A DNA stretch of 47,975 bases from Okeania sp. SIO2C9. GTDB taxonomy: Bacteria > Cyanobacteriota > Cyanobacteriia > Cyanobacteriales > Microcoleaceae. The stretch spans positions 1 to 47,975 of the forward strand of contig NZ_JAAHGO010000010.1 in the NCBI RefSeq assembly GCF_010672455.1. The letters are read 5' to 3'. This document shows, in pieces, positions 1 to 47,975 of this stretch. The notes under the pieces were generated by a model. It had not been told where the DNA came from and made no database searches. It was given only the letters and a program-made list of their open reading frames with translations. Each line of letters begins with the position of its first letter. The first letter of the stretch is position 1. The translations under genes and the position numbers were made by a program.

Positions 1-141
1 GGTCTCGGACGCGCTAGTCCTTTAAGGATTAGCTTTGCGGCTCATCTGCCTTTACCGTTACGGTAATGCCATACTATTATTAGAGATGTTCAGTGATGAA
101 TAGATTTGATAAGGTTAAATGTTGCACAAGCCATGAAATAT
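1..141. other. Left edge, no feature
   Basis: No gene or clear signal. Holds the downstream side of znuB; TTACCGTTACGGTAA at 52-66 is a short inverted repeat, too weak to call a terminator. Confidence 0.4.
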
Positions 142-1020
142 TTATTGGTTGATGTCTTTAACGAACTTGGATTGCGTCAAAATCCCCTGGGATGGACTGA
201 ACAGGAACGCCAGCAGAAAAAGCCCAAAAGCTACTAGAACGATGGCAGACCCCGAAGGAATATCCAGGTAGTAGCTCAAATACATCCCGGCAATACTGGC
301 AAATGCCCCCAGACAGCCACCCACAATCATCATCTGGTGCAGCTCTTTGACCAGCAGATAAGCCGTGATTCCAGGTGCCACCAGCATGCCCATCACCAGT
401 AAAACTCCTACGGTTTGCAGACTGGCAACCACCGTCAGGCTAATAGCGGTGACCATCCCGAGGTAATACCAGCGCACCCTCATGCCACCAGCCTGAGCAC
501 CAATAGGGTCAAAGGTGTAAAACAAAAGTTCTTTGTAAAACAGCCAGACGCAGATCAGAATGATTAATGTGATGGCGAAGGTCAGCTTCAGATCGCCCTG
601 GTTGACCCCCAGGATGTCGCCAAACAAAATGTGAATCACATCGATACGGTTTGCTCCTGGCAGCACCGTTACCAGTGTTGTGCCAATGGCTAAAAACGAT
701 GAAAAGATCAATGCCATTACGCCATCCAGCTTGAGCCGGGATTGCGACTCAATACCCGACAGCACGACGGCACTCACCACCCCCGCCAGCAACGCCCCCA
801 CCGACAGGGGCCACCTCAGAAACACGGCTATCGGCAACCCGGCCATGATAGAGTGAGCAATCATATCCCCCATCATGCTCATCTGCTGCACGATCATGTA
901 GCTGCCCACGACAGCGCACAAAATGCCCATCAAAATTCCCATAATCAGAGCATTGCGCATGAATTCAAAGTTGAGGGGTTCAAGTAGTACGTTCAAGAAA
1001 TTCTCCTTTTGATTGATCAA
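142..1020 (-). CDS. znuB: Metal ABC transporter permease (ABC-3 family), probably zinc
   Basis: Integral membrane subunit of a metal-ion ABC importer. The 292-residue product is almost wholly hydrophobic, with about eight predicted membrane segments, the usual length and layout for ZnuB/MntB. Family features visible are the conserved GDMIAHS stretch near residue 51 and GMLVAPG near residue 212. It lies 17 bp downstream of the ATPase gene on the same strand, so the two are surely one operon. A perfect Zur-type palindrome precedes that operon and the divergent binding-protein gene has a zinc-type ligand set, so I prefer zinc over manganese. The permease itself does not decide the metal. Base composition is visibly richer in G+C than the genes after 4 kb, hinting at transfer as a block. 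Confidence 0.9.
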   Translation of the reverse strand: MINQKENFLNVLLEPLNFEFMRNALIMGILMGILCAVVGSYMIVQQMSMMGDMIAHSIMAGLPIAVFLRWPLSVGALLAGVVSAVVLSGIESQSRLKLDGVMALIFSSFLAIGTTLVTVLPGANRIDVIHILFGDILGVNQGDLKLTFAITLIILICVWLFYKELLFYTFDPIGAQAGGMRVRWYYLGMVTAISLTVVASLQTVGVLLVMGMLVAPGITAYLLVKELHQMMIVGGCLGAFASIAGMYLSYYLDIPSGSAIVLVAFGLFLLAFLFSPSQGILTQSKFVKDINQ

Positions 1021-1037
1021 TTCCGATAGTGTAGATA

Positions 1038-1757
1038 TTAGGCGGCGACGGATAGTACCGGCCCTTCGTAGGCGGTCAGCAAGTTATCTTCTGTCATGAC
1101 TTCGTGGCGCTGGCCTTTGGCGACAATGTGCTTGTTCAGCAATAACAGCTGATCGTAATTATCCAGGGTTTCGCTGAGGTCATGGGTGATGATGAGCAAG
1201 GTTTTAGCCTGGGTCTTCAGCTCGTTAAAAATGTCGAACATAATGGATTCCGTTTTCTTATCCACTCCAATGAAGGGTTCATCCAGAATCAGGAGTTCGG
1301 CTTCTTTGGCCATGGCGCGGGCTAAAAAGACCCGCTGCTGCTGCCCCCCGGATAGGTCGCTGATGCTGCGATCGCGGTACTCGTACATTCCCACCCGCTG
1401 TAGCGCCGCCTTCACCAGCTCGCGAGATTGGCGACTGGGCCGACGAAACAGCCCGGTTTGCAGGGTACGACCCATCATGGCAACATTCCAGACAGTGACG
1501 GGATAGTCCCAATCAATTTGCGATCTTTGGGGCACGTAGGCAACCTGGGAAAGCTGCTGTGTCAGAGGTTTCTCTTTCAGCAGGGCGGTACCCGTAGCCG
1601 ACTGAATCAGCCCCAGCATGGCTTTAACCATCGTGCTTTTACCCGCCCCGTTTGGGCCAAGAATGGCCACTGACTCGCCAGGGTCAAAGGTAAAACTCAC
1701 ATTGTTGAGCGCCGTGAAACTGCGATACCTCACGGACAAATCTTGAACAATCAGCAT
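1038..1757 (-). CDS. znuC: Metal ABC transporter ATP-binding protein
   Basis: Cytoplasmic ATPase that powers the adjacent permease. The 239-residue product carries Walker A (GPNGAGKST, near residue 35), Q-loop (VPQRSQIDW), the ABC signature LSGGQQQR (near residue 135), Walker B (LLILDEPF) and the H-loop histidine (ITHD). All are intact and the length is normal for ZnuC/MntA. It is first in the znuC-znuB operon. Its start codon is 43 bp from a perfect TGATAATCATTATCA palindrome, so repression by Zur under zinc-replete conditions is likely. Manganese or iron specificity cannot be excluded from this subunit. Confidence 0.93.
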   Translation of the reverse strand: MLIVQDLSVRYRSFTALNNVSFTFDPGESVAILGPNGAGKSTMVKAMLGLIQSATGTALLKEKPLTQQLSQVAYVPQRSQIDWDYPVTVWNVAMMGRTLQTGLFRRPSRQSRELVKAALQRVGMYEYRDRSISDLSGGQQQRVFLARAMAKEAELLILDEPFIGVDKKTESIMFDIFNELKTQAKTLLIITHDLSETLDNYDQLLLLNKHIVAKGQRHEVMTEDNLLTAYEGPVLSVAA

Positions 1758-2079
1758 AGTCTGCCTCTAGAAAAAAGTGAATAGAAAATGAAAAAAATAT
1801 GATAATCATTATCATAAAATATGATGATGGTATACTATTGCAAATACATATCAAAATTTAACAATTTCCCAGTTGAGGGGGAATTGAGAGTAGTCGTTTG
1901 GCTGCATAATGCTGCTAGATAAGACTTCCGGAGGGTTGCCAAGGGGAGCGACTGAATTTTTCAGTCTGCTCAGTTGCGACAACCTTCTGTTACAGATACA
2001 GACTGGGTTTGTTTGCCACGGTCATGTTCTGGACTTAATGAGATATTTTCTCGATTATATACTTATTCAGGAGACTTCA
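1758..2079. promoter_or_regulatory. Divergent znuC/znuA promoter region
   Basis: 322-bp gap between divergent genes. It holds the Zur palindrome (1800-1814) and a TATACT -10-like box at 1831-1836 reading toward znuA, so the palindrome would overlap that promoter's -35 region. The rest, about 1840-2068, is a long leader for znuA with no convincing gene. The frame is open upstream of the chosen znuA start, but that extension looks non-coding. Confidence 0.6.
1800..1814. promoter_or_regulatory. Perfect Zur-type operator
   Basis: TGATAATCATTATCA is a perfect 7-1-7 inverted repeat and extends to 8-1-8 (ATGATAAT C ATTATCAT). It matches the TGATAATNATTATCA consensus described for the zinc regulator Zur in Anabaena. 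Placed between the divergent metal-transport genes, it can control both. A Fur site is the alternative reading, because the half-site also resembles classical Fur boxes. Confidence 0.85.
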
Positions 2080-3069
2080 ATGGGTTTTTTATTTCAGTTA
2101 AAGCCTCGTTTTGCAGGCACTTTTGCTGCTTTAGCAGTTGTGGTTGGCTTGGCGGCTGGTGGCGGCACTGCTGAGACGATAGCCACCCAGAGGGAAGGGA
2201 GAGATGCCGATGAAATCGCCCAGGCAGATGGCGGGACTCCGGAGGTCGTCGCCTCCTACAGCGTTCTCTGCAGCATGGTGGAGCAAATTGCGAAGGGGGT
2301 GTTGGAACCCAATTGTCTGATCGACTATGAACAAGACCCGCACACATATCAAGCTAGGCCGTCTGACCGACGGGCGATCGAGGTAGCGGATGCCGTGTTC
2401 TACGCGGGCATGAACTTTGAGCCGGCGATTATTGAGATGGCGGAAGCAAGCACTACCCCAGCTCCCAAAGTGGCGGTACACGAAAAAGCCGTCCAGGATA
2501 TTATTGAAGTCGAGGAAGAACCCGATCCCCACATTTGGCATGACGTTGAAAACGGCATCCGCATGGTAGAGCAAATCGAGCAAACCCTGGTTAAAATCGA
2601 CCCCGACAATGCCGACACCTACGCCAGTAATGCTGATACCCTCACCAGTAAGTTGGAGCGCTTAGACGCCTGGATTCCCAAACAAATTGCTACCATTCCA
2701 AAGAATCAGCGCCGTCTGATTACCACCCACGATGCCATGAGCTATTACGCCAGAGCCTATGGTATGGTGGTCGAAGGTACCCTGCTGGGGCTCTCAACCG
2801 AGGAAGAACCCACAGCAGCCGAGGTTAAATCCCTATCCGAGAGGATTAAGGCGATCGGTGTCCCCGTTTTGTTTGCGGAGCTGACCGCCAACGACAAGGT
2901 GCTGGGTACCGTCGCCAATGAGGCGGGCGTGAATATTTCAGAGGATGTGCTGATTGCCGACGGCATCGGGGAAAAGGGCACTCCCGCAGGCAGCTATCAG
3001 GGTATGCTGGTTTACAACACCTGCAGCATTGTGACCGGCTTGGGGGGCACCTGTTCGAAGTTTGAGTAA
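2080..3069 (+). CDS. znuA: Periplasmic metal-binding protein, zinc type
   Basis: Cluster A-I solute-binding protein that delivers metal to the ABC permease. I chose the ATG at 2080 because an AGGAG ribosome site ends 6 bp before it and the product then starts with a signal-like segment (residues 1-30). The open frame back to 1909 is probably untranslated. Mature features are DPHTY (H88), DPHIWHD (H151), TTHDAM (H217) and LIADGIG (D294). In manganese proteins such as PsaA/MntC the third ligand is Glu in a SEGAF context. Here it is His, giving the His3-Asp set typical of zinc-binding members. The long His-rich loop of many ZnuA proteins is reduced to an acidic EVEEEPD stretch. Four cysteines (64, 79, 315, 325) could form disulfides. 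Confidence 0.88.
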   Translation: MGFLFQLKPRFAGTFAALAVVVGLAAGGGTAETIATQREGRDADEIAQADGGTPEVVASYSVLCSMVEQIAKGVLEPNCLIDYEQDPHTYQARPSDRRAIEVADAVFYAGMNFEPAIIEMAEASTTPAPKVAVHEKAVQDIIEVEEEPDPHIWHDVENGIRMVEQIEQTLVKIDPDNADTYASNADTLTSKLERLDAWIPKQIATIPKNQRRLITTHDAMSYYARAYGMVVEGTLLGLSTEEEPTAAEVKSLSERIKAIGVPVLFAELTANDKVLGTVANEAGVNISEDVLIADGIGEKGTPAGSYQGMLVYNTCSIVTGLGGTCSKFE

Positions 3070-3934
3070 GCCCGATGCTTCTGGGCCAAGCGGCCCAATC
3101 AGAAAAGTGTTAATCAGCTTTACAACAAGCGTAAAGCCAAGTACCAAAGTCATCTCAAAGGGAACAGAAAAAGCAGTCGGATATATTGAAGCATTGAGTT
3201 ATCATCGGAACCGTTTTGTCGATAATTATCTGTATAACACCAGTTTCTTAGTGCTTGAGTATTTAACCACAAATAATATTGGTACTGTAGTCATAGGAAA
3301 AAATGATAACTGGAAACAAGGTGCAAATATAGGCAAAAAAAACAACCAAAATTTTACCCAAATACCACATGAGAAGAAAGCCCAAGCAAATTACTTATAG
3401 AACCCCTGAGTGGTATCTCCCCAAAGGTTAGAGTTTTTGGCAAAGGAGTCAGGAGGACCGAGTCATATAAAATCCGGTTGAATACTTATCTTATGTTTAG
3501 GGGTGGGAAGTGTGAGGAGGGTGCGGAGTGTGGGGAGAAGGGGAGGTCGAGAGATTGGATTGAAGGCTCCGAAAGTGTGGATAGTATTATAAACATATAC
3601 TGTATAACCGGATTCTATATCAGGAGTCAGGAGATTGAAAAATAAAATATGGGAAAAAAGTTGAAATTTGCCCCCATCTCCCCAAACTTCCCAAACTTCC
3701 CACACTTCCCACACTTCCAATTTATAGAACCCATTTGGGTTCTATAAATGTCAGCTAGCAGGAATCAAGGTCATTGAAACAGAGGAAAGCTATACAAGCA
3801 AAACATCTGCCGTTGACCTTGAGGAACCAATTAAACGTGAAACTTATGGGGGTAAACGAGTCCAACGTGGTTTATTCAGGAGTGCAACTGGTATAGTCAT
3901 TAATGCCGATATCAATAGCAGTCTTCAAATATAA
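3070..3934 (+). pseudogene. tnpB remnant (C-terminal half), split by an insertion
   Basis: Remnant of an IS200/IS605-type TnpB. One frame reads NKRKAKYQSHLKG, RNRFVDNYL, NIGTVVIGKNDNWKQ and ends at QIPHEK near 3380. The same protein resumes after about 350 bp with CQLAGIKVIETEESYTSKT (from about 3749) and RGLFRSATGIVINADIN, ending in a stop at 3932-3934. The RuvC glutamate-region and zinc-finger-region segments are recognisable, but the N-terminal half is gone. The fragment begins right at the znuA stop codon, so an IS insertion and deletion event defines that edge of the transporter block. Confidence 0.85.
3391..3748. repeat. Composite MITE insertion inside the tnpB remnant
   Basis: Non-coding insert splitting the tnpB remnant. 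It contains an inner element at about 3465-3625 with imperfect inverted ends (ATATAAAATCCGGTT against AACCGGATTCTATAT), then tandem CTTCCCACA/AAACTTCCC-type repeats at 3675-3718. It ends in a perfect 12-bp stem hairpin at 3721-3748 (TTTATAGAACCC, loop ATTT, GGGTTCTATAAA). A degenerate copy of that hairpin occurs near 23865. Confidence 0.6.
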
Positions 3935-4091
3935 GATAAGAAATTCCCAGAGGCATTTACTGCCGTTTGCGCAGCATTCCGAAGGATGGGAATAGTGAGC
4001 TGCGCCGAGAGCGCCAGTATTGGTTAATCCAATATCAAGATAAAAGCTCAGATCGATTTTCTATAGTTTTATTCGTACGGTTGAAGTAAAT

Positions 4092-4577
4092 TTACAATTT
4101 TGTTGGGTTGGGAGCATCACCATACACTGTTTTCGGGTCAAAGGTTTTCTCCGTTTCGGTAAATATTAACTGAATTGGTTCCTGGGAATCAATAGCACTT
4201 TTTCCCGTAGGAATACAGCGATAAAAACAAGAACGATAACCTACATGACAACTAGCTCCCGAACCAGCTACTTTAACCTGCATCCACAGACAATCTTGGT
4301 CGTCATCAATAGCTAACTGCTGTACTTTTTGCACCAGTCCACTAGATTGACCTTTATGCCATAGCTGCTGACGACTGCGACTGTAATAATGAGCCTCTCC
4401 CGTTTCAATGGTTTTAACTAACGCCTCTTCGTTCATATAGCCGTGCATCAGCACTTCACCAGTGTTGACATCTGTGGTAACTACTGGAATCAAACCATTG
4501 GCATCAAATTTGGGGGCAAGTAACAAACCTTCCTCAACCTGTTCTACGGAATTCCGGGCGGTAAATAGGGGATTCAT
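4092..4577 (-). CDS. hisI: Phosphoribosyl-AMP cyclohydrolase paralogue, copy 1
   Basis: HisI opens the purine ring of phosphoribosyl-AMP in histidine synthesis. The 161-residue product shows the family signatures [14 protein letters not shown] (residues 63-76) and [12 protein letters not shown] (109-120). Canonical HisI has D-C-D-x-D, whose Cys is a zinc ligand. Here the motif is DDDQDC (91-96): Asp replaces that Cys, and a Cys sits four places later. The other two Cys (110, 117) remain. Cyanobacteria normally carry a fused HisIE, so a stand-alone HisI is likely a second gene. A perfect Zur-type palindrome lies 22 bp before the start codon, fitting a low-zinc backup enzyme. A near-identical copy lies at 14024-14509. 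Catalytic activity is not proven by sequence. Confidence 0.9.
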
Positions 4578-4599
4578 GTTAGCTAAATTTTGTAATGAA

Positions 4600-4614
4600 T
4601 GATAATCATTATCA
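4600..4614. promoter_or_regulatory. Perfect Zur-type operator before hisI copy 1
   Basis: TGATAATCATTATCA, identical over all 15 bases to the palindrome in the znu promoter, 22 bp upstream of the hisI start codon on the minus strand. The identity at two independent genes argues strongly for a shared repressor. Confidence 0.85.
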
Positions 4615-4635
4615 CATACAAAGCAGTGTTTAATT

Positions 4636-4895
4636 GGCGTTGCTGAAATGTAATGATAAATGTTGTAGAATTCAAAACATTATATGTCCGAAATGTAACT
4701 CCACACACACCAGGAAAAATGGCAGAAGACGTGGCCAACGGTTTTTCCAATGTCGAATATGTGGTCGTTAATTCGTTGAATACCCTAAGAGTCAACCCTA
4801 TTCACCACGGATGAAAGAACTTCGTCTTCTGCTGCACTATCTAAAATTTCAAACTCTTCCTACATAAGCATAGATCATTACTAATCAGCAACGCC
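4636..4895. mobile_element. IS1-derived MITE with intact target duplication
   Basis: 260-bp element with terminal inverted repeats GGCGTTGCTGA / TCAGCAACGCC. It is flanked by a perfect 8-bp direct repeat GTTTAATT (4628-4635 and 4896-4903), as expected for IS1-family insertion. Inside, on the plus strand (4685-4768), one frame encodes CPKCNST...KNGRRRGQRFFQCRICGR, the InsA zinc-finger N-terminus of IS1 transposases, then a stop. It is therefore an internally deleted, non-autonomous derivative. It sits between the 106-residue gene's stop codon and the hisI operator. Similar ends bound elements at 25541-25698 and 41980-42154. Confidence 0.85.
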
Positions 4896-4902
4896 GTTTA
4901 AT

Positions 4903-5223
4903 TTACCTAGAAACTTTGGCAGTCAGGCGATTGAGCAGTTGATTTAAATAGTCGGGCAGATGGGAATATTGATGGGGTTCATTCAAGTCTTGGCAATCTG
5001 TATTAAACTCGCAGTCTGGTAAAATTTTTCCCGTGTTGCCATCGACAAAAACATTCCAATATTTACCTATTAAACCGACAATACTAATGTTAATCATCCA
5101 CTCATTATTATCAAAACAGGTTGCACCTACAACCTCAAACAAGTGACGATGTTCTGGAAATACTTCCAGATTGGACAACAGATAATCAAGGGCTGTTTGT
5201 TTGATAGTAGTTAATTCTAACAT
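4903..5223 (-). CDS. Hypothetical protein, 106 aa
   Basis: Small soluble protein I do not recognise. The middle (EWMINISIVGLIGKYWNVF followed by VDGNTGKILPD) has the alternating strand and VDxxTGKI pattern of PepSY-like or Peptidase-propeptide-like folds. That is a structural impression only. The ATG at 5223 is clear. The stop codon coincides with the right-hand target duplication of the neighbouring MITE, so the element landed exactly at the gene end without truncating it. Confidence 0.6.
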   Translation of the reverse strand: MLELTTIKQTALDYLLSNLEVFPEHRHLFEVVGATCFDNNEWMINISIVGLIGKYWNVFVDGNTGKILPDCEFNTDCQDLNEPHQYSHLPDYLNQLLNRLTAKVSR

Positions 5224-5269
5224 ACAGGTGTAATCTTCAAGTATTTACCAGAAAATTTGGTTTAAAGCC

Positions 5270-5287
5270 TCGCCCATAAGCGGGCGA
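5270..5287. repeat. Hairpin, probable left end of a decayed IS200/IS605 element
   Basis: TCGCCC-ATAAG-CGGGCGA forms a stem-loop followed by a T-run, placed about 60 bp before the start of the decayed tnpB at 5350. This is the position of the subterminal hairpin in IS200/IS605 left ends, and it resembles the hairpin at 9592-9612. Confidence 0.5.
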
Positions 5288-5406
5288 CTTTTTAATTGAT
5301 TTTATGTCAATAAATATGTTATCCTAAATGTTAGCTTAAGAGTCAAATTATGAAAGCTATATTTAAGTATCGTAACCATTGCAGCAATCTTTGAATGATT
5401 TAAACC

Positions 5407-5456
5407 GTAGGGGCGAACGGCCGTTTGCTTCGCATAACTATCGTTAACGCCCCTAC
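5407..5456. repeat. Small palindromic element GTAGGGGCG...CGCCCCTAC
   Basis: Perfect 9-bp inverted ends (5407-5415 and 5448-5456) enclosing about 32 bp. It replaces part of the tnpB remnant. A related hairpin lies at 5853-5901. Such GTAGGGGCG palindromes are common dispersed repeats in cyanobacterial genomes. Confidence 0.7.
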
Positions 5457-5642
5457 AAACTTTTTCAGTTCGACAAAAGGCAAGAGAAAAGGTAGACCTG
5501 CTAAACCTCCTAAATTTAAAAGTAGAAAGTCAAAGCAAACTGCTAGGTTTACAAAGGGAGGATTTAAAGTTGGTCAACACAAAGTTTATTTGGCTAAGAT
5601 TGGAGAGCTGAAAATACTATGGTCAAGAGAGTTACCGAAAAA

Positions 5643-5778
5643 TTAAGGTATAAAGCCTCTCCATTCATGGAGAAAAAAGCGGTCGAGGGATGGCGAGGTC
5701 CCCTCGCCATATCCAATCGACCAAGAGAAGAAAAAAATTCCTTTTAATCCAATCCTCTTCTTTTCAAGGAGAGGTAAT
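5643..5778 (+). repeat. MITE family B, copy 1
   Basis: Begins AATTAAGG..AAAGCCTCTCC and ends AAGGAGAGGTAATT, giving imperfect inverted ends. The core is a nested hairpin: GGTCGA outside, GATGGCGAGG inside, loop, CCTCGCCAT, then TCGACC. Full copies are here and at 28095-28236, a degenerate inverted copy is near 23655-23790, and copies lacking the core are at 41802-41890 and 44003-44088. Next to it, 5781-5804, lies a short GCGCATTC tandem repeat. Confidence 0.75.
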
Positions 5779-5852
5779 TCGCGCATTCGCGCATTCGCGC
5801 ATTCTAAATTCTTGAACTACAGCTCCATCATCAGTAACAGTAATTAAAGATT

Positions 5853-5901
5853 GTAGGGGCGATTTCCTGCGGAATGCTGCGCAAACGCGAATCGCCCCTA
5901 C
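5853..5901. repeat. Palindromic hairpin inserted in frame in tnpB
   Basis: Perfect 11-bp inverted ends GTAGGGGCGAT (5853-5863) and ATCGCCCCTAC (5891-5901). In the tnpB frame it is read through as extra residues between SSVTVIKD and RYSLSFVVE, which are contiguous in intact TnpB proteins except for a short SAG-like linker. Confidence 0.75.
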
Positions 5902-6107
5902 TAGATATTCCTTAAGTTTTGTAGTAGAAATACAACCAGAAATCTTGCCTCAAACTGATAATTCAGTAGGTATAGATTTAGGTATCAAAACCTTTGCCAC
6001 ATTTAGCGATGGCACAAAGATTTAAGACCGCTCTTTAGGCTAATATTTAGATTTTTTAGTCTGATATTCTAGATTAGTAACGAAATAACTATATCCCCTA
6101 AGTAAAA

Positions 6108-6662
6108 ATGTTAACTATTGGAACACAAAAAAGCGATCGAATTAGCACAATTACTAATACAACTTGGGCTGAATATATTAGTTTAGATTTGCCCAGTAAA
6201 CGAGTTTCATTTCGCAATGGAGTTATTACTATCGTGTCCCCAGGACGTAACCATGAATTAATTGGTGATTATATTAGAGCAATTATTTGGGCTTACTGCC
6301 GTCAAAACAACCTTGCACTGTTTCCTTACAATCAAACTACTCTTAAGGAAGAAGGAAAAGAAGGGAAAGAACCTGATGTAGCTTACTGTTTTGAAATAGA
6401 CAAAGACAAGCCAGATTTGGCAGTAGAAATAAATCTAACATCAGGGAGTATCGACGATTTAACTAAATATCAATACTTAAAAATTCCTGAAGTTTGGCTA
6501 TGGGAAAACAATAAAATTAGATTTTTTGTTGATCGTGATTCAGGATATTTAGAATTAACAATAAGCAATTCTCTGCCTAACTTAAACAGCGATCGCGTGA
6601 CAACAATTGTTAATAGTTGTTTTGGTAAAAGTGTTTTAGAAGTAGAAAATTATTTCCGTTAA
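6108..6662 (+). CDS. Uma2-family (DUF820) putative nuclease
   Basis: 184-residue member of the Uma2/DUF820 family, a PD-(D/E)XK-type fold very abundant in cyanobacteria and of unproven role. Family landmarks are VSPGRNHELIGDYI near residue 45, EPDVAYCF (metal-site Asp), DLAVEINLTSG (Glu) and KYQYLKIPEVWLWE. The full domain is present with no frameshift. It ends 23 bp before moaB on the same strand, so co-transcription is possible, although no functional tie is known. The paralogues at 34-36 kb belong to a different subgroup. Confidence 0.85.
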   Translation: MLTIGTQKSDRISTITNTTWAEYISLDLPSKRVSFRNGVITIVSPGRNHELIGDYIRAIIWAYCRQNNLALFPYNQTTLKEEGKEGKEPDVAYCFEIDKDKPDLAVEINLTSGSIDDLTKYQYLKIPEVWLWENNKIRFFVDRDSGYLELTISNSLPNLNSDRVTTIVNSCFGKSVLEVENYFR

Positions 6663-6685
6663 AGCTTAATTAAAAAATAACAAAA

Positions 6686-7204
6686 ATGAATCAAAACGAA
6701 TCTTTACTACCCTTAAAAATCGCCGTCCTAACAGTTTCTGACACAAGAACCGAAGCCGACGATAAATCGGGTAAAATATTAGTAGATAATTTAACTACAA
6801 CAGGTCATTTATTAGCAGAAAAAACTATTGTTCCCGATAACATTTACCAAATTCGTGCTGTAGTATCTAGATGGGTTGCAGATGAATCTGTCCAAGTAAT
6901 TTTGACTACTGGTGGTACGGGAGTTACAGGACGAGATGGTACACCAGAAGCCATTAAACCACTCTTAGACAAAGAAATTCAAGGGTTTGGTGAGATATTT
7001 CGGATGATTTCCTATCAAGAAATTAAAACCTCTACCATTCAGTCTCGAACTTTGGCAGGCGTAGCTAACGGTACTTATATCTTTTGTTTACCTGGTTCTA
7101 GTGGTGCTTGTCAAACAGGATGGAGTATTATCAAAGAGCAACTTGATTCTCGTAATCGTCCTTGTAATTTGGCTCAATTGATACCGAGATTAACTGAAAC
7201 TTAA
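6686..7204 (+). CDS. moaB: Molybdenum cofactor biosynthesis protein MoaB
   Basis: 172-residue MoaB/Mog-type protein that acts on molybdopterin, the adenylylation or metal-insertion branch of molybdenum cofactor synthesis, in the cytoplasm. Key features are VLTVSDTRTEADDKSG at residues 15-30, the hallmark LTTGGTGVTGRDGTPEA near 74-90, and LPGSSGACQTGWSII near 138. Length and both pterin-site motifs are normal. A 39-bp near copy of its 3' end occurs at 13365-13403, a relic of an old duplication. Confidence 0.93.
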   Translation: MNQNESLLPLKIAVLTVSDTRTEADDKSGKILVDNLTTTGHLLAEKTIVPDNIYQIRAVVSRWVADESVQVILTTGGTGVTGRDGTPEAIKPLLDKEIQGFGEIFRMISYQEIKTSTIQSRTLAGVANGTYIFCLPGSSGACQTGWSIIKEQLDSRNRPCNLAQLIPRLTET

Positions 7205-7701
7205 GAGATGATCAGGCGATCGCTTTGTTACTTAAAAAACTGTGAGCTAGAGAAAGCCATCCCGTTTTAACCGATGGCCAGGACGTTTATCTTCTGAAAC
7301 CCTCAATAATGATCTGTATCTTTCTGCTGTTGACTTTGAATTATCCCAATTAGATAATGATTGATTTATATCATGTTCGGATAATCACTTATAATAAAGT
7401 CATTGCGACTGGAACGGAGTGGAAGGAAGCAATCTCAGGGGTTTGAGATATCTCTTCTATCTATAATCCTAATTATAACTATTCAACCGAACATAATATT
7501 AATCATAATTTTTCTCTAATTCCAACAGACTAAGAACTTTCATTTTTATCCCTCCTATATTCTGATGAATTGAATCTAGTAGGGCTAGTTATTTTTAGTT
7601 AATAGACTTGTCGCTTTATAAATAAAATAGTTATTTAACGGCAAGTCCATTATTTTATTAATGTGGTTAGCAGTTTGTAAAGTAAACAAATTAACTTTAG
7701 G
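7205..7701. other. Intergenic stretch with one MITE-like element
   Basis: About 500 bp without a convincing gene. It contains an inverted-repeat element at 7368-7499 (ATATCATGTTCGG / CCGAACATAATAT, 12 of 13 paired) enclosing the dispersed motif CATTGCGACTGGAACG...GAAGCAATCTC. Nothing else is recognisable. Confidence 0.6.
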
Positions 7702-8079
7702 TTAAACACCTTCACACATTGAGCATAATGTTGAAATACCTTGCTCTACTATAATTACAGCTAAAACATAAGCTATCGCCAATAAGTATGCTTTTGGTAC
7801 TGTTCTTAATATTGTAATTTGCGCAAGCTTATTTAGTATTCTGTATCTTAAGGTTTTCTCACTAACATTTTTTAATAGCTCTTGTACAAAAGTGTTTTCA
7901 CACAAGGTTTCACAAATTGCAGAAGAGATTTCTTCTTGAGAAAGTCCTGTCAAATCTGAAAGAGTATCTTCTATAACTCCATTAAAAGTTTCAAGAAGGT
8001 CAAACGTGTCTTCAGATACATCATCATTAGGTTCAACTATCATCCGAGCTTGAGATATACTTTCAAGGTCAACTTGCAT
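7702..8079 (-). CDS. Hypothetical small protein with C-terminal membrane segment
   Basis: 125 residues from the ATG at 8079 (MQVDLESIS); the frame stays open to a TTG at 8103, which is less likely. The N-terminal two thirds are acidic and helical (DVSEDTFDLLETFNGVIED). A hydrophobic segment, KAYLLAIAYVLAVIIVEQG, follows near the C-terminus, and the tail is CSMCEG. I do not recognise a family. It lies 119 bp after the 441-residue gene on the same strand and may be its partner. Confidence 0.6.
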   Translation of the reverse strand: MQVDLESISQARMIVEPNDDVSEDTFDLLETFNGVIEDTLSDLTGLSQEEISSAICETLCENTFVQELLKNVSEKTLRYRILNKLAQITILRTVPKAYLLAIAYVLAVIIVEQGISTLCSMCEGV

Positions 8080-8198
8080 AGTTATTCTAAGTATTATTAA
8101 CAACTAACAATATTTTAGCTCTGTATAATAAGATCATCAAATAGAAGGCCATCAGCAGGACCAAAAACTCGCCAAGTCTTTCCACTACATGGGAATTA

Positions 8199-9524
8199 TT
8201 ACCACTGATTTTGCATATTCTTGATGCCGGCTACAAATGCCGCACCGAGCAATTGACAACGCTCGTAAAAATCTTGTTCACTGGTGTGGATGTTAGAGGT
8301 TTCGTTGGATGTTACAAGTCCCCTATTATATTCAATTGTCACCGTATTTATGGTTTTTGATATTAGGTTGTCATCATTAATGTCAAGATAATAATTGGCT
8401 TTTTTTATCACTTCTTCTAACCTTTGCAGCATCGTATTGGTAGCACCATAAACATCAGGACGCGATTTTTCCCAATTATCAATATTAATGGGTAGTCTGT
8501 TAGAAGCCTCCCGTATCATGCTTATAAACGGATCGACAAAAGCTTCCATTTGATATCGATTAACAGTACTGTATTTATCTGGTTCGTCAGGACTTGAGAC
8601 ATCTAGGACAGACACCAATGGTCTAACTAACTCTTGATACGATTTCAAGTCATGGGTATTGCGCAGATAATCTAGTAGTGCTTTGGTATCTGTACCACCA
8701 TTGTGCGGTGCAAATTTAGTTAAGTTCATTCCATCTAGTTTTGGTGAAAATAACGCATCGAGTATTTCATGGGAAAATGCTGAATAACTATGTGGTTCTA
8801 AACAGATAATAGGATAATTCGGATTTGTCATATACGCAGCAGCACGACATGCTCCAGCTACAGCAATACTCAAATCATGATTCTTTTTTAACCCTAGTTT
8901 TGTTTCGACCGTAGGCTGAGAAATATCTTTGTATAGAGGAGTCCCACGATAAGTGTGTGTATTGTAGACCTGATTAGTTCTACCTTCTTTTGCTGGAGCG
9001 CGATTGCCATTGCTGATAATTAAATTTGTCAATACTGCCGAACCACAGACAAAATTTTGATTATTTTGCCAAATACTTCCAGATACCTCCAAAACCCCAA
9101 CATCTGCTTGATTCCAAATTGTGTAAGGATTGCTAGAGCATACCGATTCATCAGCAATTACGTCATCAGATAATAGTCCATCAACACAAGAAGGTGGTAA
9201 GGTTCCGGCATGTGGTACATCAAGTATCATTTGTTTTTGAGTGCCTAAAGTACTAGGTCGGATAAAGCTTATGCTAGAGTCACTACGCCCCGTAATAAAA
9301 AGTGTATCGACCAATGATACAACGTATACGGGCGTATCTTGATACTCAAAATATGGTCGTGCCACCAAATGCATGGCATTGTACATTTCTTGTGACGTAT
9401 TAGGAAATTGTTTTTTTAACCAACTAGAGAATATGACTTGATCTGAAAACTCTTCGAGTATATTTCGATTGCTTAAATCCTTTCCTGTAAAACGCTGTAT
9501 AAAATCAATTGCTGTTGTGTGCAT
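8199..9524 (-). CDS. Possible N-formylglutamate amidohydrolase-like protein
   Basis: 441-residue soluble protein. ILDVPHAGTLPPS (about residue 98) followed by an acidic DES segment, then NGNRAP...RGTPLYKD (about 172-200), and later CLEPHSYSAF resemble, in order, the DSPHSGxxxP, DLNRAP...GxPxY and HSY/HSF segments of N-formylglutamate amidohydrolases, zinc-dependent deformylases. It is much longer than typical members (about 270 residues), with extra N- and C-terminal regions I cannot assign. ATG at 9524 is the only sensible start. It shares a strand with the small membrane protein at 7702-8079. Function remains tentative; substrate unknown. Confidence 0.55.
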   Translation of the reverse strand: MHTTAIDFIQRFTGKDLSNRNILEEFSDQVIFSSWLKKQFPNTSQEMYNAMHLVARPYFEYQDTPVYVVSLVDTLFITGRSDSSISFIRPSTLGTQKQMILDVPHAGTLPPSCVDGLLSDDVIADESVCSSNPYTIWNQADVGVLEVSGSIWQNNQNFVCGSAVLTNLIISNGNRAPAKEGRTNQVYNTHTYRGTPLYKDISQPTVETKLGLKKNHDLSIAVAGACRAAAYMTNPNYPIICLEPHSYSAFSHEILDALFSPKLDGMNLTKFAPHNGGTDTKALLDYLRNTHDLKSYQELVRPLVSVLDVSSPDEPDKYSTVNRYQMEAFVDPFISMIREASNRLPINIDNWEKSRPDVYGATNTMLQRLEEVIKKANYYLDINDDNLISKTINTVTIEYNRGLVTSNETSNIHTSEQDFYERCQLLGAAFVAGIKNMQNQW

Positions 9525-9705
9525 GGCTTTGCATTTATTTTTCTAACATAAACTAAATAAACATTACCAGGATATCGCGGGAGTATGAAAGCCCCGTCTT
9601 TTTAAAGCGGGGATGAAAGACGACACGGAGTAATTTATTGCTCCGTAATATTTTATCTGTTATGTTTATACCAAGTATGATAGTATAAGAATAGGAGGTG
9701 ATACT

Positions 9706-12700
9706 ATGTTGGTTTTTGAGTTCAAAGCATACGGAAAATTAAACCAGTACTTGGCAGTTAATGAAGCAATCCGTACCGCTCAGTTTGTCCGTGTGCGACG
9801 TGAAAGTCGCGTGTAAGGCGCATCAGCGCTAGTAATTGAGGAACTACTCCTCTAGAGGACTCTTTCCCTCTATTCCTATGTAAAAGGGTCACGAACCCCG
9901 CCTACTTTGGGAGTAAGTAATGAAACCACAAGGAATGCAAGGCACAAAAGCGAGATATACGGACAACTCAGTTGATATATCCCGCAAAGGAAAATTCCGA
10001 AAGGGTTAACGAAAGTGAATCATCATAAGTTCCGTGAACTGTAGCAGGCGAAATGAGTTGATACGCCCGACCAAAAGGTAAGTAGGTAAGTCATTGACGT
10101 GCGTACTTCAATGACGAAGGAGTATAATCCCTACCGGAATATAGATGGAACCCAATCCGAATGAATATTACACACGTGAAACACGGTAAGCCCCACTGGC
10201 TCTTGGACTAGATGAAAATCCAAGTAGGTTGACCGCAAGGAAAACGGATATGCCGAGGGGGTAAAGGATGCCAGAGAAAGCAAAAGCCAAGGGTAATGCC
10301 TTGGATAGGGGTTCAAGATTTGCCCTACACCAAAAGGTGGCAGACTTCTGGTAGGTCTTCAACGATAAAATCAAAGTAAAGGAATTGAACCGACGTGGAA
10401 GATAGGGTCAGCAATGACATCGGAACGAAGGAACCGTTAAATACATGGGAATCCATCGATTGGAAGCTTGTGAATAAACGGATTAAAAACCTGAGACGGA
10501 GAATTTATCGAGCAACTCAGAATGGTCAGTGGAACAAGGTTCGCAGCCTTATGAAGCTGATAATAAGAAGCTACTCCAATTTACTGTTGTCAGTGCGAAG
10601 AGTAACTCAAGAAAATGAGGGGAAAAATACGGCTGGCATTGATGGTCAGACGGTAAGTACACCCGCACAAAGAGTAAAACTCGTCAAAGAAATGCAGGAA
10701 TACGCCCTATGGAAAGCTCACCCTGCTAGAAGGGTATATATTCCAAAAGCTAATGGAAAACAAAGACCATTAGGGATTCCAACAATCACAAATCGCATAG
10801 CACAAGCAGTACTGAAGAATGCACTCGAACCTAACTGGGAAAGCCGAATGGAAGCCAGCAGTTATGGATTCAGACCCGGTAGAAGCTGTCACGATGCCAT
10901 ACAACACACCTGGACACGCCTTAATAAACAAGGAAATGACAGGTGGGTATTAGATGCAGATATCAAGGGCGCATTCGACAACATTAGCCACAACTTCATA
11001 CTCAAAACTATTGGGGAATTACCAGGTGCAGAGTTAATTAAGCAATGGCTAAAAGCAGGTTATGTAGAATCCGAGATATTCCACGAAACGGAAAGCGGGA
11101 CACCACAAGGGGGAATAATTTCACCCTTATTAGCTAATATCGCACTGGATGGAATCGAACAATTCCTCAGTCAATTCAAGAAAAGACAAGGGAAAAACAA
11201 ATCTCCTAGAGCGCCCAAATATGGGTTCGTTAGGTATGCTGACGATTTCATTATTACCGCCGAAACAAAAGAGGATATTGAGGAAATAATCCCCTCGGTA
11301 AAAGAACTCCTCAAAACAAGAGGACTGGAATTAAATGAGGATAAAACCAATATTGTTCATATAGAACAAGGATTCAACTTTCTGGGGTTCAATGTCCGTC
11401 ACTTCCAGGGAAGCTGTCTAGTAAAACCTCAAAAGGAAAAAGTAAAACTATTCCTTAGAGAAATACGGAAATGGCTCAAAACTAACAAACACGCCAAGCC
11501 TGAAGCAGTTATCCGATACCTAAACCCCCGAATCAGGGGGTGGGGAAACTACTATAAACACGGGGTAAGTAGCAAAACGTTCAGCTATGTTGACCACCAA
11601 ATTTTTCAAGCAATCTGGAAATGGTCATTAAGCAGACACCCAAACAAGGGAAAGAAATGGGTAGCGGGGAAATACTTTATCACTGTTAACGGCAGAAAAT
11701 GGAATTTCCACGCAATAGTCAACGATGGAAATGGGAAAAAGAAAAACTTAATCCTTACGAAACTCGGAGACTTACCAATAACCCGTCACGTCAAAGTCAA
11801 GGGAACAGCATCCCCCGACGACCCCAAACTAACCGAATATTGGGAAAAACGCAGAACCAACTACGGGAAAACATACTTTGCTAGAGGTTCAAAGCTATTT
11901 AAGGTAGCCCAAAACCAAAGCTGGAAATGCCCAATATGCGGTGAACACCTGTTTAATGGAGAAAAGCTACAAACCCACCATAAAGTGCAAGTAAAAGATG
12001 GAGGCACCAATAAGGAGGACAACCTAGTCCACCTACACCTCACCTGCCACAAGCACGTACACACGGGTAAAGGTTCTGAGATTTTGAAGGCTTGAGCCGG
12101 ATGATGGGAAACTGTCAAGTCCGGTTCTTAGGGGGGAGAGATGCGGCGACGTATGCTCTCCTACCCGACAATAGCTGCATTCGCTTATGGATGGACAATA
12201 AGCGAACGGGTAAGAATGATTTGCAAAAATATTGCTCTGTACTTGCCAAGGAATTTCCCTTTGCGAATGAACTCAACTCAATGGCTAGACAAGCCAGCGC
12301 AGAAAGAGCATGGTCATCTATTAATCGTTTTTATGAAAACTGTAAAAAAGGAGTAGCTGGTAAAAAGGGGTTTCCAAAATTTCAAAAAAATTGTCGTACT
12401 GTTGAGTATAAAACTACGGGTTGGAAGTTAGCACCTGACCGTAAGTCAATAACTTTTTCTGATAAGAAAGGCATTGGACGCTTAAGGTTAAAAGGTACTC
12501 GTGATTTGCACTTTTTTCAAATCAAGCAAATTAAACGAGTTCGATTGGTAAAACGTGCAGATGGTGTTTATGTTCAATTTTGTATTGATTCAGAACGTCG
12601 AGAAGATATCACGCCAACGGGGAATACCGTAGGTTTAGATGTTGGATTAAAGGAATACTATACCGACTCAAACGGCGAGGTCGTCAAAAATCCAACTTTT

Positions 12701-13300
12701 TTGCGTAAGGCCGAAAAAGTCCTTAAACGGGATCAACGTCGAGTATCAAAGAAAGAAAAAGGTTCAAACAATAGAGGCAAAGCTAGACATATTTTAGGTA
12801 AGCGCCACCTTAAAATAAGTAGGCAACGTAAAGACCATGCTGTGAAGTTAGCACGGTGCGTAGTTCAGTCTAACGACTTGATAGCCTATGAAGATTTGAG
12901 AATCAAAAATATGGTGAAAAATCACTGTCTAGCTAAGTCTATTAATGATGCGTCCTGGTATCAGTTCCGTGTATGGCTTGAATATTTTGCAAAAGTATTT
13001 AAGCGTGTCACGGTTGCTGTTAATCCTCAATATACCAGTCAAAATTGCTCTAGCTGTGGAGAAGTTGTTAAGAAAACATTGTCTACCAGAACTCATGCTT
13101 GTAAGTGTGGGTGCGTGTTGGATAGAGATGAAAACGCAGCTATCAATATTTTGCATCGTGGACTTAGTACGGTAGGGCATACCGGAACTACTGCGCTAGA
13201 CGCAGAAAACGCTTGGGGAGATGAAACCTCTACTCAGCTTGGCGCAAGCTTGGTTGAGCAAGTATTGTCGCGGAACCAAGAATCCCCGTCTCGTGATTAG
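9706..13300 (+). CDS. tnpB: RNA-guided nuclease TnpB, interrupted by a group II intron
   Basis: Exon 1 is 9706-9792 (29 codons, [11 protein letters not shown]...TAQFVR; ribosome site AGGAGG at 9693-9698). Exon 2 is 12170-13300 (NSCIRLWMD onward). Joining them gives an uninterrupted 405-residue TnpB. The RuvC-like triad is present: D186 (GLDVGL), E270 (YEDLRI) and the Asp of DRDENAA (347-349). The zinc finger C322-x2-C325...C340-x-C342 is also present. TnpB is a guide-RNA-directed DNA nuclease; the guide RNA normally derives from the 3' end of the gene and the right end of the element. The stop codon lies inside the right-end hairpin. Without splicing, only a 29-residue stub plus intron-encoded residues would be made, so expression depends on the intron. 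Confidence 0.9.
10395..12095 (+). CDS. Group II intron reverse transcriptase/maturase with HNH endonuclease
   Basis: 566 residues, GTG start. Order: RT0-RT7 (RPLGIPT near 124, [14 protein letters not shown] near 155, catalytic [13 protein letters not shown] near 185, [14 protein letters not shown] near 236, YADD at 281-284), maturase/thumb domain X (about 340-440), then a C-terminal HNH nuclease ([20 protein letters not shown]). The protein helps splicing and drives retrohoming: target-DNA cleavage by HNH and cDNA synthesis by RT. All catalytic residues seen are intact. It lies wholly inside the intron and ends just before domain V. Confidence 0.95.
12094..12128 (+). ncRNA. Group II intron domain V
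   Basis: 35-nt hairpin starting GAGCCGGATGATGGG with a GAAA-type tetraloop region and ending GTCCGGTTCT. It holds the AGC catalytic triad at the expected position. It begins two bases before the end of the maturase stop codon. Confidence 0.85.
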
Positions 13301-13364
13301 CGGGGAGTGTCAACATATCTGATATTTTCAGAGTTCAAAGAAAAATTAAACATAGCTAAGACAG

Positions 13365-13403
13365 AAATTTGGCTCAATTGATGGCGAGATTGACTGAAAC
13401 TTA
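13365..13403 (+). pseudogene. moaB 3'-end relic
   Basis: AATTTGGCTCAATTGATGGC and the following bases repeat the last 13 codons of moaB at 7166-7204 with a few changes, including the stop (NLAQLMARLTET). Only this tail remains. It shows that the stretch upstream of the HbpS-like gene derives from a second copy of the moaB neighbourhood. Confidence 0.75.
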
Positions 13404-13521
13404 GAAATAATAAAATGGTATTGTCTAATAGCCTGTAATTTGCTAGTGTACTTAAAGTCTGAATATATAACCCAATCAGCTAAATTAACAGCTATCTAAG
13501 TCAAGTCCAATGGAGGGATTA

Positions 13522-13917
13522 ATGGTTACATTAGAAGATGCCAGAAGAGTAATTAGTGCCGCCGAAAAAAAAGCACTCGAAATTGGTCAACCAATGAATA
13601 TAGCAGTAGTGGATGGGGGAGGAAATCTGGTAGCCCATGTACGAATGGATGGAGCTTGGATCGGAAGTATCGATATCTCCATTAAAAAAGCGTACACTTC
13701 GCGGGCGTTCAATCTGGCTACTAAAGATTTAGCCGAACAGAGTCAATCAGGAGGACAATTTTTTGGGATTCATGCCTCTAACAATGGCAAAATCATGATT
13801 TTTGCTGGGGGAATACCCCTTGACAGTGAAGGACAAGTAGTGGGGGCAATTGGAGTTAGTGGGGGGTCGGGAGAGCAAGACCATGCCGTAGCCCAAGCTG
13901 GAGCCGCCGTATTTTAG
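13522..13917 (+). CDS. HbpS/GlcG-family protein (DUF336)
   Basis: 131 residues from the ATG at 13522, preceded by GGAGGG; an ATG at 13510 is possible but overlaps that ribosome site. The protein has the family core: LEDARRVISAAEKKA, MNIAVVDGGGNLVAHVRMDGA, SIDISIKKAYTSRAF, and the Gly-rich C-terminus VGAIGVSGGSGEQDHAVA. Family members include the heme-binding, redox-linked HbpS and GlcG. They form small oligomers, often with unclear cofactor. It is complete and sits convergent to hisI copy 2. A role in metal or heme handling is only suggested by context. Confidence 0.85.
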   Translation: MVTLEDARRVISAAEKKALEIGQPMNIAVVDGGGNLVAHVRMDGAWIGSIDISIKKAYTSRAFNLATKDLAEQSQSGGQFFGIHASNNGKIMIFAGGIPLDSEGQVVGAIGVSGGSGEQDHAVAQAGAAVF

Positions 13918-14023
13918 TTGTTGAAACGCCATTAGAAATGGATAAGGTAAAATCAGGCTTAGAGGAGTCTATTTCTTCTCACTTGATTCTACCTTCATAG
14001 TTACAAGTGATTGGGAGTGTAAA

Positions 14024-14509
14024 TTATAATTGTGTTGGGTTAGGGGCATCACCATAAACGGCTTTTGGCTCAAATGTTTTCTCGGTTTCAGTAAAAGTTA
14101 ACTGTAGTGGTTGCTGGGAAGAAACAACACTTTTGCCCGTAGGAATACGGCGATAAAAACAAGAACGATAACCCACGTGACAACTAGCCCCCGAACCAGC
14201 TACTATAACCTGCATCCAGAGACAATCTTGGTCATCATCAATTGTTAACTGCGCTACTTTTTGCACAAGTCCACTGGATTGACCTTTATGCCATAGTTGC
14301 TGACGACTGCGACTGTAATAGTGAGCTTCTCCCGTTTCAATGGTTTTAACTAAAGCCTCTTCGTTCATATAAGCATGCATCAGCACTTCACCCGTGTTGA
14401 AATCGGTGGTAACGACTGGAATCAAACCATTGCAGTCGAATTTGGGAGCAAGGAACAAACCTTCTTCTACTTGTTCTACTGAAGTTCTGGCAGTAAATAG
14501 GGGATTCAT
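14024..14509 (-). CDS. hisI: Phosphoribosyl-AMP cyclohydrolase paralogue, copy 2
   Basis: 161 residues, near-identical to copy 1 at 4092-4577. It has the same [14 protein letters not shown] and [12 protein letters not shown] signatures and the same altered DDDQDC metal motif in place of D-C-D-x-D. Copy-specific changes are conservative (e.g. FDCNG for FDANG, FYRRI for FYRCI) and there is no frameshift, so both copies seem under selection. A Zur-like operator lies 21 bp upstream, slightly degraded in its right half. The 3' end of a feoB-like gene lies just upstream, pointing to a former cluster with the gene at 17492. Confidence 0.9.
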
Positions 14510-14530
14510 AGTGGCTCAACTTTTCAATTT

Positions 14531-14545
14531 TGATAATCATTATAC
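14531..14545. promoter_or_regulatory. Degenerate Zur-type operator before hisI copy 2
   Basis: TGATAATCATTATAC: left half perfect, right half 5 of 7. It is placed 21 bp before the hisI start, almost the same spacing as the perfect site at copy 1. Its weaker symmetry may mean weaker repression. Confidence 0.65.
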
Positions 14546-14562
14546 TATAAAAGGAATTCCCT

Positions 14563-14748
14563 TTAGCTAATTAACAGTCCACCCCAAGCAAGTAATAGAG
14601 AAAAAAAGATTGCAGCGATCGCTTCATTGCCAAAATTCCCCACAAAAAGAACCAGATCGATCCCCATACGTTCAAGGGCAATTCGATCTTTAGTTTCCCA
14701 TTGGTCGTGAACATCTCCCACGACTGCAATTTTTACTTTTGCTTTCAT
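14563..14748 (-). pseudogene. Chimera of metallophosphoesterase head and feoB-like tail
   Basis: 61-codon frame. Residues 1-42 (MKAKVKIAVVGDVHDQW, ALERMGIDLVLFVGNFGNEA) match the start of a cyanobacterial calcineurin-like metallophosphatase, with the GDVHDQW metal motif. Residues 43-61 (AIAAIFFSLLLAWGGLLIS) repeat the C-terminus of the FeoB-like protein at 17492. The join falls on a HIP1 octamer GCGATCGC, and the DNA from there to 14562 is nearly the same as 17491-17545. It is a recombination scar, not a functional gene. Confidence 0.8.
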
Positions 14749-15130
14749 GACTACAGCGATATTGGCGTTCTACTTGAAGGTGCAAACGGTTTCTCAAAAC
14801 TAATCCCAATACATCTACCACAATGTGACGTTTTCTCCCTTTCACTTTTTTCAAGCCATCCACACCTCGTTCAGGCCCTGTGCTTGGTGCGCGTTCCCTA
14901 GGCGAGGTTTCCTCGCCGGGGTCGCATCCGCTTTTTGATGTCCCTCCACAGATTGACTGTCAATCAGTCCCAAACTTGGGGACTGATTTCGCCCTTCTTT
15001 TGTCCTCACTTTTGCTATGAGTTTCTCATTGATTTCTTCCCACAGATGCGTTTTAACCAAGCGACGATAGTAGCCGTATACCGTTTGCCAGCAGGGGAAA
15101 TCATGGGGTAATGCTCTGTTCCTGCTGATT
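14749..15130 (-). pseudogene. IS5-family transposase fragment
   Basis: The minus strand reads LPHDFPCWQTVYGYYRRLVK, THLWEEINEKL and SLGLIDSQSV, then a frame change near 14920-14940 and a degraded KGRKRH-like stretch. This is the middle of an IS5-type DDE transposase: HLWEEI plus the LIDSQSV catalytic Asp region. Both ends are missing and at least two frame breaks occur. Confidence 0.8.
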
Positions 15131-15144
15131 TGCTTTAAATTTTT

Positions 15145-15699
15145 TTACTTTTTCACATTAATACAGTTTTGTGGCGTATCTTGGCCACTGACTATAAAAT
15201 TTTGGCAAGTCATTATCAGGTAGTTGTTCTGTCCTAAAGTGTAACCAATGAGAGCTACAAAGAGAACAATTCCGACGAGACCAATAATCAATCTACGTTT
15301 AAGAAGAAGAATCTGCGGATTGGTAAAATGGAAAAAGACATAGACTACATAGGGTAAAGAAATAGTAAGCACCAGAATACCTACTATATGAATCCAGACA
15401 TCCTGTATTTGTCCAATTTCTGATGGGTCATCAATAATTTTAAGGATCAGCCAGATAGTTGGTAAGGAGAGTATGAAATACCCCCACGACTTTTGGCCAG
15501 GCAGAATGTTCTTTTGTACGACTATAGTTATTAAAAGAATACTCAAGGAAAATAGCCATATTGATAGAATATGTCCCAGGAAAATAACTCCGAAAGCACC
15601 AAGATTAAAACTAAGATCCCAAGCATAGTACACAAGCCCAAGGATCGGACCAACTAAAGTAGTTATTTTGCTTTTTGATATTTCTTGCTCTGTGTTCAT
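15145..15699 (-). CDS. Hypothetical multi-pass membrane protein
   Basis: 184 residues with about five hydrophobic segments (around residues 12-30, 35-60, 70-88, 103-125, 135-158) and a C-terminal extramembrane tail with two cysteines (MTCQNFIV, TPQNCINV). The start ATG at 15699 is clear. I recognise no family. It survives intact between two decayed insertion sequences. Confidence 0.6.
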   Translation of the reverse strand: MNTEQEISKSKITTLVGPILGLVYYAWDLSFNLGAFGVIFLGHILSIWLFSLSILLITIVVQKNILPGQKSWGYFILSLPTIWLILKIIDDPSEIGQIQDVWIHIVGILVLTISLPYVVYVFFHFTNPQILLLKRRLIIGLVGIVLFVALIGYTLGQNNYLIMTCQNFIVSGQDTPQNCINVKK

Positions 15700-15758
15700 A
15701 TCGCTTACTTTGAGTCTGTTTTTGTAGAGTCGAAATGGCGTTGGAGAATGCGTAATGT

Positions 15759-16120
15759 TTAAGCAGAAACTGGCACAGTTTTAAATCTCAAGTAATGTAC
15801 GAGTAAACGAATCGAATACTTTAACATTGTCAAAGACTTAGAATAGCAGAGAGTTTTTCGATGAAGTCTGGCTAAATAATGTCTTAGACGAGTATTTTCT
15901 CCTTCAACGCGGGTCATATAAGTTTTGCTAACAAGATGGTCTTCTGGTTCAATTTTTCGGTTGAAGTCCCAGTATGAGCTCATCCTCACACCATACTTCT
16001 ATATCTGCCTGTGGGTATTTACTTTGAAGTTTGGCTAACTCAAGAATGATTTGAAATTTTTGATGAACAAGATTTTGGATTTGAGAATTGCTAGAATGAT
16101 TAATATTAGGTTTTTTTTAG
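15759..16120 (-). pseudogene. IS630 / IS1 transposase remnants joined
   Basis: The upstream part (about 15985-16120) reads FQIILELAKLQSKYPQADIE then VWCEDE, the first DDE region of IS630-type transposases. The downstream part (15759-15985, another frame) reads MTRVEGENTRLRHYLARLHR then KTLCYSKS, the C-terminus of an IS1-family InsB. Neither is complete. The overlap suggests one decayed element truncated by another. Confidence 0.7.
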
Positions 16121-16146
16121 TTAAAGCCTAAGGCTTTGTTGCAGTA

Positions 16147-16611
16147 TCATTCCATAATGTGCAACTCCGAAAACATAGGATAACGGGTTAACACTTTTGC
16201 GATTTCTTTTGCCTTGCCGTTAAGTAGATAGTGTAAGTCATTACCTGGTAGTCGATCGGCTCTGAGAACGCCACCTTTCATTTCAATTTGGTCACTCGTT
16301 GCAACACAATACTGATTAAAGTCTTGCCCTGAGGCTGTTAGTGGCCGAAACTGCCAAAAGTCTTCTTTCTTAGTAGTTTCATCCGTGTAGTTTACACTCA
16401 AATCAGTTATATATCCACTCATATCGCTGTCGGCACCATTTATAAATGCCTGAGCTGAGCATGTTCCACCGCGAATCACTAAACCTGCATACGATGGTTG
16501 GGAAAAACCAATTACGCTAATGGTGACTACAAGCATAACTATAATCATGCTTCGCAAGTAACTCGAAACCCAGGTTGGAATATTTGTCATAACCTTAGTT
16601 ATTCTATTCAT
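16147..16611 (-). CDS. Hypothetical secreted protein, 154 aa
   Basis: Begins with a signal peptide: basic start, hydrophobic core MIIVMLVVTISVIGF, then the cleavage-like PSYAG near residue 42. The mature part has two cysteines (C51, C97), likely a disulfide, and no domain I recognise. Its start codon overlaps the stop codon of the upstream fragment as ATGA, so translational coupling is possible. Confidence 0.6.
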   Translation of the reverse strand: MNRITKVMTNIPTWVSSYLRSMIIVMLVVTISVIGFSQPSYAGLVIRGGTCSAQAFINGADSDMSGYITDLSVNYTDETTKKEDFWQFRPLTASGQDFNQYCVATSDQIEMKGGVLRADRLPGNDLHYLLNGKAKEIAKVLTRYPMFSELHIME

Positions 16612-16844
16612 TGAATTTTTACCTCTTTGATAATGATATTGAATTGTTCCTCTTTGATTAGAGGTTTAGACAGCATGTGCAGGATAACTCCCTCGAGCAA
16701 CATATTATCTAGCACTTGTGGTCCTACACCGAATTTTGGCGTGTGATTGTGCAAATACTGGACAATCTGCTGATTGAGTAGCTTCCCTGTAAACTGCTTC
16801 TGTAAATAAGACGATTTCCAACAAGAATTTCTGAATTTTTTGAC
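16608..16844 (-). pseudogene. 5'-truncated coding fragment upstream of the secreted protein
   Basis: 78 codons open without a usable start before the internal Met. The sequence (YLQKQFTGKLLNQQIVQYLH, LDNMLLEGVILHMLSKPLIK) looks like real protein but I cannot name it. The stop overlaps the next start (ATGA at 16608-16611), typical of an operon, so the fragment probably lost its front end. Confidence 0.45.
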
Positions 16845-16950
16845 TTAAAATTTTTTTTCTAGGGGTAGTGGGTCAGCAAGGTTAAAACAGCTCAATCTAA
16901 ACTCTAAGCGATCGCTTCATTACTCAATTGTTGCTTCGAGCAATCTTAAC

Positions 16951-17362
16951 TTACACTGACTGAGCGATCGCCGCTGTAGCTTTCAGATCAGCCCCCTGCC
17001 CCAGATGCTGTAGCTTGGGATAACAACTCCGGTAATTCCCCTCGCTCACAAACAACCACATAATACGAGTACGCCGATTCTGGGGCGTTGCGGGACAAGG
17101 AGCATAAGCATCAGTGTAAACGATCAGAGCATCATAATCCCGGTGTTCCTCCAGATAGGCCAAAACTGGGCTAAAATTCGTCCCTCCCCTTCCCGTTAAC
17201 TGAACCTCCCGCTGGGCGCGACTGAACGTCATCACGTCAGTTGTAATCTTCTTTAAACATCTTAAAGGTATCTGAAGCATATTGAACTTGTGCGATCGTA
17301 CTGTCAATACTGGCAATCATTCCTAAAATTGCCAAGAACCCAGAATAGATGATTTGCTTCAT
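16951..17362 (-). pseudogene. VWA-like (DUF2201) remnant fused to a foreign leader
   Basis: 16951 to about 17240 encodes RGGTNFSPVLAYLEEHRDYD, DALIVYTDAYAPCP and MWLFVSEGNY, the C-terminal VWA-like part of cyanobacterial DUF2201 putative metallopeptidases. The upstream part is lost. In another frame, 17237-17362 gives a 41-codon ORF with a signal-peptide-like start (MKQIIYSGFLAILGMIASID), presumably the head of some other gene. The join is a deletion scar. Confidence 0.65.
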
Positions 17363-17491
17363 GATTACTGTCTTCCTTGCCTTCACATAAAGCTCTAGTT
17401 TAGCCGTTCGCTTACTCGCAGCAGGAAAAGAAAATTACGCTATCTGGGTGCTCAATGCCCCTTTACTGGAAGGCTATGTTCGACTTAGACT
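17363..17491. other. Short non-coding gap
   Basis: A plus-strand open stretch (17391-17491, ENYAIWVLNAPLLEGYV) may be the tail of another lost gene. No start codon and no recognisable family. Confidence 0.3.
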
Positions 17492-19141
17492 TTAGCTAAT
17501 TAACAGTCCACCCCAAGCAAGTAATAGAGAAAAAGCGATTGCGGCGATCGCCTGTCTACTTAACAGCAATAAGGCAAATCGAAGAGACTGTTCTCGCGTA
17601 ATAGTTAACAGAGTAACTAAACAAGGTAGCAATACTCCTGCTATATACACCCCAGTCAAAATCTGCAATGGAGTTAACATAGCCAAGGTTTCTGGTTCGG
17701 CAAATAATAGCAGTCCATCTTTGCGAATAGAAGCTAAAATAATAGGCAATGAGGCTTCAGGGGGTAAATTAAACCATCCCATTAAAGGATTGATAATATT
17801 GGCTAAAGTTGCGATCGCTCCTAACCAATTCAACACAGAAGCAATAACGGTAATAACTAAAAAGATGGGAATTGCATTGAACAAAAATTGATTAATAGTT
17901 GACTTAGTTTCGCGCCAAATTACTAACCCATGAGGAAATTCTAAAAATGCTCTTCCTTCGATTACTAGGGGATTATGATTCGATTTAGCTGTAGGGGAAG
18001 AAATCATGTAGGTATATATCAAGGTAGTTGCGGTTAGATACAGCAGGTAAGGAATTATCAAGTAAGGTAACGAAGCCGCACTAAACACCCCTAAAGTTGC
18101 GCCAAACTGATAAGAACAAGCGGAACCAAAAGCGATCGCCGAAATACAAGTTCCTCTAGAACAACTAGAACAAGCACGGGTACTAACCACCGCAGGAACA
18201 TTACACCCCATACCCATAATTACTCGCACTAAATCCCGTCCCGATAACCCAAACGGACGGAGTAAAGGATTGAGAGCAATAGTAATTCGTTCTATTAACC
18301 CACTAGCTTTATATGCCCCCAAAAATAGGGCATAGAGAATTACTGTGGGCATCGCCCAAATAAACAGCAACGGACTCATAGTTATCAGTCCATACTGACC
18401 TATGAGTATTTCTCTTAACAAGATTGGGAGTTGGGATAAAAGTTTAATAATGGGAGCGACCGCATTTTGGACTATAGAATCTGCTAAAGTCGCAAAGGAG
18501 TTAGCACCCCAGACAGCAATAATCGCAGGAATAAGTAATAGAGCGATCGCCAATAACCAGCCCAGTCGAGGATGTTCTAACAGGGTTGGTTGGGGTTGAA
18601 TATACCAGCCAGCTCTTGTAGGAATCCATTGCGCGGGAAAAGGATGAGGTTCTTGCAGAGAAGCCAAAAGATAGTCTTTTTGTTCTATTGTGAGGTGGCG
18701 AGCATCTACAGTGACAATGTTCAGGTTAGAAGTTTCCCTCCATTCCCGAACCACTTGTTGAGTATGAACCGTCGATAATACCTTATCCCAGAAAGTAATC
18801 GCCACAACGCCCCGTTTATCTGCTACTAAAGGCAGTAGATCTGCCAAATCTCGATCTACGTCGGTTGCCTTGACTATCAGTAGCACGGTGTCATTTTCTT
18901 GTAGCTGTCTTAAAGCTTTCTTAGTAGTTACGCTGTCGGAACGATAGAGAATTCCAGGAGTATCAATAAAGGTATAGGCTTCAGATTGATAAGTGTCACA
19001 AGTCACTGTAGAACCGCGAAAATTGGCACTATAGGGAGTCTGCCCTGTAAGAGCCGCAATTAGTTGGGATTTGCCCGTACTCTCTTTCCCAATAACTACA
19101 ATACAATCGCGTTCTAATTTTGACGGCGTAAAAATATTCAT
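17492..19141 (-). CDS. FeoB-like GTPase/transporter, divergent
   Basis: 549 residues from the ATG at 19141, 8 bp after the flavoprotein stop; a TTG at 19162 would overlap that gene. The N-terminal GTPase-like domain has Walker A GKESTGKS (18-25) and DTPG (60-63); the G4 motif is poor (TFWDK). From about 195 on, two membrane blocks of the FeoB/nucleoside-gate type follow. The pore motif GMGCNVPA (309-317) leads into a Cys cluster, C313, C324, C327, C332. FeoB moves ferrous iron. This member is shorter, lacks FeoA and has a Zur-like box before its operon, so zinc or another divalent metal is possible. The last 19 codons are duplicated at 14562-14612. Confidence 0.8.
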   Translation of the reverse strand: MNIFTPSKLERDCIVVIGKESTGKSQLIAALTGQTPYSANFRGSTVTCDTYQSEAYTFIDTPGILYRSDSVTTKKALRQLQENDTVLLIVKATDVDRDLADLLPLVADKRGVVAITFWDKVLSTVHTQQVVREWRETSNLNIVTVDARHLTIEQKDYLLASLQEPHPFPAQWIPTRAGWYIQPQPTLLEHPRLGWLLAIALLLIPAIIAVWGANSFATLADSIVQNAVAPIIKLLSQLPILLREILIGQYGLITMSPLLFIWAMPTVILYALFLGAYKASGLIERITIALNPLLRPFGLSGRDLVRVIMGMGCNVPAVVSTRACSSCSRGTCISAIAFGSACSYQFGATLGVFSAASLPYLIIPYLLYLTATTLIYTYMISSPTAKSNHNPLVIEGRAFLEFPHGLVIWRETKSTINQFLFNAIPIFLVITVIASVLNWLGAIATLANIINPLMGWFNLPPEASLPIILASIRKDGLLLFAEPETLAMLTPLQILTGVYIAGVLLPCLVTLLTITREQSLRFALLLLSRQAIAAIAFSLLLAWGGLLIS

Positions 19142-19149
19142 CTTATTTT

Positions 19150-20271
19150 TCAACAAACACAATCGTCATTACAGCAAGAAAGGTCATCTAAGAACAAACC
19201 TTGTCGGCGATAGGCTTCCAAGGTCGTTGTATCGATTCCCATACGTTGAGCGATCGCATTTCCTACCACAGCAAATCGCTGCCGAAATTTATAAATGAAA
19301 CAAAAAATTATATTGCCGTGACGCACTGAAGGGCCGACGACAAATAATCCTGGAGTTAGGGTGGACTCATCTTCTTGAGTCAGAGCTGCATAGCCATTTG
19401 ACCAGTCAAATAGAGGTGCGATTTGTTCTAAACTGCTATTAAACCCCGTACAGAGAATTGGCGGTGTAGAACTAAACCACTCTTCGTACTCGCTCTCCAC
19501 CACATATCCTTTTTTTACTGCTTTGACTGCTTCAATGTACTTGTCTCCAATTAGTTCGATCCGACCCATAGAATAAGCTACTTCTAAACGTTTTATACTA
19601 TAAGGAGACAAAGAAACACTAGGATCTGAGTCTAAGTTTAACCAGCTACTATTGCGATCGATTAACTTGACTTTTTTCCCTAATGCTGCCAAAACTGACG
19701 CTGCATCTACACCGCTTTCATAGCCTCCGACAACTACAAATTCCTCCCCCTCAAGCTCTGTCCAAGAACGTATTTGGGAATTATGAATACACAAATCTGC
19801 CCCTGGAAAAGGATTAAGATTGGGATATTGATACTCTCCTGCTGCCCAAATAACAAACTGTGTTCGCAACTCGCCTTTAGAAGTTTCCAAGACAAAGCCT
19901 TTGCCTTGAGGTAAAGCTGCAATAGTTTTCACATTTGTCTCGGTTTTTATAGGTAGTTGAAAATGCTCTGCTACAGTCTCCAAATACAGGGCATATTCTT
20001 TCCCTGAAAGATGTTCCTTTCTGAAACTGAGGGCAGGAGAAGTATTTAAAACTACTGCATTGAGATCCAGCAATCCAAAACCATGACTGGGAAACGACGG
20101 CGTAATGAATCCCATTTCTTCTGGCCAACGGCTAAAAGAAGCCCCGATTTGATGTCGTTCTAAAATGACAAAATTTTCAATTCCTAAATCTTTTAAGACT
20201 ACTCCACAGCCAATTCCAGCAGCCCCAGCCCCCACAATTACAACTTCAAAACGATCGTTAGTTTTGTTCAC
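19150..20271 (-). CDS. CzcO-like FAD/NAD(P)-binding oxidoreductase with Cys-rich tail
   Basis: 373 residues, GTG start. N-terminal FAD site VVIVGAGAAGIGCG (9-22), ATG-like AAGEYQYPN near 135, a second dinucleotide site VVVGGYESGVDAA near 168, and GLFVVGPSVRHG near 318. The protein belongs to the group I flavin monooxygenase / CzcO-like family, whose biological substrate is mostly unknown. The last residues are SCCNDDCVC, four cysteines in nine residues, a likely metal-binding tail. It is first gene of a two-gene unit with the FeoB-like transporter, 8 bp apart, under a Zur-like palindrome, so a redox or metal-handing role linked to the transporter is a fair guess. Confidence 0.8.
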   Translation of the reverse strand: MNKTNDRFEVVIVGAGAAGIGCGVVLKDLGIENFVILERHQIGASFSRWPEEMGFITPSFPSHGFGLLDLNAVVLNTSPALSFRKEHLSGKEYALYLETVAEHFQLPIKTETNVKTIAALPQGKGFVLETSKGELRTQFVIWAAGEYQYPNLNPFPGADLCIHNSQIRSWTELEGEEFVVVGGYESGVDAASVLAALGKKVKLIDRNSSWLNLDSDPSVSLSPYSIKRLEVAYSMGRIELIGDKYIEAVKAVKKGYVVESEYEEWFSSTPPILCTGFNSSLEQIAPLFDWSNGYAALTQEDESTLTPGLFVVGPSVRHGNIIFCFIYKFRQRFAVVGNAIAQRMGIDTTTLEAYRRQGLFLDDLSCCNDDCVC

Positions 20272-20299
20272 CAGCAGACAATCTCGAATAGATACTTTA

Positions 20300-20314
20300 T
20301 GATAATAATAATCA
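20300..20314. promoter_or_regulatory. Zur-like operator before flavoprotein-feoB unit
   Basis: TGATAATAATAATCA differs from TGATAATNATTATCA at one position outside the central base. It is located 28 bp before the GTG start of the flavoprotein gene. Being AT-rich, one such match could be chance; the location and the sites at 1800, 4600 and 14531 make it credible. Confidence 0.65.
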
Positions 20315-20459
20315 TTCTATAAAAAAAAAGCTAGCTTTCTAACAAAAAATATTGGTGAGGCAGTGGTCAACTATAATTGATATCCTCCCATCACTACACT
20401 CCTGACGTTGCTATAGGGCGTTGCGAGAGCAAATGGACAAAAAAAACGCGCTCTCGTAT

Positions 20460-20721
20460 AATTAGGGCTTGCTGAAAAAGTCTTTTTGCTAAGGCAGGGA
20501 GTAGGGAGTAGGGAGTAGGGAGTAGTGAAGAGTCAAGAGGAATCAGGAGTTGTAGAGGATGTAGAAGGAAAAATTATCCCTTGACTTGGGTGTCCCTATC
20601 TTGCCCAAAATCCTAGATTTTTGAACCTGAATTACCTAAAAGCTGGTACTCCCTTAGCACTTGCAAAGACTGAAATCTTTACCAGGGAATACTTTGATAT
20701 TTATTCAGCCACGCCCTAATT
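20460..20721. mobile_element. MITE family A, copy 1
   Basis: 262-bp element. Ends are AATTAGGGCTTGCTGAAAAAG and TCAGCCACGCCCTAATT, imperfect inverted repeats, flanked by TA. Body contains GGGAGTA heptamers at 20490-20525. Other copies at 28234-28517 and 40360-40624 share ends and core. TA flanks fit an IS630/Tc1-type mobilising transposase. The rest of 20322-21015 holds no gene I can support. Confidence 0.8.
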
Positions 20722-21015
20722 AGAATAATCATAGTTAGTAAAAGTATAGTCAAATATAGACAGACTTGATTTCCGGCGCAGAAATTCCCTTCACTTTTGC
20801 TTTGAGAGATTAATTCTCCTGGGGTGAACTACGCACCTCTCTATCCCATAGCGGTTAAACGCATAAGGGAGATGCTTTTCGCAAAATGTTGTAAGAACCA
20901 TTCACGTGACTACTGACAAAGAATTCCTCCATCAGTAAAATAGTTAAAAGTTTGCATTGTTTGATTACCTCTGTTTTCGGCGATTTTAAGGTTTGAATTT
21001 AATTTGATGGAAATG

Positions 21016-21612
21016 CTAAGACTCATTTCTTAAGAAAAGTTTTGAGTTACTTTGATCCAGAAACAAATCAAGTTCATTCTTTAATTTATCTGAAGTATGA
21101 CGAAGGTTCTTTAACTTTTCTTGTGCTTCTGAGCTGAACTTTAGATTTTTAGCTATCAAAGAATTATCTGAGTCAATCCTTGTTTCAAGACTGGTAATAA
21201 ATGTATTTGCTGAAAAAATATCTTGTGTGCAGAGATTTAAGAGTGTTAAACAATACTCCTTAGTAGATGCTTCATGTATAAAACGAATTGTTTCCTTTGT
21301 TCTTGCAACGTGCTTATCTATTTCTTTTACCATTACTTCTCTAGCATCTTCAATTCGAGCTATACCTTTTAAGTGGCTTCTATAACCTAAAATACCTAAA
21401 CTAACAACTGCAACTGCTCCTGCTGCTGGGATAGTAAGAGGATTTGCTAAAAAAATAGCGGGTAGTCCTGTATCGTAATGGTGAATGGTGGCTGAAATGC
21501 TTGCTATACCGTTACCGAAAAAATTACAATGCACCACTACCAAATAGCGAAAGGGGTTGCTCCTGCTGCTACACCAGTTGTACCTCCTGCTGTTGTAAAT
21601 CAATACTTTCAA
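21016..21612 (-). CDS. Hypothetical membrane-anchored coiled-coil protein, start uncertain
   Basis: The trustworthy part is from about residue 35 on: a hydrophobic segment (NPLTIPAAGAVAVVSLGILG), then a long charged helical region with heptad-like spacing (KEIDKHVARTKETIR, SEAQEKLKNLRHTSDKL). The front, from a TTG at 21612, is Cys/Arg-rich and unlike the rest. In another frame the same DNA encodes AGGTTGVAAGATPFAIW, which looks more protein-like, so a frameshift near 21535 is probable. No family recognised. Coding on the minus strand upstream of no obvious partner. Confidence 0.45.
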   Translation of the reverse strand: MKVLIYNSRRYNWCSSRSNPFRYLVVVHCNFFGNGIASISATIHHYDTGLPAIFLANPLTIPAAGAVAVVSLGILGYRSHLKGIARIEDAREVMVKEIDKHVARTKETIRFIHEASTKEYCLTLLNLCTQDIFSANTFITSLETRIDSDNSLIAKNLKFSSEAQEKLKNLRHTSDKLKNELDLFLDQSNSKLFLRNES

Positions 21613-21658
21613 GCTTTAATTGCCCCTCCTTCCACGAACCTTTGATCTACGCCAACTG

Positions 21659-21744
21659 ACACAGCTAAAGTAGAACTTGAGAAAAACGGCTTAATTCTCA
21701 ATCAATTTAGAATTAAAAACATCCTCCCCTCCTTTAGCTGTGTT
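21659..21744. repeat. 12-bp inverted repeat
   Basis: ACACAGCTAAAG (21659-21670) and CTTTAGCTGTGT (21733-21744) are perfect inverted copies enclosing 62 bp between the TPR gene and the coiled-coil gene. It could be a terminator-like structure or a tiny MITE. Confidence 0.55.
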
Positions 21745-21757
21745 GCTCCACAAAAAA

Positions 21758-23614
21758 CTAAAGTGACTGTTGATATTTCAGCAAAAGTTCAGAAATATAA
21801 TCATAACCATCCACTCCAATAACAGGCAAAATTTCTGACCGTTTCCGATCTAAAATTTCATTAAACTCTTCTCCCAATTGCCCTTTCAAAACCACCATTA
21901 ATCCAGCAGTTTGCCGCCATTCATTAGCACCAATTTGCTCTAACAAATACATACCCAAACAACCTGCAAAAATAGCTTGAACCAAATTTTGTAAACTATA
22001 GTAAGCCTGAGCAAGATAAGCTAAATTCAAACCTTGTAAATACAAATCTCCAGAATATTGAGCAGCTTGCCAACCACCTACCAAATATAACAAAGCCTCT
22101 TCAGGTTTTTCTAATACCATAAATGCAATTCCTAGACTACTAAAACAAAGAGACTTACTCTGACCATCACCCAAAGTTTCTGATAACTTTAAACCCTGTT
22201 GTAGATAATTAATCGCATTTTCATAAATCTCAGTTTCCATCATTTCTTGTTGTCTAGCTTGGAAAACTTCACTAAAACCTAAATTAGCTAAAGCATTAGC
22301 TTCCCCTTTTTTATCCCCTATTTGTCGAGAAAACATCAACGCCCTTTGACTATAATTAATCGCCTCACTATAATCCTGCATCGCCACACAAGTCCGACTC
22401 AAATGATTCAAATTAGCAATTTCACAGAATTTATCCTCAGTTTCTTGGGCAATTTCTAAAGCTTGTTTATGAAATTCCATCGCCCTTAAATATTCCCCTA
22501 AAGTCTGCTGAGAATAACCCAATAAAGTTAAAATTCTTGCCTTAGCTTGAGTACCTTTAACTATTTGCAAAGGTGCATCTAAATAACTCAAAGCATTCTG
22601 TAAATATTCTCCAGAAAAAGAAGCAAAAATCCCACCATAGAGCGGAAAATATTCCTGTTGAGAAAAGGCACGAAAAATTTGCAATGCTACCTGAAAACAA
22701 GAATTAGTTAAACGAGGTCTAGCTTGAAAACCATTAGCTAATTGACACCAAATAGTAGCAAATGTCAAAAAAGTAGAAATAGATAATTTTGCCCCTACTT
22801 TTGCATCATAAATTAACTTATCAAACCATTCTACTAATCCCCTTTGTAAACATTGTAAAATTAATGCCAATTCAACTAAATTACTAGCTTCAATACTCGC
22901 TTTACTCGCAAATTCTACAATCGACTTTTCCAGAGCAATAGTATTGAATAAACCTTCTGGAAAAGAACTATTTACCTGTTTTGCCCATAATACCCACGGT
23001 CCTCGTTGTTCGGGAGTACCACCAAATCCTAATTGACCCCTACTTTGGTCATAAATCCAACTTACCAAATAAGGTTGCAGTCGTTGCCAAGCTTCCAGAC
23101 CTTTAGTAATACCAGTCGCAAACTGTTGCAAGTCTTTTTCTAACTCAGAGTCAGCAGTTTGGAGTTTTTGTCCGTCTAGATTTTGGGCCAGTTTTTGTAG
23201 TTGATTGAGAGTTAGAGGTTGTTTTTGGTTAGGATCGATAGCATTGAATAAAGTAGTCAGGCGATCGCTAGACTCAGCATTAATAATTTCTTGTACAGAA
23301 GCAGCGATCGCTTCTTGAGTCTGATTTAGTTTTTCCCACCGCTCCCATTCTCCCTGAATAGTTTTTAATGCTCGCAAACGACGATTAGCTTTTGCTTGTT
23401 TTAACTCATCAGTTTCTGTATCTACTTGGTTTTGAACAGTTTGCAGACGTTCATCAAAACAACGTTCAAAAATTTCGCCCGTACCACTACTAACTTCTTT
23501 TAGCAGCATTTGATATACTTGTTCTTTAGAACGAATTTGACCTTTGAGAGTAATTTCCACAATGTGGTCAATTAAATTTAGATAGCGTTCCTGCCAAGAA
23601 ATAGATTCTGTCAT
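21758..23614 (-). CDS. TPR-repeat protein, 618 aa
   Basis: The N-terminal third is helical and Gln/Glu-rich (LKQAKANRRLRALKTIQGEW near 72). From about residue 360, several tetratricopeptide repeats follow: LTLLGYSQQTLGEYLRAMEF, NLNHLSRTCVAMQDYSEAIN, ALANLGFSEVFQARQ, CFSSLGIAFMVLEKPEEALL. TPRs are protein-docking scaffolds; the partner is unknown. The protein lacks signal peptide and membrane segments, so it is cytoplasmic. ATG at 23614 is followed by a normal start. No enzymatic domain is visible, and no neighbour suggests a pathway. Confidence 0.8.
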   Translation of the reverse strand: MTESISWQERYLNLIDHIVEITLKGQIRSKEQVYQMLLKEVSSGTGEIFERCFDERLQTVQNQVDTETDELKQAKANRRLRALKTIQGEWERWEKLNQTQEAIAASVQEIINAESSDRLTTLFNAIDPNQKQPLTLNQLQKLAQNLDGQKLQTADSELEKDLQQFATGITKGLEAWQRLQPYLVSWIYDQSRGQLGFGGTPEQRGPWVLWAKQVNSSFPEGLFNTIALEKSIVEFASKASIEASNLVELALILQCLQRGLVEWFDKLIYDAKVGAKLSISTFLTFATIWCQLANGFQARPRLTNSCFQVALQIFRAFSQQEYFPLYGGIFASFSGEYLQNALSYLDAPLQIVKGTQAKARILTLLGYSQQTLGEYLRAMEFHKQALEIAQETEDKFCEIANLNHLSRTCVAMQDYSEAINYSQRALMFSRQIGDKKGEANALANLGFSEVFQARQQEMMETEIYENAINYLQQGLKLSETLGDGQSKSLCFSSLGIAFMVLEKPEEALLYLVGGWQAAQYSGDLYLQGLNLAYLAQAYYSLQNLVQAIFAGCLGMYLLEQIGANEWRQTAGLMVVLKGQLGEEFNEILDRKRSEILPVIGVDGYDYISELLLKYQQSL

Positions 23615-23617
23615 TTC

Positions 23618-24019
23618 AGTTATCAGTTATCAGTTATCAGTTATCAGTTATCACTACCTCTGCAATAAGGAGGCTTGACCTTGGCGAATATTCTCTTCTC
23701 TTGGTCGATTAGAGATGGCGAGGTCTCCTCGCCATCTATCGACCGCTTTTTTTATCCCCTTATAAAGGGCAAGGCTAATTCTTTTTCTTCAGAGAATATT
23801 CATCAGAAATACATTTAATTATGCAAATATACGAATTTCCCCATCTCCCTGTATAAATAGATTCCAAATGGGTTCTATAGGTTTAATTCCTAACCACTTC
23901 AGTTGTAGTTTATACAAGCTTGTTGTGATTTGACTCCATCCACTTTTCCTATCCTTTATTCCTTCTTCCTCCTTCCTTCTTCCTTCTTAAAATACAATCA
24001 GAATACTGATTAAGTTAAT
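23618..24019. repeat. Repeat-filled gap (CAGTTAT heptamers, decayed MITE B)
   Basis: CAGTTAT heptamer run at 23618-23651. Inverted, degenerate copy of MITE B at about 23655-23790, keeping the GGTCGAT...GATGGCGAGG-TCT-CCTCGCCATC...ATCGACC core. A partial copy of the 3721-3748 hairpin (ATAGATTCCAAATGGGTTCTAT) at about 23868-23890, and TTCCTTC repeats at 23960-23990. No gene seen. Confidence 0.65.
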
Positions 24020-25060
24020 TTATAGATTTACCACTACAAACATTTGTTCAAACATATCATTAATCATATCTTCCATATCATCTCTATGTACATAATTAGG
24101 ACCTCTAACAAACTCTTTTAGTGTAATTTTTCGGTCTTTAAAATCTTTAACAAAATTATGCAATGCTTGCAAAGAATTTAGATCGACTTCTGCTTCTGCA
24201 ACCAACTTTTCCATCAAATTTTCTCCTTGTCGCTTTGCTTTGCGATACTGTTTTACCATATTTCCTTGAGGAGTCTTTTTCACCTCTCGTAATTCTGATT
24301 TCACTTGTTCATATTGTTGAGATAATAGTTCAATTTCTTTCTCTAATTGTTCGCATTCTTTTTCACTATCATTTTGGGAAAACTTAACATTTTCTTGATT
24401 TTTATCTCTTTCAATCTCTAATAACCGAGCTAGATCGCCACTTTGATAAGCAATATTAATTTCTTTCATTATTTCAGTATAGAAAACACGAGTTTCATTA
24501 TCGCTAGCTTTATCTGGATGAAATTTATCGGCTAATTTTAAGAATATTTTTCTCAGGTCTCTACTGGGACGTGGTTGAGAAATATCTTCATTTTCATAGT
24601 AATGATTATTTTCTCCAAAAAAATCTTTCTCTGTTGTCTGTTCATAATCATTTTTATCTTCATCTTGAAAATTTGCTGATGATGACCGAGAAAAATATTC
24701 TGGACGAGGAGAAATTTTACCTGTTAGTTGTAAGATGCGATAAATATCTATAATTTCTTGTTTTTGACGTTTTCCTAAACGTTTATTACTTAAAATTTTA
24801 TCAAATAGCCCATGAATTTTTTGATCTAGACTATTAATTTTTTCATAAAATGGTCTACTTTTTTGACGCACTTCTTGAGTAAGTGTTTGCATTTGTTCAG
24901 TCAGGTTATACAACTCAGTTTTTTTTCGTTTGATTTTGGTCAGAAGTTTTTTATGTTTTTCGTTGAGAAAATCAATCCTAGCATGAATAGAAGAGAATGA
25001 TAGGGCGTTTTCTTGAGGTAGAGAATTAGAAGTTGCTGTTTTTTTAGTTTTTCTTGGCAT
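24020..25060 (-). CDS. J-domain protein with coiled coils
   Basis: 346 residues. Central J-domain segment LRKIFLKLADKFHPDKASD (about 168-186) with the essential HPD, followed by the EINIAYQSGDLARLLEIE helix typical of cyanobacterial DnaJ-like proteins with the J-domain in the middle. Flanking coiled coils (KKLLTKIKRKKTELYNLTEQ; EKECEQLEKEIELLSQQYEQ) probably mediate dimerisation or client binding. It lacks the G/F and zinc-finger regions of DnaJ, so it is a type III J-protein, a co-chaperone of DnaK with unknown client. It stands alone. Confidence 0.85.
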   Translation of the reverse strand: MPRKTKKTATSNSLPQENALSFSSIHARIDFLNEKHKKLLTKIKRKKTELYNLTEQMQTLTQEVRQKSRPFYEKINSLDQKIHGLFDKILSNKRLGKRQKQEIIDIYRILQLTGKISPRPEYFSRSSSANFQDEDKNDYEQTTEKDFFGENNHYYENEDISQPRPSRDLRKIFLKLADKFHPDKASDNETRVFYTEIMKEINIAYQSGDLARLLEIERDKNQENVKFSQNDSEKECEQLEKEIELLSQQYEQVKSELREVKKTPQGNMVKQYRKAKRQGENLMEKLVAEAEVDLNSLQALHNFVKDFKDRKITLKEFVRGPNYVHRDDMEDMINDMFEQMFVVVNL

Positions 25061-25540
25061 AGATAGTTAAGTATAGTAATAAAAATTTTGGCAATTTAAT
25101 TTTTTATAGTCTATCGTAATTTACTAAATGTGTCATCTCAGTCAGAATATATAGCGCTACGCGCAAGTCAAAAGTTAAAAGTTAAAAGTTAAAAGTTAAA
25201 AGTAATATAGCGTTTCTCAAGTTACTGAAGTACAGTGATTTTTTTTATTTTCTATTCCCTACTCCCTATTCCCTACTCCCTACTCCCTAAAACAAACGAA
25301 TTTTGGATCTCATGAGGATGGGAATTGCTATATCTGATGATCGTTTGAGCATTTATAAATTTCCTAACCTATTTGCGTAGTGCTATAGTATCTCTAATTG
25401 ATTCAAAAAGCTAAGATGCAAATTTTTTCTTACCAAATTACTTAAAATCATTAGACATCTCCAGAAAATAGGTATGGAGGGAATAGGTATGGAGGGGGAA
25501 ATAATTGATGATTTATGTATGATAATTGATTTGATTTTTT

Positions 25541-25698
25541 GGCGTTGCTGATTCTGGGTATGATTTGATAATTTTGTATTTTGGATTTTGTATTTTGGAT
25601 GCTTTGAACTACTTGTTAATATTAACTGTTCCCTGTTAAATGTTAAGTGTTCCCTCCATACCTATAAACCTACTTTCATACCTTAATTCAGCAATGCC
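25541..25698. mobile_element. IS1-type MITE, short copy
   Basis: Inverted ends GGCGTTGCTGA (25541-25551) and TCAGCAATGCC (25688-25698), the same ends as the element at 4636-4895 but with a different, AT-rich interior. Confidence 0.6.
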
Positions 25699-25734
25699 GA
25701 TTTTTTATTGTTGGAGATATCTATTAACAAAAAA

Positions 25735-25757
25735 AACAGGGGATGTTATCCCCTGTT
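25735..25757 (-). terminator. Strong intrinsic terminator, minus strand
   Basis: Perfect 10-bp stem AACAGGGGAT / ATCCCCTGTT with a 3-base loop; on the minus strand it is followed by a run of U (eight A on the plus strand, 25729-25736). Among the clearest terminators in the window, and it does not serve any long gene. Confidence 0.8.
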
Positions 25758-25807
25758 GCCAACAGAATTTACCAACAATATGCTTTTTATTACTTATTTC
25801 TTAGTCT

Positions 25808-25867
25808 TTAACAGACACTTTTACCGAATAGATTCATCTGCTTAACTGTTTTCAGTAGATTTGACAT
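25808..25867 (-). CDS. Candidate 19-aa small protein
   Basis: ATG at 25867, preceded by AGGAAA about 7 bp upstream. Encodes MSNLLKTVKQMNLFGKSVC and stops at 25808, 51 bp before a strong terminator. The peptide is basic and ends in Cys. Start signal, stop and terminator are well arranged, but so short an ORF can arise by chance, and a non-coding RNA ending at the same terminator is equally possible. Confidence 0.35.
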   Translation of the reverse strand: MSNLLKTVKQMNLFGKSVC

Positions 25868-26364
25868 AATTGATTTCCTGTTTTTAACTTAAGGTCATGA
25901 GTATTTCAAGTTTTTATGGGTAGAATTTTGCTATTTATCTATTGTCGAGTTTTTGTTGTAGAGTTACAGTTAACTTTATGCACTAGGTATGTTTACCAGA
26001 TTATCTATGGCTTTCATTTATTATATTGAACTTTAGCTCAGTCTCATAAGTCATTCTCTTAACTTTTTCTGATTTGGAACAGCTTATCTATTACTAATCT
26101 TTGATTTCAAACGAGGTTTATTGCTTCATTAATTTCTAGATTAATACTATTCTCGAAAAAAAGCAAGCCTTGTTACGGTTATTCATAACTTTGTTTTATT
26201 AGAAAAATTTAATGTTAACCTGGAAAACCTTAATTTTAAAGACTTTGAAAGGAGTAAGAAAGTAATTTTAAACTTAAAAGACAATGCTCTACTCAGGTAA
26301 TTTTATAAGTATTTATTCTCAAACAATTAAAGTTATATTATTTGGATGAATCGCATTTTATTAG

Positions 26365-26946
26365 TGGGATAGGTTCAAGAAGGTCTGGGACATACAGTCC
26401 GATGTCGAAAATTTTGGTGCTATTCATTTAAATGGGGATGCTGGGACGATACTAGACTTGTATGAGTACTGGCCTTATTTTGAAGGTCAGAAGTTTGGAG
26501 ATACTTGGCCAAAGAATCAGGCAAAGTTTAAAACCCTAAATGCTCCTAGAAGCTTTAAAAGAGGTGTTGGGAACTTTGTGGACATTGATTCTGGTATTTT
26601 AGTTTGTGATAATCTGGCGTTAATAAAATTAAAAAAGCTAATTTTAAATTAGGTAGAAATTTTGTCTATTGACGTTGAAGACTTTAACATGAAAGTTTTG
26701 AATATTAGCAACATAATTGGCTGTTTAGATGAAAAAAAAAGTGAATGTTTGTACTTTAAAAACAGCCATAAGGTTATGCAAATAAAAAAATACTCATTTG
26801 ATACAAATCTTTTAGATAATATTGCGCTATTTAAAATTCCTCAACTTGTTCGTAGTTATATTTTTGCGACAGATGCTTTTCGCGAACGAGTTTTGGAAGA
26901 AAAGTTAACTGGATTAAAATTTACACTATTATATAGTGACGAGTAA
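26365..26946 (+). pseudogene. Imm11-like (DUF1629) immunity protein, broken
   Basis: One frame runs from 26365 to 26946 with a single in-frame TAG at 26650-26652 and no start codon at the front. It reads KKVWDIQSDVENFGAIHLNG, then VDIDSGILVCDN, then after the stop KSECLYFKNSHKVMQI and finally LFKIPQLVRSYIFATDAFRE plus LTGLKFTLLY. The end matches the Imm11/DUF1629 pattern (IFKxP... VSDxFRE...LKGLKF). Imm11 proteins are predicted antidotes to polymorphic toxins. No toxin gene is seen nearby. Loss of the start plus the stop imply it is dead. Confidence 0.6.
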
Positions 26947-27017
26947 TATCATGTCCGCTGGGGCGCGTTTGTGTAAACCCAAGGGTAAATATCTACAGGA
27001 AATTTAAGTTTTTTTCT

Positions 27018-27140
27018 TGCTCTTAATCTTCCTGCCTCTTCCTTCTTCCCTCTTCCCTCTTCCCTCTTCCTTCTTCCTTCTTCCTTCTTCCCTCTTCCCT
27101 CTTCCCTCTTCCTTCTTCCTTCTTCCTTCTTCCTTACCTT
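27018..27140. repeat. Pyrimidine tract of TTCCTTC/TTCCCTC heptamers
   Basis: About 120 bp of nearly pure pyrimidine made of TTCCTTC and TTCCCTC heptamers. This is an STRR-type heptanucleotide repeat, typical of filamentous cyanobacteria, located just before the lumazine-like gene. Confidence 0.85.
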
Positions 27141-27216
27141 CGCACTTACAATACCGATACTACCGGACATAATATAAATTAGATAATGAGTGTCAACTAT
27201 TACCAATTATTCTTTA

Positions 27217-27819
27217 ATGTTTACTGGAATTATTCAAGAAACGGGAAAAGTTTATCAAGTTAGCTCACAAGGTTTGGGATGTGAATTAATTCTTGATGTT
27301 TCTGATAGTTTATATACTGAAGTGGAAATCAAGTCTAATATTTCTGTCAATGGGAGAGTATTAACAATTTTAGGTAAAGAGATATTAGGAGAGTTTTATC
27401 TATTAAGGTTTTATCTAGCTTCAACAAAAGTTGCTGCACAATATGAAAGGCAGAAAAAGCTGAATTTAGAAAGGTCTATTCGTTTGGGAGAAGAAATTTC
27501 TGGGTCTTTATTTTATGGTGTACCTTCGGGGTATTGTCAGTTAATTTCTAAAGATAATTTATCAGGGGGAGGGATAAAAATTGAGGTACTTTGGAAGAAT
27601 GATTTTGTTCAATATCTTGATGTTAAAGACCTGGTTTGTTTGGATGGAGTACTGTTAATAATTAGGGATATGGCAAAATTGTCTTTGATGTTTGATATTT
27701 ATCCAGAAACAGTTAATTTAACTAATTTGGTAGAAAAGGAAATTGGAGAATATTTTGCGATTGAAATTGACCCAATGGTTAAAAAGATCGGGCAAATTTT
27801 AGCAAAAAAACTCAGTTGA
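27217..27819 (+). CDS. Degenerate riboflavin-synthase-like lumazine protein
   Basis: 200 residues from ATG 27217 (MFTGIIQETGKV); a GTG nine codons upstream is possible. It begins with the MFTGIIxExG signature of riboflavin synthase alpha chains and has two beta-barrel-like halves. In the N-terminal half NGVCLTV has become NGRVLTI, and the GHVDG turn is GVPSG. In the C-terminal half the KGSIAIDGxSLTV segment is DLVCLDGVLLII. DIYPETVNLTNL is kept. So the ligand-binding fold is likely retained, but catalytic Cys, His and Ser positions appear lost. It may bind flavin or lumazine without making riboflavin, as do lumazine and yellow fluorescent proteins of other bacteria. Confidence 0.7.
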   Translation: MFTGIIQETGKVYQVSSQGLGCELILDVSDSLYTEVEIKSNISVNGRVLTILGKEILGEFYLLRFYLASTKVAAQYERQKKLNLERSIRLGEEISGSLFYGVPSGYCQLISKDNLSGGGIKIEVLWKNDFVQYLDVKDLVCLDGVLLIIRDMAKLSLMFDIYPETVNLTNLVEKEIGEYFAIEIDPMVKKIGQILAKKLS

Positions 27820-27835
27820 AAGCTGAGTGATTTTT
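27810..27835 (+). terminator. Terminator of the lumazine-like gene
   Basis: ACTCAG-TTGAAAG-CTGAGT stem-loop followed by GATTTTTA. The stop codon TGA lies in the loop. Confidence 0.65.
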
Positions 27836-28094
27836 AAAAGTAAAAAGCATTTCCTGACGGAATGCTCCGCAAACAGTAATTGATGCAGTCAGGACTTCTT
27901 AGAGTCATGTTCTGCAAACAGCGAACGATAAATATCTGATATCATGTATCTTTAAAATACCCACAATAAAAATTTTAGGGAGCAGGGAACAGAGCACACA
28001 TAACAGGGAAGTTGGAAAAACATTTTCTAGTCTAAAATTCGTTATTAGCATAAGTCTTAACCAGTTCTTTATCAGCAGCTGATGTTTACCGAAG

Positions 28095-28236
28095 AATTAA
28101 GGTTTAAAGCCTCTCCTTTAAAGGAGAAACAAGCGGTCGAGGGATGGCGAGGTCTCCTCGCCATATCCAATCGACCAAGAGAGAAAAAATTTTCATCTCT
28201 TTGTCAATCCTCTTCTTTTCAAGGAGAGGTAATAAT
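28095..28236 (+). repeat. MITE family B, copy 2 (most complete)
   Basis: AATTAAGGTTTAAAGCCTCTCC at the left, AAGGAGAGGTAATAATT at the right; central nested hairpin (GGTCGA, ATGGCGAGG-TCT-CCTCGCCAT, TCGACC). Same orientation as the copy at 5643. Confidence 0.75.
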
Positions 28237-28517
28237 TAGGGTTTGCTGAAAAAGTCTTTTTGCTCTTTGTAGGAGACAGGAGACAGGAGACAACCCACCC
28301 CTCGCCCCTCCCCCTCCCAGGAGGGGAAGACAGAAGAAATGGGAATGTAGAGGAGGTAAGAGCGGGCGTTTTGTCCCTTAATTTTTCTGCCCAACTCTTG
28401 CACAAAATGCTAGTTTTTTGAGCAATCTTTACCGAAAACAGGCGCACTTTTTTCAACCTAAAACAGCTAAAACCTTCATCTATCAATGCTTTGATATTTA
28501 ATCAGCAAGCCCTAATT
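28234..28517. mobile_element. MITE family A, copy 2
   Basis: 284 bp; inverted ends AATTAGGGTTTGCTGA and TCAGCAAGCCCTAATT (one mismatch), flanked by TA. Interior keeps the CCCTTAATTTTTCTGCCCAA block shared with the copy at 40360. Confidence 0.85.
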
Positions 28518-28596
28518 AATTATTAATTATTAATTATTAATTATTAATTATTAATTATTAATTGTTGAATACTCCCCTACTTTCTACTTGCACACT

Positions 28597-30201
28597 TTAA
28601 GCTGCTTCTTCTTTTACCTTTTCTAATTTTGGTCTTTCTTTTTCCTTCTCTATGAGATTTAACTGTTTATTCTCAGCTAAATATTCAGCTAACTGCGCCT
28701 CAATATTCTCTTTGACAATATGACGATATTCATAAAAATGTTCTATATGAGCGCAGGTACTAATATAACGTGGCAAAATACTAGGATTATGTTTTCTAAT
28801 GCTCCAAAAATGATGCCAAAACTTCCAACGAGTTTTCCGTTTTATTCCCTGTCGCCAGCAAATAATTAATAACGCTCGTAACTCCATCCAACTTGGCATT
28901 TTTGCAACACCTTTAGTAGTGGGGGCACCCATCATCAGAAAATGTCGATAAGTTCGGTCTAAAAATTTTTCATGGTCGTACAACTGCCAGAATGCTTCTA
29001 CATATTCTCTGGCAATATCTTCTATTGGTCTGGTGGGGATAAAATTTGTCAGTGTTACTTGATTAACGTTACCACCTTTATCTAAAAGACGACCTTCCTT
29101 TTTCAGACGATGCCAAAGTGCAGTATTGGGTAAGACTTGCAACATACTAAACATGGCAGTGGGAATAGTTGTCTCTTCCACAAATTTAACGATGCGATCG
29201 CCTGCTCCTGGTTTTTCTCCATCAAAACCGATAATAAACCCTGCCATTACTCTTATGCCAGATTTAATAATTTTCTCTACTGCTTCATTGAGAGGGTTAC
29301 GATTATTTTGATATTTATGGGTTAACTCTAAACTATCTTCATCAGGAGTTTCTATTCCCAAAAATACTGCTCTAAGATTAGAATCTACCATTAATTGCAT
29401 TAATTCTGGGTCTTCTGCTAAGTTAACGGAAGCTTCGGTAGTCATTTTAAATGGATATTGATGTTCTGCTTGCCATACTTTTAATTCTTTGAGCAACAAT
29501 TTGACGTTACGTTTGTTGCCAATAAAGTTGTCATCCACCATAAATAGAGAACCGCGCCATCCTAAATTGTAGAGGTAATCTAATTCTGCTAATAATTGTG
29601 CTGGCGTTTTGGTACGAGGTTTGCGACCATACAGAACAATAATATCACAAAATTCACATTGGAACGGACAACCACGGGAAAACTGAACCGACATAGATTC
29701 ATAATATTCCATTTCCAATAAATCAAATCTGGGAATAGGAGTAATTGTCACATCTGGTTTATTCCCATCTGCACGGAAAATACCTTGAGTTTCCCCCCGC
29801 TGAATAGCATCGATAAACATTGGCAAAGTAATTTCCCCTTCATCCAAAATCAGAAAATCTACACCACTGTCCAGTTGTTCTTGGGGTAATGCTGTAGGAT
29901 ATGGACCGCCACAGGCCACTAATTTATTGCGTCGTTTTGCTTCTCGGATTTGGTCATGTAAGTCTTCTTTTTGGACAATCATGGCCGAAAGTATTACTAG
30001 GTCTGCCCATTCCCATTCTGCTTCTGTGACTGCCCTAATATTTCTATCTACTAATTTATATTCCCATTCCTGGGGTAAGATTGCTGCTACTGTGACTAAT
30101 CCTAACGGAGGTAGCATTACTTTGCGATTTATCAGTTCTAGAATTTTTTCAAAAGACCAGAAAGATTTGGGAAATAGGGGATAAATTAATAAGACTCGCA
30201 T
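28597..30201 (-). CDS. B12-binding radical SAM enzyme with DUF4070
   Basis: 534 residues. The N-terminal B12-binding domain (MRVLLIYPLFPKSFW; VACGGPYPTALPQ near 97; FLILDEGE) precedes a radical SAM core with the 4Fe-4S motif CPFQCEFC (C179, C183, C186) in FSRGCPFQCEFCD. VDDNFIGN, FLGIETPDEDSL and VMAGFIIGFD are the usual strand ends. The DUF4070 C-terminal region follows (about 360-490), then a charged tail. This is the superfamily of hopanoid C2-methylase HpnP and relatives; cobalamin-radical SAM enzymes methylate unactivated carbons. Cyanobacteria carry several paralogues of unknown substrate, so I do not assign HpnP. Monocistronic by position. Confidence 0.85.
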   Translation of the reverse strand: MRVLLIYPLFPKSFWSFEKILELINRKVMLPPLGLVTVAAILPQEWEYKLVDRNIRAVTEAEWEWADLVILSAMIVQKEDLHDQIREAKRRNKLVACGGPYPTALPQEQLDSGVDFLILDEGEITLPMFIDAIQRGETQGIFRADGNKPDVTITPIPRFDLLEMEYYESMSVQFSRGCPFQCEFCDIIVLYGRKPRTKTPAQLLAELDYLYNLGWRGSLFMVDDNFIGNKRNVKLLLKELKVWQAEHQYPFKMTTEASVNLAEDPELMQLMVDSNLRAVFLGIETPDEDSLELTHKYQNNRNPLNEAVEKIIKSGIRVMAGFIIGFDGEKPGAGDRIVKFVEETTIPTAMFSMLQVLPNTALWHRLKKEGRLLDKGGNVNQVTLTNFIPTRPIEDIAREYVEAFWQLYDHEKFLDRTYRHFLMMGAPTTKGVAKMPSWMELRALLIICWRQGIKRKTRWKFWHHFWSIRKHNPSILPRYISTCAHIEHFYEYRHIVKENIEAQLAEYLAENKQLNLIEKEKERPKLEKVKEEAA

Positions 30202-30448
30202 TAAATATTAGTTCCTCAAATTAGGATGAAATATCAGTTTAAACAAACTCAGCCTAACTTTAACGTTATTAAGTTAATTTCGGCCATTAATTAAATATTA
30301 ATTACTGATTTGAGGAGTCATTTCAGTTATCAGTTATCAGTACTTCCTCAAAGGGGAAAAAAATTGTTGGGTTTTCTCTATTCAGAGACGCTCCACTAAT
30401 AGAGAAATTAACCAAACCTAAAGTTTTTTTTACTCGTAGCAATTCCCA

Positions 30449-30727
30449 TTAATTGAGATTATTAATGAATTGTTGGACTTGCTGAATACCAAGGTGAAGT
30501 ATATGAGCAATTTTTTCCGCAGAAAAGCCTTCCTTGAATAATTCAGGAATAACTTCTATTTTTTCCTCTATTTTTATTCTGCCATTAATTCCCATTAATT
30601 CCTAAGCAAAATGCGTTTTTTTCAAATCATAAATACCAAACATAGCTTTTAATTCCTGACGACTAAATTTGTGGTAATTTTTCCAAAATAATAACTGATA
30701 ATAAGTTAAATAATCTATCAGGTACAG
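30449..30727 (-). pseudogene. Rpn/DUF2887-type nuclease C-terminal remnant
   Basis: The minus strand reads YYQLLFWKNYHKFSRQELKA, MFGIYDLKKTHF, an in-frame TAG, then KIEVIPELFKEGFSAEKIAH and IQQVQQFINNLN before a stop. This is the C-terminal part of a PD-(D/E)XK transposase-like/Rpn family protein. The nuclease domain is missing. The right edge runs into a C-rich repeat. Confidence 0.65.
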
Positions 30728-31146
30728 TTGTAACCCCCCCTTTTTTTAAGAGAGGAGTATTCAAAGTCCCCCTTAAAAAGCTATCCCTGATAAGGAACTC
30801 CTGAAAACCTTGTGGGGAGCAGGGGAGAAGGGAGCAGGGGAGAAGGGAGAAATAGTCAATAAAGCTTGGCAAAACTACTTAACTTATCCAAATAAATGTG
30901 CTTTTAAATACATTTTTTCCCAGGAAAAAGTCTTTTTAAGGCTTACACATAATTTGTCTATAATGTCTACGTTTTATGTTAAGAAAGATGTTTATAAAGC
31001 ATAGCTTAAAAAGGGGGATTTAGGGGGATCGTAAATGTACCTAATTAAACAGAGAAATGCTACACACCCGGTTTCTTGTTTGGATGCCTAAGTCATGTTT
31101 ATAATTTAATAATAGAGTTTAGTAGATTCTAAAAAAAATTCTTATT
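30728..31146. other. Gap with inverted CCCCCTT/AAGGGGG repeats
   Basis: Contains CCCCCCCTTTTTTTAAG (30737-30753), CCCCCTTAAAAAGCTA (30771-30786) and TAGCTTAAAAAGGGGG (about 31002-31017), dispersed repeat pieces in opposite orientations. No gene supported. Confidence 0.45.
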
Positions 31147-33312
31147 ATGTCTCAATGTCTGAACCCGGAATGTCTGAATATTAATCCCGATAATTTTCAG
31201 TTTTGTCAAAAATGTGGAGATAAACTTTTACTTGTATAACGTTACTGGGCAAAAAGTATTCTCGGACAAGGTGGTTTTGGTAGAACTTTTTTGGCTGTGG
31301 ATGAGTTGAAACCTTCTAAACCTTTTTGTGTTATTAAACAGTTTCTTCCTCAAGCTCAGGGAACTGAAACTGTGGAAAAAGCTGCGGAGTTATTTGCACA
31401 GGAAGCGGAAAGGTTGGAGTTGTTAGGAAAGCACCCACAAATTCCTGAAATTTTTGCTTATTTTTCTGTGGATAGTCGTCAATATTTAGTACAGGAATTT
31501 ATTAAAGGTGAAACCCTGCAACAAGAGTTAGATAATCATGGTGTTTTTAATGAAGGTCAGATTCGAGAATTGTTAAAAGACTTATTATCTGTTTTGCAGT
31601 TTGTTCACCGTCATAATGTGATTCATCGGGATATTAAACCAGAGAATATTATTAGGAGAGAGGCAGATAAAAAGTTAGTTTTGGTTGACTTTGGAGCATC
31701 TAAAGTTATGCCGAAAACTCAACGTCGGACGGTGACAGGAACGGTTATTGGAACGGCAGAATATTGCGCCTCGGAACAGTTGATGGGAAAGGCAAAGTCT
31801 GGGAGTGACTTGTATAGTTTGGGGGTAACTTGTTTGCATTTATTGACTCAGATGAGTCCGTTTGATTTGTATGATGCAATGGAAACGAAATGGGTATGGC
31901 GAAATTGTTTAAATGGAAATTTTGTGAGTGATGATTTGGGGAAAGTTTTAGATCGTTTGGTGGAGCAAAAACCGAAGCAACGTTATCAGAAGGTTGAGGA
32001 TGTTTTGGTAGACTTAGGGTTTGGTAATTCTTCTGTTTCTCCTACTAAAAAAAATCAAAAATATCCCAAAAAATCTGCTTCTACTAATAGTGTAAAAATT
32101 TCTAATGTTTATCGGTTAACTCCTCAGTCTAAAACCTCTGTTTATCCTGCTCAAAAAAAACAACAACCTTCACAGTATTCTCGTTCTAATGATTTACCTT
32201 TGGTTTCAGTTAGAGGTGTAAACTATAGAAAGTTGCGTGATTTGTTAGCGGGAGGAAAGTGGAAAGAAGCACATGAAGAAACTAAGCTTTGTATATTGAA
32301 AGTGACAAGAGAAAAAGAGAAAAGTAATTGGACTCATAGAAGTTATTTTCCTTTAGAAGACCTGCGCACTATTGATCGACTTTGGGTAAAATACAGTCGT
32401 GGTAAATTTGGCTTTTCTGTGCAGAAACAGATTTATCAGAGTTTAGGTAGTACATCGCAGAAGCAGATTTATCAGAGTTTCGGTAGTATATGGCCGTATG
32501 ATGAGAAAGTATGGGAAGCTTTTGGCGATACAGTGGGATGGCGTCAAGGAGGCAAATGGTTGGTCTCCTGGAACGTGATTTATAGTCTAAATACACACTA
32601 CAGGGGACATATCCCTTATTGTCGAGACTTTGCTTCGGACGATGAGGTGATAGGTCTTCTTACCCGTGAAGACTTAGGGATAGACTATACTAAATTGCGT
32701 GATTTATTAGCAGCAGGAAAGTGGGAAGAGGCAGATCGGGAAACTACTATTTGTATGTCAAAAGTAAAAAGGAGTGGAGATATAGATAGTTTTCCTTGTG
32801 AAGACCTCCGTACTATCAATGAACTTTGGGTAAAATACAGTTATGGTAAGTTTGGCTTTTCTGTCCAGAAGAAAATTTATCAGAGTTTGGGGGGTACAAA
32901 CAACTACCATGAGAAAATATGGGAAGCATTCGGCGAGCAAGTGGGATGGTGTCAAAGAGGAAGTTGGTTAAGCTACTCTGAGATTTTTCAAGGTAGTTTG
33001 GATACATATCCCAAGGGACATCTCCCAGTCTTTACACATCCCAAGGGAAATCTTCTGAAGGTCAATTGTGATATTTACCTGCTGAGTGATTATCCATGGA
33101 GATTTTGGGATATTTTATGCCGGGTAAGAATGATTAGCTTGTTAAGGTACTTGGATGGTATTGGTTGGCGTAACATTAAGCAACAAGTAGATGAAATTTT
33201 ATCTCAATGTTTCTTGGGATTGTTTTGTTGTGTTTTTATTTTGTTGGCGTGGGGGTTGCTTTTTGGTATGGGTTGGGTGTTATGTGAGTGGTTAAGGTTT
33301 TGTAGACTTTAA
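31147..33312 (+). pseudogene. Ser/Thr protein kinase with two GUN4 domains, split by an in-frame stop
   Basis: A single frame from ATG 31147 encodes a zinc ribbon (CLNPEC...CQKCG), then TAA at 31237-31239, and continues with the kinase: G-loop ILGQGGFGRTF, VIKQF (Lys), HRDIKPENI (catalytic), DFGAS, and GTAEYCASEQ. After a Ser/Lys-rich linker come two GUN4 domains, from VNYRKLRDLLAGGKWKEAHE and DYTKLRDLLAAGKWEEADRE, and a C-terminal membrane segment (LFCCVFILLAWGLLFGMGW). GUN4 binds chlorophyll-pathway porphyrins, so such kinases are thought to sense tetrapyrroles. No ATG, GTG or TTG lies between the stop and the G-loop, so an intact kinase needs readthrough or a rare start. The rest is undamaged, so the mutation is recent or suppressed. 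Confidence 0.8.
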
Positions 33313-33842
33313 CATATAGCCATTTCAGCCGTCTGGCATTCAGTTATCAGTTTTTAATAACCTATTTATCGCTCATCAAATACCAGTCTTTCCCCCTTTC
33401 TATGACAGAAGTTATTGTCATTGCGAGGCGGTTATAGAAACAGTTAACCTCTAGGATTTACCATTAACTTAGCCGAAGCAATCTCCCGTATTATAGAAAA
33501 GACTGCTTCGGTGGTTTTGGGGTGCTTCAGGTAAAATAATTACTTTTCCTTCCCCCCTCGCTGCGGACATGATTATTCTCAGAGATTGTAATTGCGAGGC
33601 AGTTATAGAAACAGTCCACTACTGGACTACATCCATCCGTGTATCCGTGGCCAAATCCTTGTCTAGCCCTGACTTCAAACTTTTGACTTCTGACTTCGGT
33701 ATTGTTAACTAACAACTAATAACTAATAACTGATAACTGATAACTGATAACTGATAACTGATAACTGATAACTGATAAATCATCCATCCGTGTATCCGTG
33801 GCCAAATCCTTGTCTAGCGATTTAACCAAGCTCTAATTCCTT
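33313..33842. repeat. Gap with heptamers and a duplicated 38-mer
   Basis: Two identical 38-bp direct repeats (33630-33667 and 33781-33818, starting CATCCATCCGTGTATCCGTG) flank a run of GATAACT heptamers (about 33717-33778). The left part has the dispersed CATTGCGAGGCGGTTATAG motif twice. No gene. Confidence 0.7.
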
Positions 33843-34072
33843 TCATAAATCATTAAAATCAACATTAAAAACATCTATTTTTTCCCTTGCAAAACTAGCA
33901 AGAAAGTCTCGAAGTTAACCCAGCAACCTGAGCCGCTTTTTCTTGAAAAATTTCCCCTTTTTGATACAAAAATATAGCCACTGCTAAACCCATATCCTGA
34001 ACAAATTCTTCAGGCAGCTCAACGACGAGCAGAAAAAATCTCTTCCGGTAAATTAATAGTAATTTCTGACAT
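33843..34072 (-). pseudogene. UPF0175-family antitoxin remnant
   Basis: Starts MSEITINLPEEIFSARR from ATG 34072, shifts frame to ELPEEFVQDMGLAVAIFLYQ and KGEIFQEKAAQVAGL, then shifts again to VNFETFL and AREKIDVFNVDFNDL. This is a normal UPF0175 protein, a predicted type II antitoxin, broken by at least two frameshifts. No toxin gene is present beside it. Confidence 0.75.
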
Positions 34073-34231
34073 AGCAATGTTTATCTAAAATTACAGAGAT
34101 TATACTAACTCGATCGATATTCGCTATAGCTAATTTAGTCATTATAATAGATATTAATCCCCCCAACCCCCCTTTGAAAGGGGGGCTATTAATTTGAAAG
34201 GGGGCGATTAAACTTTTATGTTGGAACAACT
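34073..34231. repeat. Short gap with C/G-tract hairpin
   Basis: CCCCCCTTTGAAAGGGGGG hairpin at 34169-34187, followed by TGAAAGGGGGCG. Leader of the Uma2 array. Confidence 0.5.
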
Positions 34232-34807
34232 ATGAATAGCTACACTCTTAAGCTTGACTCAATAATTGACCTGACAGACGAACAATTCTTTCAACTCTGT
34301 CAAAAAAACCAGGATTTAAGATTTGAAAGAAATGCCAAAGGAGATTTAATTATTATGTCGCCGACTCCAGGAGAAACTAGCAATACTAATGCTGGATTAA
34401 TTGCTCAACTCTGGAACTGGAACGCTAAAACTAAACTAGGTAAAATATTTGATTCATCTGGTGGTTTTAAATTACCATCAGCTGCTAACCGTTCTCCCGA
34501 TGCTTCCTGGATACCTATAGAAAAATGGAATAATTTAACTCCCGAACAAAGAGAGAAATTTTTACCTTTTTGCCCGGATTTTTTAATCGAATTAATGTCA
34601 CCTTCCGATAGCTTACCTAAAACTAGAGAAAAAATGAAAGAATATCTGGAAAATGGAATGCGCTTAGGTTGGTTAATTAATCCCAAAAATCAGCAAGTAG
34701 AAATTTATCGTGCTGGTAAAGAAGTAGAAATATTAGACTCTCCTAAAACATTATCTGGTGAAAATATTTTGCCTAGATTTATATTAGATATGACAATAAT
34801 TTGGTAG
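34232..34807 (+). CDS. Uma2-family protein, copy 1 (intact)
   Basis: 191 residues, full DUF820/Uma2 domain: LDSIIDLTDEQFFQLCQKNQ, LIIMSPTPGETSNTNAG, SPDASWIPIEKWNNL, FCPDFLIELMSPSDSL (metal-site Asp and Glu), MRLGWLINPKNQQVEIYRAG. A PD-(D/E)XK-like fold; role unproven, perhaps transposition-related. It is the first of three tandem copies and the only undamaged one. Copies 1 and 2 are almost identical in DNA from about 34250 to 34490 (copy 1), so the duplication is recent. Confidence 0.88.
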   Translation: MNSYTLKLDSIIDLTDEQFFQLCQKNQDLRFERNAKGDLIIMSPTPGETSNTNAGLIAQLWNWNAKTKLGKIFDSSGGFKLPSAANRSPDASWIPIEKWNNLTPEQREKFLPFCPDFLIELMSPSDSLPKTREKMKEYLENGMRLGWLINPKNQQVEIYRAGKEVEILDSPKTLSGENILPRFILDMTIIW

Positions 34808-34833
34808 TTAACTCCTCAGAATAAATAACCAAA

Positions 34834-35408
34834 ATGACAAATTTGACTATCGAGCTTGACTCAATAATTGACCTGACAGACGAACAATTCTTTCAACTCT
34901 GTCAAAAAAACCAGGATTTAAGATTTGAAAGAAATGCCAAAGGAGATTTAATTATTATGTCGCCGACTCCAGGAGAAACTAGCAATACTAATGCTGGATT
35001 AATTGCTCAACTCTGGAACTGGAACGCTAAAACTAAACTAGGTAAAATATTTGATTCATCTGGTGGTTTTAAATTACCATCAGGTGCTGACCGTTCTCCC
35101 GATGCTGCCTGGATACCCATAGAAAAATGGAATAATTTAACTCCTGAACAAAGAACGAAATTCTTACCTCTTTGCCCAGATTTTTTAATCGAATTAATGT
35201 CACCTTCTGACAGCTTATCCGACACCAGAAAAAAATGAAAGAGTATCTAGAAAATGGGATGCGCTTAGGTTGGTTAATTAATCCCAAAAATCAGCAAGTA
35301 GAAATTTATCGTGCTGGTAAAGAAGTAGAAATATTATACTCTCCTGAAACATTATCCGGTGAAGATGTTTTGCCTGGATATATATTAGATATGACAGTAA
35401 TTTGGTAG
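34834..35408 (+). pseudogene. Uma2 copy 2, single-base frameshift in an A7 tract
   Basis: Same protein as copy 1 until residue 133, where ACTAGAGAAAAAATG of copy 1 is ACCAGAAAAAAATG: one base fewer, leaving seven A. The rest (MKEYLENGMRLGWLINPKNQ, LSGEDVLPGYILDMTVIW) follows in the next frame to a stop at 35408. Either a dead copy or one that needs transcriptional slippage on the A7 tract. Confidence 0.85.
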
Positions 35409-35434
35409 TTAACTCCTCAGAATAAATAACTAAA

Positions 35435-36005
35435 ATGACAAATTTGACTATCGAGCTTGACTTAATAATTGACCTAACAGACGAACAATTCTTTCAACTA
35501 TATCAAATAAATAAGGAGATAAGATTTGAAAGAAATGCTAAAGGAGATTTAATTATTGTGCCACTGATGGGGGGAAAACTGGAATGATTAATGCTGAAAT
35601 TTCTGGCAATTTAGGAATGTGAAATAGAGAAACAAATTCCTAATTTTGTTTCAATTCTTCCCTAGGTTGTCAACTTCCCAATGGCGCTACCCGTTCTCCC
35701 AGTTCTGGATACCTATAGAAAAATGGAATAACTTAACTCCCGAACAAAGAGAAAGATTTTTGTCTTTTTGCCCAGATTTTTTAATCGAATTAATGTCACC
35801 TTGCGACAGTTTATCTGACACTAGAGAAAAAATGAAAGAATATCTGGAAAATGGGATGAAATTAGGTTGGTTAATTAATCGAAAATCTCGGCAAGTGGAA
35901 ATTTATTGTGCTGGTAAAGATGTGGAAATATTAGACTCTCCTCAAACATTATCTGGTGAAGATATTTTGCCTGGATTTATATTAGATATGACAATAATTT
36001 GGTAA
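35435..36005 (+). pseudogene. Uma2 copy 3, decayed in the middle
   Basis: Starts MTNLTIELDLIIDLTDEQF and then degenerates at 35560-35700 (frameshifts, a small deletion in the MSPTPGE-region). It recovers as FWIPIEKWNNLTPEQRERFL and continues to the same C-terminus at 36005. The leader before it repeats the copy 1/copy 2 spacer, so it arose in the same tandem duplication series. Confidence 0.85.
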
Positions 36006-36093
36006 CTATATTCATTTTGTGAAGCTCCAAAAAATCTGTCACCGGAATTAGCTTGCACTTTCTAAATAATTTTGATATGCTTTATTCTATAAG

Positions 36094-36130
36094 GGTTAAC
36101 TCGTCTATACATATGACTTTTTATTCAACT
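36094..36130 (-). repeat. Inverted copy of the 37-39 kb array core
   Basis: GTTAACTCGTCTATACATAT and the bases after it are the reverse complement of GTTGAATAAAAAGTCATATG plus TATAGGCGAG, the core of the six-unit array at 37177-39024. It lies before the RTX-DUF192 gene, so that gene is bracketed by the repeat in inverted orientation. Confidence 0.75.
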
Positions 36131-36170
36131 AAAAGATATTGATCGTAGAGACTAATAACTGATAACTGAA

Positions 36171-37130
36171 ATGACTAATATTCAAGGTACACCAGGTATT
36201 GATTTTCTCAGTGGCACTACTGAAAATGACATCATTGCTGCTTTGACAAGTAAAGATATTGTTCAAGGTTTCGGGGGTAATGACCAAATCTTGGGCAACC
36301 AGGGAACTGATGTACTTCAAGGTAATCAAGGGGATGATATTGTATACGGTGGACAAGATGCCGATACAATTTTTGGCGGGCAAGGAAATGACTTGATGTT
36401 TGGAGATTTTGGCCCTGACTGGTTAATTGGTGATTTGGGTAGGGATACTATGAGTGGAGGTGAGGGTGATGATTTGTTTGCTATTGGTAGACGTGGCGGT
36501 CTATCTTCTACTGGTGGAGTGAATATTACAGATGCAGATGTAATTACTGATTTTGGTAATGGTGGCGATCGCCTAATCCTAACTGGAGGGTTACAATTTA
36601 GTGAACTGAATATTATTTCCTCTGAGAGTAATACTATTATTCAAGACCGAGTAACGGGAGAATATTTGGCAGTTTTGTCAGGGGTGACGAGTCTTGAGGA
36701 GTCAAGTTTTAGTTCTATTTTTGGTGAGGTGGAGTTGGGTCAAATGTTACCTATTTCAGCACAGGCAAGTTTTTCTGGTCAAACGGTTAGTTTAGAGGTA
36801 GCACAAACTCCACTTGAACAGGGGATAGGTTTAATGTTTAGGACTGAGTTGCCGGACGATCAAGGAATGTTGTTTGAGATTAATCCTCCTCGGACTGTGA
36901 ATTTTTGGATGAGAAATGTGTTTATTAATCTGGATATGGTGTTTCTGAGGAATGGGGAGGTACAGGCAATTTTTTCTAATTTACCTCCTTGTGAATCTGA
37001 ACCTTGTCCTACTTATGGACCTAATGTTCCTGTGGATGGAGTGATTGAGTTGAGGGGGGGAAGAGCTACTGAGTTGGGTTTAAGGGTTGGCGATCGCTTG
37101 GATATTCAGCCTGTTTTTCTGTCTGTCTAA
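36171..37130 (+). CDS. RTX calcium-binding repeats fused to DUF192
   Basis: 319 residues. Residues about 28-105 are hemolysin-type nonapeptide repeats (GGNDQILGNQGTD, GGQDADTIFGGQGND, GGEGDDLF) that wind into a calcium-bound beta roll and usually direct type I secretion. Residues about 205-316 are a DUF192 domain (EQGIGLMFRTELPDDQGMLF, VNFWMRNVFINLDMVFL, PCESEPCPTYGP, ELGLRVGDRL). DUF192 proteins are mostly small and exported, of unknown role. The ATG at 36171 directly follows a CTGATAACTGA heptamer-type repeat with no clear ribosome site. Complete, no frameshift. Fusion of the two is seen but its function is not known to me. Confidence 0.85.
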   Translation: MTNIQGTPGIDFLSGTTENDIIAALTSKDIVQGFGGNDQILGNQGTDVLQGNQGDDIVYGGQDADTIFGGQGNDLMFGDFGPDWLIGDLGRDTMSGGEGDDLFAIGRRGGLSSTGGVNITDADVITDFGNGGDRLILTGGLQFSELNIISSESNTIIQDRVTGEYLAVLSGVTSLEESSFSSIFGEVELGQMLPISAQASFSGQTVSLEVAQTPLEQGIGLMFRTELPDDQGMLFEINPPRTVNFWMRNVFINLDMVFLRNGEVQAIFSNLPPCESEPCPTYGPNVPVDGVIELRGGRATELGLRVGDRLDIQPVFLSV

Positions 37131-37176
37131 ATTTTTTGTGTTTTGATGTTTAGGTTATTCGAGTGCTGTTTTTTAT

Positions 37177-39024
37177 GTTGAATAAATAATCATGCGTATA
37201 GGCGAGTTCACCCTTATACTTCTATACTATCATGTTTTTTTGTTTATTCCCTGGGAATTTCCTCTATTTTTTTTGAGCTTCAGAAAATGAAAAATGAAGA
37301 GAGCAAATTTTTCTGAGTTGAGGAGTTGAGAACTTTCTACTTCTTTAGTTATGGAAAATATTTCTAGTTCTCAAGAAGTGGCGATATTTTCCATATCATC
37401 TATCGCTACACTCTATACTTTGCTTGAATCTCTATTACCCTGTTTTTTGCGTTGAATAAAAAGTCATATGTATAGGCGAGTTTACGCTTATACTTCTATA
37501 CTATCACAATTTTTTGTTTATTGCCTGGTGAATTTCCTCTGATTTTTTTGAGCTTCAGAAAATGAAATGAGCAAATTTTTCTGAGTTGAGGATTTGAAAG
37601 CTTTCTACTTCTTCTCAGAATATCGGTAAGAGTAGGACAAAAAATTGGTAGTTGAAGGGTGGCTAGATTAATTAAGTGTTGAGTGGCGATATTTTCCATA
37701 TCATCTATCGCTACACTCTATACTTTGTTTGAATCTCTATTACCCTGTTTTTTGCATTGAATAAAAAGTCATGCGTATAGGCAAATTTACCCTTATAATT
37801 TTATACTATCACAGTTTTTTGTTTATTGCCTGGGGAATTTCCTCTATTTTTTTGAGCTTCAGAAAATGAAACGAATAAATTTTTCTGAGTTGAGGATTTG
37901 AAAGCTTTCTTCTTGAGTTATGAAGAAAATATCTCTAGTTCTCACGCGTATCAGCAACAGTAGGACAAGAAGTTGGTATTTGAAGAGTGGCTGGATTCAT
38001 TAAGTGTTGAGTGGCGATACTTTCCATATCATCCATTGCCACACTATATATCTTTGTTTGAAATTACTCTGTTTTTGTGTTGAATAAAAAGTCATGCGTA
38101 TAGGCGAGTTTACAATTATAGTTTTATACTACCACAGTTTTTTTGTTTATTGCCTGGGAATCTCCTCTAATTTTTTTGAGCTTCAGAAAATGAAACGAAT
38201 AAATTTTTCTGAGTTGAGGATTTGAGAGCTTTCTACTTCTCCAGTGCAGGATGGCAAAAATAACTAACCAGTTACAAAATCCTAGAAGTCTTATCAATCA
38301 AAAATGATTGACTTTTGGATTTTGAATTTTGACTTCCGCGTAGTGGCTAGTTATGAAAAATATCTCTAGTTCTCACGCGTATAAGTAACAGTAGGACAAG
38401 AAGTTGGTAGTTGATGAGTGCCTAGATTAATTAAGTGTTGAGTGGCGATATTTTCGACATCATCTATCCCTACACTTTATATTTGTTTGAAACTCTGCAA
38501 TCCTGTTTTTTGCGTTGAATAAAAAGTCATGCATATAGGCGAGTTTACCATTATCGTTCTATACTATCACAATTTTTTGTGAGTTGCCTGGGGAATTTCC
38601 TCTCAATTTTTTTGAGCTTCACAAAATGAAGCAAATAAATTTTTCTGACTTGAGGATTTGAAAGCTTCTTCTTCAGTTATGGAAAATATCTCTAGTTCCC
38701 AAGAGGTAGCGAGCTTATCTACATCATCCACCGCCACACTTTATGTTTGAAACTCTGTTACCCTGTTTTTTGCGTTGAATAAAAAGTCATGCGTATAGGC
38801 GAGTTAGCCCTTATACTTTTATAATACCACAGTTTTTTTGTTTATTCCCTGGGAATTTCCTCTCAATTTTTTTGAGCTTCAGAAAATGAAACGAATAAAT
38901 TTTTCTGAGTGGAGGATTTGAGAACTTTCTACTTCTCTAGTGCAGGATGGCAGAAATAACTAACCAGTTACAAAATCCTAGAAGCCTTACCAATCAAAAA
39001 TGATTGACTTTTGAATTTTTAATT
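37177..39024. repeat. Six-unit degenerate tandem array derived partly from the epimerase 3' end
   Basis: Core GTTGAATAAAAAGTCATGCG plus TATAGGCGAG recurs at 37177, 37451, 37756, 38079, 38514 and 38774 (spacings 274, 305, 323, 435 and 260 bp). Each unit runs on through TTTTTTGAGCTTCAGAAAATG and AATTTTTCTGAG. Three units also carry, on the minus strand, a decayed copy of the epimerase C-terminal coding segment (e.g. INLATLQLPIFCPTLTDIL at about 37625-37690, also 37950-38010 and 38380-38445). A second shared block, beginning TAACCAGTTACAAAATCCTA, occurs at 38263 and 38962. No functional gene. Confidence 0.8.
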
Positions 39025-39987
39025 TTAACTTTTAACTTCCGCGTAGTGGCTAGTTTTCAAAATATCAGCAACAGTAGGACAAAAAGTTGGTAATTCAAAA
39101 GTAGCTGGATTAACTGGATTTTGATATGTAAAATGACGATATTCTAAACAAAATCTATCCCAAGCTGCCATTTGAATTTTGAATACTGAAATGATTACCT
39201 CTATCAACCAAGGAGACAAATTAAACTGGAGATAAATTCGCTTCTTCAGATATGCACAAATTTCATCAATAGCTTGATTAACTGTAACTTGTGGATTCCC
39301 CAAAATTAATTTTTGTAGTTCTTTTGACTGGGGCGGTTTTTCTACTAGATAAGTAACGACTCTAGCAATATCCTCAGCATGAATAAAATGGAAACTCCCA
39401 TCAGCTTTTAACCACCGAATTAAACCAATATGTTTAATTATTTCTGGCAAACCAGAGGAAAGATGAGAATAAGGTTTTTCCTCATTCCCTCCTAAAACTA
39501 AAGTAGGAAAAAGACAAGTCAGAGGAGGAACATTCTTGAGTCGAGATAACTGATACATACAGTCATATTTAGAACGGATATAATCAGTACCAATTTCACC
39601 AGCTTTTCTGAGTAATTTGTTTTGACTATCAAGAATACTAGCTGTAGAAAAATAGATAATATTTTCACATACTTCTGGATTGAGTAATTTGACTAATTTA
39701 ATTGTTTTGACAACATTTATATCAAATACTTCCTGTAAGTTTCCCCAAGCAGTAGCAATGAGAATAGCTACATTAATTTCTGAAAGTAAGTCTGAAAACC
39801 TTTCAATTTCTCGGATATTTGCTGTTAAAAGATTTACACCAGAACGAGCTTTATAATCAACTTTTAACTTTTCCGGGTTTCGCACTAATAAGAAAAGTTC
39901 GTGTTGAGTATTTTGAATTAATGACTCAACAATATAGTGACCGATACACCCACTAGCACCCGTTACAAAAATCCGTTTATGGCTCAT
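39025..39987 (-). CDS. NAD(P)-dependent epimerase/dehydratase (extended SDR)
   Basis: 320 residues. Rossmann motif GASGCIGHY at 10-18, the STAS segment (YFSTASI near 112) and YIRSK (the YxxxK catalytic pair, near 135). These mark an extended short-chain dehydrogenase/reductase acting on NAD(P) and a nucleotide-sugar or similar substrate. The substrate cannot be read. The C-terminal LPTFCPTVADIL motif is the piece copied several times in the array just downstream, which begins at the stop codon. ATG at 39987 is clear. Monocistronic. Confidence 0.85.
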   Translation of the reverse strand: MSHKRIFVTGASGCIGHYIVESLIQNTQHELFLLVRNPEKLKVDYKARSGVNLLTANIREIERFSDLLSEINVAILIATAWGNLQEVFDINVVKTIKLVKLLNPEVCENIIYFSTASILDSQNKLLRKAGEIGTDYIRSKYDCMYQLSRLKNVPPLTCLFPTLVLGGNEEKPYSHLSSGLPEIIKHIGLIRWLKADGSFHFIHAEDIARVVTYLVEKPPQSKELQKLILGNPQVTVNQAIDEICAYLKKRIYLQFNLSPWLIEVIISVFKIQMAAWDRFCLEYRHFTYQNPVNPATFELPTFCPTVADILKTSHYAEVKS

Positions 39988-40680
39988 AAAAAAATATTTT
40001 CAGTCTTAGATGATAGGTAAAATTCCGATTATAAGTAATTTTTTACTGTTGATACTATCTTCTAGACTATAGCAAATAAATTTTATGTATCCAAAGAGGT
40101 TTACACTCTTTCTTAGTTATTTTAGGTAAAAAAATCGGATTTTAACTAACGGTAAAAATACGGATGTGCAATCCTATTTATCAAAAACTTTTCTACATTT
40201 TCTTGAGCATGGGAGTAGGGGAGTGGGTAGGGATGTTGCATGCAAAGTCTGTAAAGGAAGAGAACCCACCCCTAACCCCTCCGGTGGAGGGGAAGTAAAC
40301 ATAAGAATAATTAACATTCAATTTGCTCAAATTAGCAAAAAGGCGATTGAGTTAGTGTTAATTAGGGTTTGCTGAAAAAGTCTTTTAGTAGGAGTAGGAG
40401 ACAGGAGACAACCCACCCCTAACCCCTCCTAGGAGGGGAGGGGAGAAATGGGAATGAGCGAGGAGGTAGGAGCTAAGTTTTGTCCCTTAATTTTTATGCC
40501 CAACTATGCGCCTAAAATACTAACTTTTTGAGCATGAAGAGCTGAAAACCAAGGTATTTCAGACCTAAAAAGGCTAAAGTCTATATCTGTCAATGGTTTT
40601 ATATTTAATCAGCAAGCCCTAATTATTTAATAACTGAAGTGTTATATTATGTTCTGTTGAGTACTTATAAATAACTGTTG
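39988..40680. other. Gap containing MITE A copy 3
   Basis: 39988-40359 holds no supported gene; it includes an ACCCACCCCTAACCCCTCC repeat piece. MITE A copy 3 is at 40360-40624. The remainder is AT-rich. Confidence 0.6.
40360..40624. mobile_element. MITE family A, copy 3
   Basis: 265 bp, ends AATTAGGGTTTGCTGAAAAAG and TCAGCAAGCCCTAATT, flanked by TA. Body shares the CCCTTAATTTTTATGCCCAA block with copy 2. Confidence 0.85.
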
Positions 40681-42393
40681 TCAGGAGTCAGGAGTCAGTA
40701 GGTAGAAAGTAGTTTTTCGGTGACTAAATAGAATGAGATAGGTATAGTTTGCACTATTGTTTTGGCTGAAAATTTACTCAAAGTTGACTTTCATTCTTTA
40801 CTTCAACAACTTCAAAAATGCTTTTGGGTTGACTGTACTAACTTTAGTTTATCTATCTGAAAAGCGCTATAAAACTCAGACAACACAATATTTTTCCTTC
40901 TTCCTTCTTCCTTCTTCCTTCTTCCTTTAATATGGTAAATAATAGGAGTAATTGCCAGATTTTATTTTTGATGTCTGTCAGAGTGCGAGGTAAGATGCTC
41001 TGTCTAAATCACGTTTCAAATTTGTCAATAAGAAGCTAAATAATGAGACAAATAAAGCAATAGCAAAAAATAAATTATCCAATTCTTAGACTCTCTATAC
41101 TGCCTACTCCCTGCTCCTCTAAGTTCAGTGCAATGGGATTTTTTTTACTTGGAAGTCCCTAATAAGTTGAATAATATAGGAGTCGCCATTATTGTATTTG
41201 ATATATCATAAAGCTTACCGAATCATTAAGTTTGTCAGGAAGACCGAGTCAGGAGTCAGTAGGTAGAAAGGAGTTTTTCGGTAACTAAATAGAAAGAAAT
41301 AAGTATAATTTGCACTATTGTTTTGGCTGAAAATTTACTTACTCAAAGTTGACTGTCATTCCTTACTTCAGCAACGCCAAAAATGCTTTTGGGTTGGTCG
41401 TACTAACTGTAGTCTATCTATCTGAAAAGCGCTATAAAACTCAGACAACACAATATTTTTCCTTATTCCTTCTTCCTTATTCCTTATTCCTTCTTCCTTC
41501 TTCCTTTAATATGGTAAATAATAGGAGTAATTGCCAGATTTTATTTTTGATGTCTGTCAGAGTGCGAAGCAAGATGGTCTGCCTAAATCAAGTTTCAAAT
41601 TTGTCAATAAGAAGCTAAATAATGAGACAAATAAAGCAATAGCAAAAAATAAATTATCCAATTCTTAGACTCTCTATACTGCCTACTTCCTGCTCCTCTA
41701 AGTTCAGTGCAATGGGATTTTTTTTACTTGGAAGTCCCCAATAAGTTGAATAATATAGGAGTCGCTATTACTGTATTTGACATATCAAAAGCTTACCTAA
41801 TAATTAAGGTAAAAATCCTCTCCTTTCAAGAAGAAACAAAAAAATTTTTCATGATTAGTCAATCCTCTTCTTTTCAAGGAGAGGTAATTATTAATTATTA
41901 ATTGTTGAAAGTGCTTTTCATTATAAGTAGACCACAAAATTAATTATTTTTGGGTAGGGAGTAGGGAGTAGAAAAATGTGGCGTTGCTGAATAAATGTAT
42001 GATTTCACAGAAGGACTGAGTCAGGAGTCAGTAGGTAGAAAGGAGTTTTTCGGTGACTAAATAGAAAGAAAGAAATAGGTATAGTTTGCACTATTGTTTT
42101 GGCTGAAAATTTACTTACTGAAAGTTGACTTTTATTCCTTACTTCAGCAACGCCAAAAATGCTTTTGGGTTGCCCGTAATAACTGCAGTCTATCTATATT
42201 AAAAGTGCTACAAAACTCAGACAAAATAATATTTTTCCTTATTTCTTCTTACTTCTTACTTCTTACTTCTTACTTCCTACTTCTTCCTTCTTCCTTCTTC
42301 CTTCTTCCTTCTGCTAAAATATAGGGGCAAGTATAAACTCACCCCTAGGCAAAACAAAAATTAATGGAAATCTCTAGATATGGTTTAATTCAA
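40681..42393. repeat. Tandemly duplicated 560-bp non-coding block
   Basis: Block A (about 40684-41220) and block B (about 41247-41800) are near-identical end to end: GAGTCAGTAGGTAGAAA, TTGTTTTGGCTGAAAATTTA, a TTCCTTC heptamer run, GCCAGATTTTATTTTTGATG, and AATGGGATTTTTTTTACTTG. A third, partial copy runs about 42018-42245. Between B and the third copy are a core-less MITE B (41802-41890) and the start of an IS1-type MITE (41980-42154). Short open frames here have no coding look. A TTCCTTC run and a weak TAGGGG/CCCCTA hairpin precede hemE's 3' end. Confidence 0.75.
41980..42154. mobile_element. IS1-type MITE ends around a repeat block
   Basis: GGCGTTGCTGA (41980-41990) and TCAGCAACGCC (42144-42154), the same ends as the element at 4636-4895. 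The interior includes the start of the third copy of the 560-bp block. Confidence 0.5.
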
Positions 42394-43458
42394 CTAAGCG
42401 GTTACTGCTAGTAAATTGCTGACCTCTTTAGCAGTTTTAAAGAAGAATTCTACATTTTCTTCAGGAGTCTTTTGCAACACACCATGTCCTAAATTCAGAA
42501 TATGACCTTGGTTGCCTGCTTTGCGGATAGTTTCTAAAATGCGAGACTTGATAAATTCTTTAGAACCAAAAAGTACGCCTGGGTCTATATTTCCCTGTAT
42601 GCCAATATTTTTACCTAGTCGCTGTCTTGCTTCGCCGATGTCTACTGTCCAGTCTACACTAACTATATCAACACCAGTTTGGGGCATTCTTTCTAACAAT
42701 CCAGCACTGCCATTAATATAAAGAATAAAAGGTGTGTTTGGATGAGTTGCCTTAACCTGTTGTACTACTCGTTTTTGATATGGCAAGGCAAAAGTTTCAT
42801 AATCTTGAGGACTAAGTTGACCTGCCCAAGAATCAAACATTTGGATAACTTGCGCTCCACTATTTATCTGGTAACGAGCATAAACGGCGATCGCGTCTGC
42901 TAGTTTGCCGAGAAACTGATGCAACATTTCTGGTTCGCAAAAGGCCATTCTCTTGATAAAAGTATAATCTTTACTACTTTTACCTTCTATGGCATAAGCT
43001 GCTAATGTCCAAGGTGCCCCAACGAAACCTAAAACTGCTGCTTCGTTCTTAACTTCTCTTTTGAGGATTTGTAAAATTTCTCTAATAAAAGGTAGAGACT
43101 CTTCTGGTTCGATGGGATGAAGTTGGTCAATTTGAGATTGGGTGCGAATAGGAGGGTCAATTATTGGTCCTTTACTTTCGACTATATCAAAGTCAATGCC
43201 TATTGCTGGAAGTGGGGTTAGGATATCTGAGAATAAAATTACTCCATCAGGTTTAAATGCGTGGAAAGGTTGCAGAGATATTTCCACAGCAATATCTACG
43301 TTTTCGGAACGCTCACGAAATGAGGGGTATTTCTCTCGTAAATCTCGATAAGATTTCATGTAACGTCCTGCTTGTCTCATCATCCATACAGGTGGACGGT
43401 CTAAGACTTCACCCTTGGTTGCTCGTAATAAATATGGTAGTTGGCTTGATTCGGCCAT
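42394..43458 (-). CDS. hemE: Uroporphyrinogen decarboxylase
   Basis: Cytosolic enzyme that removes four acetate carboxyls from uroporphyrinogen III to give coproporphyrinogen III, on the way to heme and chlorophyll. The 354-residue product has the [14 protein letters not shown] signature (residues 21-34, substrate-binding Arg), [14 protein letters not shown] (with the catalytic-site Asp) and [16 protein letters not shown]. Length is normal and there is no damage. It stands alone on the minus strand between repeat-filled gaps. It is the clearest core-metabolism gene in the window; the GUN4 kinase at 31 kb is the only other tetrapyrrole-linked gene. Confidence 0.97.
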
Positions 43459-44410
<952 letters not shown>

Positions 44411-45793
44411 TTAGTTTTGCATCTGAAAGTTTTTAATATATTCTTTGAATAAGGGAGATAGGCTAAATAAGGTATTGTTATTTTTTATTGAATTTAATAA
44501 GTATCGTTTTTTCAGGGATTGTAATCCATTGATAATATCTATAGAGGATAATGAGCAGGATTTTTTTAAGTCTTCTATTGAAACATTTTCATGGGATTTA
44601 CTTATTTTTAAAACTATTTGTTTTTCTATGTCTGACATTTTCTGATATGAGGTGTCGAAGAGTAGTTTCATTTCTTCTGTGATAATTAAGTTCCCTTCAG
44701 CTATCAACTGAGAGACTTGGTCTTGAAAAATATCTTTGATTAAAGTACATATATATTGTAAGTATAAGGGATTGCCTAGATACGTATTGTTTAATTTCAG
44801 CCAATAGTCTCGGTCTTGTAATTTATATTCTTGGATTATTTCTATTCCGGATGAATTATCTAAGCCTTCTAATTCTAAACATTGAATTGGATATAATTCT
44901 CGGTCTAAGGCTGTCATTTCTTGAGCTTTTTCTTGACTAATTAATATTACACAACTTTGATGTTCGGTTTGAGCGATCGCTTGGAAGAGGTTTTGATATT
45001 CTGTGTGTTTAGTTTGATATTGTCCGGCAAATTTTCTACTGATAAATATGTTTTGTACGTCGTCGAGAATAATTAAACATTTTTGTTTAGATAATAAGTC
45101 TAAAAATTGGGTTAATTGTTCGTCTGAGATGAGAATATTTTGATTTTGGATACTGATTTTTTTTAAGAGGTCGGTCATTAGAGAGTTTAGAGATTTAACA
45201 AGTTTTAAATTTCTCCAAATTACTACATCGAATTGTGGGATATTCAAGTCAATAAATCTTTTGACTAGGGTTGTTTTGCCAATACCGCTTAATCCTAATA
45301 CTGACATGAGACGAGTTTTTTGACGGAAGATATAGTTGGATAAAATTTCTAGTTCTTGAGTACGTCCGTAAAAGTAAGCAGGATTAATTGTAGGGGCAAT
45401 ACTTAAATCCTGAAAAGTTGTTTTATCTATGTCTTTGACTTGAGAATCTTGAGGATATTTTTGATATTGATATAGATTTTGTGACCCGAAATTATGATTA
45501 GTTCCTACACAAATATTTTGTCGTGATTTTTCTTGTATGTGTAATCTTTCAATAGTAGAGCGAAAATTAGATTTATTAATATCTTCTCCTAAACTCTCGG
45601 AAAAAGTTTTCCATAATTGATAACCTACATCTCGAACTCGACTTTCACTACGGTTACATTCTTGTGCAATATTGTCATAATTTTTACCTTGACAAACACC
45701 TTTAATAACTGTTTCTTGAATATCATCTAAATGTTTTCCTCTATGAGCAAAAACTAGGCGATCGGCAAATTGTAAAATTTCTGTAATAGTCAT
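44411..45793 (-). CDS. HTH-NB-ARC STAND ATPase
   Basis: 460 residues from ATG 45793 (MTITEILQFADR), where similarity to the family begins; ATG 45847 and GTG 45871 are alternative starts. Residues 1-80 match the N-terminal HTH of cyanobacterial vWA-MoxR-associated / STAND proteins (GKHLDDIQETVIKGVCQG, YDNIAQECNRSESRVRDVG). NB-ARC ATPase follows: Walker A GLSGIGKTT (167-175), Walker B CLIILDDV (239-246), GNPLYLQYI, and a winged-helix region to the end. There is no WD40, TPR or LRR sensor at the C-terminus, so the protein is short for its class. STAND ATPases act as switches in signalling and antiviral immunity; this one's effector is unknown. Divergent from the two small genes that follow. Confidence 0.85.
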   Translation of the reverse strand: MTITEILQFADRLVFAHRGKHLDDIQETVIKGVCQGKNYDNIAQECNRSESRVRDVGYQLWKTFSESLGEDINKSNFRSTIERLHIQEKSRQNICVGTNHNFGSQNLYQYQKYPQDSQVKDIDKTTFQDLSIAPTINPAYFYGRTQELEILSNYIFRQKTRLMSVLGLSGIGKTTLVKRFIDLNIPQFDVVIWRNLKLVKSLNSLMTDLLKKISIQNQNILISDEQLTQFLDLLSKQKCLIILDDVQNIFISRKFAGQYQTKHTEYQNLFQAIAQTEHQSCVILISQEKAQEMTALDRELYPIQCLELEGLDNSSGIEIIQEYKLQDRDYWLKLNNTYLGNPLYLQYICTLIKDIFQDQVSQLIAEGNLIITEEMKLLFDTSYQKMSDIEKQIVLKISKSHENVSIEDLKKSCSLSSIDIINGLQSLKKRYLLNSIKNNNTLFSLSPLFKEYIKNFQMQN

Positions 45794-45847
45794 TGAGTTT
45801 AGATTTAATAATAGTTTTAGCCATTTTAGCTCATTCTCATAGGACAT

Positions 45848-46089
45848 TTTAGGATATTTTCCTATATTCACTTGATTTTTATTTACAAAAATCGCGATTT
45901 AAGCAGGCAATTTAGTATAGTCAAAACTAAGTTTAACTCTTAAATTAGGATTTAGGATATGATGAAAAATTTTCTGACTCAATATTATGAGTAGTTAATA
46001 TTTTTATTCTATCTAAACTAAGTTGTACAGCTTAAAAAAAGCTGACTGCTAAGTTCTAGTACAAGAATAATTTTGAAGCCAATTGAAGG
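45848..46089. promoter_or_regulatory. Divergent promoter gap
   Basis: AT-rich gap between the NB-ARC gene and the two-gene plus-strand unit. No operator is recognisable; it includes AAGTTGTACAGCTTAAAAAAAGCTG, a short GCTT/AAGC inverted pair at 46029-46041. Confidence 0.35.
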
Positions 46090-46683
46090 GTGGATGATAA
46101 TTTACCAAAATCGTATCCTGAACCAGAAGAAGTAGAACCATCAGTTCTAAAAGTTAGAGGAAAAACTCTAATCTACGAAAATACTATTTATCAAATTAAC
46201 AACATTACCAGTATTAGTTTGATTGAAGTTAAAAACACTAAAAAAAGAACTATAAATTATTCAATTGTGCGACTTATAGGTGCTATATTACTTATTTCTA
46301 TAGCTGTTATATTACTTCAATCTTCAAACAAAAACTTCCAAATATTTGGCTTATTACTGATAATAGTTGATATTTTGCTATTGTGTCATTATCGACCTAA
46401 TAGAACTTCTGAACAGTATGGTCTAGTTATTGAAGGAAATTCAGGGTATAAAAGCATTATAGTTAGCTCAAGTAAACGATGGATTCAAAGAATAATTGTT
46501 GAATTATGGTTTGTTATGAATTCTGGAACGGGCAAATTAAAACCCTCAACCTTTAACTTTAATGATTATTCGATTAATGGAAGCAATATTGTAGGAACCA
46601 ATTTTGATTCCCCTATCCTATCTAACAATACTATTCAGGGAAATGTAGATGTAGATGTAAAGGTAGATAAGATTATTCCATAA
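46090..46683 (+). CDS. DUF6232-like membrane protein with G/N-rich beta tail
   Basis: 197 residues, GTG start after GGG. Residues 20-45 form a small beta segment (GKTLIYENTIYQINNITSIS), followed by two membrane helices (about 59-73, VRLIGAILLISIAVI; 86-100) and a second beta domain (YGLVIEGNSGYKSIIV). This layout resembles DUF6232-type membrane proteins. The tail, YSINGSNIVGTNFDSP then ILSNNTIQGNVDVDVKVD, is a repetitive beta motif shared with the next gene. I cannot assign a function. Confidence 0.6.
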   Translation: MDDNLPKSYPEPEEVEPSVLKVRGKTLIYENTIYQINNITSISLIEVKNTKKRTINYSIVRLIGAILLISIAVILLQSSNKNFQIFGLLLIIVDILLLCHYRPNRTSEQYGLVIEGNSGYKSIIVSSSKRWIQRIIVELWFVMNSGTGKLKPSTFNFNDYSINGSNIVGTNFDSPILSNNTIQGNVDVDVKVDKIIP

Positions 46684-46754
46684 ACTTTTTAGAATAAAAG
46701 GCATCAGATTATTTTTAAAGTAACAAATTTTTCATAATTAAGTAAGGTTCACAG

Positions 46755-47156
46755 ATGAAAGACAACTCTATCAGCATTGGATCAAATCAAAATTCCCCTA
46801 TAACTGTAGGTAATGAAGTTCAGGGCAATTTTAGTGTTAGTGTTACTGCTTCTATCAAGAAATTACCAGATTCTTCCGAACCAAACAAACCAGGAATTAA
46901 AGAATCTTTGACTCAACTTCAAGCAGCAATTGAAGCAGAATCAAATTTGAGTCAAGAGGATAAAGAAGAAGCTTTAAAGAAATTACAAAGTTTGGCAGAA
47001 GCAGGAAAAAATCCCCAGGAAAACCAACAAAAAGCAAAAGGAGTAATTAGATTTTTTAAAGGCTTATTTACAGAGTTACCTAAGACAGCAAAATTAATTC
47101 AGGAGTGGAAAAAATTATTACCAGCGATCGCCAGTTTCTTTGGATTTGAAAATTAG
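46755..47156 (+). CDS. Small protein: beta-motif head and helical tail
   Basis: 133 residues. Head SISIGSNQNSPITVGNEVQG then NFSVSV repeats the G-S-N..SPI..GN.VQGN.xVxV pattern of the previous gene's tail. The rest is helical: KESLTQLQAAIEAESNLSQE and DKEEALKKLQSLAEAGKN, then KTAKLIQEWKKLLPAIASFF, an amphipathic end ending in FFGFEN. Similar head-helix proteins occur in cyanobacterial NTPase-linked gene clusters, as best I recall. It lies 71 bp after the membrane protein and is probably co-transcribed. ATG at 46755 is clear; no ribosome site is obvious beyond AAGG at 46744. Confidence 0.7.
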   Translation: MKDNSISIGSNQNSPITVGNEVQGNFSVSVTASIKKLPDSSEPNKPGIKESLTQLQAAIEAESNLSQEDKEEALKKLQSLAEAGKNPQENQQKAKGVIRFFKGLFTELPKTAKLIQEWKKLLPAIASFFGFEN

Positions 47157-47257
47157 GATATATCAGCAAATCTTCAGATTACGAAAAGACAACTAAATTG
47201 GTGAGGAATTAAAATTTAATCCCGACTTTGACATACGAGAAAATTCCGACAAAAAAT

Positions 47258-47975
47258 TTACCATTCGTAGGTTGGGTTGAGGAACGTTAGCGGAGCTTAT
47301 CCGTAGGATAAACCAAACAAAATAGAGGTGTATTTCGACTTTTTTCATCTTTCTTTTGCTATATATGGTAGGTTACGCTACTGCTTAACCCAACCTACTG
47401 TATTCCCGACTTTTACAGGTCATAAAATTAGACAAAAAATTTACCATTTGTCGGTTTGGTTGAGGTGGGAAACCTAACAAAAATAGAGATGTATTTCAAT
47501 ATTTTTTCCTCTTCCTTTAGCTATATATGTTGGGTGGCAATATCCCTGAACCCAACTTAGGATATTCCCGACTTTGACACAGGAGAAAATTCCGACAAAA
47601 AATTTACCACTTGTCGGTTTGGTTGAGGTGGGAAACCTAACAAAAATAGAGGTATCTTTCAATTTTTTTCCTCTTCCTTTAGCTATATATGTTGGGTGGC
47701 AATATCCCTGAACCCAACTTAGGATATTCCCGACTTTGACACAGGAGAAAATGCGACAAAAAATTTACCACTTGTCGGTTTGGTTGAGGTGGGAAACCTA
47801 ACAAAAATAGAGATGTATTTCAATATTTTTTCCTCTTCCTTTAGCTATATATGTTGGGTGGCAATATCCCTGAACCCAACTTAGGATATTCCCGACTTTG
47901 ACACAGGAGAAAATTCCGACAAAAAATTTACCACTTGTCGGTTTGGTTGAGGTGGGAAACCTAACAAAAATAGAG
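47258..47975. repeat. 162-bp tandem array running off the window
   Basis: The unit-start marker TTACCA falls at 47258, 47441, 47604, 47765 and 47928, spacings 183, 163, 161 and 163. Units contain TCGGTTTGGTTGAGGTGGG, CCTCTTCCTTTAGCTATATA and a hairpin GTTGGGT...ACCCAAC around GGCAATATCCCTGA. Copies 2-5 are nearly identical; copy 1 has diverged (GTAGGTTGGGTTG in place of GTCGGTTTGGTTG) and its hairpin is longer (GTAGGTTGGGTTGA / TTAACCCAACCTAC, 47267-47398). No ORF of coding character. The true copy number is not visible. Confidence 0.9.

What the first reader, a model, noticed from the sequence alone, without database searches (positions are those of the whole stretch)
1800..20314. Four Zur-type operators tie five genes in 20 kb into one candidate zinc regulon
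Seen: the perfect palindrome TGATAATCATTATCA occurs at 1800 (znu) and 4600 (hisI-1), TGATAATCATTATAC at 14531 (hisI-2), and TGATAATAATAATCA at 20300 (flavoprotein-feoB-like). All sit 20-45 bp before start codons. Known: this 7-1-7 motif is the cyanobacterial Zur consensus, and Zur regulons contain ZnuABC plus backup versions of zinc enzymes. Inferred: the window holds a physically clustered zinc-starvation locus, including an untested FeoB-like/CzcO-like pair, scattered by mobile elements.
Basis: partly seen in the sequence, partly recalled or inferred. Interest (0 to 1): 0.78.

Follow-up and report, generated by a model that had tools for sequence, protein, structure and literature searches.

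The report
Zinc-starvation genes with FeoB-like transporter
A cyanobacterium keeps a cluster of genes with zinc-repressor switches in front of them, and one pair in it, a relative of the iron pump FeoB plus a flavin enzyme, recurs beside zinc-starvation genes in very different bacteria and in archaea, which suggests an uncharacterised GTP-driven way of taking up zinc.

Summary
In detail: all four boxes are at the stated places, 21-42 bp before start codons, and 3 of the 28 genome-wide sites with at most one mismatch fall in these 18.5 kb. The motif alone is not specific (9 of 26 such sites examined lie inside ORFs), so the case rests on comparison. FeoB-like orthologues occur in 36 of 388 genomes of the order, the flavoprotein in 38, both in 35. 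A published cyanobacterial Zur motif (at most 3 of 16 mismatches) lies directly before the gene tested in 22 of 34 genomes; 9 of the other 12 have a box further up or at the flavoprotein elsewhere. Zinc-starvation genes lie near the pair in 25 of 36 loci, against 0 of 8 canonical-FeoB loci and 1 of 14 arbitrary loci. The pair also sits in zinc clusters of Pantoea, Paenibacillus and haloarchaea; in Paenibacillus an exact Bacillus-type Zur box opens the operon, which argues against iron. The FeoB-like proteins form their own clade with a CxxC in the first gate that the FeoBs compared lack. Best reading: a Zur-repressed, nucleotide-driven metal importer, most likely for zinc, with a redox partner. 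Regulation is well supported by sequence; transport, direction and metal are inferred.

The parts
142..1020 (-). znuB-like ABC permease
   Evidence: PF00950, E=2.9e-72
1038..1757 (-). znuC-like ABC ATPase
   Evidence: PF00005; metal not settled by NCBIfam cut-offs
1800..1814 (.). Zur-type box, exact 7-1-7, 42 bp before znuC and shared with divergent znuA
1909..3069 (+). znuA-like zinc-binding protein (start perhaps at 2080)
   Evidence: PF01297, E=3.4e-74; best NCBIfam hit AztC, below cut-off
4092..4577 (-). hisI-1, phosphoribosyl-AMP cyclohydrolase paralogue
   Evidence: PF01502, NF000768 above cut-off
4600..4614 (.). Zur-type box, exact, 22 bp before hisI-1
14024..14509 (-). hisI-2, 86.5% DNA-identical to hisI-1
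   Evidence: PF01502; self-comparison
14531..14545 (.). Zur-type box, 2 mismatches, 21 bp before hisI-2
14561..14622 (.). 62-bp direct repeat of the feoB-like 3' end (17490-17551), trace of an insertion between feoB-like and hisI-2
   Evidence: 95% identity; letters
17492..19141 (-). feoB-like GTPase plus two-Gate membrane protein, 549 aa
   Evidence: PF07670 two stretches, PF02421; 110 bits against the FeoB cut-off of 315.65
19150..20271 (-). CzcO-like flavoprotein with Cys-rich tail SCCNDDCVC, 373 aa, GTG start, same operon
   Evidence: PF13738, E=4.7e-101; tail Cys invariant in 12 of 12
20300..20320 (.). Zur-type box, doubled (20300 and 20306), 28 bp before the flavoprotein

Best explanation
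The window holds part of a Zur regulon. With zinc plentiful, zinc-loaded Zur sits on the boxes at 1800, 4600, 14531 and 20300 and blocks transcription; when zinc falls the genes are released. ZnuABC imports zinc, extra HisI copies keep histidine synthesis going, and the flavoprotein/feoB-like operon adds a second inner-membrane uptake route. The FeoB-like protein, a small GTPase fused to a two-Gate membrane domain, is proposed to move zinc (or another soft divalent ion used in its place) inward, driven or gated by nucleotide, with the CxxC of the first gate among the metal ligands. The flavoprotein with its Cys-rich tail is proposed as a reductase partner that keeps these thiols reduced or hands metal over. 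Shown here from sequence: boxes, their conservation, gene company, co-occurrence, family separation. Inferred: Zur binding itself, transport, its direction, the metal, and the flavoprotein's role.
For: Boxes in place and rare. Published cyanobacterial Zur motif directly before the gene in 22 of 34 genomes tested; a matrix trained on sites of other zinc genes gives p up to 0.006 in 23 of 34, in 13 of 21 genera. Where the genes are split or divergent, boxes go with both parts (G462, G297, G473). Zinc genes near the pair in 25 of 36 loci against 0 of 8 canonical-FeoB and 1 of 14 arbitrary loci; promoter boxes (matrix score 15 or more) in 26 of 36 against 0 of 8 and 0 of 14. Published motif at up to 2 mismatches: 80 sites in 463 kb of FeoB-like loci, 0 in 108 kb of canonical-FeoB loci, 0 in 220 kb of arbitrary loci. 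Both genes in 35 genomes, of 36 and 38 in 388. Outside cyanobacteria: Pantoea thrS-CA-folE2-dksA-COG0523-repressor-cysS-flav-feoB-like-zigA, TGTTATGTTATAACA 24 bp before flav; Paenibacillus COG0523-rpsN-flav-feoB-like, exact TCGTAATTATTACGA 37 bp before COG0523; Haloferax COG0523 divergent to flav-S14-feoB-like-hyp-hisI. CxxC (C324, C327) in 18 of 18 FeoB-like and 0 of 10 canonical rows; own clade 100/100.
Against: No expression, binding or transport data. In its own genome the flavoprotein box (matrix score 14.7) is within the range 13.1-18.3 of sites without a known zinc gene; weaker matrix hits (10.8-14.4) also occur in 6 of 10 canonical-FeoB loci. The zinc-gene list and the matrix come from the same FeoB-like loci, so one search is partly circular; the published-motif count is not. 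10 of 34 genomes have 6 or more mismatches directly before the gene tested and G255, G328 and G439 have no box accounted for. Only 1 of the 3 genomes with flavoprotein but no FeoB-like gene has a box within 200 bp of it. No such box before the planctomycete pair; no palindrome found before the haloarchaeal pairs. G4 is T[FH][WA]D, not NxxD, so GTP specificity is uncertain. Structure models are weak (mean pLDDT 64.2 and 58.0). Related genomes are not independent.
Confidence: 0.62

Rival explanations
1. Ordinary iron FeoB under Fur: the same 7-1-7 palindrome is (from recall) also the Bacillus Fur consensus, so the box at 20300 could be a Fur site and the pair an iron importer.
For: FeoB-superfamily protein; Fur and Zur boxes look alike (recall); five FUR-family genes in the genome.
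Against: Gene company is zinc (0 of 8 canonical-FeoB loci share it); the published Zur motif fits; in Paenibacillus the operon carries the exact Bacillus-type Zur box (consensus recalled) and the S14 paralogue rpsN; the genome has two canonical FeoB genes with no box of up to 2 mismatches within the 10-kb stretches fetched, one with FeoA upstream.
Confidence: 0.08
2. Zur-repressed importer of another metal (Co, Fe, Mn) that stands in for zinc in starved cells.
For: Zur control does not fix the cargo; nickel-type transport genes lie near some copies (annotation).
Against: Extra CxxC in the first gate fits a soft, thiol-bound ion such as zinc; no assay.
Confidence: 0.17
3. Not an importer: the pair mobilises or redistributes zinc inside the cell or senses membrane metal, with the flavoprotein releasing zinc from thiolates by redox chemistry.
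For: Flavoprotein with a Cys-rich tail always near it (35 genomes with both); altered G4.
Against: Two Gate domains and the FeoB-like membrane architecture point to transport.
Confidence: 0.1
4. The boxes are chance matches and the clustering is coincidental.
For: At up to 2 mismatches the motif is not enriched genome-wide (286 against 431).
Against: Position and conservation; 3 sites of 28 in this span.
Confidence: 0.03

Closest known systems
FeoB ferrous iron transporter (TIGR00437, PF02421, PF07670)
   Same: N-terminal small GTPase, two Gate domains, GCNV[PV] motif, Cys at 313, 342 and 507
   Different: 110 bits against a cut-off of 315.65; T[FH][WA]D for NxxD; TRxCSxCxR for TRTLENxRDR; RKDG for AKE; separate clade; zinc gene company
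Cyanobacterial Zur regulon (Anabaena; Synechococcus WH8102; RegPrecise motif)
   Same: Box motif; one box shared by divergent znuC and znuA, as described for WH8102 (PMC9337993, passages); Znu, COG0523, thrS2, folE2 members (PMC6103462, passages)
   Different: FeoB occurs 0 times in PMC6103462 and PMC10957091 main texts; two box-preceded hisI copies here
Zur-linked COG0523 clusters with paralogues of zinc enzymes (Haas et al. 2009, PMC2770081, passages only), including one on Klebsiella plasmid pLVPK
   Same: COG0523 with HisI, CysRS, ThrRS, gamma-CA paralogues; HisI paralogues keep their zinc ligands
   Different: 'feob', 'flavoprotein', 'permease' occur 0 times in its main text; its figures and supplements were not seen
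PDB 3d1c, flavin-containing putative monooxygenase
   Same: Match over residues 8-373, E=5.4e-75, with an SCC...C.C tail
   Different: Function and gene context not examined

Membership tests
FeoB | Score above the curated cut-off of TIGR00437 | tested here: not met
   110.1 against 315.65 bits; planctomycete homologue 114.9
FeoB | G4 motif NxxD | tested here: not met
   T[FH][WA]D in 18 of 18; NM.D in 10 of 10 canonical rows
FeoB | Two Gate domains and GCNVP | tested here: met
   PF07670 two stretches; GCNV[PV] in 18 of 18
FeoB | Iron gene company (FeoA, Fur) | tested here: not met
   Zinc company; no FeoA among the neighbour clusters that I labelled, not searched for by profile
FeoB | Fe2+ transport | not testable with these tools
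   needs an assay
Zur regulon | Zur-type box at the promoter | tested here: met
Zur regulon | Box conserved before orthologues | tested here: met
   22 of 34 directly, 9 more by operon, distance or other contig, 3 not
Zur regulon | Zur repressor present | tested here: inconclusive
   Five FUR-family genes; the one on C223 looks like FurB/Zur from recall only
Zur regulon | Induction by zinc starvation | not testable with these tools
   no expression data
HisI (PRA-CH) | PF01502 and NF000768 above cut-off | tested here: met
Pyr_redox_3 flavoprotein (CzcO-like) | PF13738 over most of the protein | tested here: met
   E=4.7e-101, residues 11-313

The most novel reading that the evidence does not exclude
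A separate branch of the FeoB superfamily, found in Bacteria and Archaea and often on plasmids, is a GTP-driven zinc importer under Zur control, unlike the ABC, ZIP and P-type zinc transporters, working with a flavoprotein partner whose Cys-rich tail keeps or passes on the metal.
Probability: 0.5. Interest if true: 0.85.

Novelty: new variant of a known kind. Interest (0 to 1): 0.7.

Why it matters
FeoB is known as the bacterial ferrous-iron pump, and Gate-GTPase genes are named after it or left as 'nucleoside recognition domain-containing protein'. A branch that travels with zinc-starvation genes in cyanobacteria, Proteobacteria, Firmicutes and haloarchaea would add a nucleotide-driven zinc uptake route and correct many annotations, including copies on 499 Klebsiella plasmid records. 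It gives a direct test of how the FeoB gate selects its metal: two extra cysteines in an otherwise conserved motif.

Tried and rejected
Motif counting alone: rejected as proof, since at up to 2 mismatches the control is commoner. Structure prediction with 13 and 12 sequences gave mean pLDDT 64.2 and 58.0; the Foldseek search found small GTPases, NFeoB among the first ten, and nothing for the membrane part. Iron/Fur reading: considered seriously, set low after the canonical-FeoB control and the Paenibacillus box. Planctomycete copies: 5 of 392 genomes; four were extended and used in the alignment, their gene company was not analysed. Paper searches gave no paper on a zinc-linked FeoB-like protein; the library holds open-licence papers only.
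Full report
OBSERVATION. The genome (10.88 Mb, 317 contigs) has four exact sites; two are here and the other two lie in ORFs. At up to one mismatch there are 28, three in these 18.5 kb against 0.05 expected. At up to two mismatches the motif is rarer than its reversed control (286 against 431), so a mere match proves nothing. The published cyanobacterial Zur motif quoted in PMC9337993 (passage) picks out 1793, 4593 and 20299 as the only sites with up to 2 of 16 mismatches in the 48-kb window.

GENES. Pfam and NCBIfam give a metal ABC transporter with a ZnuA-type binding protein, two HisI paralogues, a Pyr_redox_3 flavoprotein and a FeoB-like GTPase with two Gate stretches. The transporter is closest to AztC/AztB and Mnt models but under their cut-offs, so its metal is not settled by family. 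The flavoprotein and feoB-like ORFs are 8 bp apart on the same strand (coordinates 19150 and 19141). Both hisI copies keep the CHVGYRSC stretch (that these are zinc ligands is recalled). A third hisI on C252 has a weaker box (score 12.1), and a fourth PRA-CH gene on C1 is longer.

COMPARATIVE TEST. The FeoB-like gene is in 36 of 388 genomes of the order, the flavoprotein in 38, both in 35; thresholds differ and relatedness is not corrected for. I fetched stretches for all 36 (some contigs are only 3-8 kb). In 34 the region before the flavoprotein, or before feoB-like where the flavoprotein was not on the stretch, could be tested (G291 and G460 dropped: contig ends). The published motif at up to 3 mismatches is there in 22 of 34. 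A matrix trained on 27 sites of other zinc genes, excluding sites near the pair, gives p up to 0.006 in 23 of 34, in 13 of 21 genera. Of the 12 genomes without a near box, five lie behind a box at the head of a run of genes (G217, G227, G230, G473, G159), two have one 170-177 bp upstream (G321, G384), two have it before the flavoprotein on another contig (G436, G500), and G255, G328 and G439 remain unexplained. Where the two genes are apart or divergent (G462, G473, G297) boxes go with both.

GENE COMPANY AND CONTROLS. Recurrent neighbours are COG0523, HisI, CysS, ThrS, FolE, a CcmM-like gamma-CA, Znu parts, DUF1636 and a metallophosphoesterase-like family. At least one such gene lies in 25 of 36 loci, against 0 of 8 canonical-FeoB loci and 1 of 14 arbitrary loci; promoter boxes in 26 of 36, 0 of 8 and 0 of 14. 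The gene list and matrix were made from the FeoB-like loci, so this is partly circular; the published motif is not, and gives 80 sites in 463 kb, 0 in 108 kb and 0 in 220 kb at up to 2 mismatches. At up to 4 mismatches the background is considerable (42 sites in the 220 kb).

BEYOND CYANOBACTERIA. tblastn on plasmids finds FeoB-like in 530 records (499 Klebsiella, 20 Escherichia, also Haloferax, Halocatena, Haloarcula, Pantoea, Paenibacillus, Acaryochloris, Staphylococcus) and the flavoprotein in 536. In the eight regions I opened: Pantoea has the pair between cysS and zigA, with thrS, a carbonate dehydratase, folE2, dksA, COG0523 and two repressors, and an E. coli-type Zur half-palindrome pair 24 bp before the flavoprotein; Paenibacillus has COG0523-rpsN-flav-feoB-like behind an exact Bacillus-type Zur box, and a one-mismatch box before rpmG; Haloferax has COG0523 divergent to flav-S14-feoB-like and then hisI; Haloarcula and Halocatena are alike without hisI; Acaryochloris has doubled boxes before the flavoprotein in two plasmids, one with feoB-like; Paracoccus has aztABCD-repressor-COG0523-flav-cysS without feoB-like. 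The E. coli and Bacillus consensus sequences are recalled. In Bacillus the Zur and Fur boxes differ (recalled), which is the best evidence here against an iron reading. Planctomycetes have the gene in 5 of 392 genomes; in Schlesneria COG0523 precedes the pair but no cyanobacterial-type box does.

FAMILY. The FeoB-like proteins reach 110-115 bits on TIGR00437 where 315.65 are required. Across 18 of them, C324 and C327 of a CxxC in the first gate, T[FH][WA]D in G4 and RKDG in the second gate are constant; 10 canonical rows (two of them the same gene) have none of these. C313 and C342 are shared with FeoB, C507 with 9 of 10 rows, and C332 is kept in 12 of 18. The tree separates the two with 100/100 support, with long branches flagged by the program. 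The flavoprotein tail cysteines are invariant in 12 of 12 aligned and a Cys-rich tail is present in the eight plasmid copies read, one with SYC for SCC; PDB 3d1c has it too.

MECHANISM AND CONFIDENCE. I hold Zur control of the pair to be very likely (about 0.93), metal import by the FeoB-like protein likely, and zinc the most likely cargo; the joint statement is put at 0.62.

PRINT. Searches found no FeoB in the main texts of PMC10957091, PMC6103462 and PMC2770081; the hits were seen as a listing, and PMC5786701 and PMC13192273 as passages, where FeoB is the iron system. The pLVPK cluster was already predicted as Zur-regulated (PMC2770081), so part of the context is known; whether its figures show the pair I could not see.

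Noticed in passing
G000 contig C252:173706 (L132:3707-3721); also L094, L095, L097: A box with one mismatch lies 92 bp before metH (B12-dependent methionine synthase by Pfam), and boxes with 1-2 mismatches precede the like gene in three relatives; MetH may belong to the Zur regulon.
   Followed up: partly
G000 contig C252:61826-61846 (L130) and C252:70210 (L131): A doubled box before a lysine/ornithine-monooxygenase-like FAD protein and a box 262 bp before a COG0523 gene with folE downstream: the rest of the regulon lies on this contig.
   Followed up: partly
window 14561-14622 and 17490-17551: 62-bp direct repeat of the feoB-like 3' end; suggests feoB-like and hisI-2 were adjacent, as in some relatives, before about 2.9 kb was inserted.
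   Followed up: partly
window 10395-13300: Group II intron reverse transcriptase and an IS605 OrfB-type transposase between the two hisI copies.
   Followed up: no
window 13510-13917: HbpS-like heme-degrading-type protein next to hisI-2; the same family lies near the pair in two other genomes.
   Followed up: no
L087, L114, L115, L118: A P-loop protein without a Pfam family over cut-off plus a metallophosphoesterase recur behind Zur-type boxes in four genomes.
   Followed up: no
L168 and L174 (Acaryochloris plasmids): Several Fur-family regulators and zigA around the pair on conjugative plasmids, one with its own doubled box.
   Followed up: no
window 34251-47975: Many long internal repeats (e.g. 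34251-35407 with 34853-36004, 87%), not studied.
   Followed up: no
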